Positions 1 to 64,000 of a DNA stretch of 64,000 nucleotides are shown here, one piece after another. The translations under genes and the position numbers were made by a program. Position 1 is the stretch's first letter, and every line of letters begins with the position of its first letter. The notes under the pieces are model-generated. The model was given only the letters and a program-made list of their open reading frames with translations, was not told the origin of the DNA and ran no database searches. Source of the stretch: Enchytraeus crypticus (Eukaryota > Annelida > Clitellata > Enchytraeida > Enchytraeidae); the NCBI GenBank assembly GCA_905160935.1, contig CAJHZI010000683.1:1-64000 (forward strand). The letters are read 5' to 3'.

Positions 1-47
<47 letters not shown>

Positions 48-66
48 GTCTATCTAAATATATATA

Positions 67-858
67 CATTGTGAGTCAAAAAAAACATGTGCGCAGTCTC
101 ACGCCCATAACTTCTATATTAGTGAACCGATTTTGTAACTTCTTGCATGGGTATAATCAGGAAAACATTTGCTATAAAATAACATTGAGTGACTCTGTTA
201 ATTGTTATTTTTGCGTTGAAGCAGTGCTTGAAAATATGCGCGACTGAAAATATTCAGTTGAAGTAAATCAATCGCTACAGAATGTTTACAAATCCAGTGG
301 AACTAACAATGAAATACACGAAACAAACAGTGTCATACAGCTACTGTCAACTGTCAAAACATATGCTCAAAATGTCCTCCTTTGGCGCGAATACAAGCAC
401 AGAGATGCTTGCGCTACTTATCTTTTGCATTGTCAATGACAGATTGCTGCATGTCTTGCCAAACGTCCACCAGGCGTTGCTTCAACTCGTCCACGTTATT
501 TATTTTCTTCTTTTCGGAGTAATTTCTCTACTAAGCAATCTAGCCCTCCTAGCATCAATTTTTTGTTGGAAATTCGGCAAACAACCAATGTGCACCATCA
601 CCCTTTAAGAGGTACAAGTTTTTTTATGAGCACGTTATCTTCATTAGTAAAGACCATTTTAAAATTTCAACAAAAACAGACTATGTTTGTAAAATCGTCT
701 CTTATTGTTTAAAATAAACCAGAAGTGTCACAAACACTAGATTTAAGATTAATACTTTTCTTCTTCTTTATAATTCTGAAAATATTTTCAAAATCGGTTC
801 ACAAGTGTCAAAGTTGTGCACGAAACACTGCGCACATGATTTTTTATGACTCACAGTG
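67..858 (-). mobile_element. Tc1/mariner-like element, decayed, in a (TA)n tract
   Basis: The ends are inverted repeats: TACATTGTGAGTC at 65-77 and GACTCACAGTGTA at 848-860, with more matching bases inward (ATGTGCGCAGT, GTGAACCGATTTTG). The flanking TA fits the mariner/Tc1 target duplication, and both flanks are (TA)n microsatellite. On the minus strand, about 600-330 gives a decayed transposase C-terminus with stops, ending in ACIRAKGGHFEHML, typical of Tc1/mariner transposases. Not functional. Confidence 0.75.
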
Positions 859-877
859 TATATATATATATACACAC

Positions 878-916
<39 letters not shown>

Positions 917-1612
917 TCTTAGTGCACTGCCTACTGGCAGGTCCATGGTACAAAACGCCTCCACTATTCTCTGTCTTCCGCCTTCCTCTTCATTTCCACA
1001 TATGAGTGGGTCTTTAAATCATCTAACATACTTAATCTTGGCCTGCCCCTGCCTCTTTTTCCTTCCATTCTACCTTCTATGACCTCTTTTAATAGACCTT
1101 CCCCCCTTAGAATGTGTCCTATCCATCTCTTCTTCCTATTTCTTAATACATTTATCAACTGTCTATCTGTGCCAACTATCTCCAGGACTTCCTCATTTGT
1201 AACCTTTTGAGTCCAGCTAATCCTCTCCATTCTTCTACAAATCCACATTTCCAATGCCTCCAGTTTCCTAATATCTTCCTTCCTTAAGGTCCATGTTTCA
1301 CATCCATGCAATAGCGTGGTCCAAACCAAAGTTTTCACTATGGATATGTTTGTATCTTTCTTTAGGACTTTTTGTTAATAGTTCTTTCTATTACATAAGC
1401 CGCTTTGCTTGTGCAATCTACGGCAATATTTCCGTCTCACATCCGTCAAGGTGATAGAAGACCAAAATATTGAAAAATCCTTAGCTGTTCATTGCGGTAC
1501 CATTTATTGTGATATTAACTTCACCTTCAGTTATTGGATACTACTCAGAAACTTTCGTTCTCTTTATTAATCTTCAATGCGCGAGATCTCAATGCCGTAT
1601 CATTCAGCACAT
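917..1612 (-). mobile_element. LINE 3' fragment (family alpha), minus strand
   Basis: The minus-strand frame reads [20 protein letters not shown], then [20 protein letters not shown], then [10 protein letters not shown] and MKRKAEDRE, the end of a LINE reverse-transcriptase ORF (a nucleic-acid-binding tail common in metazoan LINEs). The element terminates at the bases CTTAGTGCACTGCC and abuts a (TA)n tract. Sequence beyond 1340 is diverged RT. It is the best-preserved tail of a family with at least twelve pieces here. Confidence 0.8.
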
Positions 1613-1705
1613 TTGTATCTATATATATATTATATATAGATATAATATATAATATACATATAGTATCCATATATTATATTTATACTATATGATATATATA
1701 CATAT

Positions 1706-1780
<75 letters not shown>

Positions 1781-1857
1781 GAGAGAGGGGGGGGGAGAGA
1801 GAGAGAGAAATATGTTTTATTTCCACAAATGTTCACAATGAACAAAAGTTTGAAGAT

Positions 1858-2105
1858 TGACCAACCGGTGACTGCGCGTGTCGTAGAAGGCGACTAAAGC
1901 ACTAAGATCCATACCAACGTCAGAAAGGGCATTCATTCTGTTGGTGAGCGCCTAAGCTCCAGAAATTTCTACAAAACTTTAAACGAATGGAAAAGTCTCA
2001 AATATGGGATTGGCTGATGGTGTGGTGTGGAGCAGAGAGGATTTTAGACAGTCTATTCGTGTCCCGACCCTGGTTGAACTGGGAATAAAGGGAAGAAGAT
2101 GATGA
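1858..2105 (+). repeat. SINE-like repeat with GATGATG tail (family 3)
   Basis: The stretch from GACCAACCGGTGACTGCGCG to GGGAAGAAGATGATGATG recurs as diverged copies at about 46330-46535 (same strand), 41533-41690 and 50055-50375 (opposite strand). Shared blocks are TAGAAGGCGACTAAAGCAC, CCAACGTCAGAAAGG and AGACAGTCTATTCGTGTCCC. Every copy ends in a GAT/ATC trinucleotide tract. No coding potential is seen. Confidence 0.65.
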
Positions 2106-2221
2106 TGCTGCTACATATTTTATTCTGCTACATAATTTCTTTTGTTTGCCTAATTCAGTTTGTATTTGTATATTGTCTTATTTTCTTTTCTAGCAATACT
2201 GTCACTTGTTTGGTGAATAAA

Positions 2222-2299
<78 letters not shown>

Positions 2300-2307
2300 A
2301 TATATAT

Positions 2308-2355
<48 letters not shown>

Positions 2356-3354
2356 TGCCCAATAATTAGTTTTACAAAACTTGTAGGTATGTCTGACTTC
2401 TGCGTTCATGCAGGATTGTTTCGAAATGCATTAATCTATTAGCGTCTTATATTTGAAGACCAATAATTCCATCGCTTCTCTTTACATAAACGTACATCAA
2501 CTTTATACCAATGCACCATTTCTTCAGCCCACTGCCTTTAAATTTTTACATCTCTAAATCTCAGCCCAATATCTTTAAATCATCTATTTGACACAATGTC
2601 GCACTGGGCCTAGACTCTAGACCCTGGCTAATTTCAGTATTTCGGATCATCAATTCATACATACTGCGGCTTTTTAATTGTCTAATTAATTCACACTGCC
2701 TTACTTAAAGCATAACGCCTCATCTGAGAAAAACTAAAAGTGCTTTTTAGACTAGATCATTCATGAAAAATAATTACTTCTATTTTATTCTATACTAAAA
2801 ACAGTTCAGTTTCTTGCACGGGTTCAAAGTCAGAGAACAATTCTGTACAAGACAGTCTCTCTAACATACAAGTCCATCACTACACCCGGCAACAGTTACA
2901 TGTCTCACTACAATTAGGGCACCCTATCTCCGAGCAGTTTTGGGTTTAGAAGTATTTGCAAAATAGAAAATACCATTTTATTTTCTAAAATAGAAAGTAC
3001 TACGTTATTTTCTATTTTCAAAATAGGTTTCAAAAGTAGCCTATTTTCAAAAGTTTTCATAATACTTTTAGAAAGTATTTTGAAGTCTTTTCCAAATACT
3101 TTCTAAAATTCTTTTCAAAATGCCTTTCTTTAATTTTTTTGTTTGAAGTTTAGTTAACTAAATTTTGTTCACCCTCTCTGAGAACATAAAACGAACGAAA
3201 GGTATTATTTACATTCTTTAGCAGGCACCGTGTATTTGTAATATATTTTAATTGAATAACATTCATCTTAATTGATCCTACATCATGTTACTTTATTGTA
3301 AATTAATTATCTTTATTTAAATAAATTTTAAAGGAACATCTCGCATCTACAGAC
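2106..3354. other. Non-coding; (TA)n tract and AT-rich sequence
   Basis: A long (TA)n with TACATG interruptions fills about 2222-2352. Around 2945-3120 there are short degenerate repeats of AAATACTTTCTAAAA type. I see no gene. Confidence 0.5.
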
Positions 3355-3610
3355 TGCGCATTAAAAACAACCCCTAGCAAAATTACGATAGCTTAGTCAA
3401 TTCTTAATATTTCGCCTTGAAATTTCAGTGTTCTCTTGTGGAGGAATTTTGCCACACTCTGACAAAATTTTGTATAAATATTTTAAAGGAACCAGAGTTA
3501 TCGACGTTTTTGCGTAAAAATGAATTTTTTCATGTAACAAGCAACGTAAAACGTCAATTAGATTCAATTCCTTTTTGTAAATGTGCTGGTCCTGAAAAGG
3601 GCCGTTAATT
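3355..3610 (+). repeat. Solo end of a mariner-type DNA transposon
   Basis: This stretch (GCCTTGAAATTTCAGTGTTC ... CGTCAATTAGATTCAATTCC ... GGGCCG) is the same as the left arm of the element at 17285-18105, roughly 80% identical by eye. No transposase follows, so it is a solo terminal or internally deleted copy. Confidence 0.6.
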
Positions 3611-3919
3611 GATAAGACGCATAGTAATAAACCTATCTAAAAGTGAAATTGACCTATACACGTTCGTGAAAAAAATCGAGTATTTATTTCTTCTATTAAA
3701 AGAATAAAATTAGTTATTTTACACTTTAAAAAAAATATTTTTCCATTTTTATTTAATTTTATTGATATTATATTTTACTCTACAAAAAGTTGCGAACGAG
3801 ATAGTGTTTGCCAAAATCAATAGGGGATTCATCCCCCAATTCCCCCCTTGGCTACGAACATGTTTTCCATGCTTGCTTGCGAATCTTCCATTTCAAGAAC
3901 AGAGCAAATTTACTTTAAT

Positions 3920-4610
3920 GATATTCCAAAGGTTGATTGTGAGAAGTCATAATTTTTTGATAGAGCAAAGTCGTTTAAATGGCACAGGAATAATAGTAGA
4001 GGCAAATTGTACACTTTTGTTAATGCGATACTAGGGAGACTAAAATCAAACGCAGCAATTGATGTCCTATTAAAATTAATACATTATCAAGCGGTTTCTT
4101 TGCTACTTTATGGCATTTTTTCTTTATCTTTGTCAAATGCTGAACTGAAAGATTTTTGTAATGCTTACAATTATGTGTACTATAAAAAATTTTCGAACTT
4201 TTCATAAAGGTACTATGTCGTATTGCCAGTGGTATTGTGGCTTTTGGCAATTTGAATTACTCTATCATTACCACAGATATACCTTCTTACATAAGGTAAT
4301 TGTCTCTGGATGCTTGGATATTAAGCTAGATTTAGATAAGTCAGATTATATCGATTATTTTAATATTAAAACTTAATATGCAATTCAGGATGATGATTCT
4401 ATGGTAAAATAAGACAAAGTTTGGACTTATTTTGAAGGTATTAGATTGCTGAAAGTCGAGCCTAAGATAAAAGGCGATTTTAGTTTCTATTTTTCTACTT
4501 GCAAACTCTTTGATGGTTAATCCGTAATTTCTGTTATTCTGTTCGTTCGATATTTTGTCATTTCTTGTTCTGTACTTGATGCCATGAATTTTGGTGAATA
4601 AAGATCATAT
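3920..4610 (+). mobile_element. LINE 3' fragment (family gamma)
   Basis: Two overlapping frames, broken by a frameshift near 4200, read FVNAILGRLKSN..., VSLLLYGIFSLSL, YNYVYYKKF and then YCQWYCGFWQFELLYHYHRY. This is the C-terminal (thumb/connection) region of a LINE reverse transcriptase, followed by a 3' UTR ending ATGAATTTTGGTGAATAAAG. A second copy with the same protein end and the same 3' UTR motif lies at 52255-52700. Broken, not functional. Confidence 0.65.
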
Positions 4611-5224
4611 ATAATTACTTTTAACTGAAGCTAGCTTTGCACTCTATCCTCTCAATACTATGTATAAGGTTTTACCAGTGTACGCTTTCAAGAAAACAAA
4701 TATTTATTTTATATATATGAAAAATGTGTTTTGTTTTTAAATTACAAATATGACGCTGCGATGAAATTTATACTCGCCACAAATTGATAGTGGACATATA
4801 ACAGAGTTGTAATTAGCGATAATAATTAATAACTATAAATATTAATTTATTATTTTGTCAATCATCTATTCGTTAGTTGTTCACATATCTTGATATTAAT
4901 TCTTTAACAATTTGTAAAATATTTATATTATAAATATGACGCTGCAATTAAATTTTAAATTATACTCGCCTTAAACTTTATATTCTTGAATATAATATTC
5001 CAGAAAAGTTTAAGATCTTTAATTTAATAAAAATTTGATTAAATTAGTTTAAGTTAGTTTAATTTACTAAATTAGTTTAATTAAAGTTTAAGAGCTTCAA
5101 TTATCGGACTGTTTTGGTATTATAAGTATAACTTACGATATCAGCGTTACTTCGGACAGACAGAACTGGCTCATGATATTTATATAGGTAAGCCCAATAT
5201 ATACCTGTATGGAAAAATGCACGC
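4611..5224. other. Non-coding AT-rich stretch
   Basis: A block reading AATATGACGCTGC...ATACTCGCC occurs twice (about 4746-4778 and 4934-4972), a local duplication. Short TTAGTTTAA repeats lie at about 5040-5095. No gene seen. Confidence 0.45.
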
Positions 5225-5942
5225 ATCTAGAAAAATGTACCCATTGGCGGATCCAGGGGGCCCGCCCCCCTTTGGCCCGGTGATAAAAAATAGTTAAACT
5301 ATATTTTCATTGTTTCTATGGCAATTTGTGTCAGTATGTTTGTAAGGGTAGTGGTTAGGATAGTGGAACGGGGGTACTAGAGGGAACTCAGTTCCACTAG
5401 ATCAAATTTTTTTAAATATGGGACTAGGGGCCCATATTTTGTATACTAGAAGCCCTGTAAATGGAAGGGGCCCGAAAAATGTTGACCGTCAATTTTCAGT
5501 TTAATCACTGTATAATAGGAAAAATGGTGCTAGTAAAAATGTGAACTCTGTCCCACAGCAGTGGTGCAAACAGCCTTGGATGGGAGGGGCTTAAGCCTCC
5601 GCCCCTACAGCCAAAATTAGGTCACTTTTTCCATTCGTCTAGATCCGCTGAGTTTCTTCAGAGGTGAAACAATTAGCCTACTTTTTCCAAAATAAATGTA
5701 GGATTTCAGTAATTTAAGGTTTTTTCTCACTTTAGTACGGGTATGAGTGGGGGAGGGGTGTAAGATACACTCCCTCTAGTAGCCGAGCTCAGTAGTGAAA
5801 ACATTTTTAGCCCCCACCACAGCATTTTTTCTGATTGCGTCACATGTCCCGAAAAAGGCGGGCGTAAGCAAAAAGTGTGTACATTCTCAAAAAAATTTCG
5901 GGCCGCCCCCTTGAAAATTTCCTGGATCCGCTCCTGAATGTA
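5225..5942. mobile_element. Probable non-autonomous DNA element with GCGGATCCAGG ends
   Basis: The left end reads GGCGGATCCAGGGGGCCCG and the right end, on the opposite strand, AGCGGATCCAGGAAATTTT, both followed inward by G/C-rich GGGGGC blocks, so the ends form an imperfect inverted repeat about 700 bases apart. The interior is G/C-richer than its surroundings and has no ORF. Its right end abuts a LINE fragment. Confidence 0.45.
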
Positions 5943-6118
5943 CCAATTCTCTCAAGAACTTCATCATTTGTAACCTGCTGTGTCTAGCAAATCCTCTCAA
6001 TTCTTCTCCAAATCCACATTGCCAATGCCTCTGGTTTCCTGATATCTTCATTCCTTAACGTCCAAGTTTCACTTCTATATAATAGCGTGGTCCAAACGAA
6101 GGTTTTAACTTTATCTCA
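5943..6118 (-). mobile_element. LINE fragment (family alpha)
   Basis: The sequence matches the minus-strand copy at 1160-1345 (ACTTCATCATTTGTAACC..., CACATTGCCAATGCCTC, TAATAGCGTGGTCCAAAC). Truncated on both sides. Confidence 0.65.
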
Positions 6119-6295
6119 TATATATACTAAATGGAATGAAAGTCAACTAATTTACAACTCTCTTACTATTAAAATGAAATGGATCGTTAAGTGATATCCG
6201 CGAAAATTAATATTTAATTTATTAAGGCATACATAAAATTCTACGCATTAATTTTAATTCAAAATCTTTCACATCTTGTAAAAGTCGGTAGAAAG

Positions 6296-7370
6296 ATGTC
6301 AGGAACATCTGAGGCTGAGGAAATGGACTCATATAAGGATAAATGTCAAGGTGAAGGAAGGCCTGGCTGCTATCAGTACATGTCTGCTCACCTAGATGAA
6401 GGTAAACCACCTGAACGTCGAGCACCAACCACATCAGAGCGGATCACCAGAGCTATGTATCTCACCAGCACCATGCATGGGCTCATTCATATGAAAGTGT
6501 CCAGAGGTTAGCGGTAACTCTGCTTCCGTGCGCGACATTGTCTTAAATGGTATTGGAAAATGTAACTATAGGCCTACATGTATATATATATAATATATTA
6601 TATATATATATAATATATATATATATTATATATTATATACATGTATATATAGGCCTATATTTATATATACTCGGTGTTTTTATAGCTGATACCCCTAATT
6701 ACTTTTACATTAAAGTCATAAGGAGTTGACCAATGTTCTTGAAATTTACAGTACGTGACAGCTGCCAATTCTACCACACATAGAGAAATTTTGTTCGAAT
6801 ATCTTAAATAACGTGAAAGTTATAGTTTTGAGAATATGAGTGGGGGCAGATAAGAAATTTCCAGTACAGGATTACGAGCGTGTTACGTGCAGCGTAAAAT
6901 TATCTTCATTAATATAGTAGCTAACGCGTAAGATACAATTTCTGCAAATAATATTTTGAATAGTAATCATTTCTTTTCAAAACGACATAAATACGTGCTG
7001 ATACGTTCGTATTTGACAAAGTTATTGAACTTTTAATGCATGAATTAAGTCCTTAGGCCTACGTGTGCTTGGCGAGAGCTCAGCTGCCGTGAGACGATGA
7101 GAGCGCAGTACTATTGCAATGCATGCATTAAAAGTTAGATGGTAGAATCAGGATTTGTCGCTACAGCTTCTGGAAAAATTAAATCGCAAGAGAATTTTGG
7201 CTGGTTCTGGATACGTGAACAAGAGACAACCGCCTTCCCCAGAGTTCTACGCCATCAGGGGTCGACGAGGCTCCGCCCCCTGTCAGCCCGAGTAGGCAGA
7301 GTCCACAAGTCAATGACCGCCTCGTCACAGAAGTTCACAATCATGGACTCACGGAGATCAATTACCAAGT

Positions 7371-7438
<68 letters not shown>

Positions 7439-7809
7439 TATTATTATTAGTATTATTAATATTAATATGGCTATAATTAATGATATTGCAAGGCCTAAAC
7501 ATCATTCTATTGCAGGAATTGTGAAGAGATTCTTCTGGATTCTAATTTTCATCGGATCCACAGCTGGTCTGATCTACAACTCCGTGACTCTGACGGTAAA
7601 CTACTTCAGCTACCCTATCATGGTCGACCTGGAGATAGTGCCCTACCAGAAGAAAGATTTTCCAGCGGTTACACTGTGTAACCTGAATCCAGTGAAACGA
7701 TCCAATCTTCTCCGTAAATATCAACTGCTCAGCTCAGAGCCGCCGAGTTCTGTGTCCACGTCCCGTTCCACTGAGTCTGGAAGAGCGGGACGAAGGAAAA
7801 GATCTGTAG
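6296..7809 (+). CDS. Gene A exons 1-2: cytoplasmic N-terminus, TM1, first ectodomain strand, furin-like site
   Basis: Exon 1 (6296-6506) encodes 70 residues, ending ...[13 protein letters not shown], with the conserved His-Gly gating motif. Donor is G|GTTAGC in phase 1. Exon 2 (7516-7809) follows acceptor TATTGCAG and begins [18 protein letters not shown], a hydrophobic TM1, then NYFSYP, then [16 protein letters not shown], the hallmark start of a DEG/ENaC ectodomain. The exon ends in a Ser-rich linker and GRRKRSV before donor GTAAGT. The spliced glycine codon at the junction is recreated exactly as in other family members' TM1 entry. Intron 1 ends in a (TTA)n tract. Confidence 0.88.
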
Positions 7810-10800
7810 GTAAGTAGGTATAAATCCATCATTAAATAAGTAATCAGTAAATAAGTTAATCATTTAAATGAGTGACTAAATAAGTCAATAAACATTTTAA
7901 TAAAATAAATTATATAATTATAAAAAGTTGTGAAGGCTCTTTGAAATTGACATAGTAATTTGTCTAGATCAGCAAGTGTTTTTATTCCAGCATTGTTACG
8001 GTAACCTTTATCTCTAAATAATGAAATATTTATATGCAATAATTCTACTAAATCATTAAACCAAACTTGCTTTATTAGATCTCATATATTAAGCATGGGC
8101 CAAAAATAAAAATAACAATTGTAAGCACACTAAAAACAAATTAATTAAATTTTAGTGAAAAGATCAACGTCTCACGCCTAATAGTAGTCGAACCGAGTAT
8201 GGTTCCACTCAATCTTTCTCTGCTGTCTGAACTATTCGCCAATTGAAACTGAAACACAATTTTGAATATTCATGAGTATTTATATTCCGACTGGTAGCCA
8301 AGTTTGGCATCAAGATTGCGTTTTACGCAGTATTGACGTTTGGCATCAAGATTGCGTGAAACGCAGTGTTGATGCCAAAATTGTTTTATGTAATAGTCGT
8401 GTTTCAAAACCGAGCCCTACCGTATCTGACAGTAGGCCTACACTATGGAAGCAGTTTTGAAACTACAGATTTTAAAATTACACTGCCAATAACTGAGTAC
8501 CAGCTGGTTACAATAAACTCCTAGTGGCTACCATGTAAGATTGGAACTATCGTTTGGTTATCATGTAAGTTATCATGTAAGATTTGAACTATCGTTTGGT
8601 TATCATGTAAGATTTGAACTATCGTTTGGTTACCCTGTAAGATTTGAACTATCGTTGATATGAAAATTTCTGATAAATATTTAATAGTAAAATCCACTTG
8701 CAAGCTCGGAAGCATTGAAGGTGAGGGAAGATAAAAGTTAGACTATATGCTGACCAGACAACGGAACAGTAACAGTGTAACGAATTCTAAGGCATACTCA
8801 AGTGCGGATGAAAATTCAGATCACAGTCAAGTAATGGCCAAAACATTGGGTGCAATTAAAGAAAAATCTTAAAATAACAATAAGATATCGAATATGAACT
8901 GATTTAACTAGTAAGAAGTCCATAAAATATGGCTGTGGAAAGACAAATAAAGAATGACAAGTACAACGAAATTACAAGGTAAACGAAAAATGGGGTCAGC
9001 TGAAAGAGGTTATTAAAATGAGAGCTAAAGAAGGATATGCTTATCTTAACGCAAAACATGGATAAAACTCATAAATCACACGAGAAGTGTAAGACAAAAA
9101 GAACGAAAGGAAGACATGGAAAGGTATTTACGTGAGTTATGATCGAACGGAATATAGAAGGTTAAACAATGAGCTTAGATGCACTACAGAATCGCAAAAT
9201 ATTGTCGGAGTGAAAAATTCGAGGAATTAGTAGAATTTGACAAATGAACGATCTAATCTGTTGTATCAAGACGTCAGGAAATTGACAAAAACTTACATGT
9301 ATACAAGTAAGGAGATGCAAAGAATATTAACATATAATTATGCTATAGACGAGTAATTGTTTAGACAAAACTTTAGTGTTTCTTCGATTTCCTTCTTTCT
9401 TTGTTTACTGCGGTGGTCAGCTCGATAGGGTACTTCAGCACCCTCTCTGATGGCCGTGGTGGGCAAATTTTAGTTTCTGTTTGACGCTACATATGTTGAT
9501 TCTCACTTTTGTCTGCTGATTTATCTGTTTTCACAATTATTTGTCCATGTTTGATGAATTTCTAAATAAACATACTTAATAGGTTACACATTTTTCCTAG
9601 AATGGATAGCACTTCACGATCTTCGTTAGCTATGCTAATTCGATCAATCTTATTGTCATTGCACTTAGTACAGATTATACACCTATTGTTGCAATAGCTA
9701 CTGTAGTTATTAGTTACTGTAGTTCTTATAAAAGTCTTAAGCAATTACACTAGGTTTAGTTAACTTAATCTAGCATCGTTTAACGAGAGCCTTATCGTAT
9801 CTCTCCATTGCTCTACCTCTCTCTCCACCAACATCATTCTCCAGCAAGCAGTGTCCATCAACACTGGTCAGCCACCGCACAACACCTACCGGCCAACTCT
9901 GTCACCCAGCACTGTCCATCAAACTCTTGCCGCACACAGTCTATCAGCGCTTCATTGACGGAGTCTATATACTTTTATATATAGTTTTACACAACGATAT
10001 ACTATAGAAGAGAAACTCAGATATGCACAGACATTCACAGAGATACTCTATACGTAGGCCTATACCCAATGCTGTTATTAAAGCTCATTCTTCGAAAAGT
10101 CTTTGGATACATCGGACGTCTCTCCAGACTATGGATTATTTAGGCATTCATTCTGGATATTCACTAGGATTACACAACGATATGGGTTAACTTGATGAAA
10201 TCATGCGGGTTAACAAAGTACAGCATTATACAAATATAATCAATAAGTTATCATAATTTTGTAGATTTTATCACAATTCGATATACATGTACTTTCCCAA
10301 TTACCATATAACTATGCATTCCACAATCTGCATGTATTATGCAACCTGTATGAATTCTACAATCTACAAGTAATCTACAATTTATATGTATTCAACAATC
10401 AACATATTTTGGACAATTTATATGTATTCAACAATCTACATGTATTCTACAATCCATATACATAATAGATGTGTTTGTATTCTAAATGCGCATCCATTAC
10501 TGCATGCAGCCTATTCTACATTCCACGTGCATAGAGCTGGTGAAGGTGGAGCTTGTAAATCATCACAGATTGTACAGTTAATGAAATTATAAGCTACAGG
10601 GAAAGCCTTAAATGCATTTTATGCTGAGCAAAAGGTTATACCTCTTTGGTTTTGGACAGTAGTTCTATGATAAGGGGAGAGACGTTGAAAGTAGTTCACG
10701 AGTCTGCAGGTATTGACTTATTGTGTTTGACTGATGTCGTAGATTACGAATGTGACATAGGCTGGCTGTTGCACGGACCGTACTGTTACTATACCTCCAC

Positions 10801-13800
10801 CTCAGCTGGAACCTTCCAGCAGGCCTTCATGCAGTGCACGTTCGCTTTCGGGGGAGGCCTGGCGAGCGCCTCTGACCAGGCTGAGATGGATTTCATCGTT
10901 GGCTTCTCGTGGGTACCAACATAAACAAGGGCGTTTTAACTTCCGATTCTGTTTGTTGAGAATTCGTTTAATGTACTGTAGTATATTCTCCATTAATCTT
11001 AACTCAGACTATTTTTGTTATTCTGTATAACAGTCCACTTTTTCTTTCTGATTTTTTCTACAATTCAATGTCTACATCGCCACTACATAATGATTCATAT
11101 TTTAAAATCGTTATTACAGATAAGCACCATGGGGCACAAATCCAACTTTTTGGAAGGTCATTCTTATATCCCCGTTAGCTTCACTCGACGTAATTGAAAG
11201 TTATTTTCAACGAGTGAAGAAGGAAATAATGACTGCTGCAGTAAGAGCTACTTAGGCAGGGACACTTGCTAATACATTTGGTATATCATGTGTATAACCA
11301 TACCAACAAATGGAATTTGCGCAATTGGTGGAACTCAAAAATTGCTAGAGAAAGTAAAAGGAATGGGATATACGCTGAACTTGACTCATTACGCTGCAAT
11401 GCTTTAGCAATTGATGTATGTTTAAGCGTATATCACGATCGTGTATTAGAAATAGAATATTGACAACAACAACCACAACAACAACAATACCATTAGAGTG
11501 CTACTGTTGTTCATGACCACATCGAGTACTATGGAATCGAACAAAATCTGATGAGCAGAGTTTAGTTGGTCAATAAACGGCGTAAGCCAAAATTCTGGTA
11601 ATCAGTCTAAGGATACTAAGATACTAGCAGAATGGAAATATACGTGTTGATCCCAGTTCATGAACATTAGCTGGAAAGGAAAGATCAAAGAGAAAAAATT
11701 AAAAAGAGAATAGCTGATAATGGGACTTGGAATATTAAATTTATTAGGAGTCTTTTGTTATATTCTGTCATATAGTTCTTTTTACTGTGATAAAGCGTCT
11801 TCACGTTAAAGCTTAAATTTTTACTTCATTAAGATAATCCCTGCGAAGAATGAAACTAGTTATTGCTAGTTGAAGAATTACATGGTGCTAATTGGCTCAA
11901 ATTATTTTATAAAAACGCATGGTTATTTATATTTACTTCTGCTGCAGATCTGCAATCACGAAGAAGAACTATTATTTCGGTTTGTTCAAATCCTCCGCCA
12001 GTGTGACGGCTAACACGTTCTGGAACGATGGTAACCCGTCGCCCTATCGCCCGGCCTGGAGCAAGCCCAACCCTGACGAAGCGGCAGAGTGTATCTACTA
12101 CCAGCCTGACGGGAGACTCGCTGATACCAACTGCGCTAACAAAAACCTCTACACCTGCAAGAAAGACGCTTGTATGTACATGTATATCAGACGGTTTTTA
12201 AATTAAACTAGTAAAGAATGACAGAAATATCTTTATAGCGACATTAGGGACTTTTGCCTTCAGTTTTCATATTATTTTTCAATCTTTTTAAATGAAGAGT
12301 AACTCTTGTTGAAACTCTTTCTTACAATTTTTCCAAAAGGAACATTGATTATAATTTATTCTAACTTAGTCTTTTGCGCAAGAAGCAAGTTCCATGATGT
12401 CAGAGTAACTAGTCCGTATGAATTCTAATTTTCGGAAAAAAATATTTTTGACGGAATCGGTTAACTCTATAGAAACGAAGATTTTAGCCATTGGATAGCG
12501 ATTCGCCACGGATCTTAAAAAATCGTTATAGATTGTAATGAAATTTATTTGCGGAAGCAAAAGCAGACTTCTGCAATAGATATATCTATGATAACAATTA
12601 CCAAATTTTCGCCGATGTAGTTTTTTTTACAAACTCGATCTCGCATTTGTGCTTCGTAAAATTGAGACTGTTTATCCTCAACTTAATATTTATTCTGAGC
12701 TGTTACGGTTTACATATTAAATTACAAATTTCATAATGCCAAAAATTATGGAAAGCACTTTTGCTACTCTTTAATCAAAGTAAATATCTCTTAATTTATT
12801 TTTTACATTATTATTATTATTATAATTATTGCGACTATTTCAGCGCCGATAACAACCCTTGAGCCCACTACCGTAGTAGCGTTTACATCCAACACGTACC
12901 CAAGCAGACCCACTGCAACATTGCAAGAGGCGACCACGCAAACTATCACACAGCTTCCAACTACGACAAAAAACACCCTTACTTCAACACCGAGAGTTAC
13001 CACGCCTATAACTTTAAAAGTCACAACTCCAGAGGTCGTAGAATTGACAACATCTAGCACCATGGAAGTCCCTGAACACACGACGGCAAACGTCGTTACC
13101 ACTCCTGCGGTTTCTGATGTTACGCCGACAAATGTTCAAACTGTTGCGGTAAAAACCAGTGCGAACTCTCCAAAATTGGTCACTACTACGAAGTCTACAA
13201 AGCCAAGTACGGCTTCACCTGCACCTGTCGCTACAACAGCTAAGACCACCATAAAGCCCGGTACATCGACCAAACCAACCGTGGTGCCCGAGTCAGACGT
13301 GACGTCATCACCGAGTGATGGAATTACTGCAAACTCTGCCACAGCTGGCTTAGTAAGCACCAAAGTGATACCTGTTACTACGAAGACTCCGTCGTTGGCA
13401 TCGACTACTGCCAAAGTTACAACTACAAAAGATGTCAAAGTCACTACAACTGGAGCTCAATCGAAAGGAAGCTTTTCGTTACGTGGAGGTGAAACTAAAT
13501 CGATTTCTCTCTCAGTCACAACTGCCCAGTCGTCAGTTGTGACCCAGACGAATCAAGCGTGGGACACAAGTCCAGAGGAAACCACTGAAGAGATGACATC
13601 TGATCCTACATCCTGGTTACATTTCAGTACTGGGTCACCTACGATCAGCATCGTTCCAGTGCCGGTGTCCGAGAGCTCCAGCTGCTGCTGCAACTGTTGT
13701 CAGCCAGCTACTACATCGGAAAAATCCTGCAAATCTTGCACAGATGAAACAGCAGAAAAAGCGTCAATTTGTGCCTTGAACCTACTTCCTAAGGTTATTC

Positions 13801-16800
13801 CTAAAGCCAATCCAAACTCTGATCGAGACAAGCCGACATTCACTGCGCCTGATCCTATGGATGGATCAGCCTATCAGGGAAGACCCGGATACACTACGGA
13901 GTTTAAGGAACTGGAGTATATGACGGAGCTGCTGGCCTCAATGAGTGACGAGGAGAAGATAGCTTTTGGGTACACACTGGAGGACATGGTGTTTGACTGT
14001 ACGTACGATGGAGTGCCTTGCGACATGCAGAGGTGAGAGTCTAATTAGGAGCGAGAACAGCAGTGGCATAGATCCCCTATGCGATTTCGGTAAAATTTTA
14101 CTTGAGCACCATATTGCGGAGAAATGCGATTTGCGCAAATGTCGCAATGGACTAGAGGGTCAACAACAACTGACGTAGAGTGCTACAGTCGTCCATGACA
14201 ACATTCTGCACTATGGTACCAAAGTCAGTCCGATGAGCAGAGTGTGGGGCCAAAAAGTGCAAGCCAAAATCCGGGAAGTCAGTCCGAGGTAGGGTACTAG
14301 TGAAATGGAGGTCTACGTTTTGGTCTCAGTTCCTGTGCAATGGTTGAAGAGGAGAGGTCAAAGAGAAATACCTTCAACGGTCTATGAAATAGTTCATAGA
14401 GAAGGAAAGGACGATCAGGAGAAGATGAGGGGGTAAGCAAAGTAGAAGAAAGAGAATTCCAGATCTGCGGAGCAGTGTGCTGGAAGAAGCGCTTGGAGAG
14501 ATTACTGCGAGAAGGAATGCTAGGTCGCTCTATAATAACTAACTTAGAGGACTTAGATAATGAGCAATTAATTATCTGGATGACTGCATAAATGAAGGTT
14601 GTCTCACTTGTAGTAAGTAGGACATGTAACCTCTTCCCGAGGTAGTGATAGATTTTATGTCTGAGTAGCAGCCTTGAAAACAATGCGTTCTCTGACTTTG
14701 AGCCAGTGCAGAGACGTAAAGCTGGTAAAGCTATGGTTAACGTCTATTTCCTCACTCGAAAGAGATGTCAGTGAGAGGTGAGCCCAGGATTTGAACTCCA
14801 CACATACTGATCAGCTTTCGAGTATCTTACCGACATCGCCACTGGCTCCAGCCACATCAAGACGTCAAGAGAGGAGTCACGTGGGAGTGCTTAGAGCGGC
14901 GGAAGACTCCACGTACGAGGGAATTCTGGATGAACTGCAAACTGTCGATCTCACAGATTGGCAGATTCAGAAACAATGAGTTCCAGTAGTCCAGTTTGGA
15001 TTGCTCGAGAGCCGCACCGATGGTAGAAGCGGTCTTAAGGGTAAGATATGGTCGTATACGACGCAGATCTCTGATGTGGAAGAAGCAAGCCAGTGAAGTT
15101 TTGGTGATGTGATCATGGAATGTGAGATGCTGGTCGAGGATGACACTGAGGCTCTTGACAGAAGAAATTGGTGTGATGGCTAACTCAGTAGTGAGAGGGA
15201 AGCCTCATTCAGTTGTTCAGGTTTCCAAAATAGCAAAAGCAGAGTCTTGGATGGGTTGAGTGCTAAGAAATTAGCAGACATCCATGAATTCATCGAATGG
15301 AAGCATTGCTGTAGGCGTGCTATGGCATCAGAATAGGAGTGTAGGATTAAGCATGTGTATATCTGAGTATAGTTGGTGGTTAAGTGAATGAGAGGAAATA
15401 AAGGAGCTTAAAGTTGAAGTGTAGAGGTTGAAGAGGATTGTAGCAAGAACGGAGCCCTGAGGCACACCGTACTTGAGGTTAGAAGGTGCAAAGGCGTACT
15501 CTTGCAATCTTGCGCTGAGAGTACGATCGCTTTTCGTTTAGCTTCGTCCTTCCGATGCCAAACTGCTAACAATTCCTAATATTCTCACGTCCTTATGTAG
15601 AAGTTAATTTTTTTCAGCTCCTGCTGTTTGGACCTCCCTAGCTCATGATCTTCGCTTATGTTATACTACTTCCACTTTACGTTGTAAGTTGAAAACATAT
15701 ATCTTCCAGCCATAGATGTTTTTCATCTTTCCTGAGGGTGTTTGATTATCTAACCGGCACCGTTTAGGATCTTTTTCTTTCTCTTCAGCACATGTTTTTA
15801 TCAGATCGTTTGGGTTCATCGATTTGTAGTGACATGCGATGGGGGGACGTCCCTGAAATCATCCTTGTATGAGAAATCGGACGTTAAACCTTTATTGTTC
15901 CTATTACTATTATTAAACTTAATATTTCTGTTAAAGATGGAGTTGTTGAAAACATTTTTTGGAATAATATAGTGTTAATTATCTTTAAATTTAATTAATA
16001 TTAAAACTTGCTCTACCTCATGTATTCTGCCAAGTGGCATGTCCAAGGTAAAAATTAATACTCAGAGTCGTCTTTCACGCTCCATATGGAGCACTCCATA
16101 GATCAACAAGTCGATCGCTTTATAAAAGCCTATGCCCAACCTATACCTATGTAGCCTACGGCTTGCGAATAGATATGGCTTATGGCTTCTAATATCATAT
16201 CTGATTACAGAATTAAAATAAATAATACTAGGCTATAATAATTATAATTTAAAGCGTGACAATACAATAAAAATGTTTAGAATACGACAATACTGTGTAT
16301 GATAGTGTCGGATGTTGGGTAATAGACTCACATGTTCAGTATAAATTACATTGAAGTCATGTTTTTCGTTCTTAACTTCACTGCTGAATATAAGAAAGTG
16401 AATTTTAGCATTTTAAACCAATATATCAAATTCCATCTAACTAAATATAACGTTTATTTAAGCTTCCAAATAGTATTAAATTTGCCACATGGGTTGATTG
16501 TGCTGTTTTAGAGATTTTGTTCCATTTTACAATCCTATGTATGGAAACTGTTTCATATATAATTCGGGTTGGGACAAGACCAGATCTGTTAAAGAAGCCG
16601 CCATCCCTGGGAGAGGTCATGGTTAGTGTTGACCTTTTAAGAATCGGTAAAGGAATAAATTTCTATAAATGTTTTGCAAAACTTACTTTGCGTTCCAACT
16701 TGGTTAATTTACATAATTAAAGAAGCATCTACTATGCAATCTTTAAATAATCTGTAAGCACAGGTCCTCTGGATGGATATACTGCATTATTTATTGCTGT

Positions 16801-19159
16801 TGCTTTTCTTGCTGCGGATGCTCAGTCAGATTGTCATAGAAATCTATTTTGTCATGCTGAAGATTGTAATTCGTACTCCAGGACATCATCCCGGTGTGCT
16901 GAGAGATTTTCATATTCCTTAGCCTTCCCGATTATACTGTCGGGACATTTATAAAACAATTAACAAGATTGCCTGGTAAGGCTATATTTCAGGACCGTCG
17001 ATAAATTCTTACACGCTTCCAGTGGTAGTGCTTTTCAGTAATGATGTTACAACTCAATATCGTGGGCCTCGATGTGATAGCTTTCAGATTCTGAGTGAAT
17101 GATTTGTATTCATTGCAGTGTTTAGTTCTTCTGAAATCCAGTTTCAAAAGATAAATTATATATTTCCTAGATCACAAATTTGATCTCAAGTGCACACACA
17201 TACGCTTACTATCTACGTGTCGAACAATATTTCAAGTGTGTGTCTAGAAGCTTAATGACCATCGGTTGTAAATATACATGCTGAGCATTAAAAAATATCC
17301 CCTTAGCACAATTACGTTAGCTTAGCCAATTATTGATATTTCGCCTTGAAATTGTAGAGTTCTCTTGAGGAGGAATTTTTCCACAAGCTAACCAAATTTT
17401 GTAACAATATTTTAAAGGAACCGGAATTATCAAAGTTTTCAGAAAAATGTGATTTTTTAAATTCATTTTACACGCAACATAAAACGTCAATTAGAATCAA
17501 TTCCTTTTTGGAAATGTGCTGACCTTGAAAAAGGCCGCAAGATTATGACGACTCTGAAATTGTACTACAATGTATGCTCGAAATGAACGCCCTGGGCTTT
17601 AATGCTGGCCAGAAGTCTTTTCTTATAGATAACATTGCGCTGTCAATGGACTGTTGTGGTAGTTCTTTCCAGATCTCTTGAAGAACAGCCTTTAATTATT
17701 TTGTGATTCTGGGTTTGGGCTTGAAAGCACGATACTTTTCTAACATGGTTCCCCAGACAAAAATATCAAGTGGATTAAAATCTGGAAAATTAGGAGGCCA
17801 ATCATCCATTTTTTTATTAAATCTGGGTTGTATTGTACAAGAAAGTATTGCGCAAGACATGAAGTGTGAGCCAGCGCGCCGTCCTGTTGAAAAATTAAAT
17901 CATTTGACTTTAACTTGTTGCAGTCTTCAATCAGTTTCGGCAGAATAGTGTTAGTGTAATACATTGTAGCACAATATCAGAGGCGTCATCATCTAACGGC
18001 CTTTTTCAGGGTCAGCACATTTTCAAAAAGGAATTGATTCTAATTGACCTTTTACGTTACGTGTTAAATGAAAAAAAATCAAATTTTTTCGCAAAACTTA
18101 AATATCAAAGTGTATCAAATTTCATTACATATTGCAACATACTACATCGCTTCACGTAATATCAAGTAGTATCACGTATTATCACACAGCTTCACACTGT
18201 ATCACATTGCATTACATTGTATCGTGCTGTATCACATTGTGTCTCATTGCATCATACGTCACATGTACAAAATATTTTATCATTGTAGCACACTCTATCG
18301 GATTATACCTCATTGTGAATTACTGAATCGCTTGATATGGTATTGTACTATATTCTATCGTTCAGCATCCTATCCTAGTATGTTATATCGCATTGTATCC
18401 GCCTCGTAGGTCTGACTTTATCTCTGAACATTCATCAGGAGGAATACATCCACGCAGCCGGAGAGGTGGCAGGGATTAGGATATCAATCCTGGAGCAGAA
18501 CCTCATGCCATTCCCTGAGGACCTTGGATACACGATTAGACCTGGAAGAGCCACTTCCATCGGAATTGACGAGGTAAACCACTTAAGTCCCGTTATTTCT
18601 CAAATGTAATCTGTTTATGATTTGCTTTAAATGTGTTATCTTGTTCTATGAGTATAATGATTGGAAATGCTATTCGATAAATGCTATATTATAAATGCTA
18701 TTGTATAAATGCTATATTTCTTTTTGTTATGAGTAACACTATACGTGTACGTGTAGTATGTGATGTGTATAAGAGTATTACATCCACTTATAAGTCTACG
18801 TGGTATTTTCAAGTGCTGTTTTAAGGTATTAGTTTAAATTTCTATTGTAAAGTGTTATTTTAAAGTGCTAAGTTTAAGTGTTATTTTAAAGTGTTATTTT
18901 AAAGTGTCATTTGAAGGTGTTATTTGAAAGCTTTATTTTAAAACATATCCAATACTCATTAGGCTAATGTAATTCTCATAAATTCTATATTTGTGTAGTT
19001 TTAATTGATGGATTTGTTGTGCCACTTCAATTAGACAATGATAGCTCGAGAGTCCGCACCGTACGGAAACTGCAATCCCGGAACGGAAGTGGATTTAAAT
19101 AGGAACGCCTACGCCCTCAAGTATCCGGTCATCTATAGCACAACGGTATCAAATCTAAT

Positions 19160-19217
<58 letters not shown>

Positions 19218-20714
19218 GTATATATATAAATGTATATATATTTATATATATATATATATATTTAATATTATATATATATTTAATATTATATATATGTATA
19301 TGTATATGCATATATATATATATATATATATATTAGATATATATATGTATATTTATATATATATATATATACATATAGCTTTGTCACTAATTTCAAGGCA
19401 CTACTCTCTCTGAAAGTCTAGTTATAATATCTTCCTTCCTTTTGGTCCATATCTCACATCCATATAATAGCGTGGTTCAAACCAAGTTTTTCACTATTTT
19501 TTATCTTTATGTATTTCTTTAGACTTTTTGTTAAAAGTTCTTTCCTATTACCGAAGGCCTCTTTTGCTTGTGCAATCCTGTTGCATATTTCAGTCTCACA
19601 TTTCCCGTCATCGGTTATAGTAGGCTATGTCCTAGATATTTGAAACTCCTTACCTGTTCCAATTTCGTACCATTTATTTTGATATTAACTTCACCTTCAT
19701 TATGGGACACTCTCAATACTTTGCTCTTTTTGATATTAATCTTCATGCCATATCTCAATGCCGTATCATTCTGCCTATACATTATCTTCTGCAGTCCAGT
19801 CTCGCTGCTCGCTACCATTCCTTGGTCATCTGCAAATCATACAACTTGTAACAATTTTCCTCCTACTTTCATTCCTTCTACCACGTTTTCCATAGCTTCC
19901 TCCATCATTGCATAAGCAAAGTTAAAAAAGTTAATCGCCGAAATGTTAAATAGCAGCGGTGAAATGCTACAACCTTGCTTTACTCCATGTCCTATTTCAC
20001 CTTCTTCTGAGTATTCTTGTTGGAGTTTATTACTACTCTTTGATTCATGTTCACGTTTAAAATTAGTCTTCTCTCTCTCCAGTCAATTCCTATTCTTTTC
20101 AAGATATTCATCATCGTTATCCAATCAATTTTGTCAAAAGCCTTCTCAAAGTCCACAAAACATGCAAAATCGTCATTTCCATATTCTAAGCTTCTTTCGC
20201 AAAGAACCCGCATTACCCCTATTGCTTCTCTTGTGCCACATCCATTCCAAAAACCAAAATATTGTCTTGCTCAGTATCATACATGTACATGTATATGCAT
20301 TCGACTGAATACGATTATCTGTGTGTATCATAGCATTTTCAACTTATGCGTATTAATGCATTATGTCATTATCCTCTGACGTGTATTATGGTATTATTGT
20401 GTTAGAGTGTTATGTGTATTATTGTAATATACACAATTATATTGTCTCATGCATATTGTTGTGGTTGCCTATTGGTAGGGTTGATTTCGTTTATTTAGGC
20501 CTTAGATAGTTATATCAACTACCGCATTGTTACCTAGCCTAGCTCTTCCTCTATATTCGCTGAACAAAGTTTTACTACTAAAACAAGTCTTTCTTACTTT
20601 TGTAGTTTATTATCAACCCAATTATACTATAGACCAATCACGCAACTAAAACAAACAAACAAACACAAAAATTAAAGTCAAATAAAATATCAAGCAAATA
20701 CAAACATACATAAT

Positions 20715-20745
<31 letters not shown>

Positions 20746-20866
20746 CGTGCCTTTAGTAAAGATATCTATGTGATGACATCAGCTAAGTCACGCAACAATA
20801 CCAAATATACCTAAATTGGAATTAATCTTTACTTACAATTCTATTACACTCAATCTAAACGTGTAC

Positions 20867-20920
<54 letters not shown>

Positions 20921-23900
20921 TTATAATGCATATCAACTGCATATCTTAGCAATATTTCCATTGAAACACACATAATTCAAATATTATAAAATTATCACGC
21001 TGTTCAATCAATATCTCAAATGCACAAAAGAATTATCAAATTCATAAATCATTTAATCTATCATATTTCGTGAACAAATTAACAGCATTACATTAGCAGT
21101 GGTTCAACTCGTGCATCTGGATAACTTTGTAACTTTATTCAGCCATAACAAGGAACAAGAGTTCGCGGCCACTAAACAAACTTCTTTCTTGTTTTATAAC
21201 TAAAGAAACTTCAGATATGGTTACCATATCTGACACATATTATTGCATAATTGTATGTATTTTTGTTTTATCACCTTATCATGTGGATTATTGCATTAAG
21301 GTATTATCAATTTATGTGTATTTTGATTATCGTCTGTTTTGTATTATTTAATACAAATGTGGTCAGATGTGTATTACTATGTTAATTCGTTATGGAGTGG
21401 TGATTAGTATTCTATTATTGTAATAGCGTCGTTTATGTAGTAGTGCAATAATATATTTTAACGTCTGATGAGTGTTATAGTATTAATGTATTGTCGCGTG
21501 ATGTTTAAAATAGCATTGTTATAGTCTTAGTTGTAATTAGAGATGGGAATTTTATGAATTGCCAGAGTTCTGGTTTGGTTCGGTTCGTTGAAAATGAAAG
21601 TTCGGTTCGGTTCGGGTTCGGTTCCAACAAGGGTTCGGGTTCGGTTACGGTTCGGTTTGCTTTCCAACTCGCAAAAGTTCGATTCGAGTTCGAAATGGTT
21701 TGGTTTTGGATAATGTTGCAATTGTTTAACTTTACTTATAATAATCATGGTTATGACAAACATGTTTAAAATGTGTTATGGTAAATATGCTTAAAAATTC
21801 ATTAAGTCATAATAGCTGCCACATTTTTTCACCTGGGTAAAAATATGACAATGAAAAAAGGAGAGAAGTGGTATTTATTGCTGTACATTTCTTAAAATAT
21901 TGTAAGTTGACCAACAAATGTTCATAATATAGATATTTTGCTTTATTATTGTATCTGAAATATTCTCCTTGATTATAACAAGCAAATAGAATGCTTCATC
22001 ACTTTTTAATTTTTTTGTCACTATAGACCTATATATTAGATACGTTTATAATTAAGTGGAAATGTCTTGGCTAAAATTTGATCCAATATTTCAGAGACAA
22101 AGTGCAATTTAGTAGCATGAAAAATGTCAATTATAGATGATTTGGTAAACACGTGTAATTCCATAGAAAAATGATCATAATATACACCGTTTGCTATCAA
22201 CTGACCAGTAATAAGCTTCATTATTTACCTTAGGGTTTCAAATTTGAAACTCTCAGATCAATTATGAAGTTACGAAAATATTTATGAAATTATTGCATTG
22301 CAATGGTGCAAAATTATTTACTCCAGATAGTGTTACACATACAGAATGTCATATATAATTATTTGTAAATCTGGCTGCAAAAATATTAAGGTAGCACACT
22401 AAAATTAGAAAAAAATTCATATCTGAACTTAACAAGAACAAATCCACCTAGATTGAGTCAAGCATTTTCAGATTTTTATGGGATACTCTCATCACTTTTG
22501 TCTCTTTGATGTTAATCTTCATTCCATATTTCAATGCCGTATCATTCAGACTATCCATTATCTTCTGTAGGCCCGTCACGCTTCCCGCTACCATTCCTTT
22601 GTACCGCTACCATTTTAAAATTGTGTCGGAACCAGCCTTACCTGAATATACTGTTAGATACTGTAAGACACGTAAATGCAAAAACTAATATATATTTGTA
22701 TTGTTCTAAGTACCTTTATTTAATGTCAGGCTGGTGAAGAAGAAAGGAACTCCAAGAGTTTGGTTCAGTTCGGTTTTGACGAAGTCTGAGTTCGGGTTCG
22801 GTTCGGGTTCGGCCAGAGTCTGGGTTCGGGTTCGGTTCGGCCAGAGTCTGGGTTCGGGTTCGGTTCGGGTTCGACCAGAGTCTGGGTTCGGGTTCGGTTC
22901 GGGTTCGGTCAGAGTCTGGGTTCGAGTTCCGTGCGGTTGGGTCAAAATTCTAGATTTTAGGGTTCGGTTCGGTTCGGATTCGGTTCGATTCCCATCTCTA
23001 GTTGCAATATTTTTTATACTATCGTTTTACTGGTATTACTTTACAATTTATTATTGTGTGATACTTGTATTCTTGATTACCGTATTTTAGTCTTATGATT
23101 ATCATTGTATTACTGTGAATTCGTATATGTCTATGTATTTTACTGTATAATCATGCTATGAGCATTACCGAATTTTAGTCTGATAAGAGTTATACTAAAA
23201 TATTAAATAACAATGGCCAATGTTGTTACATATCGACACTTGTTTGACAGTCCTGCGAGAAGCCTAGTCAGTCTTCACACTGAACTGTTAGGTCGAGGTT
23301 AGATCACACTGCTCACACTGAGAAATGCTACTAGTATTTTAAAATTGTGCATTTTTAGATATAATTAAAACCATGATTACTTACTGGAGCTTGATTGCCT
23401 CCAAAATTGGAAAATTGAACACAATAAAAAGGCAAATATAAAGGACTTAATTGAGATGTATGGCCTAGGCCGCTAAATCAATAAGAACTTCAAGTTATAC
23501 AAATATCATTGCACCGTATTCTACGAGAAATATGAAACTTCGTGACAATTCACACAAATGTGATACAATGAAGTTACATAATAGTATGAGCTTCAGCTCC
23601 GATCGGCAACTGAATTTCTCTACTATTACTGCCTTTATGGATTATTCAACGACTACAATATTTGTCATTAAAGCTATATAAGATAATATATAACACAATA
23701 CATAACATTTATTGTGCTATATAGTCTATAAATATGCAGTATATATGTAGACTACTCGTGTATTTCCCCTTTGCTACCGAAATGGAGGAAAATTGACTAC
23801 AACTATAGACTATTGCAATCCAAGGATTTCCATAACTGCCCCAAATGAACAAAGTAACTCTAATTGACGACCTCAGCCAATCGCGCTCTATATTTTACTC

Positions 23901-26900
23901 TTTTATGCAAGTATATACCGTATATGGATTATTGCTGACTTCAATAATAATAGGTATAATACAATAATAATAATAATAATAGCAGTCCAGTGAATATCCG
24001 AAATTTTACTCTCAGATCAGCTCGGCTGGGATTCGAACCCGCGAGAGTTCAATTCTCCTCAGGATCTGTCATTTAAAACTTCATGACGTTACCCCTACGC
24101 TATTGAGATTCTAATAATATAATAATAATAACCTACTTTTCCACAGCGTAACATTGGCCACCATATAATCTCTTAAATAATTTTGGATATACATCGCAGC
24201 TGAAATATAAAATATTTGATTTGTAGTGGAATACTGTTGTTGCACAAGTTACATTGTGGCTGAACGTTGGAAGCACTGTTGTATCTTGAACGTATTTTTT
24301 TGGATAGTGGTACCACTGACTTTATATCTTCTGCCGGTACTCTCCGCATTGATCTAACCTCGACAGGACTGTTAATGAAAGTGTCGACAAATAATAACTC
24401 AACAGAAATTCTTGCCATCATTTTATTATATGTCGACACTTTTGTTAACAGTCCTGCGAGAAGACATGCTATCAGAGACACGTTATGAGATTGTGTCAGT
24501 GTTTCGACGCTCACTATCCATTCACCGGTCCCGCATTCGACTACAACAAGCTACCTATCTGTTCTATCTGTAATGTAACCCAAGGTCTGTTGTTTAATAC
24601 ACTTATATCTTGTATTTCGTTATTCCAGAGAGTATTATGTCTAATTATTGCATATAAAATATATCAAATCATATTTCTAAAAGTATAGTATTACGCATGT
24701 ATTATATTACCAAATTACATCCAATTATTGCATAATTATTGCATATTACTTTGTATTGTAGTGTACTATAGTGTGGTGTTGTGTGATGAGGTGTGGTGTG
24801 GTGTGGTTTGATGTGGTGTGGTGTGATGTGACGTGACGTGGTGTGATGTGACGTGGTGTGGTGTGATGTGCTGTGATGTGATGTGGTGTGACGTGGTGTG
24901 ATGTGATGTAGTGTGGTGTGGTATGACGTGGTGTGGTGTGGTGTGTTAGTTGGACTCAAAAGTTACAAATGAGGAAGTTCCAGAGAGAGTTGGTACAAAT
25001 AGACAGTTGATAAATGTATTATGAAATAGGAAGAAAAGTTGGAAAGGACACGTTCTAAGGGGAGTAGGTCCATTACTAGAGGTCATAGAAGGTAGAATGG
25101 AGGGAGAAAGAGGCAGAAGTAGGCCGAGATTAGGTATGTTAGATGCTTTAAAGACCCACTCATATGTGGAAATGAAAAGGAAAGCGGAAGACAGAGAAGA
25201 GTGGAGGCATGTAGTGTACCATGGACTTGCCAGTAGGCAGTGCAGTATGAGATAGTTTACAACCCATCAGTTACATTGGTACATAGCTCGCAGCAATTAA
25301 CTGAACGTCTATTTTTTTTAATTGAAATTTTCTTATTTTTTATTCTTGCGATTTTAAGAAATCTCTAGCTAATGAAAGATCTTATTAATATGATTATGTT
25401 TTATACGATTATGATTTGACTCCATTATGATACGGTTGTTATAGGGCAAAATCATGTTAATGCCATGTGCACACAACGCTCAACTGGATTATATATGCTT
25501 GATCTTTCGGCCGCTTTGATACCATTGATCACAATATTTTTCTGGAACGTCATTCTTCCTGGTTCGGTATTCGTGGAATTGTTCTTGATTGGTTCTCCTC
25601 CTATCTGACAGATCGTTCTTTTAGTGTGAAAGTGATGAAGTACATCTCTTCGCCTTCCCACTTAAAGTATGGTGTGCCTCAAGGCTCCGTTCTTGGTCTT
25701 ATCCTTTTCAACCTTTATACAACACCCTTAAACTCACTAATCTCTTCTCATTCTATTGGTTGGGGCACCTCAACAGCTTTTGAAGCTGAATCGGAAAACT
25801 CTTTCGTTATATTCGGGTATTAAAATATCACCTATTTCTTCTGTGAGTAATCTCGGTGTTATCCTTGATAAACACCTAACCTTCCACGAACGCATAACTA
25901 AAACTTCACAAGCATCTTTCTTTCATATCCGAGATCTTCGTCGAATACGTCCATATTTGTCAAGTGAAACAGCTGCTACAATTGGTGCTGCTCTTGTGCA
26001 ATCGAAATTGGACTACTGCAATTCCCTGTTTCTAAATCTCCCTGGCTGTGAGATAAATCGATTGCAGTTTGTTCAGAATTCTCTTGCGCGAGAAATTTTT
26101 TGTAGTTCCAAATACTTATATCAAAGGTTCTGCTAATACTATTGCGTTGTGTTGTCTTGTGTTTGTTGTCGTTCTTAAAACACTTAATCTCTGAGAACCT
26201 CTGACTTGGGAAACTAGTGACTCACAGGTAGTATTTATTTAATTGGCCGTCTCCTATTTGTATTGTTGCTTCTTACTAATAAAGCACGATAAAACGACAC
26301 ATTAATAGAAAACAGTCATTTGTAATATGATCAGGGTTTATTATTATTAATTAATTAGCAATTACAATTCTAGCAAGACACCAATGTTCTATTCAACTAA
26401 TTATTCTAGATAGGCAATACGTTTTCACAGTTATGATCAGTCCCTAATTCTACCACTTAAACTTGATATAGAAACATATGTATAAATATCTATATATAAA
26501 TATCTTTAACTTTTGCTCCCTATGAATCTTTATCTCTTCTACTATTCTACTATCTTTACTCTAAATTCTTTCTGTTACTGTCTGTGACAAACTTCTAAGT
26601 CTTTTCTAAACAGCCCTTGGACTTAGTCAGATTCAACTTGTCTTGATCTCGACTTAGCTGTTTCTTCACTTCTACTAGACTTTACTCAGCTTGACTCCCT
26701 TCTCTTAGACTGCTCTTTCCTTAACCCTCTTCTCTTGGACTCTTCTTTCCTTAGCTCCTTATTCTTAGACTATCTCTCCCTAACTAACTCTTCCTCCTCT
26801 ATTCTTATCTGAGGTCTTTCTATTCCTGCTAAACCGCGCCTTCTTCCTATGTACTGTCCAATAGAGTTAATTCATTATATTTAAGATAATCTAATCCTCC

Positions 26901-29900
26901 AATCACAGTTGACTTCTTAGTTTGACTTCCGTGATTTATCCTATGATTCCGGCCTTAGATCACACAAACAATTCTCTTTAATCTATCAGACATTCCAAGA
27001 CAATGAAACTATCACTCGTGCCATTAGCGATCTCTTAATTGCTTTTCCAGCATTCGGATGAATTCAGACTTGCATCTTATAACGTCGTCCTTCCAGATGT
27101 CCATTCTCACATTCTATACTCTCTATTTAGGTCAATCACTGGCATGCTCAGGTTATCTAAAGAAATCTATGTCTTAGCTCAACTGCTAACCTTTCACAAT
27201 TTGTAGTCTAATCTTTGATGTATCTTTTCATATAAAATATATGATTATATGTTACAGCATTCCAACACTACTGACTAATTCCATAATTAACAGTATCAGT
27301 AGTGCAAGATATAAATTATGTCTCATCATAACACAAAATATAAAACATACAATAATCAAAATTACTAAAATAACAATATTCTCTAAGCTACGTAATTTAC
27401 TACTTTGCGTCTATTTCTTATACATACTGCTATTTCGCATTTACCATCATATTATACAGTGCAATCAACTAGATGCTTATATCATTGACAACTGACAAAT
27501 TTGACGTTAAACTTATTTAACATATTCCTACCAATCTTTGATTATGTCTGCTAAGACGACATCTAGTGTAAATTACAGTTTCACTGTGGTGACACCCAAT
27601 GTATATTTTTAGGTGAGACCCTTTTGATTTGAACATTAACATTCATTTTCAGCTAACAATAAAGTAATATCAATAATCCAAACGTTATCTTAACTCGATT
27701 AAACCCGAAGTACTAATTTACAATGTTTACACTAAATGAAATCTTTAAGTCTCCATTTGTTACTACATAACATTTCCTTGTTTATTGGGGAGCGAATACT
27801 CCCTGTACCTCTTTTATAATAACAATGTACAGCCGGCGTATTTCAGCTACAGTGTAGTCACTGCATCTGTATAAATAATCACATCTCTATACCGTACTCG
27901 TGGTTCCCGCATTCTCATTACTCTGATAGATTTACGGCTTGATTGCTTTATTGATATACCACACATGTGAGTTTATACGGACCCAAGATGAATATGAAAC
28001 TTAACTATATTGCATTTATTCAACATATTATTTAAACTAGAAATACGATTATGGTAACATACTCACATGTTACGCCCATTTTAAAGTCTTTGCACTGGCT
28101 AAAGATTAACGAGCGTATCATTTACAAAACAGCTTCGTTAACCTCTAAGTCCATCACCATCCCTGGATAAACTTGTATGTCTCATTTGATTAAAGTGATG
28201 CAGCCTGCTGTTACTCGGTCTTCTAAATTAATTACTCTTGTGAGACCTAGCTTACCTTCGCGCTCTAAGCTATCTAATCGTTCTTTCCAGCATGCTGCAC
28301 CGCAGATCTGGAATTCTCTTCCATCCAATCTTCGGAAATCTTCATTTGAAGCACATCGGCCTTTGCTTTCCTATGAGCAGTTCCATAAGCAGTTGAAGAC
28401 CTATCTTTCCCATCTCTCTTTTCCATCCAGTGTCCATGAGCAGCGACCTGCGCCTAAACCACCTTTTCTTTAATTCCCTTTACTTTGGACTGATTATCTG
28501 GATTTTGGAATTTGCAACGTTTTTGGACCTTCTTTTTGCTCGCCGGCTTGATTTTGTCTCAATAGTGCTCGATGTTGTCATTGATGTCTGTAGCACTCTA
28601 ATTGTTGTTGTTGTTATTATTATTATTATTATTTTTATTTTTATTTTTATTTTTATTTTTTTTTAAATTTTTACCCCGGTGTAAAGAACCTGGGGTTTGA
28701 TAAAAACGATTCAAGCAATTGAAGCAGACTGCACTTATTATTATTATTATTAGTAGTAGTAGTATTATTATTAAAAATGCCCTAGGCTGTAAAGAGCCCT
28801 GGTCCTCCAGCCTATTTCGTCAATAAAGTCTGATGCGAGAGAGTTGATGGGCCCCAGGGTCTCAAAGGCAATAGGCATGAAGATATAGTTGCCAGAGATT
28901 TAGTCATACTTCAGAGTTTTCCTATTAGCCGCGGCCTCTGCTGCAGCACCAGCAGCAGCGCAAGAAAGGCCGAGATTTCTTACTGAGAAAGTGTCCGTAA
29001 CAGTGACGTCCCAGCTAACACACTTCCCCTCTGCCCATGGAATTTGAGAGACACCGTCTGGATGTTTACCATCAGTGCGTATCAATCCCAGGGGCTCTTT
29101 AATGGCTGGGATATTCGCTCGACTCAGGGTGCGCCAGATCAAGTCGTTTATGAACTGATGTCTGCTGATTCTGCCGGCACTACGCTTGCACGACAGGCCG
29201 TGAATGCCTAACGCATTGACTGAGACACCACAAATGCAGTTGTGTGGCTCACATAAGGTAGTGCCCAGACGAAGACCGGCCGCGACTCTGACTGCTTCGT
29301 CGTCAAGACGGAGACCGCATGATGAGATTGGTAAAGCCTTGATCCAGTCTCCACTATGGGGGGCCGACACTGCGAGCAGCCGCGCCTTTTCTTGTGGCAA
29401 AAGCGGCTTCGCAAGGAGTTCCGTGTGCAAATCAGTAGTTATTATTATTTTTATTATTATTATTATTTTTAATCATTTGATGTGATCACCATTTTATGTT
29501 GTTATGATTTTAATCTTATTATGATTTTATGTGTTTTCATTTCAGACGACTGTATGTACGGGGTAATGCGGCTGTTCGCATACAACAGAATAGAGTGCGA
29601 CTGTCCTGATCGCTGCAGGTTGATGCTTACCACTATCTACCATTCTCTACCATTATCTACCATTCTATGCCATTCTCTACCATTCTAAACCATTCTACAT
29701 CATTCTACACCATTCTCTACCATTCTCTACCATTCTACACCATTCTACACCATTCTCTACCATTCTACACCATACTCTACCATTCTCTACCATTGTCTAC
29801 CATTATCTACCATTCTCTATCATTCTCAACCATTCTCTATCATTCTCTACCATTCTCTATCATTCTCTACCATTCTCTATCATTCTCAACCATTCTCTAT

Positions 29901-32900
29901 CATTCTCTACCATTCTCTATCAGTATCAACCAGTATCTACCATTCCATTATCTATCTCCGTGCTGTGCTCAGTCCCCGTGTTGTGCTCGGGTGTGGTTTG
30001 GCCACTGCAGAATAGGGACCACTGCAAACAATCTGCTGCGTGTACGTAAAAGGCGACTAAGGCAGGAGCTAGAGATGGTTAGAGGGAACCCACCTCACCA
30101 TGAAATATTTTCTCCCAGGATTAAATGGTAATTAATCCATCTAACTGAGGAAGGCAACGGGAAACCGCCTCAGAAGCCCTACTTTTTCCAAGCTATGAGC
30201 TACATAAGGTTTGGATAAGGCATAAACTTTGTGAAGGGATTAACTTGTTGACCTAAGGAGTGCTCTTGCAGAGCGAGCAAGCAGACTTTGAGTAAGAATA
30301 TGTACCTTGAACCTGCCACTTGGCAGTGCACTGAAGAAGAAGATCTACCCTTCTCTACCGTTTTCTACCATCCCTCTCTGTATTATTCTCTAACATTCCA
30401 TACGACTCCTTACCATTCTCTGCCATTCTCTACCATTCACTGCCTATGTCTTATATGTAGTTAAATTTTGAAAGTTCATGTAAGTCCAGAATTAAATAGT
30501 TCTTGAAATATTAAATATTAAATTTATTTGCTTCAACATATTTCGATGGCGACTAACGATCCGCAAATCTTGAATAACTATGCCGTTTTTCAGTTATTCC
30601 TTTTATCGTTCTGGTTTATGTCTTTGTAGTACATTTTACTCTCTGACGAGCTGGCGAGGAATTGATTACAAATCTGCAGAGATTATTTAAAATTTCCGAC
30701 TTAACTTAAGGAATAAACTCATTTGTGCAGTCGCATTTGAGAAAAGTTTAGCTATATTATAGAACATCTTTAAGTTCAAAGCATATTTAATAATTTTTGA
30801 AGAGAACATTTGTTAAAAATGTATGATTTAACTATTTTTATTCAGATTTATGCCTCCAATGGATGGGTGATTACAATTTGCAATTTTATGTAAATTGTTG
30901 GCTGAGTCGATAGATAAGTAAGTTGTTTTAGTAGGTGCTATTGACCAGTAGTTGCTCACTCTGTAACCAACATTTGTATAAAACACATGAGACTGACTCT
31001 AAACGTGGATTTACTATTTTTGATCTACCTTACTTTTTGTTTCATTTTGTTGTTTTCTCGCAGAGACCGACTTTTCAGAGAACACATGTCAATTACTGCT
31101 TGGCCATCTCTACGTGTAAAGGTAATACAGCTTTTTTTCTAAGGTAAAATAACTGCATTGTGTTTGAAATCTTCAAATGCATTTTAAAACAGTAATGAGA
31201 CTCGTAGAAGGTAGATTGGTTCTTTTACAGTTTATGGTCTCTATTTATATACTACATTAGTATTCACTTACATCTGGTAGTGTATTTTAGTATTCCCCTG
31301 CGAATTTAAGGTTATCGAGTCAGAATTCATTTTTAGGCTATAAAGTCAGTGAAGCCTGGTTGGTTTTCACAGAGGCCTATTTGAAGCCTGGTTGGTTTTC
31401 ACAGAGGCCTATTGGAATGAATATTGAATACACTCTACGTGTAAGAAATCTATCAGTGTTAAAAATTCGTTATTGGATTTTGATAGTCTCGTTGTTACAT
31501 ATTTCATTCTTGGTAGGAATTATGAACATCTTTACACCTGACACTGTTTGCACTACAGGAGGAAATGATTGGAAAGCTTCAGTCCTTGCTCAACGCTACC
31601 GTCAGTATGGAGACATTGGAGGAAAATCTTATTAAACTGGAAGTTCACTATCTCAGCCTCAAAACAGAAGAAATTACAGAGTCTCCGGCTTATACGGTCT
31701 GATTAGCTGTGCCATTTACTAAACTTATTGAAATCGTTTCATCTTATTAAAGTGATCTACTCCTTGTGTGCTAGTTTTGCAACCTAGTAATATAGATAGT
31801 AGATTTGTTTAACAGTTAAAACACATTTTCATGGTATTTAAAAATTATAGTTATAAAAATATAGTGTTGATATTTATCATTCTATGGTCCTATGCTTGTT
31901 TCAAGGGCAGTCCATAGTTACTGTCCATGTTACCAGTCCTGCGGGTGTTCGAGATTTTAGTCCCTGATCTGCTAGATCGAGAATTGATCCCAGGACCGAA
32001 TAAACCTTCAATTAAACACTTCTTAGCGATATCTAAGTTTAATTATGTTCTCGAAACTTCAGATATTACATTAAGAAATAGGAAGAAGAGTTGGATAGGA
32101 CACATTCTAAGGGGGGAAGGTCTATTAATAGAGGTCATAGAAGGTAGAATGGAAGGAAAAAGAGGCAGGGGCAGGCCAAGATTAGGTATGTTATATGATT
32201 TAAAGACTCACTCATATGAAGAGGAAGGCGGAAGACAGAGAAGAGTGGAAACATTGTACACCATGGACCTGCCAGTAGGCAGTGCACTAAGAGATATATA
32301 TATATATATATATATCTAAAATATAAATATAATTTGGTCATGAAGATTTATAAAAGTCAGATTTAATTGTAAGAAATATATCTATGAATAATACTAAAGG
32401 TCTAATTAGCATGCATTAAGTATATAATTAGGACATCAATACTATATATTTTTATTTTTATTTTATTTTTGTTTACTTTCAATGCAGTTGTATTTGTTTT
32501 AATTCACTCTTGATATTTTTTGTTTATTATATGTAACTTGCTACCAAGTTTTGATGGTAATATTAAAGATTCATATTTCATTTTGCATTTAGCAACTGTC
32601 TATCTGTATCAACCCTCTTCATAACTTCCTCGTTCGTAACCTTTTGAGTCCAGCTAATCCATTCAAATCCTCTTCTTATCCACATTTCCAATGCCTCCTG
32701 TTTCCTGATGTCTTCCTTTCTTAACATCCATATTTCACGTCTATAGGCCTACAATAGCGTGGTCTATAGCAAGGTTTTCTTTATCTTTACCCTTAGTGTC
32801 TTTCTTTTGGGCTTTTTGTTAAAAGTTCTATCCAATTACCCAAGGTCTCCTTTGCTTCAGTAATCCTACTGCATACTTCAGTCTCACATATCTCATCATT

Positions 32901-34201
32901 TGTTGTAGTATGACCCAAATATGTGTAACTCATTACCTATTCAAATCCCGTAGGCCTTCCATTTATTGTAATATTGACTTCAACACTCAAATCTTTTTGA
33001 TATTAATCTTCATTTCATATCTCAATAAAAAGTAAAAAACACGCATTATAGTGAAATGATCAACTACGTTGATATCTATCACGTTCAATACCACTTGTTT
33101 AAACCGTTGGGCAATTTAGACCATTTTCCGTATAACCAGTCCAGCGAATGTCCGAGATTTTACACTCAGATCAGCGCGGCTGGGATTCGAACCCATGAGG
33201 GTTCAATTCACCTCAGGATCAGTCATTTAAAACTTCATGACGTTACCCCTACGCTATTGAGACATGCTAAATACCGTATCATTCATCCTTTCCATTATTT
33301 TCTGCAGTCCAGTCTAGCTGCCCGCTACCACTCTTTGATCATCTGCAAATCTTGTAAATTGTAACCATTTTCTTCCTTCTTCCATGTCTTCCAGGTCTTC
33401 CTCCATCATTGCCTCAGAGAAAATGTTAAACAGCAGCGGCGAAATGCTACATCTTTGTCTAACTACACGTCCTATTTCACCTTCGTCTGAGTATTCTTGT
33501 TGTATGTTGATTCTTGCTCTTTGATACATGTACACAATAGCGTCTAGAAAGTCTCAATAGCGTAGGGTTAACGTCATGAAGTTTTAAATTACACATCCTA
33601 AGGTGAATTGAACCCTCGTGGGTTCGAATCCCAGCCGCGCTGATCTGAGAGTAAAATCTTGGACATTTATTGGACTGTTTCGTCGGAAAATGGACTAAAT
33701 TGCCTAACGGCTTAAACATGTGGTATTAAAAGTGATAGATATCAACATATTTCATCATTTCACTATAATGAGTGTTTACTTTCGTTTAATTTTACACGTT
33801 TAGAATACAGTGTTAATTTAATTGTAAGCCGACGTAATAAGTCCTAAGGTCGCAAATAATAATGGATAAATAATTCGTGGTAATAGTATGGCATTAGGAA
33901 ATTTCGGGAATAAATTGATGGGCATGAAAAATAAATAATTGAAGAAAATGAAACAAAATATAATTGTATTAATTGAATTATAAAACGAAAGAATAATTGA
34001 ACTATGAATTGCCATGTAAAAACCATAAATGATGACCATTTTGTTATGCTACAGTTTCTGCAGTACTGCACAGATATCAGTGCCGTGGTTGGCCTGTGGT
34101 TTGGTATCGCCATCATGACGATATTCGAGTATCTAGAGTACGCCGCTGACATCATCGTCCTCTTCTCTACCCGGCTATACGTCAGACTGTTCAAAAAGTA
34201 A
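6296..34201 (+). CDS. Channel gene A: DEG/ENaC subunit with inserted C-type lectin and mucin-like domains (13 exons, 1003 aa)
   Basis: Predicted join: 6296-6506, 7516-7809, 10743-10908, 11948-12171, 12844-14032, 16512-16615, 18410-18573, 19035-19145, 24452-24584, 29546-29618, 31064-31121, 31559-31696, 34055-34201 (3012 nt, in frame, stop TAA). Seen: His-Gly motif at residues 61-62; TM1 about 76-96; FPAVTLCN at 119-126; basic GRRKRS at 162-167; C-type lectin domain about 169-298; Thr/Ser/Pro-rich stalk about 300-575; Cys cluster 579-597; [11 protein letters not shown]...C finger helix near 674-691; [10 protein letters not shown] strand; MPFPED; PYGNC; SCEKTC; TM2 about 964-986. Known: DEG/ENaC proteins form trimeric, amiloride-sensitive cation channels with a large ectodomain. 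Inferred: a plasma-membrane cation channel whose ectodomain displays a lectin on a glycosylated stalk. Start: first ATG of the exon carrying the His-Gly motif; an upstream coding exon is not excluded. Its tandem paralogue lies downstream on the same strand. Confidence 0.88.
6565..6672. repeat. (TA)n palindrome in gene A intron 1
   Basis: A (TA)-rich core is flanked by inverted TATAGGCCTACATGTATATA and ATATACATGTATATATAGGC arms, so the whole block can fold as a long AT cruciform or hairpin. The rest of the intron to 7373 shows no feature; 7374-7450 is (AAT)n/(TTA)n. Confidence 0.6.
8521..8655. repeat. 30-bp minisatellite in gene A intron 2
   Basis: About four copies of a unit with ATCATGTAAGATTTGAACT and ATCGTTTGGTT. 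A 35-bp direct duplication (TTGGCATCAAGATTGCGT) precedes it at 8304-8357. Confidence 0.7.
8656..10742. other. Rest of gene A intron 2: no gene recognised
   Basis: Diffuse AT-rich sequence. From about 10260 to 10460 there are loose repeats of ACAATCTACATGTATTC type. I see no coding exon between 7809 and 10743, and the splice phases join without one. Confidence 0.5.
10743..12171 (+). CDS. Gene A exons 3-4: C-type lectin-like domain
   Basis: Exon 3 (10743-10908) and exon 4 (11948-12171) together encode about 130 residues. The reading opens [16 protein letters not shown], then [22 protein letters not shown], then (after the intron) [40 protein letters not shown] and YTCKK. Spacing of Gly-Trp, the LAS loop and six cysteines fits a long-form CTLD with three disulfides. 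The usual sugar-binding EPN/QPD and WND motifs are degenerate (KPN and ADTN), so classic Ca2+-dependent mannose or galactose binding is uncertain. Splice phases (1 in, 2 between, 1 out) equal those of the matching exons in gene B. Confidence 0.88.
11463..11710 (-). mobile_element. LINE 3' tail (family beta, CR1/L2-like)
   Basis: Starts with a (CAACAA)n tract, the reverse complement of a (TTGTTG)n tail, then AGAGTGCTACTGTTGTTCAT and ACATCGAGTACTATGGAATC. The same order of blocks occurs at 14165-14340, 37370-37500 and, in the other direction, 28490-28620. Only the 3' UTR is present. Confidence 0.6.
12172..12843. other. Gene A intron 4: no feature seen
   Basis: AT-rich sequence with no repeat shared with the rest of the window that I noticed, except a (TTA)n tract just before the exon 5 acceptor. 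Confidence 0.5.
12844..14032 (+). CDS. Gene A exon 5: mucin-like Thr/Ser/Pro stalk, Cys cluster and finger helix
   Basis: A single 1189-nt exon between acceptor ACTATTTCAG and donor AG|GTGAGA. Residues about 300-575 are rich in Thr, Ser, Pro, Val and Lys with few aromatics, as expected of an O-glycosylated mucin-like stalk, but not built of an exact repeat. At 13683-13739 follows CCCNCC...C..C. The last 40 codons ([25 protein letters not shown]...PCDMQ) match the helix and paired cysteines that in ASIC channels precede the GKCYTFNSG strand. The exon therefore joins inserted stalk to native channel fold. Antisense open frames over this exon are low-complexity shadows. Confidence 0.9.
14165..15600 (-). 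mobile_element. CR1/L2-like LINE (family beta), minus strand, split by a SINE
   Basis: Minus strand, from about 15560 downward: decayed RT, then [82 protein letters not shown] then interrupts (14722-14859). The frame resumes [19 protein letters not shown], then [15 protein letters not shown] and the 3' UTR to about 14165. The same protein occurs at 25455-28640. It fills most of gene A intron 5. Confidence 0.8.
14722..14859 (-). mobile_element. tRNA-derived SINE (family 2) with target-site duplication
   Basis: Minus strand: GGCTGGAGCCAGTGGCGATG ... GAGTTCAAATCCTGGGC (an RNA polymerase III B-box) ... CTTTCGAGTGAGGAAA ... AGCTTTACCAG. It is flanked by CTTTACGTCT and CTTGACGTCT (plus-strand 14712-14721 and 14860-14869), a 10-bp duplication with one mismatch, inside the LINE at its SLHWL codons. 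Other copies: 38895-39032 (-), 45114-45243 (+), 49588-49655 (+, partial), 56225-56316 (-, partial), and a diverged one near 47500-47625 (-). Confidence 0.85.
15775..15915 (+). repeat. SINE-like repeat (family 5) ending GACGTTAAACCTTTATT
   Basis: Shares GATTTGTAGTGACATGYGAT, GACGTCCCTGAAATCAT and GGACGTTAAACCTTTATT with 55180-55335 (+). Related 3' ends on the other strand are at 43738-43800, 48137-48310 and 63758-63925, with a looser match near 39655-39760 (+). The copies end in (TTA)n or similar. Confidence 0.6.
15916..16511. other. End of gene A intron 5: no feature seen
   Basis: AT-rich, no ORF or recognised repeat. Confidence 0.45.
16512..19145 (+). CDS. Gene A exons 6-8: core DEG/ENaC ectodomain
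   Basis: Exon 6 (16512-16615) encodes [20 protein letters not shown], the family signature strand. Exon 7 (18410-18573) encodes [13 protein letters not shown], then AGIRISI and [16 protein letters not shown], the segment that is highly conserved from ENaC to ASIC. Exon 8 (19035-19145) encodes [10 protein letters not shown] and ends ...YPVIYSTT. Phases are 2/1, 1/0 and 0/0. Exons 7 and 8 are 164 and 111 nt, identical in length to those of gene B. Exon 7 is preceded by a degenerate ATCACATTGT-like array running into its acceptor; exon 8 is followed by a long (TA)n tract. Confidence 0.9.
17285..18105 (-). mobile_element. mariner-type DNA transposon with long inverted ends, decayed
   Basis: The left block (CGTCAATTAGAATCAATTCC then TTTTTGGAAATGTGCTGACC to GGCCG, about 17485-17535) is repeated inverted at about 18000-18060, with further similarity outward. 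Between them, the minus strand encodes [15 protein letters not shown]..., and after a frame change [19 protein letters not shown] and [12 protein letters not shown], the second and third catalytic blocks of mariner/Tc1-type DDE transposases. Only the C-terminal part remains and it is frameshifted. It lies in gene A intron 6. Confidence 0.75.
18130..18405. repeat. Degenerate short tandem array running into the gene A exon 7 acceptor
   Basis: Loose repeats of ATCACATTGT / TATCGCATTGTATC type fill the last 280 bases of intron 6. The last unit (TATATCGCATTGTATCCG) leads directly into CCTCGTAG, the acceptor used by exon 7. Confidence 0.6.
18820..18940. repeat. Short tandem array in gene A intron 7
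   Basis: Loose units of AAAGTGTTATTTT type, about 12 bp. Confidence 0.6.
19158..19378. repeat. Long (TA)n microsatellite in gene A intron 8
   Basis: Alternating TA with TACATG, TTTAATATTA and TATGTA interruptions; begins 13 bases after the exon 8 donor. Confidence 0.9.
19385..20275 (-). mobile_element. LINE reverse transcriptase fragment (family alpha)
   Basis: The minus strand encodes [18 protein letters not shown] and [11 protein letters not shown], then (in another frame) [11 protein letters not shown], which is the YADD-type catalytic box region, then [20 protein letters not shown] and FKYLGHSLL. These are RT palm blocks in the right order. The 5' part and 3' end are missing; frameshifts are present. 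Confidence 0.8.
20866..20920. repeat. (TA)n microsatellite; a (GA)n lies at 20720-20745
   Basis: Pure dinucleotide tracts in gene A intron 8. The flanking 20276-21529 shows no gene or recognised element. Confidence 0.85.
21538..23000. mobile_element. hAT-type DNA element with (GGTTC)n subterminal arrays
   Basis: Ends are TAGAGATGGGAAT and its inverse ATTCCCATCTCTA. They are flanked by 8-bp duplications GTTGTAAT (21530-21537) and GTTGCAAT (23001-23008), one mismatch; 8-bp duplications and TAG...CTA ends are typical of hAT elements. Inside each end is an array of GGTTCGGTTCGG type (21576-21690 and 22760-22990), in the same orientation at both ends; the right one also contains CCAGAGTCTGGGTTC units. 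No transposase is recognised, so it is probably non-autonomous. A LINE alpha fragment (22468-22610) is nested in it. Confidence 0.75.
23232..23268 (+). pseudogene. Partial copy of the gene A exon 9 acceptor region
   Basis: TATCGACACTTGTTTGACAG followed by TCCTGCGAGAAG matches TGTCGACACTTTTGTTAACAG|TCCTGCGAGAAG at the true exon 9 border (24431-24463). Only about 14 exon bases are copied. A third, inverted copy (CAGGACTGTTAATGAAAGTG then TCGACA) lies at about 24362-24390. Confidence 0.55.
23983..24109 (-). mobile_element. tRNA-derived SINE (family 1), 3'-truncated
   Basis: The minus strand carries the head of the family 1 SINE: ATAGCGTAGGGGTAACGTCA (A-box-like) and the B-box region GAATTGAACTCTCGCGGGTT then CGAATCCCAGCCG. 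Cut off after the CACTGGACT block. It lies in gene A intron 8. Confidence 0.8.
24452..34201 (+). CDS. Gene A exons 9-13: cysteine-rich palm/knuckle, thumb-to-TM2 segment, TM2 and stop
   Basis: Exon 9 (24452-24584): [20 protein letters not shown]..., the Cys-rich CxxxC/CxC element. Exon 10 (29546-29618): DDCMYGV...[10 protein letters not shown]. Exon 11 (31064-31121): [16 protein letters not shown], matching the ...WPS... element of the family. Exon 12 (31559-31696): EEMIGKLQ...[13 protein letters not shown]. Exon 13 (34055-34201): [17 protein letters not shown], then TM2 and stop TAA at 34199-34201. The acceptor at 34054 is preferred over the one at 34063 because it gives the same length as gene B before TM2. 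The pore motif reads G-I-A (residues 972-974). Exons 9, 10 and 11 (133, 73, 58 nt) have exactly the lengths of gene B. Confidence 0.88.
24760..24950. repeat. GTGTG/GATGT pentamer array
   Basis: A degenerate GTGTGATGTGGTGTGGTGTG-type 5-bp minisatellite in gene A intron 9. The His-rich antisense frame over it is an artefact. Confidence 0.85.
24970..25245 (+). mobile_element. LINE 3' end (family alpha), plus strand
   Basis: Contains AATAGGAAGAAAAGTTGG, GAAGGTAGAATGGAGGGAGA, GATTAGGTATGTTAGATG and the end CCAGTAGGCAGTGCAG, the same tail as 917-1340 in reverse. 5'-truncated. Confidence 0.75.
25455..28640 (+). mobile_element. CR1/L2-like LINE (family beta), plus strand, split by about 1.9 kb of foreign DNA
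   Basis: 25470-26120 encodes RT blocks: [46 protein letters not shown], then (with a frameshift and a gap where the YADD box should be) [44 protein letters not shown]. The frame is lost after NSLARE at about 26095-26120. It resumes at about 28055 with [20 protein letters not shown], then [17 protein letters not shown] and a 3' UTR ending in (TTGTTG)n/(TTA)n at 28640. The split falls exactly where the minus-strand copy at 14870 is continuous. Gene A intron 9. Confidence 0.8.
26125..28054. other. Insertion of about 1.9 kb inside the LINE; identity unknown
   Basis: No recognisable protein, no clear terminal repeat. It holds a pyrimidine-rich, loosely repetitive block (about 26690-26790, CTTAGACT/CTCTTTCCTTA motifs). 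Could be a non-autonomous element or recombined DNA. Confidence 0.4.
28755..29440 (-). mobile_element. Retroelement C-terminal fragment with CCHC-like and nuclease-like motifs
   Basis: One uninterrupted minus-strand frame (29430-28900, 176 codons). It reads [20 protein letters not shown], then [20 protein letters not shown] followed by SCKRSAGR (a C.C...H...C knuckle), [20 protein letters not shown], then [15 protein letters not shown] and [11 protein letters not shown], ending KTLKYD. The PDG...W..G....WDVTV pattern resembles the restriction-like endonuclease that follows RT in some non-LTR retroelements. Similar tails are common in metazoan retroelement proteins. The upstream RT is absent. 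Gene A intron 9. Confidence 0.65.
29626..29945. repeat. 11-bp (CATTCTCTAC) minisatellite just after gene A exon 10
   Basis: About 28 units of CATTCTCTAC/CATTATCTAC starting some 8 bases after the exon 10 donor. Confidence 0.9.
29965..30345 (+). mobile_element. Long SINE-like repeat (family 4)
   Basis: From GTGTTGTGCTCGGGTGTGG through AAAAGGCGACTAAGGCAGG, GAGGAAGGCAACGGGAAACC, to CCACTTGGCAGTGCACTGAA followed by GAAGAAGA. A 5' partial copy lies at 55580-55700 (+). The end GGCAGTGCACTGAAGA resembles the 3' end of LINE family alpha (GGCAGTGCACTAAGA), so it may be mobilised by that LINE. Confidence 0.6.
30346..31063. other. End of gene A intron 10: nothing recognised
   Basis: A few more TTCTACCATTC units at 30350-30445, then AT-rich sequence. 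Confidence 0.5.
32065..32316 (+). mobile_element. LINE 3' end (family alpha) with (TA)n tail
   Basis: Encodes [51 protein letters not shown], and ends CCAGTAGGCAGTGCACTAAG then AGATATATATATA. 5'-truncated. Gene A intron 12. Confidence 0.8.
32590..33550 (-). mobile_element. LINE fragment (family alpha), minus strand, split by a SINE
   Basis: 32590-33026 matches the tail and C-terminal RT region. After a SINE insertion (about 33027-33263) the element continues at about 33264-33550, encoding [32 protein letters not shown] and [14 protein letters not shown], the RT block before and including the ADD catalytic box. CATATCTCAAT before the SINE and ACCGTATCATTC after it join up in the intact copy at 19740-19775. 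Confidence 0.8.
33027..33263 (-). mobile_element. tRNA-derived SINE (family 1), nested in a LINE
   Basis: Near-complete minus-strand copy with A-box-like AGCGTAGGGGTAACGTCA and a B-box in GGGTTCGAATCCCAGCCG, ending ...TTGATCATTTCACTATAATGCGTG. Confidence 0.85.
33551..33782 (+). mobile_element. tRNA-derived SINE (family 1), near full length
   Basis: GTCTCAATAGCGTAGGG...AACGTCATGAAG, then B-box GGGTTCGAATCCCAGCCG, then AGTGATAGATATCAACAT and CACTATAATGAGTGTTTAC. About 230 bp. It forms an inverted pair with the copy at 33027-33263. Confidence 0.85.
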
Positions 34202-35454
34202 TTATTCAAAACCAAACCGTATATGTGCGGCCAATGCATTTTCCTACAAATGCCACCAATTTTGGTTTTTCTTTGGTATTTATGGTATAAATACAGATGC
34301 TACAGAAAATGCACAAATTTCTATGCCAATCACGAAAGTGCACATATTTTCTATGCCAATCACGTTTAATGTGCAATGACTGCTAAAGATCTTCAGAATT
34401 TTTAAAATAAAATGCTAACGCAAATAAATTAAACGTAGACTTTTCCTTACTTTTCGGTAGATATTATCGCGCTCTGAAAAATCACATTCTTGCGTTAGCG
34501 ACGAAGAAATGGAAAAGTCAAATAGAAAAGAGCTTCCTGTTCATCTCTGGATTAAATGGAAAAGATAAATATATGCATCGTTATTTCACCAAAAATATGG
34601 TAGCACAAGTACAATAATAGAAAGGAGTATTTTTATAATTACCCGTATATTATTTTGTTCTGTCGTTGTCATACTCAAATAGCGAGAGGTCAAAGTTAAC
34701 GGGCATTGGTTTGTGATACATTCCTATGTAAACATTGTATAGTATCGTTCCACCGTTTCTTCTAAGGCTGCTAGTATTTGTTCTTCGCTGATGAAATTTA
34801 ATGGACAGCTTGAAGAAAGCTGTCTATTTCATTTGAGTACTTTTGAATCTAACGTTGTATCTAACTAAGGCATCAATGGCATGAATCAACTCAAAACTTT
34901 AGATCTTGTACTTTAACAGTGTAATATCTCTGAGACCTTAAATCAATTTTTTAAAATCTGTGCTTTTAAGTTATTGGTTGCCTACGTTTGCGCTCTTGAT
35001 TAGTATCCGATCAAGGGAGAAAATATGTAAACAATATAAACTAGTAATTAATACATGCCATGTTTAATTTACATTCTAATGAGAAATTAGTTAGAGAGAG
35101 AGAGAGAAAGATAAATTGGCTACTGGGTGACTGGAAAGATTGAATCACAGTTGGAGAAAGAAAGAGAGAGAGAGAGAGAGAGAGAGTTGAGAGACAGAGA
35201 TTTTGGAACAGAGTCATTAGTCTCTCTCGTACTCAGACTGCAAGAAAGTCTCAGTTGCGCATGTGGACTTTCAAGTACAGCTTGTAAAATAAGAGTTGGT
35301 TATTGAAAGTAATAGATAGCCTACAACTTGTAACAGGAAGAGGACTTCAAAGTACCAGCAGTATTGAAAGGGTTCAGGGAAGATGATGATGATAATGATG
35401 ATATATAAAATTGCAGATACATGTACGCAAAATTAATACAAGAAATACATGTTC
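34202..35454. other. 3' flank of gene A; no gene seen
   Basis: Putative 3' UTR and intergenic DNA. Two (GA)n-rich patches lie at 35093-35108 and 35158-35190. Confidence 0.5.
34406..34428 (+). promoter_or_regulatory. Candidate polyadenylation signals of gene A
   Basis: Two AATAAA hexamers (34406-34411 and about 34423-34428) lie roughly 205-225 bases after the gene A stop. In DNA this AT-rich the hexamer is common by chance, so this is only a positional candidate. Confidence 0.3.
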
Positions 35455-35645
35455 AGAAATTTTATAATTCCTATAAGAACAACAAAAACAATAATAGTGC
35501 TACTGTCATAAATCACAATATCAGGCAGTATTGAACAAAATCCAAGTCGACGAGAAAAAAAAGTAAAAAGACGCTGTAAAATCAAAGACCCATAAAACCA
35601 GTCCAAATATGAGAAATTACAGAATTGGATGTTACGTTCTGGTTG
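35455..35645 (-). mobile_element. LINE 3' UTR fragment (family beta)
   Basis: Reverse complement of the 28490-28620 block order (CAGTCCAAATATGAG..., AAAATCCAAGTCGACGAG, AATAGTGCTACTGTCAT). Confidence 0.55.
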
Positions 35646-35802
35646 CAATTTTAAAGGAAACCCTTAGAATACTACTACAACTATTGGACTAATAACTTAA
35701 TGGCCCAGACCAAAGGCCACTGAACGTGTGAATATCTTCGGAGGGTTGTTTTTACAGTAGTTATCTTTTTTTAAATGTGCATGATTTAAAAATAATAATA
35801 TA

Positions 35803-36760
35803 GGGTGTCGCATAAGTTCGTATACCGTTTTCAAATTGCAGTAATTCGGCTAGTAAAGGTCGCATGTTCATAAAATTTCGTATTCGTGTATAATAGATGT
35901 GAATTAGATGTTGGTGCAAGTTTATTTTCATTAGACCTGGAAATGACGTCACACGGCGCTGTCGAGCAATGTGACCCATTTTCTGACTGGCGCAGCTAGA
36001 GACACGCTGTGGCTGCATGCAGCGCGTGCCTGGAAATTACCTGATGTTGTCGTCCAGGAACGCAGTCAAGGCTAATCAACGTGTCAATGTTATTGTTCGA
36101 TGAGGCCGCGTATAATTTATAATATGGATAAAATTAAAATAATACAATTACGTGCACAGGCAGTAGTATTGGCTAAAGAAGGATATTCGCATAAATGTAT
36201 TGCACAAAAGTTAAATCGGAGTAAGTGTTGGGTTACGAAGTGGGTAGGTCGAAGCAAATTTGACGAAAAACTAGTGGATAGGAAACGTAGTGGACGTCCG
36301 AAGATACTGTCTAATACAGCCAAGCGTCTCATCCAATCCGCAAAATACAGACGTGGACAGAGTTTGCGCCGTATTTCAAATCAACTGAAAATTCGTAATG
36401 AACGTGCTTCTAAGGACACAATTCGCAGATACATGGTTAATGACCTGAAGTGGAAGAACTGGCGTCGCAAAAAATCAGTGAAAGTGGAAATACTTCAGAC
36501 ATTAATCAAATCTATGCCGGATAGAATACTCGCTGTCATTAAGCAAAAAGGAAATACTATAAAATATTAGTTTTTGCGAAAATGTGACGTCATTCAGAAA
36601 AATTTCAGTTTCTACTTAATTACTTGTACGATTACAAATTAAATTGTACCCATATATGTTATTTATCGTGTCTACATACTGTCCAAATTTGGTTTAAAAC
36701 GGTTAAGTAGTTCCAGAGTTAATGCAATTTGAAAACGGTATACGAACTTATGCGACACCC
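35803..36760 (+). mobile_element. Tc1/mariner-like element with perfect ends and an internally deleted transposase
   Basis: 38-bp inverted repeats are identical by eye: GGGTGTCGCATAAGTTCGTA... at 35803-35840 and its reverse complement at 36723-36760. TA flanks both ends, as expected for this superfamily. Length 958 bp against about 1.3-2 kb for autonomous relatives. The single ORF joins the transposase N-terminus directly to its C-terminus. Intergenic between genes A and B. Confidence 0.9.
36100..36570 (+). CDS. Transposase remnant: DNA-binding half fused to C-terminal tail, DDE core missing
   Basis: 156 codons, no stop. Residues about 10-110 look like the bipartite helix-turn-helix of Tc1-type transposases: AQAVVLAKEGYSHKCIAQKL, CWVTKWVGRSK, then GRPKILSNTAKRLIQ (GRPR-like hook between the two helix-turn-helix units) and SLRRISNQL, TIRRYMVNDL. 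It then passes straight into LQTLIKSMPDRILAVIKQKG and NTIKY, the usual last residues of such transposases. The catalytic D...D...E/D region, normally over 150 residues, is absent, so it cannot catalyse transposition but could still bind ends. A second ATG 8 codons in (MDKIKII) may be the real start. Confidence 0.85.
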   Translation: MRPRIIYNMDKIKIIQLRAQAVVLAKEGYSHKCIAQKLNRSKCWVTKWVGRSKFDEKLVDRKRSGRPKILSNTAKRLIQSAKYRRGQSLRRISNQLKIRNERASKDTIRRYMVNDLKWKNWRRKKSVKVEILQTLIKSMPDRILAVIKQKGNTIKY

Positions 36761-36887
36761 TATAGCATACTGTATCAGTATTCTATTTGTATAACTTTTA
36801 TCCTCATTAGAACAAATTGTATTTCCTTGTAATTAATTTATCTCATTTAGTGGGTGCTCCTATTTGGACTCTTTTCCTAAAATTTAT

Positions 36888-36889
36888 GC

Positions 36890-36950
<61 letters not shown>
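36888..36950. repeat. (TA)n microsatellite
   Basis: Pure TA tract in the A-B intergenic region. The following 36951-37335 shows nothing recognisable. Confidence 0.9.
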
Positions 36951-37339
36951 GCCAATATAATATTGTAATTGATCTTGTACTTTGACAAATTTCGATGTTG
37001 TTTTAGTGGATGTGGTATAGTAATTATTTTATGACTGTTTTCATACTTTTTTCTCTTCCTAGTTTCCTTAACACAGTGTGTCTACTCGCAGCTTCATTAA
37101 AATTTTCTTTGTCTTTCTCACTCGTGTCACATTTGTTCTATATTAGCAATATATGATTGCGAGGTGATTACATAAATCGTAAAAATTTTAAGACTGGAGT
37201 TGCATTAGTATAGAACATAAGTCCTTACTGCTGATAAATTACATTTATAGCCTGATAACCCATATATTATAGTCGATGATCCCTAGGAGGCTTCCCTATT
37301 TCAGTATTGCCATTTCCCCTGTTCAGTAGCAATCGCAAA

Positions 37340-37505
37340 TCACTTTGGCAGGCAATAATAACAATAATAACAACAATAATAGTGCTACAGTCATCAATGA
37401 CAACATCGAGCACTATTGAGACAAAATCAAGCCGGCGAGCAAACGAAGATCCAAAAACAGCGCAAATTCCAAAATCCAGAAAATCAGTCCAAAGTGAGTG
37501 CAAGT
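37340..37505 (-). mobile_element. LINE 3' UTR fragment (family beta)
   Basis: Reverse complement of 28480-28620: ATAGTGCTACAGTCATCAAT, GACAACATCGAGCACTAT, TCAAGCCGGCGAGCAAA, AAAATCAGTCCAAAG. Confidence 0.7.
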
Positions 37506-37539
37506 ATATACGTAATAATTTAAACCCCTCTTCTCGCGT

Positions 37540-37878
37540 GCTCTTTATTAGTAGCACCGATTATTAGTAGTACCAAACATTAGTAGCACCGATTATTAGT
37601 AGTACCAAATATTAGTAGCATCGAATATTAGTAGTACCGAATATTAGTAGCACCGATTATTAGTAGTACTGAATATTAGTAGCATCGAATATTAGTAGCA
37701 CCGATTATTCGTAGCACCGATTATTTGTAGCACCGAATATTAGTAGCACCGAATATTAGTAGCACCGATTATTCGTAGCACCGATTATTAGTAGCACCGA
37801 TTATTCGTAGCACCGATTATTCGTAGCACCGATTATTCGTAGCACCGATTATTAGTAGCACGATTATTAGTAGTAGGA
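37540..37878. repeat. 16-bp (ATTATTAGTAGCACCG) minisatellite
   Basis: About 20 units alternating TTAGTAGCACCGA and TTCGTAGCACCGA; a (TTA)n follows at 37921-37952. No spacers, so not a CRISPR-like array. Confidence 0.9.
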
Positions 37879-37918
37879 TTAGATATCTGCCATGAAGTGC
37901 TATAGAAATTGTCTGTGG

Positions 37919-37953
<35 letters not shown>

Positions 37954-38203
37954 TTTATCAAACTATGGAGTATGTAGTTATCTCTATAAATGCAATGTAG
38001 ACCTCTAGATGTAGGCTACTAAATGTAAATTGTATTTACTCTTTCTTGTTATCGATCATGGTGAGCTATTAATTATAGACAATATAAACTATTGAAATTT
38101 TCCTTCAATCAATACATGGATGAGAATAATACCCCCGGTTTCTATAGTCTGTAGGTTCGTGATAGACTTATCTAGAGTTTGATACATAGATAGGCCTAGA
38201 GAG

Positions 38204-38206
38204 ACA

Positions 38207-38275
<69 letters not shown>

Positions 38276-38355
38276 AGAGATAGAGAGAGAGAGAGAACGA
38301 GAGAGAGAAAGAGAGAGAATGATTGAGAAATAGAGAGAGATGGAGAGAGAAAGAC
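38204..38355. repeat. (GA)n microsatellite
   Basis: GAGAGA tract with TAGAGA and GGAGA interruptions. The flanks up to 38894 hold no gene. Confidence 0.9.
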
Positions 38356-38894
38356 AATACTACCATTCATACGCTCACATCCAATGAATCATATTCGTAC
38401 CCACAAGGCTAAATTTTCAGAGCTTCGTTATACAGGCCTTCGCTAAATGCTTCTCAAGTCAAACAAATGCTTATATTTCAAATGAATAATAGAGAAAAAT
38501 AGTCGACGCATACATGTGTAACGTTCCTCTATAAGAACACTCATACCGTCGGTTGTACCATTCCAATCCTGACTGTTTGTCCCTAGGTTATGTTTGTGGA
38601 GTTCTAGATTTCAAAGGAGACAAAATAAACGCATCTTTAGTGTATCTCAATAGTTGATTGCGACCAATCATCGCCCTCAAAAGTTAATTCTTACTGATCA
38701 ATAGCGTAAGACTAACTGGCAGTGTTTTTATCATTAGCGAACATTTGTGAAGCTGAAATTGCACTAATTTCTAATTATCTTTGACTTCGAATGTAGTTCG
38801 TAGATAACAGTCAAAACGAAATGTGTAATATATTCTCCAGTAATGCGAAATGGTACAGCAGCGAACATTGACTTTTAACAGAAACAGGAGCGTA

Positions 38895-39032
38895 AAAGCT
38901 GTAATGACCGACGTTAACGTCAGTTTCAACTCTCGAAAGTGATAGCAGTGACGGGCGAACCCAGGATTTTTACCCGGTACATACTGATCCGTGGTCGAGT
39001 ATTTTAGCGACATCGTTACTAGCTGCTCCAGC
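38895..39032 (-). mobile_element. tRNA-derived SINE (family 2)
   Basis: Minus strand; shares CGACGTTAACGTCAGTTT, GACGGGCGAACCCAGGAT, GTATTTTAGCGACATCG with the copy at 14722-14859. Confidence 0.7.
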
Positions 39033-39159
39033 AGATACTTCCAAGCATCCATTTTCTCTCACGGGACAGGATTTGAGCGCTGATCGTGGACTCCATATCC
39101 AACCTCTGCGTTGTTGAAGGTATTAGGTAACTATGTAGGTAATTAAAGATGCGAAACAA

Positions 39160-39590
39160 AGACAATAAGGAAAGAAGTTGTCAGGAAATTAGAAGCGTTG
39201 GAAAGGTGGATATGGGCAACAATGGAAAAGATTAGCTGGATCCAAGAAGTTTCAAATGTAGAAGTCTTTAAAGAGTTGGTTAAAATAGGCAGTTGATAAA
39301 TGATATAAGAATACGACAAAGAATTGGATACGACATATTCTTCGTGAGATTTACTTAGGGGAAAGTTTACTAAAGGAGGCCATTGAAGGGAAAATGGAAG
39401 GAAAAAGATACAGAGGCAGGCAGAGAATAGGAATGTTAGATGATTTAAAGATAAAGTCGTATATGGATCCCTCTTAGTCTTCTTAGTGCACTGTCTACTG
39501 GCAGGTCCATGGTATATAGCGTCTCTATTCGATCTTCTCTGTCTTCCGCCTTCCTCTTCGTGTCCACATATGATTGACATATCACGTATG
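39160..39590. mobile_element. Two LINE alpha fragments joined tail to tail
   Basis: 39175-39470 is plus-strand RT tail lacking its last about 100 bases. It is followed directly by 39480-39590, the missing last 100 bases in minus orientation (CTTAGTGCACTGTCTACTGG... to CACATATGATTGACAT). Confidence 0.7.
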
Positions 39591-40562
39591 AGGAATTATG
39601 AGCTTAACCAAGCGTCTATAAGCCCTTTTCAACATACATGTACATAGTTAGTCGTCATTATGTAGTGCTTTGGCGCCTGTTTGTGCAGAGTCTGCAAGAG
39701 ACGTCCCTAACATTGCCTTATGACGAGGAACCAGACATTAAATTCTTATTATTGATTATTAATTGATACACCATCAGTTTTGACACAAACACTTGGCCTA
39801 TGGCCTAAAGCGATGATAATATTAGGATTTGAATTCGTTCACTAGATTGTTTTAAATTTTAAAAAATACAATTAGCTTGGGAACTATTTAAACCATTGCC
39901 GTGAGTTATTAAATTCAATGATGTACGATTCAATTATAAAAGTTCTTCTCGATCATTACTGTAATTGATGCATTTTATAATTTTTCTAAATTTTAAGTCT
40001 TGACTATATCTCGCATACTATTTCAGACCATGCCAAAGGAAATACTGCAATTATTACTAACCATCATTAACAATAAAATATCAATCCAACAACTAGCTCC
40101 TTATGTAGTCCAATTATGTAACTTAAGAGTTTTTTAACATGAAAATCAATATATGGGATGCATGAAGAAGAATATATGACTTGCAAGAGAATAAGTCTGG
40201 TGGTTATTGTTTATAAAGGCTAATTAAGCCTATTTTAATTGGAGTAACAGAATAAGAAATCCTGTATAACCGACTAATAATAATTAAGGTCCTCTTCAAT
40301 TTTGTTGAATAAAACTGTTATACCTAATTACCTTAGAGGCTTAAGCAAAACCTCACCTTTTTAATTCAAGTATTATATAACTAATGTAAGCCCTATTATA
40401 CAGACGTGCTTATTGATTAATTGAAACAAAACCTGAGTTTTGTGAAAGCGTGATGATAATTAGAATCGACAAAATTTGCTCTCGAAGATTTAGAACGAAT
40501 CCCCAATAAAAATTTTAAAGGATTTTCATCAGAAAAGCGAAACACTTTTTGGATCAGCCCAT
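39591..40562. other. 5' flank of gene B; no gene or clear promoter seen
   Basis: Contains a weak family 5 SINE match (about 39655-39760) and otherwise AT-rich sequence. I could not identify a TATA box or initiator with confidence. Confidence 0.4.
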
Positions 40563-40736
40563 ATGGAGCAACACAAAGTGGAAAATTCTGTTGTGTACAG
40601 GAAGGTTCTCAAGAATAAATTCAACAGTGACGAGGAGAGCGAAACGGTGGCATCATCTCTCCAGTTTCTCTCCACATACTCCAATGTTCACGGATTCAGA
40701 AATGCATTCGAAGCGCGGAGTGAGTTCTTTTTGTTT

Positions 40737-40796
<60 letters not shown>

Positions 40797-41509
40797 TAGT
40801 GCACTGCTTACTGGCAGGTTCATGGTATATAACGCCTCCACTCTTCTCTGTTTTCCGCTTTCCTTCATTTCCACATATGCGTGGGTCATTAAATCATCTA
40901 GCATACCTAATCTCGGCATTTGTTTATTTTGTTATAATATCAGAGCATAAGGAGATATGAGATGCACCAAGATTTACTAGGCATACTATTGTAAGTTGCT
41001 AGGCAAGTTTAATTTAGTTTTAAATTAGAAGAAAGATAAATAGTAGCCTATCTACTATTTATCTTTGTTCCAATTATCAAATCCAACTTGCTTTCAGAAA
41101 TATCACTAAGTTTCTTGTGCGCCAAAAATTCCTAGATAGAACGTTTGGATTTTAGATTGCAAGTTTTTTTTAGAATGGCCAATATTTACTTTAAGAACGA
41201 CAATAACTTTACAACCATTATTTATCAAATGGCTACCAGTTTCGTTTCTTGTCTTAGATTTGCTGAAACGTATCTTCTGGCTGCTCGTTTGTCTGGGTAT
41301 GTTCGGTGCTTTGGTTTACAACCTGTGGGCTCTCGTAACGGCATACCTCCAGTATCCCGTCCAGATCCAACTGAGCTACGTCACCGAAACAAAGAAGAAC
41401 TTCCCAGCAGTGACAATCTGCAACATGAGTCCGGTGAAAAGATCTTCACTTGTCACAGCTCAGAATAACCCAATCAAGAGTAGTAGCAAACGAAGAAGAA
41501 AGCGAGCGA
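40563..41509 (+). CDS. Gene B exons 1-2: cytoplasmic N-terminus, TM1, first ectodomain strand, furin-like site
   Basis: Exon 1 (40563-40719) encodes MEQHKVENS... ending STYSNVHGFRNAFEAR, with the gating His-Gly pair; donor A|GTGAGT, phase 1. Exon 2 (41258-41509) begins NLLKRIFWLLVCLGMFGALV (TM1), continues AYLQYPVQIQLSY and KKNFPAVTICNMSPVKRS, and ends in SSSKRRRKRA before donor GTATGT. The ATG at 40563 is the only one in frame ahead of the motif in this exon. A LINE tail with a (CT)n tract begins 22 bases after the donor. Confidence 0.87.
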
Positions 41510-43649
41510 GTATGTTGCAGTAATAAAAGTGAAATCATCATCATTATCATCATCATCTTCCCTTGAATCCCAGTTTAACCAGGGTCGAGATACATATAGA
41601 CTGTCTCAAATTCTCTCTGTCCTACACCATACCACCAGCCAATCCCCTATTTGAGACTTTTTCATTCGTTTAAACTTTTGTAGCAATAAACTAAAATAAA
41701 AGTGAAGTCAGTTTCCGAATTTCGGTTATTATTTTCCCGACGCAATGTGAGGATAAATAGCATAAATGTACATGGAAATTCAAATGATGTTATCAATACT
41801 AATATGATTACCAATACGTATTAAAGTCTACCTGGGACCTAATAATATGACATTAAACTCAAATATTGACATTTAATATATTATACAACATTGCACAATT
41901 AACGTGTAATGATAGCTTTCCAATAGATGTACATATAGGGCATAAAATTACACAAAAACCACGAAAGAGGGGCATGTGCATACAAAATATCATGGAGTCA
42001 GCAGAGATTACTTTTTGCCGAAATTCTGGGCCAGTGGATCCATTCATTCATCACAAATGTTACATATAAAATCATGCATTTTATTTAAACTTTGTGTTTT
42101 GTTATTTTTAAAAGTAACTTATCCCATACCTGGACATTCCGTTTGTTTAAATTACGAAGTAAAATAATTTATAATGTGTATTCTTCAATTTGGCTATTGT
42201 TTATGATTGCTAATTTATGACTTAACCATAGAACAGTCGCAATTGCTATATATCATTGTTTATCGCTTAATTTCATAATACAAGATTCTGATTCTACTTC
42301 AGCCTATATCTGCCCCACTGGTTGGACGCTCTACACCACTAACTGCTACAAGTCAGGAATGAACAAGAACTACGACAACGCTCAGCTGGATTGTAAGAAC
42401 AATCAGTCCAGTCTCGCCTCTATAGCTGACTCTGCCGAGTGGAATTTTATTACCACGTGAGTGTCAATTAACGATCTCTAGGCAAAGATAATGTTATTGA
42501 TAATTATAATAAAAAGTTGAGTTTAATATTGTCTATTCTCTGGAAAGAAATAACTGTCAATCAGTAACTCGCGAGCCAATCCCAGGGTGGTGGAAGGTTA
42601 TTCTTAAATCCGCGCCGGCTGCAATTGATGCGCCATCAAAAGGCAACGATTACTAATATCAATGGAGAGGAAGGAGGAAATGGGTCTTAAAACAAGCATC
42701 TGTGCTTCCTGACACAGTGTGCCGTTTTGTTATGCTATGAGCCCAGGATTCAAACCCTGCAACTACTGAGCTAGTGACGAAACTCATACTGGACAAGCCA
42801 CAGGCTCACGCAGAGCAGTGACATGATGGAATAACCATCTCTGTCTTTCTCCTTGTTATATTAATACTTTAAGCTTTATACAAATTGAGAGAGAGAGAGA
42901 GAGATATGTGTATATTTAAGCATCAACACCAAATTACTGGCAAATACAAATAGAAATAAACATTTAAAATAAATAAAATAAATTGATATGTTGCAATTAG
43001 CCCATCTGCGGTTATCCGATTGTGATGGAAAACCGAATGAATTATATACTTTTGCAGGTAGATTTAAAGTAATCTATGCATTATTAGTTATACAACATGG
43101 AAACAGAATAACGTAGCAGAGAGAAGTTAAATTCTGAAGATCAGCGGATATTTGCTCTTATAGCATACACTTGTATTAGCATAGTGATTTGGGAACACCA
43201 CACTGCAAATGATCATAATTTTATTATAAAGATCGTTTTAGATATTTCGTTTTACAGAACTTTCGCTGCCGCAAATAAGAACTATTGGATTGGTCTTCAT
43301 AAAATCACTGCAACAATAGACAATCCAACCTACTGGACTGATGGGAACCCATCCACCTATCGGCCGCCCTGGGCTCCAACCAATCCAAACACTAAATACA
43401 ACTGTATAGACTACGTGGTCGTCTACAAAGCTCTATACGACGACGACTGTTCGATATCCACATACTACTACATCTGCAAGAAATCTGCTGGTTACAATTT
43501 TCCTGCGACTAAATTTTATGTAAATTTCATGTATCTAATTTTCCGTCGTCTCTGGTTTACATTTTCATTTAATTTTTATGTTTCGCTATCTGAAACTCTT
43601 TCGCGTTTACGTTAGGCTAATGCAAATTCGTTTGAGTATAGGAATAAAG

Positions 43650-43693
<44 letters not shown>

Positions 43694-46600
43694 ATAATAA
43701 TAATAATAATAATAATAATTATAATAATAATAATAATAATAAAGGTTTAAAGTCCGTTCCCTCATACAACGATGATGTCAGGGACATTACTAATAAAAAT
43801 ATCTATTTTTTTCTTATTTTATTCAAAATATTATTATTAATATCATTTTACTAATCAACTTTAGCAAGCGTTGTATATTATTCACATACATGAACTTGTA
43901 GGCGAGTATTACAATTTCGCGTGTCCGGTCTGCTACATAATGTAATGGACCAATTTTAAATTAAGCTTACATCTATCCTTTTAATTCTTATTGTCTGTAA
44001 CTAATAATTAGAGGTATATTGAAATCGTAAGAATTTAGTTTATGCAGTGAATCGATTCCGAAACTACTTACAGAATTTGAATAAGAATACGTAACGTATA
44101 ATATCGAGTTTAAAAAATTAATTTTGTTATTTAAATTGCAGAGATATACTTGACATCAACAACTTCAAAGATTGCAACAACTACTGCAAAGATTGCAACA
44201 ACTACTTCAAAGATTGCAACAACTACTTCAAAGATTGCAACAACTACTTCAAAGATTGCAACAACTACTTCGAAGATTGAAACAACAACTTCAAAGATTG
44301 AAACAACTACTTCAAAGATTGAAACAACTACTTCAAAGATTGCAACAACTACTTCAAAGATTGAAACACCAACTTCAAAGATTGAAACAACTACTTCAAA
44401 AACTGCAACAACTACTTCAAAGATTGAAACAACTACTTCAAAGATTGCAACAAATATCTCAATTGCAACAACTACTTCAAAGATTGAAACAACCACAACA
44501 AAAGTAACTGATGTGGAATCACGCGCTACAAGCCTAACTACAACACTCGTCCATCCAGATCAGGAGAGAGTGACGCGATGTTGTTGCTTTCATTGCTTAA
44601 AGGATGCTTCACAGTGTTGCCAGTGTCACGTTACAAACAGTACTAATAGAATTCAACATAATAAAACATCTTCGTCAAGCTACAAAAACCCAGAGTTCCT
44701 AAGAAACAGACAGACATTTGAATCAGCGAAATCACTAAACCTTACAGCCTTTCCGGGATTGAAGAAATATACCGATGAATTTAGAAAGATGGAAAAGTTT
44801 AGCGAGATATTGGCAGAACTGAATCTGGAGGTGAAAGCAGCAATGGGGTTTACAATGCAGGAGTTGATTCTACAATGTCTCTATGATGAGAAACCTTGTG
44901 ATCTAGAGAGGTATGTAGAACTGACGACAGCGTCGTTAAAAAACAGTTTTTATGCAAATTATTATCAATGAAAATAATAAATATTCAATAAAATTTCGCA
45001 TCACTATCCAACAATTTTTCTTTTTCACTTATACTAGGTACTATTATACAATTATTAGTACACCTTATATTACTATTTAGTCCACATCTCAAACTTGCTA
45101 TCAGTTGTTAACTGGCTGGAGCCAGTGGCGAAGTCGGTAAGATATTCAACCGCGGATCAGTATGTGCGGGTTCAAATCCCGGGCTCGCCCGTCACTAACA
45201 TCGCTTTCGAGTGAGGAAACTGACGTTAACCTTAGCTTTACCTTAACCTTAGCTTTTTATAATGCGTAATTGGCTTTTTTAAATCAAAAGTTTATTGGAC
45301 TTTAAGTTCATGAAAATTTCTTTTGATTTGTGTATGACACTAAATTATGAAAAATAGGCTAATTATTTTAGTACCAGACATAGAATACACGAATTTAATT
45401 CAAGTAATCTTGCGACATAGGCCTTTATTGGTTCATTTGTTACATGCACGCTTCGATTTTGCACAGAATTGCTTTGCAGCGTATTTTGTAGTTTCGTTAA
45501 TCGATTTCCTATACATGTATATACCTCTTTAACAAATATTATATTGCATATACAGAGGCGTAAAACAGTAGCCTTGTTTGCATGAGATAATTACAATTAT
45601 TCACTGATTGACTATCTTTTTTCTCTCTCTTTCTCTCTCCGACATTCTCTCTCTCTTTCTCTAACCCTCTCTCTATCTCTATGTGAATAAGCCTATATAT
45701 TACAAAAGCAAACCATTTCTCTTATTGCACGACGACTCTTATTTATTTTCAGAGATTTTGATCATTACTTCAATCCAACAATGGGTAACTGCTACATCTT
45801 CAACTCCGGGTGGAACGCCAGTCTACCAATCAAGACAACTAGAGCTCCAGGAATACGACGAGGTATGGCTTTACTCTATTTAGTCAATCTATTAGACATC
45901 TCAATAGCCTAGGCTTTACGTCATGAAGTTTTACATGACAAATCCTGAGGTGAATTGAACTCTCGTGTGTTCGAATCCCAGCCGCGCCGATCTGAAAATA
46001 AAATTTCTGACGTTCACTCGACTGGTTACAAGGAAAACGGAGTAAATTGACTAACGGTTTAAACATGTGTTACTGGAAGTGATAGATATCAACATGGTTG
46101 ATCATTTCACTATAATGCGTGTTTACTTATACTCCTAAATTTCATTGTCTTAATGGCAAAAAATAAAATAAAATATTAAAACATCAAAATCTTCTTCCTT
46201 TAAATCCCAGTTTAAATAAGGACGGGATTTAGAAATTATTAATAATAAAATAAAGAAAGATGCACTAATTTAATATTTTTATTTAATTACTTTATTGATT
46301 GATTCAGCCTTATTTCATCAACCCGTTTTGTGCCCGAGGTGCTGAAGAACAGATCTACCGTGGACTTCATCTGTCGTAAAAGGCGACAAAGCACTACGAT
46401 CCAAACCAACGTCAGAAAGGGAATTTGGTAAGTGAGCTCCTATGTTAGGAAATTGCTACAAAATGTTCTCTGACGAATTACACGATTTGGTCTATTCGTT
46501 GCCTGACCCTGACTGGACTGAATTTCATGGGATGATGACGGTGATGATGATGATTATGATGATGATGATGATGATGATGGTGATGGTGATGGTGATGATG

Positions 46601-49600
46601 ATGATGGTGATGGTGATGATGATGATGATGATGACGATGACGATGACGATGATGATGATTTATTTTTTTAGGACTACGACTAATTCTGAACATCAATCAG
46701 GACAATTATATCTCAGAGTGCGGTAGTGTTGCTGGGATCAGAGTTGCCATCAATGATCAAAACATTATGCCTTTTCCTGAAGATGATGGTATCACTGCTA
46801 TCCCAGGTTTCGAAACTGAAATCGGAATATCAAAGGTTTATTTTTAGATGTAAAGTTGAATAATTTCATATTTTGAAAACTAATTAATAGGTTTAATTAT
46901 TTCGCAAATATAGTTAGCAAAAGTATTCTGATCTACATGTATATACAATCTTACATCTATAGTCTTTACACTGGTATGTAAATTATGCAGTACTTTAACT
47001 ATTCAGCCGAAACTTCAAGAATGTTAAAACTAAAAACTCGCTTTATTTTAACTGTTGTAGCTCTGAGCCGTATTAATGAAAATCAATAACAATAAAACAA
47101 CTTGCTAAAATGATGACTTCAGTGCAGATATACTTCAGTAAAATTTTGATGTGGTTCTTAATAATTGGAACACGAATTAGAATTATGAAGCCGGGAGACT
47201 TAATGGAATGTTATAAAACTATTCTCAATAAGCTCTAGCCTAGCTGTAGCTGAATTTAATAGTAACATTTTTAAAATTGTGCTACAATTTAAAACCACAG
47301 GTGGTATCAGATTTTTTCTATACGACTCTACGTAGTAATTCTTCAACCCGTGTTGTACGATGCTTAGATCGGAGTAACGAGATTGCCAAGTCCTTATGGA
47401 GAATGTGACCCGGATCTGGAAAAGGATTCCGCGCAGAATGTTTACTCTTCGGAATATCCTGTCAACTACTCGATAAAGGTACCAAAGTACAGAACGATCT
47501 AAGCCAAGTTTAACGTCAGTTTCTGGTGCTGGAATAATGACGGATAGCATTGTATTTGATCCCCAGCATCTGTTGATCAGCAGTCGGGCAGCTTACCGAT
47601 ATGATACTGCCTCCACCCAGACATACAACTGTATATTTGAAGATATAAAACTGTATATCTGGGTTGCCACAGATATACTTTCTAGTGCAGCAATATTATA
47701 AAGATGAGATATTTAAAAAATGTACCGTAATTTGGAGTCTGTTTTTCAACATTTCTTTATTACGCCGCATGGTTATGAACCCTCGTGTGTTCGAATCCCA
47801 GCCGCGCTAAACTGAGAGTAAATCTCAGACATTCACTGGACTGGTTACACGGAATATGGACTAAATTGCCTAACGTTTTAAACATGTAGTACTAAAAGTG
47901 ATAGATATCAACATGGTTGATCATTTCACTATAATGCGTGTTTACTATATATACTTTCAGACGTGTCAGAAGACTTGTTATCAGACGAACCTGATAGAGA
48001 CATGTAGATGCTATGACGCCCAGTACCCTTCCTACAGCTTAGCCTCCAACAACGCCACAGTACCGGTCTGCTCCATTACTGACATTCAACAGAGTATGTG
48101 CTGTAGATAACTTATAAGATACGAAATTCTAACAATCAATCAATAAGAATTTAACGTCCGGTTCCTAGCCATAAGGTAATGTCAGGGACGTCTCTTGCAG
48201 ACTTTACACAAACAGGCGCCAAATCACCACATGATGATGACTGAGCTAGTACACAGAGACCACAAAAGAAAGCGAGATCAAAACAGTGCAAGTCCAAGAT
48301 CAAAGGCAAGCGGGTCAAAAAACACATCCCTTGATACATGTGTTTCTTTACTCGTCACAAAGATATAGTATCAATGTATATCAGACACACACAGATACTA
48401 TCAAAATATAATCATAAAGAAATGCAAGAAACCTTATAGAAACGTTATGTCTTTATAAGAATTAATTAACTATATCACGTCCTCCTGCAATGAAATTATG
48501 ATTAAATAAATACCTGACTTTATTATAGGCCAACCTTCACCTTTTTACTCAAATGAGGCGATGTCTGTAGTATGAAAAATGCTTGTTTTTCTTCAGTCAA
48601 AGAGACAGGTCTAGCATAGCAGAATTGAATATATTTTTTACCAGATTTTAAGAAACGTGTGCAGCGTTATTATTCTTTGTATCCAAACTATTTAGCAGAT
48701 TTGCCATTATCACTATCAATAGCTAAACACTGGAACGTCCATGAGCTCTATAGTGAATATTCATTGCACCAACAGTCCAACATGCATCTACAAATTTTAA
48801 ACCTACAATATATTCGTGTACTATATACTTTTGTATGTTTATTATAAGTATTTTGTATATGAAGACAGGATTGAGTGTTGCGGGATGGTATAAAGTTCCA
48901 CTCGTATGTAGCCATTTTTGTACTAGTTTAGATATGGGTAAACAGGATAGTTTTCTCAGGGAATGACGTCCCTGCCCCGTAAATGTTAGTCGAAGCTGAG
49001 GAAAGCATAGGGGTCCACCTCATCATTAGCAGAATCCCCAAGAATAATGGTATATCACTAGGAATATTATAAATAGTTTAAAGATCCACTCGTAGGTGGA
49101 CATGAAGAGAAGACAGCAGATAGAGATGAGTAGAGGCGTTATATACCATGGACCTACCAGTAGGCAGTGCACTAAAAGAGTTTAGATATTAATTTAAATG
49201 CAATTGTTATTCAGCTTATTATTACAATTGAGGTCTTTCTGCAAAGTAGTCTCGAAGACCGAGTTCGGTCATGACACTGCTATATAAGTTTTCGTTGTTA
49301 ATAATAGCGTAATATGTGTAATAACGTATAATGAATTATGTTATTAATTATTTTTAAATAACTTAAAATTAATTATGGATGTTTTAGTCGTATGTCGCTA
49401 CAATGTGTCTCTTCAATTCGGTACCAATCAACTAAAGTGCCATTGTCCGAACAGATGCAGGTATACAAAAGTGTTAGAAGCAAATATAAGTAATAGGCCC
49501 TAACGGCAGACATGTTATGATTTAAATTTGTAAATTGACAAATTAATTTAGACTCCATTGAGTTTATATCTTCTATCATCTATCTTGGGCTCGCCGTCAC

Positions 49601-51963
49601 TGATATCGCTTTCGAGTGAGGAAACTGACGTTAACATCGGCTTTACTAGCCTTTTTTTACGACACATTTTCCATCTACCACAAAACCACTACAACGCTCT
49701 TTACTCGCCGGCAGTGCTCGGCGTTCAATCTCTCACACAACAACAGCAGACGTTTAGAACTTCTGTGAAGACGAATGGTCGTGAAGATCCTGAAGTGCTT
49801 CTGTATATAAATATACTGACATAATTAAGTAGCAAAATAAATTAGAAAGTATATTATTTGTTATCGATGTAATAATTTTTTATTCCCTTATGTAAGCCTA
49901 TATGAAAGAAAGAATTATCGTATAGTATTACCTGTTTTTATTTTATATATTTCAGTGACAGCTTGTTTAAGAAAATTAGATCAACGACGGCTTGGTCAGC
50001 AGAGAGATACCAGGTAAATCTCAGGATTATTACTTCAATGATCCTAGCATTGATCGTCATCATCATCATCATCATCATCTTCTTCTTCTTCTTCTTCTTC
50101 TTCCCTTGTATCCCCGTTTAACTAGGTTCGGGATACGAATAGACTGTCTCAAATCCTCTCTATCCTACATCATATCATCCATCAGTCAGTCCACCTTTAG
50201 TGAATTTTCCGTTCTTCAAAATTTTAGTAACAATTTCTGGAGTCTAGGCGCTCACTAACCGAATATCCTTTCTGACGTTGGTGTGGGTCTTAGTGCTTTA
50301 GTCGCCTTCTACGACACGCGCAGTCACCGGGTGGTCAATTCTTCCAAAAACCCGGACACTACACGGGGATCTCATAGCACTGATATTGTACTTAAAATAA
50401 CTTCTCCAGCAAGAACAACAACAATTTGAACTAAGCTACTGACAACATCGAGCAGAACTTAATCTAATCCAGTACTTAATCTAATCCAGTACTTAATCTA
50501 ATCCAGTACTTAATCTAATCCAGTACTTAATATATTCCAGTACTTAATCTAATCCAGTACTTAATCTAATCCAGTACTTAATCTAATCCAGTACTTAATC
50601 TACTCCAGTACTTAATCTAATCCAGAACTTAATCTAATCCAGTATTTAATCTATTCCAGAACTTAATCTAATCCAGTACTTAATCTAATCCAGTACTTAA
50701 TCTAATCCAGTACTTAATATAATCTAGTACTTAATCTAATCCAGTACTTAATCTAATCCAGTACTTAATCCATGCCGATTTGAAAAAAAACTGCAATTCT
50801 GTGCAAAATCAAAATCCCGCAAAGTAGTCTAATTAAGTTTTGGGAATTACTGAGAAGAGGTTTAAGTGCTGGTATCATCGCATGATAAAAGCAGTCGTTG
50901 ATCGTTGCCTTAAAGACAGAAGTTCTTAAGCCAATGAATCGACTAAATCATGGACAACTACATAACGTAGTAACTAATGAACTAATGTCAACCGCATATC
51001 CAATTAAGAATTTGTCTGAGAAATTGTGTCAAAATTATGAAATTATTGGTTAATTGAAGATGGTTTTTCAGTCACTGCATTGCAATCTAAGATATGCGAT
51101 TTCCACCAGTGCTAACTGAGTCAAAGATCAGATGTACTGAGATTTAAAATGGTGTAATTGTTTTAATTGGTGCTATATTTTCAGAATATATTTCAAGAAA
51201 AGTTTTATAAGTCCCAGTCGTCCAGTGGAGATGGTAAGAGTGTGGAACAAGTGATGAAGGAGAATCTGCTGAAGCTCGACGTGTACTTCACTGATATGAC
51301 AACGGAGCACAACGATCAAGTGCCTGTCTATGACGTGAGTGTTTATAGCTAACTCCTCATAAAAGTGTGACGATTCATTGTCAAGGTTGAACTTTATAGC
51401 CAATAGGAAATAAATAAGCAGACACAAGAAGGTGAAGGCCGGATGCAGTTTGTTGGCACGCAAATGCTGTTTTTATATTGTCAATCCTAGCAGTTTGATC
51501 TTAAAAGCACAAAATAATCGTTTTCAATGTGTTTATTTCTTATTAAGAGACAGGATAAAATGATAAAATGCTTTGCAGCCGTATGTAATCATCAGCTTCT
51601 AAGGTGTAAATCCCAATGCAAATGTCAATTTAAGAAACATTTTATACTTTTCTTGTAATTATCATTGTGTTTGTTTTTCTTTGGCGCAAATTTTTATAGT
51701 CTTCGGTCTATACCCTATAGGCGCTGCGGCAGATCTCTAACATTAGAGGAAGCCTTGGGCTGTGGTTTGTTAACAGTACAACGTATTAACTTCATCGATG
51801 TTTATAATTACAGGCGCTATGGCTGATCTCTAACATTGGAGGAAGCCTTGGGCTGTGGTTTGGTTGTGCAATCATGACGCTGTTTGAAGTTCTTGAGTTC
51901 CTCGCAGACGTCCTGGTTGTCTTATCTCAAAAGTTCTCCAAACAACCTGGAGCGAACCGTTAA
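40563..51963 (+). CDS. Channel gene B: tandem paralogue of A, DEG/ENaC with C-type lectin and mucin-like domains (13 exons, 837 aa)
   Basis: Predicted join: 40563-40719, 41258-41509, 42303-42456, 43258-43490, 44142-44910, 45753-45862, 46672-46835, 47368-47478, 47961-48093, 49388-49460, 49956-50013, 51185-51334, 51814-51963 (2514 nt, in frame). Seen: His-Gly at residues 43-44; TM1 about 58-80; FPAVTICNMSPVKRS; basic KRRRKR at 130-135; CTLD about 137-265; Thr-rich repeat stalk about 271-385; Cys cluster 412-427; GFTMQELILQC; TMGNCYIFNSG; NIMPFPEDDG; SPYGEC; TCQKTCYQ; TM2 about 797-818. The layout, splice phases and lengths of exons 7-11 equal gene A, so the two arose by tandem duplication. The protein is shorter mainly because the stalk is shorter. 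Expected role as for gene A; A and B could co-assemble in one trimer (inference). Confidence 0.88.
40741..40920 (-). mobile_element. LINE 3' end (family alpha) with (GA)n tail
   Basis: (CT)n at 40741-40797 is followed by TTAGTGCACTGCTTACTGGC and the minus-strand tail. It starts 22 bases after the gene B exon 1 donor. Confidence 0.8.
41533..41690 (-). repeat. SINE-like repeat (family 3), truncated
   Basis: ATCATCATC tract then TTCCCTTGAATCCCAGTTTA and AGACTGTCTCAAATTCTCTC, matching 50055-50200. Gene B intron 2. Confidence 0.6.
42303..43490 (+). CDS. Gene B exons 3-4: C-type lectin-like domain
   Basis: Exon 3 (42303-42456) reads TYICPTGWTLYTTNCYKS, then NYDNAQLDCKNNQSSLASIA and EWNFIT. Exon 4 (43258-43490) reads NKNYWIGLHK, TYWTDGNPSTYRPPW, NPNTKYNCIDY, LYDDDC and YYICKKS. 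The six cysteines, the SLASI loop, the WIGL motif and the terminal YICKK are textbook long-form CTLD. As in gene A the EPN/QPD position is altered (PTNPN) and WND is replaced by YDDDC, so sugar specificity cannot be read off. Phases (1, 2, 1) match gene A. Confidence 0.9.
42457..43257. other. Gene B intron 3
   Basis: 42550-42800 holds a diverged repeat with GAGCCCAGGATTCAAACCC (B-box-like), perhaps an old family 2 SINE. The rest is unremarkable. Confidence 0.4.
43660..43800 (-). repeat. (ACT)n/(AAT)n tract attached to a family 5 SINE end
   Basis: Trinucleotide tracts 43660-43742, then AAAGGTTTAAAGTCCGTTCC and GATGTCAGGGACATTA, the inverse of GGACGTTAAACCTTT. Gene B intron 4; the remainder to 44141 is AT-rich. 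Confidence 0.6.
44142..44910 (+). CDS. Gene B exon 5: 21-nt-repeat mucin stalk, Cys cluster and finger helix
   Basis: Acceptor TTAAATTGCAG, donor AG|GTATGT, 769 nt. From about 44156 to 44500 the exon is a tandem repeat with a 21-nt period encoding TTTSKIA or TTTSKIE, about 16 units, some degenerate. Nearly every unit offers several Thr/Ser O-glycosylation candidates. Downstream, 44579-44626 encodes CCCFHC....CCQC. The tail (EKFSEILAELNLEVKAAMGF then TMQELILQC, CDLE) is the native finger helix that leads into exon 6. An antisense frame and a Gln/Leu-rich frame over the repeat are artefacts of periodicity. Confidence 0.9.
44156..44500 (+). repeat. Coding 21-nt minisatellite of the gene B stalk
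   Basis: About 16 in-frame units of ACTACTTCAAAGATTGCAAC type, unit variants differing mainly at GCA/GAA (Ala/Glu). The length preserves frame at every unit. Confidence 0.92.
45114..45243 (+). mobile_element. tRNA-derived SINE (family 2)
   Basis: GGCTGGAGCCAGTGGCGAAG, B-box GGGTTCAAATCCCGGGC, CTTTCGAGTGAGGAAACTGA, AGCTTTACC. Gene B intron 5. Confidence 0.8.
45753..47478 (+). CDS. Gene B exons 6-8: core DEG/ENaC ectodomain
   Basis: Exon 6 (45753-45862) encodes RDFDHYFNPTMGNCYIFNSG. Exon 7 (46672-46835) encodes GLRLILNINQDNY, AGIRVAINDQ, NIMPFPEDDG and PGFETEIGISK, very close to ASIC-type sequences. Exon 8 (47368-47478) encodes IGVTRLPSPYGECDPDLEKD. Phases 2/1, 1/0, 0/0. Exon 7 is preceded by a (GATGAT)n tail of a SINE-like repeat about a dozen bases from its acceptor. 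The exon 8 acceptor has a weak pyrimidine tract, but frame and length (111 nt, as in A) support it. Confidence 0.87.
45896..46128 (+). mobile_element. tRNA-derived SINE (family 1), near full length
   Basis: CATCTCAATAGCCTAGGC..., B-box GTGTTCGAATCCCAGCCG, ending CACTATAATGCGTGTTTAC. Gene B intron 6. Confidence 0.85.
46330..46660 (+). repeat. SINE-like repeat (family 3) with long (GAT)n tail
   Basis: CGTAAAAGGCGACAAAGCAC, CCAACGTCAGAAAGG, then (GATGAT/GGTGAT/GACGAT)n from 46526 to 46660, twelve bases before the gene B exon 7 acceptor. Confidence 0.75.
46836..47367. other. Gene B intron 7: no feature seen
   Basis: AT-rich. A long antisense frame over 47200-47550 covers exon 8 on the wrong strand and is a shadow. 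Confidence 0.5.
47768..47946 (+). mobile_element. tRNA-derived SINE (family 1), 5'-truncated, abutting the exon 9 acceptor
   Basis: Begins inside the B-box region (CGTGTGTTCGAATCCCAGCC) and ends AATGCGTGTTTAC at 47946; the exon 9 acceptor ATACTTTCAG ends at 47960. Confidence 0.85.
47961..51963 (+). CDS. Gene B exons 9-13: cysteine-rich palm/knuckle, thumb-to-TM2 segment, TM2 and stop
   Basis: Exon 9 (47961-48093): TCQKTCYQTNLIETCRCYDA. Exon 10 (49388-49460): IVCRYNVSLQFGTNQLKCHC, then PNRCR. Exon 11 (49956-50013): SDSLFKKIRSTTAWSAERYQ. Exon 12 (51185-51334): NIFQEKFYKS...KENLLKLDVYFTDM. Exon 13 (51814-51963): ALWLISNIGGSLGLWFG, then TM2 and stop TAA at 51961-51963. The pore motif reads G-C-A (residues 805-807). 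A tRNA-derived SINE ends about 15 bases before exon 9, and a broken copy of the exon 13 start lies at about 51717-51769. Confidence 0.88.
48137..48310 (-). repeat. SINE-like repeat (family 5)
   Basis: AAGAATTTAACGTCCGGTTC, CATAAGGTAATGTCAGGGAC, ACAAACAGGCGCCAAATCAC, AGCGAGATCAAAACAGTGCA. Almost the same sequence returns at 63758-63925. Gene B intron 9; the rest of this intron up to 49074 holds nothing recognised. Confidence 0.7.
49075..49182 (+). mobile_element. LINE 3' end (family alpha)
   Basis: GATCCACTCGTAGGTGGACA ... CCATGGACCTACCAGTAGGC then AGTGCACTAAAAGAG. Very short. Confidence 0.65.
49588..49655 (+). repeat. Partial family 2 SINE
   Basis: GGGCTCGCCGTCACTGATAT, CTTTCGAGTGAGGAAACTGA. 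Gene B intron 10. Confidence 0.6.
50055..50375 (-). repeat. SINE-like repeat (family 3) with (ATC)n(TTC)n tract
   Basis: Fullest copy: trinucleotide tract, CCCGTTTAACTAGGTTCGGG, AGACTGTCTCAAATCCTCTC, CTAACCGAATATCCTTTCTG, TTTAGTCGCCTTCTACGAC, CACGCGCAGTCACCGG. Confidence 0.7.
50455..50772. repeat. 17-bp (ACTTAATCTAATCCAGT) minisatellite
   Basis: About 18 direct units in gene B intron 11, without spacers. Confidence 0.9.
51717..51769 (+). pseudogene. Partial tandem copy of gene B exon 13 (pseudo-exon)
   Basis: The stretch after CCTATAG repeats the acceptor and first about 50 bases of exon 13 (51814 onward) with a few changes: GCGCT, ATCTCTAACATT, GGAAGCCTTGGGCTGTGGTT are shared. Translation in the same frame keeps ALxxISNIxGSLGLWF before diverging to VNS and an early stop. 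It lies 97 bases upstream of the true exon and has a plausible AG acceptor. Confidence 0.75.
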
Positions 51964-52254
51964 TTTGATTGAAATTCTTTGGTTCAGATGGTTACACTCA
52001 CGACACACCGCATGTGCTACAGAGTTTCCTTGCCTGTAGTTTTTGCCATAGTATCATTCATTATTTGACCTTTACTTCATGATTAATTGTAATCTTCCAC
52101 TTCGATTGCGCAATGATGCAGTCCGTGCGAATTTAAGAGTTAACTCACAACACCATGAGGAATTTTTCATATAATGTTGTAAACACTCGGCCTTCCAAGG
52201 TGGTCACTCACTCAAATACTACCTGATTCCGACATTGCTTAACTTCGTTTAATG

Positions 52255-52700
52255 ACGAGTAGATAAACCAATACCGCCACCGCTCCCTCCATTACTCTAC
52301 AGTATTGTCAGTGGCACTGTGGTTTCTGGCCTTTTGAGATATTATATAATTATCATAGGTTTATCTTTTTGTATAAATCAATGATTTCAAATGGTTTAAC
52401 TGAGAATTCAGTGGCTGATTATGATGACTACTTGGACTATGTAACCATTAAAAGAAAATATTCAATTGAGATTCAAAACTCATTGGCCTGTATCAGGTAT
52501 AAATTTTGGAATTATTTTAAAGAGATATTGGCATAGCTAATACTAATGACATTTAAGAAGAGTTTGAGTTTGGTACTTTAGTTATATATGTTTACTTTCT
52601 TTATTTTCTTTATATTGATTTATGTTGTGTTTATGTTGTGTTTGATTTCTATTGTATGTGTTTCTTACTACCATGAATTTGGTGAAATAAAGAACATATT
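52255..52700 (+). mobile_element. LINE 3' fragment (family gamma)
   Basis: Encodes QYCQWHCGFWPFEILYNYHR and DYDDYLDYVTIKRKY, parallel to 4216-4370, then a 3' UTR with ACCATGAATTTGGTGAAATA. Downstream of gene B, same strand as the copy upstream of gene A. Confidence 0.65.
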
Positions 52701-54306
52701 GGGACTAATTGTTAAAATTAATTTCTTATTCGATCAAATTCTTAAATTAGAAAACAAAGAAGAATTAATGAACGATTACTATGCACAATTATTTATCGAT
52801 TGCTAACACAACTAATAAATTTACATTAAAATAAGTAAATAAGTTAATTTGCACGATTAATACGTTGTGTTGTCTAATTTAATTACAAAATAATTAAAGA
52901 AAATGCATTAATATTTTCCTTAAGCAGATAACCGACATTCTAATATATTAACTATAGACTACACAAAGTCAAAACAATGCAATTAGTTTTGACCTTAATC
53001 GTGTCTATGGGGAGCCTACATGTATAGCTATAGAGCCGGTATCCATTTCTTTATCTTGTTCTTCCTATAACGGTGTAGTTGCTTTGATTTTTTTTATACA
53101 GTTATTAAATTTAATTATTCTGCACTAAACAGCGTTTACTATATAATATATAATTATATTCATCAATCATGATTATAAACTTCGAATTTTATCGATTAAC
53201 GGCATTAACAATTTCGATATAGTGCATCAATGCAGCATGATATCGCTGTAAGCAAAATCCAGATAACCAGTCCAAAGTAAAGGAACTTAATATCAATCTT
53301 TATTTCACCAAAAGGTGGTTTAGGCGCAGGTTGCTGCTCATGGACACTGAGCAGCGACCTGCGGTTCAGTTTACAATCTATTACATGTACATGCAGAGAA
53401 TACATATGTCAAATAAATAACTGGATTTCTCAAATCAGATCTATAGTAAACTTAGTTGAAAATCAAATTTAAAATCAATATTTTCTACGGTCGAAAATAC
53501 ATCCTAGCGATAACATCGTTAAGGCTCGTCTGTGATTGGTTAGATTTGGTGACCTCATTTCTCTGACCACCGCAATTAAAATATAAACAATGCTTGTTTA
53601 CACGATCAGCTGATCGGCAGGTCTAGTTATATTTCCCTAATGAAACATAACATAAATGCGATAATGTGATAGACTATTGCATTATTAGACTATTGTTGTT
53701 TTAGTGACATCTCTGCACTAGTTAGCTTCTTTAGCAAAGTCACTGTCAGATATATTATATAGTATAAGATCGGCCATTCTTATTAACGATCCAATCGCTT
53801 TTAACCATGTTGTGATGATTTCAGTTCCCTATTTGCAATCATCAACAGAGAAGCAAATCTGTAGGCAATGTCATAAATTTTCATTGACAGCTGATAACTC
53901 ATTTAGTCATAAAGAAGTCTTCATCAGTCTCTCCTACCATGACATTTAATGGATGTCTCAAATCGCAAGCACTTGAGCTCTTTGTAGTCGTTTTCAACAA
54001 ATTCTTTTTGTTCATATACATCTCCTGGCAGGTGCAGATTCTGCTTGGCACTTCCTTGTCATTTGATTTAGATCTAAAGGCTGTTTTTTAAATATTCACT
54101 CACATTCTATTCAATTTTGTAACAATATTTTATGCTGTGCTGGTCTGTCACGAAACATTTTAAGCTAAGACTAACAATTAACTGTCATGATATATTAGAA
54201 CCTACCATTGACTGCCATTGTTAATGTCAGTGCCTGTAAATATTCTGTTGTAGAATTTAAAGTTTAAAATCACATTATCTGAGATATTTCAATTTTTTAT
54301 TTAAAA
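52701..54306. other. Intergenic region before lanosterol synthase
   Basis: 53215-53365 is a minus-strand LINE beta fragment (GGTGGTTTAGGCGCAGG, GCTCATGGACACTG). An ATTGGTT (inverted CCAAT) lies at 53535-53541. I see no convincing TATA or sterol-response element near 54307. Confidence 0.45.
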
Positions 54307-57300
54307 ATGTCCTGGTTTAGTAAACCTTTCAAGTATGCAAACAATTTAAGAAGGAGTCGCGGTGCTCCTCGCGTAACTAAACCGGCGACAGATTTGACGA
54401 AGTGGTTTTTGACGAATGTGGATGGAAGACAGACGTGGGAATACTTGCCTGAACCTGGTGGAAGAGATCAAACGATACTAGAAAAATACTCCCTAGGACT
54501 TGATGTGGTGCGTATATATGTAAATATAGACACAATGCAGTGTCTGTATTTAAGTTGTGTGTATTTACTGTATGAAATGTTATAGTATCCATTTACTGAC
54601 AATTATTTATTTAACTGATGTTTGCTATACATAGGGTATAGTATGTCTGTATTTAATCGAGAGATTCATTCATTGTTTGTGTTAAACGGATACATATACC
54701 TTGCCTATATTGAAATGATTTTTATTTCCTATATTTCAGCAATGCTTATTTATGGCCTTAAAATGATAGGTAGGCCTATTCATTGTCTGTATAGAAATAA
54801 ATGACATGTGTATATGTTGTATACTGGTTTATGAAATGGACTTTAAATTTATATTATTAATAGTAGGATATTATTTTATTGTTAATAATATAATTGTATT
54901 ATCCATATTATAATTTTATTTTTAATGATAGGATTGCCTATATGTAAAAGGAATTGTCTGTTAAAATTATCAAATCTATTTTTCAGTTAGCTATAGTTTA
55001 TTGACCTCATTTTCTATTAGAAATAATTTACCAACTATATACGTGTAGAGATATATGTTTTGAATTCTTTATTAATCTTTTAAAATTAATTTTCATGCTG
55101 GTCTGATTGTTTCCCTTTCCCCACCATAGACATAATCAATCAACCCTGACTATTTTTTATCACTGGACTGGCTTTCGTTTAAGACCTTACTTCTCTTCAG
55201 CACATTTCTGTTGCAGATTGGTCTGGGTGATTTGATCTGTAGTGATGTGTGCTGTGGAGATGTCCCTGACATCATCTCTGGATGATGAAATGGACGTTAA
55301 ACCTTTATTATTATTATTATTATTGTTATTTTTATTTCAGAGTGATGTAGCTCCATCGTTACCTCCACCGAGCAGTGTTGAGGAGGCGGCATACAACGCG
55401 GTGAAGTTCTACAGCAGATTGCAGGCTGAGGACGGGCACTGGGCGGGGGACTATGGGGGTCCGTTGTTTCTTATGCCAGGTAGTTTATATCCTGCAGCAA
55501 AATTAATTATTAATTTAATACTGCGTTTTGCTATTGGAGATTAAGCAGATGATTTTCATTTCCTATATTTATTTCTTCAGTGTTGTGCTCGGGTGTGGTT
55601 GGACCACTGCAGAATAGGACAACCACAAACAATCTGCTGCATGTGCGTAAGAGGCGACTAAGGCAGGAGCTGAGATGGCTAGGGGGAACCATCTGTTGTG
55701 GTTGGTAACGTAGGACTGCTGATAATGCAGCGCTATTGATATCATTTCAATGGTTTGTGTTGTGGTTGGTAAAGGCAAGCCTACTGATAATACAACACTG
55801 TTGATATCATTTCAATGATTTTTGTTGTGGTTCGTAGTGCAACACTGTTGATATAACTTCAATGGTTTTTGTTTTGATTGGTAATGCAGGCCTACTTATA
55901 ATGCAACGCTATTGATATCATTTCAATGATTTTTGTTGTGGTTGGTAGTGCAGCGCTATTGATATAATTTCAATGGTTTTGTTTTGGCTGATAATGCCGG
56001 GCTACTGATAATGCAACACGGTTAATATAATTTCACTGGTTTTTGATGTGGTTGGTAACGCAGGTCTGCTGATAGCCTGTCATGTGACGGACACACCATT
56101 CAGTGAGGAGCAGCGACTAGAGATGATCAGATATCTGCGCTCTGTCCAGTGTCCTGATGGGGGCTGGGGGCTGTGAGTACTTCTTCTTCTTCTTCTTACT
56201 GGTTCTTTAAAAAAATAGTAATAAAGCTGGTAAAGCTAAGGTAATGTCTGTTTCCTCACTCGATAGCGATATCAGTGACGGGTGAGCCCAGGATTTGCAC
56301 TCACACCTACTGATCCTCAATAGCTGTAAAACCACACTAAAATCAAGGTTAAGTGTCAATTTTATGCCTTAAAATCATGTTAGTTATGAAGCGACAGATT
56401 AAGTTCAATAACTAGGACAGCTAAGACTTACCATGAGCGGCTGTGAAATGATTTGTATATGTGTATGCAATACAAATTTAATATAAGGTGTGTTGCGAGC
56501 ATTGATGGTTATACATTACAATCTTTCTTTGTAACAGCTAACAATTGTTAGGCTACTGGTAATTAGAATCTTTCAATGTATTAGCTCGTGATTGGCTGCT
56601 GGTAATTGCAATCTTTCAATGAATTAGCTCGTGATTGGCTGCTGGTAATTACAATCTTTCAATGTATTAGCTCGTGATTGGCTGCTGGTAATTACAATCT
56701 TTCAATGAATTAGCTCGTGATTGGCTGCTGGTAATTACAATCTTTCAATGAATTAGCTCGTGATTGGCTGCTGGTAATTACAATCTTTCAATGAATTAGC
56801 TCGTGATTGGCTGCTGGTAATTACAATCTTTCAATGAATTAGCTCGTGGTTAGCTACTGGTACACTGTGGATGTTGTAATTTTTGGCAGACATACCGAAG
56901 GACCGCCCACTGTATTCGGCTGTTGTCTCAATTATGTGGTTATGAGGTTGCTCGGTGTTCCTGCCAGTGACCCTGACCTTGTTAGAGCAAGAGATCTACT
57001 GCATAAGCTTGGTATGAGAATCTACTATATTTTGTTTAATGTTCTCTTTAGTTTTTATTTAGGCTTAGTTTTCGTTAATTACAATTCAATCCAGGATGTC
57101 TTAATAGTGTAAGGATAACGTCCTGAATTTTTAATGACAAATCCTGAGATGAATTAAACATTCGTGGGTTCGAATCCCAGCCGCGCTGATCTGAGAGTAA
57201 AATCTCAGACATTCACTGGACTGGTTACACGGAAAATGGACTTAACTGTATAACAGTTTAAATACGTGGTATTAAGTGATAGATATCAAAACAGTCGATC

Positions 57301-58570
57301 ATTTCACTATAATGCTCGTTTACTTTACATTTATTTTTTTAAATTTTATATTTTGTTATTTTGGAATGTGAAAATTTTTTTCATAATTAATACTATGCCG
57401 ATCATGTAGATGATATTCAGTTTTTTTCAGGTAAATGTACTTAATTTCAGTTTTATTTCTTATTTATTTAAATTTATTAAACTGTACTTAAATTTGTATT
57501 AATTATGGTTTAAAGCATCATTTTAATTAATATATGGATAAAAAATATATTTATGAATAATAATTAACTACTACTAATATTATTATTATATTATTATACT
57601 AATTAATTATTATTAACAATGAATAAGTACATGCAAAATTATTGCTAATTATTAACAATAATAAATGAATTAAATTATAATTACTTTCATTCCCCTGGTT
57701 CTCTAAAATGCCCATGTAATGCACAGGTGGGGCTGCGGGAATTCCCTCTTGGGGAAAGTTTTGGCTGGCCGTGCTGAACGTTTACAGCTGGGATGGGATG
57801 CACAGCCTGCTGCCTGAAATGTGGTTTGTTTTGTAATAACTTTCTCTCTCTCTCTTAGTGCACTGCCTACTGGCAGGTCCATGGTATATAACGCATCAAC
57901 TCTTCTCTTTCTTCCGTTTTCCTTTTCATGCCCACATACGAGTGTATCGATAAATCATCAAATCATCTATAAAATTCCTTTTAATATGCCATTATTCTTG
58001 GGGGATTCTGCTTATTTGACAAGGTGGGCCACCTGTGCCTTCGCTTCCCTGTGCCTTCGTTAGCTTCGTCTAACATTTATTGGGTAGGGGCGTCATTTCT
58101 GAGAAAACAATCCTATTGAACCAAAGAAAAAAATCCTGTTTACCCAAACAACTTTAGTTAATAACTTTAGTTTACTTACATTACAGGAACATAAGTCAGT
58201 CTCCTTAAGGATATAATTTAGTAGGTCTGCTGTAGGGTATTTAGATATGGAGAAGAGTGGAAAGGATTAGCTGGACTAAAGAGTTGCAACTGAAGAAGTC
58301 TTGAAAAGAGTTGCTACAGATAGACTGTTTATAAATGCTAAAAGAAATAGGAAGAAGAGTTGGATAGAACACATTCTTAAGGGATATAGTTACTAAAGGA
58401 GGTCATGGTAGGTAGAATGGAAGAAAAGAGAAGCATTTGAAGATTGAGAATAGGGATATTGAATGTTTAATGATTTAAAGATCTATTCGTATGTGGACAT
58501 GAAGAGAAAAGCTGAAGACAGGGAAAAGTGGAGGCGTTATATAGTATGAGCCTGCATGTAGCCAGTGTAC

Positions 58571-58608
<38 letters not shown>

Positions 58609-61600
58609 AGAGAGAGAGCGAGCTAAAAGAATCGAGAGGTTTAAAGTATTTGACATTTCACGTTTGTCTATGGCATAAAAGTATCATTTCTACATGCAGT
58701 GTGATTTTAGCTAGCATTTGAATGATTGTCTCTATAATTCTTTACAAATAACATTTTCTTTATTGCTTTTTATAATCAGAAATCTTTTTGAGACTAGGAC
58801 CGGAAAATGTGAATATTTTCAAATCATTATTTTGCGTAAAGTTGGTGACTATTATATTTCTAGCGTAGTTTTATTTCTTGTCGATCATCTGTCATATTTT
58901 TCCAGGATTTTCCCGGAGTGGCTGCCTCTACACCCCTCTAAGATGTGGTGCCATTGTAGGCAGGTCTATCTGGGAATGGCTTACTGCTATGGAGCCAGGA
59001 TCGCTGCCCCAGTTACTGAACTCACTATTCAGCTGCGCAAGGTGAACTGATTAGCTTTTTATTAGACTAAAATGCTAAAGTTCAGTTTAACGTCAGTTTT
59101 CTGTCACAAAAGCAAATTAGTGACTGTGCGAGCACTAATTTGAACCCTGCAGCTACTGTTACACTGTCAGACAACTTGTCAACTTTCCACCTGCTCCGCG
59201 CTTTGTAGTCCGTGATTCGAGCACCGTTGGTTAGCCAATGTATTTACATTTTTTCAAACAAATAAAATATTGAATATTTGAGATGATATTGCATCATTTA
59301 AGCCCTACATGCATCAATGGTTTCAAAGATGGATAATAAGCAAATGGGTTTGGGATATAGTTATAAAATTCGTGGCGGTGGAAAATCAAAAATTTTGTTT
59401 ATAATCATCAAACTATTTTACTAAGTTATATAAATACTAGAGAGATCACTATTAGTGTCTCTACACACAGATCAGAGGTCACTATTAATGTCTCTACACA
59501 CAGGTCAGAGGTCACTATTAGTGTCTCTACACACAGGTCAGAGGTCACTATTAGTATCTCTACACACAGATCAGAGGTCACTATTAGTGTCTCTATTTCT
59601 GTATAGGAGCTGTACACAGAACCATATGAGCTGATACACTGGGCTGATCAGAGGAACAATGTATCCTGGGCTGATCTCTATACTCCACACAGCTGGGTAC
59701 TGGACGCTGCCTACCGTATGTATTGATTGATTGTAACATTTGAGAAATATCTGAGTGAAGCGTAGCTTTCTTATTAATTCTATTTAAGTTTATTTGAAGA
59801 AAATTTGCTAAAACACTGTTAAAATAAGTTTTACATTTGTTTCTTTATGATTAAGAAGCTAGATCAGATTTGAGTTAATCATCATCATCATCATCATCAT
59901 AATCATTAGAGTATGAAGTATACAAGCTATAGAGGCATGTAATATTATACAGTCTTGTGACATCACTCGTGACTGGTGATTGGCTTGGATACCTTTTGGC
60001 ATAATATACTTTTAATATACTAACGTTTGCTGCTGTATTAGGTTTTTGAATGTGCTCTTCTTTATGTATCAGATTTTTGCTCTATGTGGATTGGATTTAT
60101 TATTGGATTTTGATGTATTCATTTTTATGCATTCAATTTTTGATATATTGGGTATATTGATGCATTCTGTTTTGATGTATTGGGTATTTCGATGCATTCA
60201 GTTATTAATGTATTGAGTATTTTGATGAATACGGGCTTTGATGTATTGGGTATTTTAATGCATTCAGGTTTTGCTGTATAGGGCATTTTGATGCATTCAG
60301 GTTTGATGTATTGTGTATTTACAGATCTCTTAGACTGGTATGAGGCGTATCACTCCAGTACATTGCGCAAGATGGCGCTAGACAGAATATACGAGCATGT
60401 GTGTGCTGATGATGAATTCTCACATGGCATCAGCATTGGACCGGTATGCTGGATTTCCTTTCTTTAAATTAATGCTAATTTGTGGTTTTAATGAAAAACA
60501 TCATCATTAGTCTTGTATATGCTGTTGATTTAACTTAATGATTGTGTTTTTATTTATTATTAATTTTAGGCTCACATTTAATTTAAGAGTGCTATTCTTA
60601 TTAGTTTTAGTGCAGGATATCTTTGCTAACTCAGAACGACTAATTGTAATTTTATATATATCTTAGATGATTCAGATTGATTAATTATTACTTTATATAT
60701 TTATTAGGTGTCTAAGATTAATCGGTACTCTATAGATATCTAAGGTCATTCAGATTGATTAATCGTTACTCTATAGATATCTAAGGTCATTCAGATTGAT
60801 TAATCGTTACTCTACAGATATCTAAGGTCATTCAGATGATAATTCGCTGGCATAGAGATGGACATGGTAGCGCCAGGTTGATGGAGCATCAGGACCGTAT
60901 CAAAGATTACCTGTGGTAGGCTTATGATACTATTTTATATCATTTATATCTGCTCTTATACGTGATTTAATTCTGCTGTTTTATGTGTTTTTGCTCTTCT
61001 TTGTACTTATTTGTATGTTTTAGATCTGCTTTTATATTTGTTTGAATTGTGGTTTTGTATGTGTTAGAATTCTGCTGTTTTTGTTCGCTGTTTGATGTAA
61101 TTAAACTAGCTTTCATTTTTAATCATAAATGACTTAACATGCTGCATAGTAAATCTACAGGTTTTTCATTTATTTAGAATTGCGTTTTTCTTTTTTCTGA
61201 AGCTTCTTTGAGTCATATGAGATCGCAAATGAGATTGCTTGTTGTTTATGTTTAATGCTTTAGCTTGACTCTTGTTATTTATGTTTACTGATATAGCCTG
61301 ACTCTTGTTCACTGATATAGCCTAACTCTTGTTTACTGATATAGCCTGACTCTTGTTTACTGTAATAACCTGACTCTTGTTTACTGATATAGCCTGACTC
61401 TTGGTTAGTGATATAGCCTGACTCTTGTTTACTGATAAAGCCTGACTCTTGTTTACTGATATAGCCTGACTCTTGTTTACTGATATAGCCTGACTCTTGT
61501 TTACTGATATAGCCTGACTCTTGTTTACTGATATAGCCTGACTCTTGTTTACTGATATAGCCTGACTCTTGTTTACTGATATAGCCTGACTCTTGTTTAC

Positions 61601-63576
61601 TGATATAGCCTGACTCTTGTTTACTGATATAGCCTGACTCTTGTTTACTGATATAGCCTGACTCTTGTTTACTGATAAAGCCTGACTCTTGTTTAGTGAT
61701 GTAGCCTGACTCTTGTTATTTCACAGGATGGGACGAGACGGCATGAAAATGAGTGTAAGTGAACTTTAATTTATTTTTTTGAGAATTTAGACTCGATATA
61801 CTTTGAGCAGTCCTGCTGTAGCTTTAGATGCTGCTTCTGCTGCTGCTACATCTGCTGCTAAATCTGCTACAACATCTGCTGCTACAGCTGCTGCTACAGA
61901 TGCTGCTTCAGCTGTTGCTCTATCTGCTGCTACAGCTGCTGCTAAGGTTGTTGCTACAGCTGCTGACACAGCGGCTATTACCTCTTCTTCTGCTGCTAAG
62001 CTGCTGCTACAGCTGCTATTGCTCTACTGCTACTTCTGTTGCAGCTGCTGCTACAGCTGCTGCTACAGCTGCTGCTATAGCTGCTGCTACAGCTGCTGCT
62101 ATGGCTGCTGCTACAGCGGGTATTACATGTACTGCTGCTTCTGCTGCAGTTGTTGTTTCTGCTGCTGTTGCAGCTGTTGCCTATTTCGTCATTATTCAAA
62201 TCTTCCTTTAGAACCTTTGAATTTGGAGAGAGTTTTTACGTCAGTAATAATATATTTAAACAGTTTAATTAATTAATTTATACTAAATTATAATTGAAAT
62301 TGAAATATTGAAATGACCTTCGAGTGAAAAGTTAGTTTTAAAGTGATTTTTATATTTGAGGCAAACTAGATAGGAAAAATTATTCATAAAAATTATTCAT
62401 TTTATTAATTTGAGACCCTATAGAGAAGTTGTATTGATATTGATGACATAAGTAGTTCCTCCTCTAGATGAATTAACAGTCTAACAGGTGATTTTTTTAC
62501 TTCTGTGTGTGTCAACCTCTCTGTCTGTGTGTGTCAACCTCTCTGTGTATGTGTCAGCCTCTCTGTCTGTATCACTAGACGTATGTCTCTATCATCAGTT
62601 TCTCTCTAATAATTATACTAAGTCATATAGTTAAATTCTGATTGATTGATTGATTGATTAATCTGGGCGCTGGTTAGCCTCCACTTGTTGGCGGTTAAAG
62701 AATAAATATATTCAGATTTCTCTTATGTTTCAGGGAACTAACGGATCTCAACTATGGGACACTGCTTTTGCTGTACAAGCCATTCTAGAGGTTCTGTCCT
62801 ATACAGTTTCCGTTCTCTATTGTTTAATGTTTAATTTCAAGTATTACTAAGTCTGCATGGCTATAATATATTGGCATTATTTATAATAATTATTACGTAC
62901 CAGATATTTCTCAAATAGACTGAGAAACTGCTGCAATGTGTTAAAACTGAAGTTTGGAATAAATTTAATTAACCTAATATTTCAAAAATCAAAGTATGAA
63001 CTGATTCAATGAGTCAAAACAAAATAGATAATGCTGAATAACACATGCATTCATTGAGTTCTTGAGTAATTTCGTGTATCTGGTCAATGTTTTGCAAAGT
63101 GGATCAACTAATTTTTTGCATTTAAATACTACTTGTATTTAATGTGACTTGCATTTGCTTACGACATTACGACTTGCTTTTACTATGAAGCTATGATAAG
63201 AATTATCGCTTAAGTGAAATTGAAATTGAATTGATATTTTAGTTTGTTAGAATATAAATTAAATGCACATTTTTATTAAGATTATATAATACAGACTCAT
63301 TAATTGAACAGCCGGTATATGTTAGTGCCGTCACGGCCTTTATTACCGATCACACATATGGTTGAACTTTCTGTGTACATGCACATATGTTTGTCCAAAT
63401 TGTCTATGATGTCTTGAATAAATAATAAATTAAGTAAATAAATATATTTGCAGTGCAGGGCGGAGGAATTAGTGGAGTTTGAGCCGATGCTGGATAGAGC
63501 TCACGCTTGGCTTAAGCTGACCCAGATTCCTGACAACCCTAACAAATATCAGACATTCTACAGGCAGATGAACAAG
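54307..63576 (+). CDS. LSS: Lanosterol synthase (oxidosqualene cyclase), N-terminal part; gene runs off the window
   Basis: Predicted join: 54307-54507, 55341-55479, 56064-56172, 56890-57011, 57727-57820, 58906-59041, 59607-59715, 60325-60443, 60818-60915, 61727-61754, 62734-62790, 63454-63576 (445 codons, continuing). The enzyme cyclises 2,3-oxidosqualene to lanosterol on the endoplasmic reticulum membrane, the first sterol-forming step. Seen: [20 protein letters not shown]; a QW-type [60 protein letters not shown] with the His (about residue 238) that in human and yeast enzymes lines the active site; [59 protein letters not shown]. The acid motif DCTAE and the C-terminal half lie beyond 64000; the family is about 730 residues long. 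Exon 10 is a 28-nt micro-exon. The exon 1 donor could be 54504 instead of 54507 (one codon). No frameshift is seen. Confidence 0.95.
55180..55335 (+). repeat. SINE-like repeat (family 5) whose tail forms the LSS exon 2 polypyrimidine tract
   Basis: GATTTGATCTGTAGTGATGT, GAGATGTCCCTGACATCATC, GGACGTTAAACCTTTATTAT and then T-rich sequence to the acceptor TTTATTTCAG at 55340. Confidence 0.7.
55580..55700 (+). repeat. Partial family 4 SINE-like repeat
   Basis: GTGTTGTGCTCGGGTGTGGT through GAGGCGACTAAGGCAGGAGC; 5' third of the copy at 29965. Confidence 0.7.
55694..56063. repeat. 47/64-bp minisatellite ending at the LSS exon 3 acceptor
   Basis: About seven units of GTTGTGGTTGGTAACGTAGG ... TGATATCATTTCAATGG. 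The last half-unit (GATGTGGTTGGTAACGCAG) is the acceptor itself, and upstream units also carry look-alikes of the first exon bases (GACTGCTGATAAT against GTCTGCTGATAGC). Confidence 0.8.
56225..56316 (-). repeat. Partial family 2 SINE
   Basis: AAAGCTGGTAAAGCTAAGGT, GTTTCCTCACTCGATAGCGA, GGTGAGCCCAGGATTTGCAC. LSS intron 3. Confidence 0.6.
56545..56856. repeat. 43-bp minisatellite upstream of LSS exon 4
   Basis: Seven units of TTAGCTCGTGATTGGCTGCT then GGTAATTACAATCTTTCAAT. It stops 34 bases before exon 4 (56890). Confidence 0.9.
57095..57325 (+). mobile_element. tRNA-derived SINE (family 1), near full length
   Basis: B-box GGGTTCGAATCCCAGCCG, then TCTCAGACATTCACTGGACT, ending CACTATAATGCTCGTTTAC. 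LSS intron 4; 57326-57726 is AT-rich without features. Confidence 0.85.
57841..57970 (-). mobile_element. LINE 3' end (family alpha) with short (GA)n tail
   Basis: CTCTCTCTCTCTTAGTGCAC, TGCCTACTGGCAGGTCCATG; starts 20 bases after the exon 5 donor. Confidence 0.8.
58225..58618 (+). mobile_element. LINE 3' end (family alpha) with (GA)n tail
   Basis: GAAATAGGAAGAAGAGTTGG, GAGGTCATGGTAGGTAGAAT, GAGCCTGCATGTAGCCAGTG, then TACTAAGAGAGAGAGAGA. Faces the copy at 57841 in the same intron. Confidence 0.75.
59438..59600. repeat. 40-bp minisatellite ending near the LSS exon 7 acceptor
   Basis: Four units of AGAGGTCACTATTAGTGTCT then CTACACACAG. The final, truncated unit (ACTATTAGTGTCTCTATTTC) passes into the acceptor TGTATAG at 59606. 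Confidence 0.85.
60100..60324. repeat. 35-bp minisatellite ending at the LSS exon 8 acceptor
   Basis: About six units of TTTTGATGTATTGGGTATTT then TGATGCATTCAGG. The last unit, GTTTGATGTATTGTGTATTT, continues into ACAG, the exon 8 acceptor. Confidence 0.85.
60660..60837. repeat. 46-bp tandem copies of the LSS exon 9 acceptor and exon start
   Basis: Units of CTCTATAGATATCTAAGGTC then ATTCAGATTGATTAATCGTTA. Within each, TATAG or TACAG precedes ATATCTAAGGTCATTCAGAT, the first 20 bases of exon 9. The third good copy (60818) is the real exon; earlier copies diverge after CAGAT. Confidence 0.9.
61263..61726. repeat. 24-bp minisatellite of acceptor-like units before LSS exon 10
   Basis: About 19 units of CCTGACTCTTGTTTACTGAT then ATAG. 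The final unit, CCTGACTCTTGTTATTTCAC then AG, is the acceptor of the 28-nt exon 10 (61727). Confidence 0.92.
61805..62200. repeat. GCT/ACA trinucleotide-based minisatellite in LSS intron 10
   Basis: Units of GCTGCTACAGCTGCTGCTAC type. Frames on both strands give Ala-, Leu-, Cys- or Ser-rich open stretches with no other protein character, so I treat it as intronic repeat. Confidence 0.85.
62791..63453. other. LSS intron 11: no feature seen
   Basis: AT-rich, no repeat shared elsewhere that I noticed. Intron 10 beyond its array (62201-62733) has only short GTCAACCTCTCTGTCTGTGT repeats near 62500-62575. Confidence 0.5.
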
Positions 63577-63757
63577 GTATTCACCATATGACACTTAAGA
63601 AACTATAAAAATTATTTGAACAAAATTTGAAATCTAAAAGATAATATAGCACTAAGCCATCAGACGCTAAAATACTCTATGTGAGATTATGTATTTGTAT
63701 TTCTTTATATGCTGTTTTTCACTGATTGATTGTTCACCCTTAGTAATCCTTTCTATA

Positions 63758-63925
63758 TTAAGCAATCAATCAAAAAGAATTTAGCGTCCGGTTCCGCGCC
63801 ATAAGGCAATGTCAGGGACGTCTCTTGCAGACTCTACACAAACAGGCGCCAAAGCACCGCACGATGACGACTGAGTACACAGAGATCACAAGAGAAAGCG
63901 AGATCAAAACAGTGCAAGTATTTTT
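63758..63925 (-). repeat. SINE-like repeat (family 5)
   Basis: AGAATTTAGCGTCCGGTTCC, CATAAGGCAATGTCAGGGAC, ACAGGCGCCAAAGCACCGC; near twin of 48137-48310. LSS intron 12. A LINE beta tail (63940-64000, CGATGTGGTCATTGACTCTA then (TTG)n) follows to the window edge. Confidence 0.7.
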
Positions 63926-64000
63926 TACTCGTCGACTAGATTTTGATTTTACAATGCTCGATGTGGTCATTGACTCTAATTGTTGTTGTTGTTGTTGTAT

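Follow-up and report, generated by a model that had tools for sequence, protein, structure and literature searches.

Two tandem annelid genes predicted to encode ENaC-like DEG/ENaC channel subunits with a C-type lectin-like domain and a Thr/Ser-rich stalk in the finger

Members of the DEG/ENaC family of channels have ectodomains with seven family disulfides, and in the cryo-EM structure of the epithelial sodium channel ENaC a GRIP domain lies between the finger helices alpha1 and alpha2, the latter containing beta W218; it is this GRIP domain that carries the furin sites of ENaC together with its inhibitory tracts (PMC6197857). Within the family, ENaC has been placed in clade B (PMC10507113). 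How such channels are coupled to the outside, be it by a tether to the matrix or by recognition of a surface, is an old question. We know of no ASIC or FaNaC that has an inserted lectin-fold domain. In C. elegans, the response of a neuron to bacterial polysaccharides and peptidoglycan depends on the DEG/ENaC subunits DEL-3 and DEL-7; the full pathway of polysaccharide sensing is not known, and C-type lectin receptors are discussed by the authors, who state that none of them has been implicated in that neuron and identify no sugar sensor (PMC12425002, preprint). Polycystin-1 requires its CTL domain to activate its channel, and for this activation a soluble fragment containing the domain is enough (PMC7728438).

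The DNA analysed here (the window) is a stretch of 64,000 nucleotides from the annelid Enchytraeus crypticus. It contains two tandem genes on the plus strand with coding exons at 6296..34201 (gene 1) and 40563..51963 (gene 2), in agreement with the limits of 6296..51963 proposed in an earlier note on this sequence. The exon sets were assembled from stop-to-stop open reading frames and from a search of the gene 1 frames against the 38-54 kb part of the window, which returned two colinear plus-strand exon sets. Splicing in silico joins 13 coding exons in each gene into a single open frame, predicted to encode 1,016 amino acids in gene 1 and 837 in gene 2. All 24 introns of the two genes are bounded by GT and AG, a count that is partly given by construction as the exon edges were set by hand to GT-AG and to frame. 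Not given by construction, however, are the colinearity of the homologous exons, the open frame, and the intron phases, which are equal in the two genes at 12 of 12 positions (1,1,2,1,2,1,0,0,1,2,0,0). An assembly join is an unlikely source of this architecture, since the window contains no N and both genes have the same architecture. A tblastn search of the window for a third copy, made with both proteins at E up to 0.1 and with the low-complexity filter, was negative, all matches falling within the ranges of genes 1 and 2.

One exon, the 58-nt exon 11 (31064..31121 in gene 1, encoding the palm strand SITAWPS, and 49956..50013 in gene 2), was missed by the similarity search in both genes. It was sought because the phases of exons 10 and 12 do not match in either gene, the former ending in phase 2 and the latter beginning in phase 0, and the search compared all candidate small exons of the set phases between the introns of the two genes. 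The best pair scored 38 and the next distinct pair 22, and none of 100 dinucleotide shuffles reached the score of 38, the best of them scoring 31. The donor of this exon in gene 1 could lie at 31115 or at 31121; the latter was taken, which makes the exon equal in length to that of gene 2. Near the 3' end of gene 2, 93 bp upstream of the real exon 13, a 54-nt stretch (51716-51769) partially duplicates this exon, repeating its acceptor and its first part at 91%. This duplicate was not counted as an exon but could be a competing splice acceptor.

The sequence around and within the genes contains further recognizable elements. A helix-turn-helix transposase-like open reading frame (36130-36570, plus strand; HTH_23, 4.5e-8) lies between genes 1 and 2, and reverse-transcriptase fragments below the Pfam cut-off lie in introns of gene 1 (25503-25823, plus strand; 19992-20270, minus strand). 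Downstream of the channel pair are lanosterol synthase-like exons, at 54307-54561 (plus strand) and in pieces near 55422, 56903 and 58913, whose first 66 amino acids match the lanosterol synthase chains 1w6j/1w6k at 3.6e-11, the other pieces having been recognized by eye; Pfam gave no match for 54307-54561 or for 55251-55529. ARAGORN, run with the bacterial code, found no tRNA in the window.

Both predicted proteins are firmly assigned to the DEG/ENaC family by their sequences. They match the Pfam ASC profile (PF00858), both membrane-spanning ends included, above the curated cut-offs, gene 1 at 2e-74 in two stretches and gene 2 at 1.4e-78 in a single match which runs across the insert described below (residues 38-817, profile positions 3-455). 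Exon 1 (6296..6506 and 40563..40719 in genes 1 and 2, respectively) encodes the HG motif that precedes TM1, MHGL in gene 1, within STMHGL of the cytosolic N-terminus, and VHGF in gene 2, within NVHGF. TM1 is encoded by exon 2 (7516..7809 and 41258..41509), along with FPAVTLCN and finger alpha1 in gene 1 and FPAVTICN in gene 2. Further on, exon 6 (16512..16621 and 45753..45862, the latter with MGNCYIFNSG) and exon 7 (18410..18573, with LNIHQEEY, and 46672..46835), which encodes palm and beta-ball, lead to exon 8 with the start of the thumb (19035..19145, PYGNC; 47368..47478, PYGEC), exon 9 with the thumb (24452..24584; 47961..48093, CQKTCYQTNLIETCRC) and exon 10 (29546..29618, CDCPDRC; 49388..49460, CHCPNRC). 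Exon 12 (31559..31696, alpha6/knuckle and palm, in gene 1; 51185..51334 in gene 2) is followed by exon 13 with TM2 and the stop codon (34055..34201; 51814..51963, GLWFGCAIMTLFEVLE). Each protein has two hydrophobic spans, its two top hydropathy windows beginning at residues 974 and 72 in gene 1 and at residues 807 and 61 in gene 2. Fourteen cysteines could be mapped by eye to the seven family disulfides in both proteins (gene 1: 125, 695, 702, 719, 810, 836, 840, 849, 851, 871 or 874, 881, 896, 898 and 902; gene 2: 107, 511, 518, 535, 626, 652, 656, 665, 667, 687, 697, 712, 714 and 718). Hence the proposal of the earlier note that each gene splices in frame into one protein with the landmarks of the family holds at the level of predicted splicing.

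Among solved structures both proteins appear closest to ENaC, a proximity that is one of phmmer score only. The best match of gene 2 is ENaC beta (4.3e-54); FaNaC (6.5e-38) and ASIC2 (9.1e-38) are also found among the 60 listed of its 141 matches. The best match of gene 1 is ENaC gamma (4.3e-48; 26 matches at 1e-20). The selectivity filter encoded in exon 13 reads GIA in gene 1 (34055-34201) and GCA in gene 2 (51814-51963). Thus the GxS filter, a usual but not a defining trait of the family, is absent in both, which we count as a departure; the same alignments show GGS for ENaC beta and SCS for ENaC gamma, so that the filter motif varies within the family. Loss of the filter serine may alter Na+/K+ selectivity, to judge by mutagenesis of ENaC alpha.

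The alignments with ENaC stop at residue 108 of beta and 115 of gamma and resume at residues 224 and 227, respectively. Left unaligned are 520 residues of gene 1 (141-660) and 368 residues of gene 2 (118-485), as compared with 115 residues of beta and 111 of gamma in the matching gap; these limits are edges of local alignments and therefore approximate. Since the break spans alpha1 to alpha2 and the GRIP domain is known to lie there, we conclude that the insert occupies the place of GRIP. In both genes it consists, in this order, of the furin-type motif RRKR, a C-type lectin-like domain (CTLD), a Thr/Ser-rich stalk and a Cys cluster, after which finger alpha2 begins. The earlier note had listed the same four elements but had set them against short finger helices in ASIC and ENaC; the elements stand, whereas the comparison needs correction in that ENaC has GRIP at this place and not merely short helices.

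The strict pattern R-X-K/R-R occurs once per protein, immediately before the CTLD and within exon 2 (RRKR|S in gene 1, RRKR|A in gene 2). Stalk, Cys cluster and finger alpha2-alpha3 are encoded by one uninterrupted exon in both genes, exon 5 (12844..14032 in gene 1; 44142..44910 in gene 2, where the finger includes LQCLYDEKPC), and the stalk therefore belongs to the channel whatever the fate of the CTLD. It comprises 280 amino acids in gene 1 (40% Thr plus Ser, but only 9% Pro) and 146 in gene 2 (51% Thr plus Ser, but only 1% Pro) and may, to judge from this composition, be a mucin-like, O-glycosylated stretch. The stalk of gene 2 is made up of a 21-bp tandem repeat (44157-44493; 16 copies, 89% matches) that encodes seven-residue units of the TTSKIAT type and is perhaps polymorphic in length. 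The Cys clusters, between stalk and finger, occupy residues 590-619 in gene 1 (CCCNCC, eight cysteines in all) and residues 412-427 in gene 2 (CCCFHC, seven cysteines); an odd number of cysteines in such a cluster may point to a disulfide between subunits.

Its place and the furin-type motif at its front would also suit an insert that acts like the inhibitory tract of GRIP, that is, a cap which keeps the channel shut until it is released by proteolysis, perhaps on both sides. In line with this, gene 2 contains an additional minimal RxxR, RVTR, at residues 408-411 (exon 44142-44910), where the stalk ends and the Cys cluster follows immediately; judged by its motif it is a possible second cut site, and head and stalk could be shed together if both sites were cut. 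Moreover, a KK pair directly follows the CTLD in both genes (residue 306 in gene 1, 262 in gene 2). However, gene 1 contains no RxxR between stalk and alpha2, so that its insert would need more than furin to be freed, and we regard an inhibitory cap as an improbable explanation of the architecture as a whole.

The CTLD itself is recognized by the Pfam profile Lectin_C (PF00059) at 5.8e-9 (37.1 bits) in gene 1 and 1.3e-14 (55.2 bits) in gene 2, above the curated cut-offs (22.6 bits). ASC and Lectin_C thus are found in one chain in both spliced proteins, as had been proposed, and at a threshold of 0.01 Pfam detects no other domain in either of them. We reject chance domain calls, as the two paralogues share exon order, phases and both Pfam matches. 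Compared with the PDB on its own, the CTLD of gene 1 matches a yolk sac IgY receptor best (4.8e-22) and that of gene 2 the secretory PLA2 receptor (1.9e-23); these scores sum several CTLDs of one chain. Six cysteines are present at the positions of the long form (183, 194, 211, 283, 297 and 305 in gene 1; 140, 151, 167, 237, 252 and 261 in gene 2) and in both genes presumably pair as the long-form disulfide set.

What this lectin fold might bind is another matter. Taking the Ca2+/sugar ligands to be E185, N187, E193, N205 and D206 in the numbering of MBP-A, we read by eye K/N/E/A/D in gene 1 (KPN...LAD), three of five ligands, and P/N/N/Y/D in gene 2 (PTN...LYD), two of five. The EPN/QPD...WND ligand set of Ca2+-dependent sugar-binding lectins is therefore incomplete in both genes by this reading, and we do not file either domain as a member of that group. 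A QPD in gene 1 was rejected as a sugar-site motif, as it stands after the Cys. Thus the earlier assignment of a CTLD is upheld as far as the fold is concerned, by Pfam and the six cysteines, whereas the sugar site reads as incomplete. No ligand is implied by such a site, and we speak of a lectin-fold head rather than of a proven lectin. Sugar binding by either CTLD is doubtful on this evidence; the partner of the head could instead be a protein, a lipid or the matrix, or the head could have a mechanical role.

These considerations bear on the idea, put forward in the earlier note, of an ionotropic lectin receptor gated directly by a ligand or by mucus, which we take to mean that a soluble or particulate glycan would bind to the CTLD and open the pore. 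The presence of the CTLD in the channel chain speaks for it, and the DEG/ENaC-dependent polysaccharide responses of C. elegans and the CTL-driven activation of polycystin could serve as precedents. Yet only three and two of the five Ca2+/sugar ligands, by the above reading, are in place, and the C. elegans channels were shown to be required and not to bind sugar. We therefore consider direct gating by a glycan to be quite improbable.

Does the CTLD belong to the channel at all? In both genes it is a module of two exons that is entered in phase 1 and left in phase 1: exons 3 and 4, each with one half of the domain, at 10710..10908 and 11948..12171 in gene 1 and at 42303..42456 and 43258..43490 in gene 2. 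Such a symmetric 1-1 module would be of the kind that is moved by exon shuffling. Skipping of exons 3 and 4 keeps the frame in both genes and, for this reason, an isoform that lacks the CTLD is possible and the domain may be an optional cassette. Taken further, the same property could mean that the CTLD exons are part of a transcript of their own, nested or with an alternative start, and are skipped by the channel. Open reading frames leave room in either gene for an alternative start ahead of the CTLD. Intron 2 of gene 2 contains three ATG open reading frames of at least 15 amino acids, the most hydrophobic of which, beginning at 42057, has one phase-1 GT. Intron 2 of gene 1 contains 28 such frames; among the six most hydrophobic of them, the first two lack a phase-1 GT and each of the following four contains one. 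The frame in gene 2 (42057-42164, plus strand) has a signal-peptide-like start and may be an alternative first exon or a product of chance.

Caution is also advised by a study of 20 helminth species which concluded from RNA-seq that most of the helminth-specific two-domain fusions are likely to be artefacts of gene prediction (PMC12964723), and which thus bears on fusions that are predicted without RNA. Here, however, two diverged paralogues agree: order, phases and module are the same in both although their CTLDs are only 38.9% identical. In addition, introns 2 and 4 of gene 2 are only 793 and 651 bp long, and a single exon encodes both the stalk and the channel finger. A separate transcript thus appears very improbable to us, and the embedding of CTLD and Thr/Ser-rich stalk in a DEG/ENaC subunit, as first noted from the sequence, is well supported by it.

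With respect to its conservation, the CTLD ranks last of five segments compared between gene 1 and gene 2, by a small margin; identity is 39.8-48.2% in the four channel segments, and dN is 0.66 for the CTLD and 0.45-0.63 for the channel segments. From these values we claim no more than that conservation of the CTLD comes close to that of the channel. As dS could be computed in only two segments (1.41, and 2.98 for the CTLD) and not in the other three of the five, dN/dS is unusable as a measure of selection on the CTLD.

How would such a head act on the channel? The reading that we favor, with confidence only somewhat better than even, is that of an ENaC-like subunit whose CTLD head, freed by furin and carried on a stalk, couples contacts outside the cell to the channel. 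Judging from the four-residue motif, furin would cut just before the CTLD. The larger of the resulting fragments would then begin with the CTLD as its free amino end, and the CTLD would be a head whose tether has its root at finger helix alpha2. Between the two fragments the conserved first disulfide of the finger would remain as a link, with a presumed pairing of C125 with C719 in gene 1 and of C107 with C535 in gene 2. Binding of the head to matrix, mucus or the surface of a cell or microbe would then pull on or reposition the root and change channel opening; alternatively, it would localize the channel to that surface. The precedents of polycystin-1 and of DEL-3/DEL-7 make a head-coupled mechanism plausible, although neither of them demonstrates a DEG/ENaC protein that has a CTLD of its own. 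We are more tentative about the fuller version, which we think would probably overstate the case: that the genes represent a family of sodium-channel subunits equipped with a recognition head, each chain being receptor and tether at once, that the furin-freed CTLD sits on a long glycosylated stalk on alpha2, that microbial, mucus or matrix binding gates the pore directly, and that the CTLD is an optional cassette.

Alternatively, the stalked CTLD may do no more than anchor or position the channel, at the matrix, at mucus or through partner proteins, with gating being constitutive or otherwise controlled. Many CTLDs bind without signalling, which is in favor of a mere anchor, and the wide differences between the two stalks in length (280 versus 146 amino acids) and repeat content would suit a passive spacer. 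On the other hand, the insertion point is not a terminus but the region that controls gating in ENaC, namely GRIP, and we therefore hold an anchor without influence on gating to be unlikely, if worth keeping in mind beside the coupling by a furin-freed head that we prefer.

The DEG/ENaC family itself is well known; it is the combination with a CTLD that is unusual. A literature search that covered titles and the beginnings of abstracts returned no DEG/ENaC-CTLD fusion among the papers listed, although unreviewed UniProt/InterPro records may exist, and the word lectin is absent from the main text of a phylogeny of metazoan DEG/ENaC channels (PMC10507113). With a lectin-fold head in its own chain, a sodium channel could attach directly to something outside the cell and, if this is true, both ideas on coupling, matrix tether and surface recognition, would become testable in one protein.

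Of the systems described, vertebrate ENaC (SCNN1A/B/G/D) shares with genes 1 and 2 the HG motif, TM1 and TM2, the ectodomain with seven disulfides and a furin-type motif between alpha1 and alpha2. It differs from them in having GRIP in place of CTLD, Thr/Ser stalk and Cys cluster, and GGS (beta) or SCS (gamma) rather than GIA or GCA as filter. ASIC and FaNaC belong to the same channel family by sequence and score below ENaC. DEL-3 and DEL-7 are likewise DEG/ENaC subunits and are required for polysaccharide responses (PMC12425002, preprint). The best PDB matches of the isolated CTLDs are members of the mannose-receptor family (secretory PLA2 receptor, yolk sac IgY receptor, lymphocyte antigen 75 and macrophage mannose receptor 1), which have repeated CTLDs and no channel, whereas genes 1 and 2 have one CTLD in the channel chain. 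In the polycystin-1 family (PKD1, PKD1L) with PKD2, the ectodomain is processed by proteolysis and bears a C-type lectin domain by which the attached channel is influenced (PMC7728438), much as we propose for genes 1 and 2. Processing there is by GPS autoproteolysis as opposed to the furin-type site of genes 1 and 2, and the likeness is one of working and not of membership. The channel fold of the polycystins is TRP-like and unrelated to DEG/ENaC, and the parallel with the activation of polycystin-1 by its CTL domain, if our reading of a coupled head is true, would be convergent.
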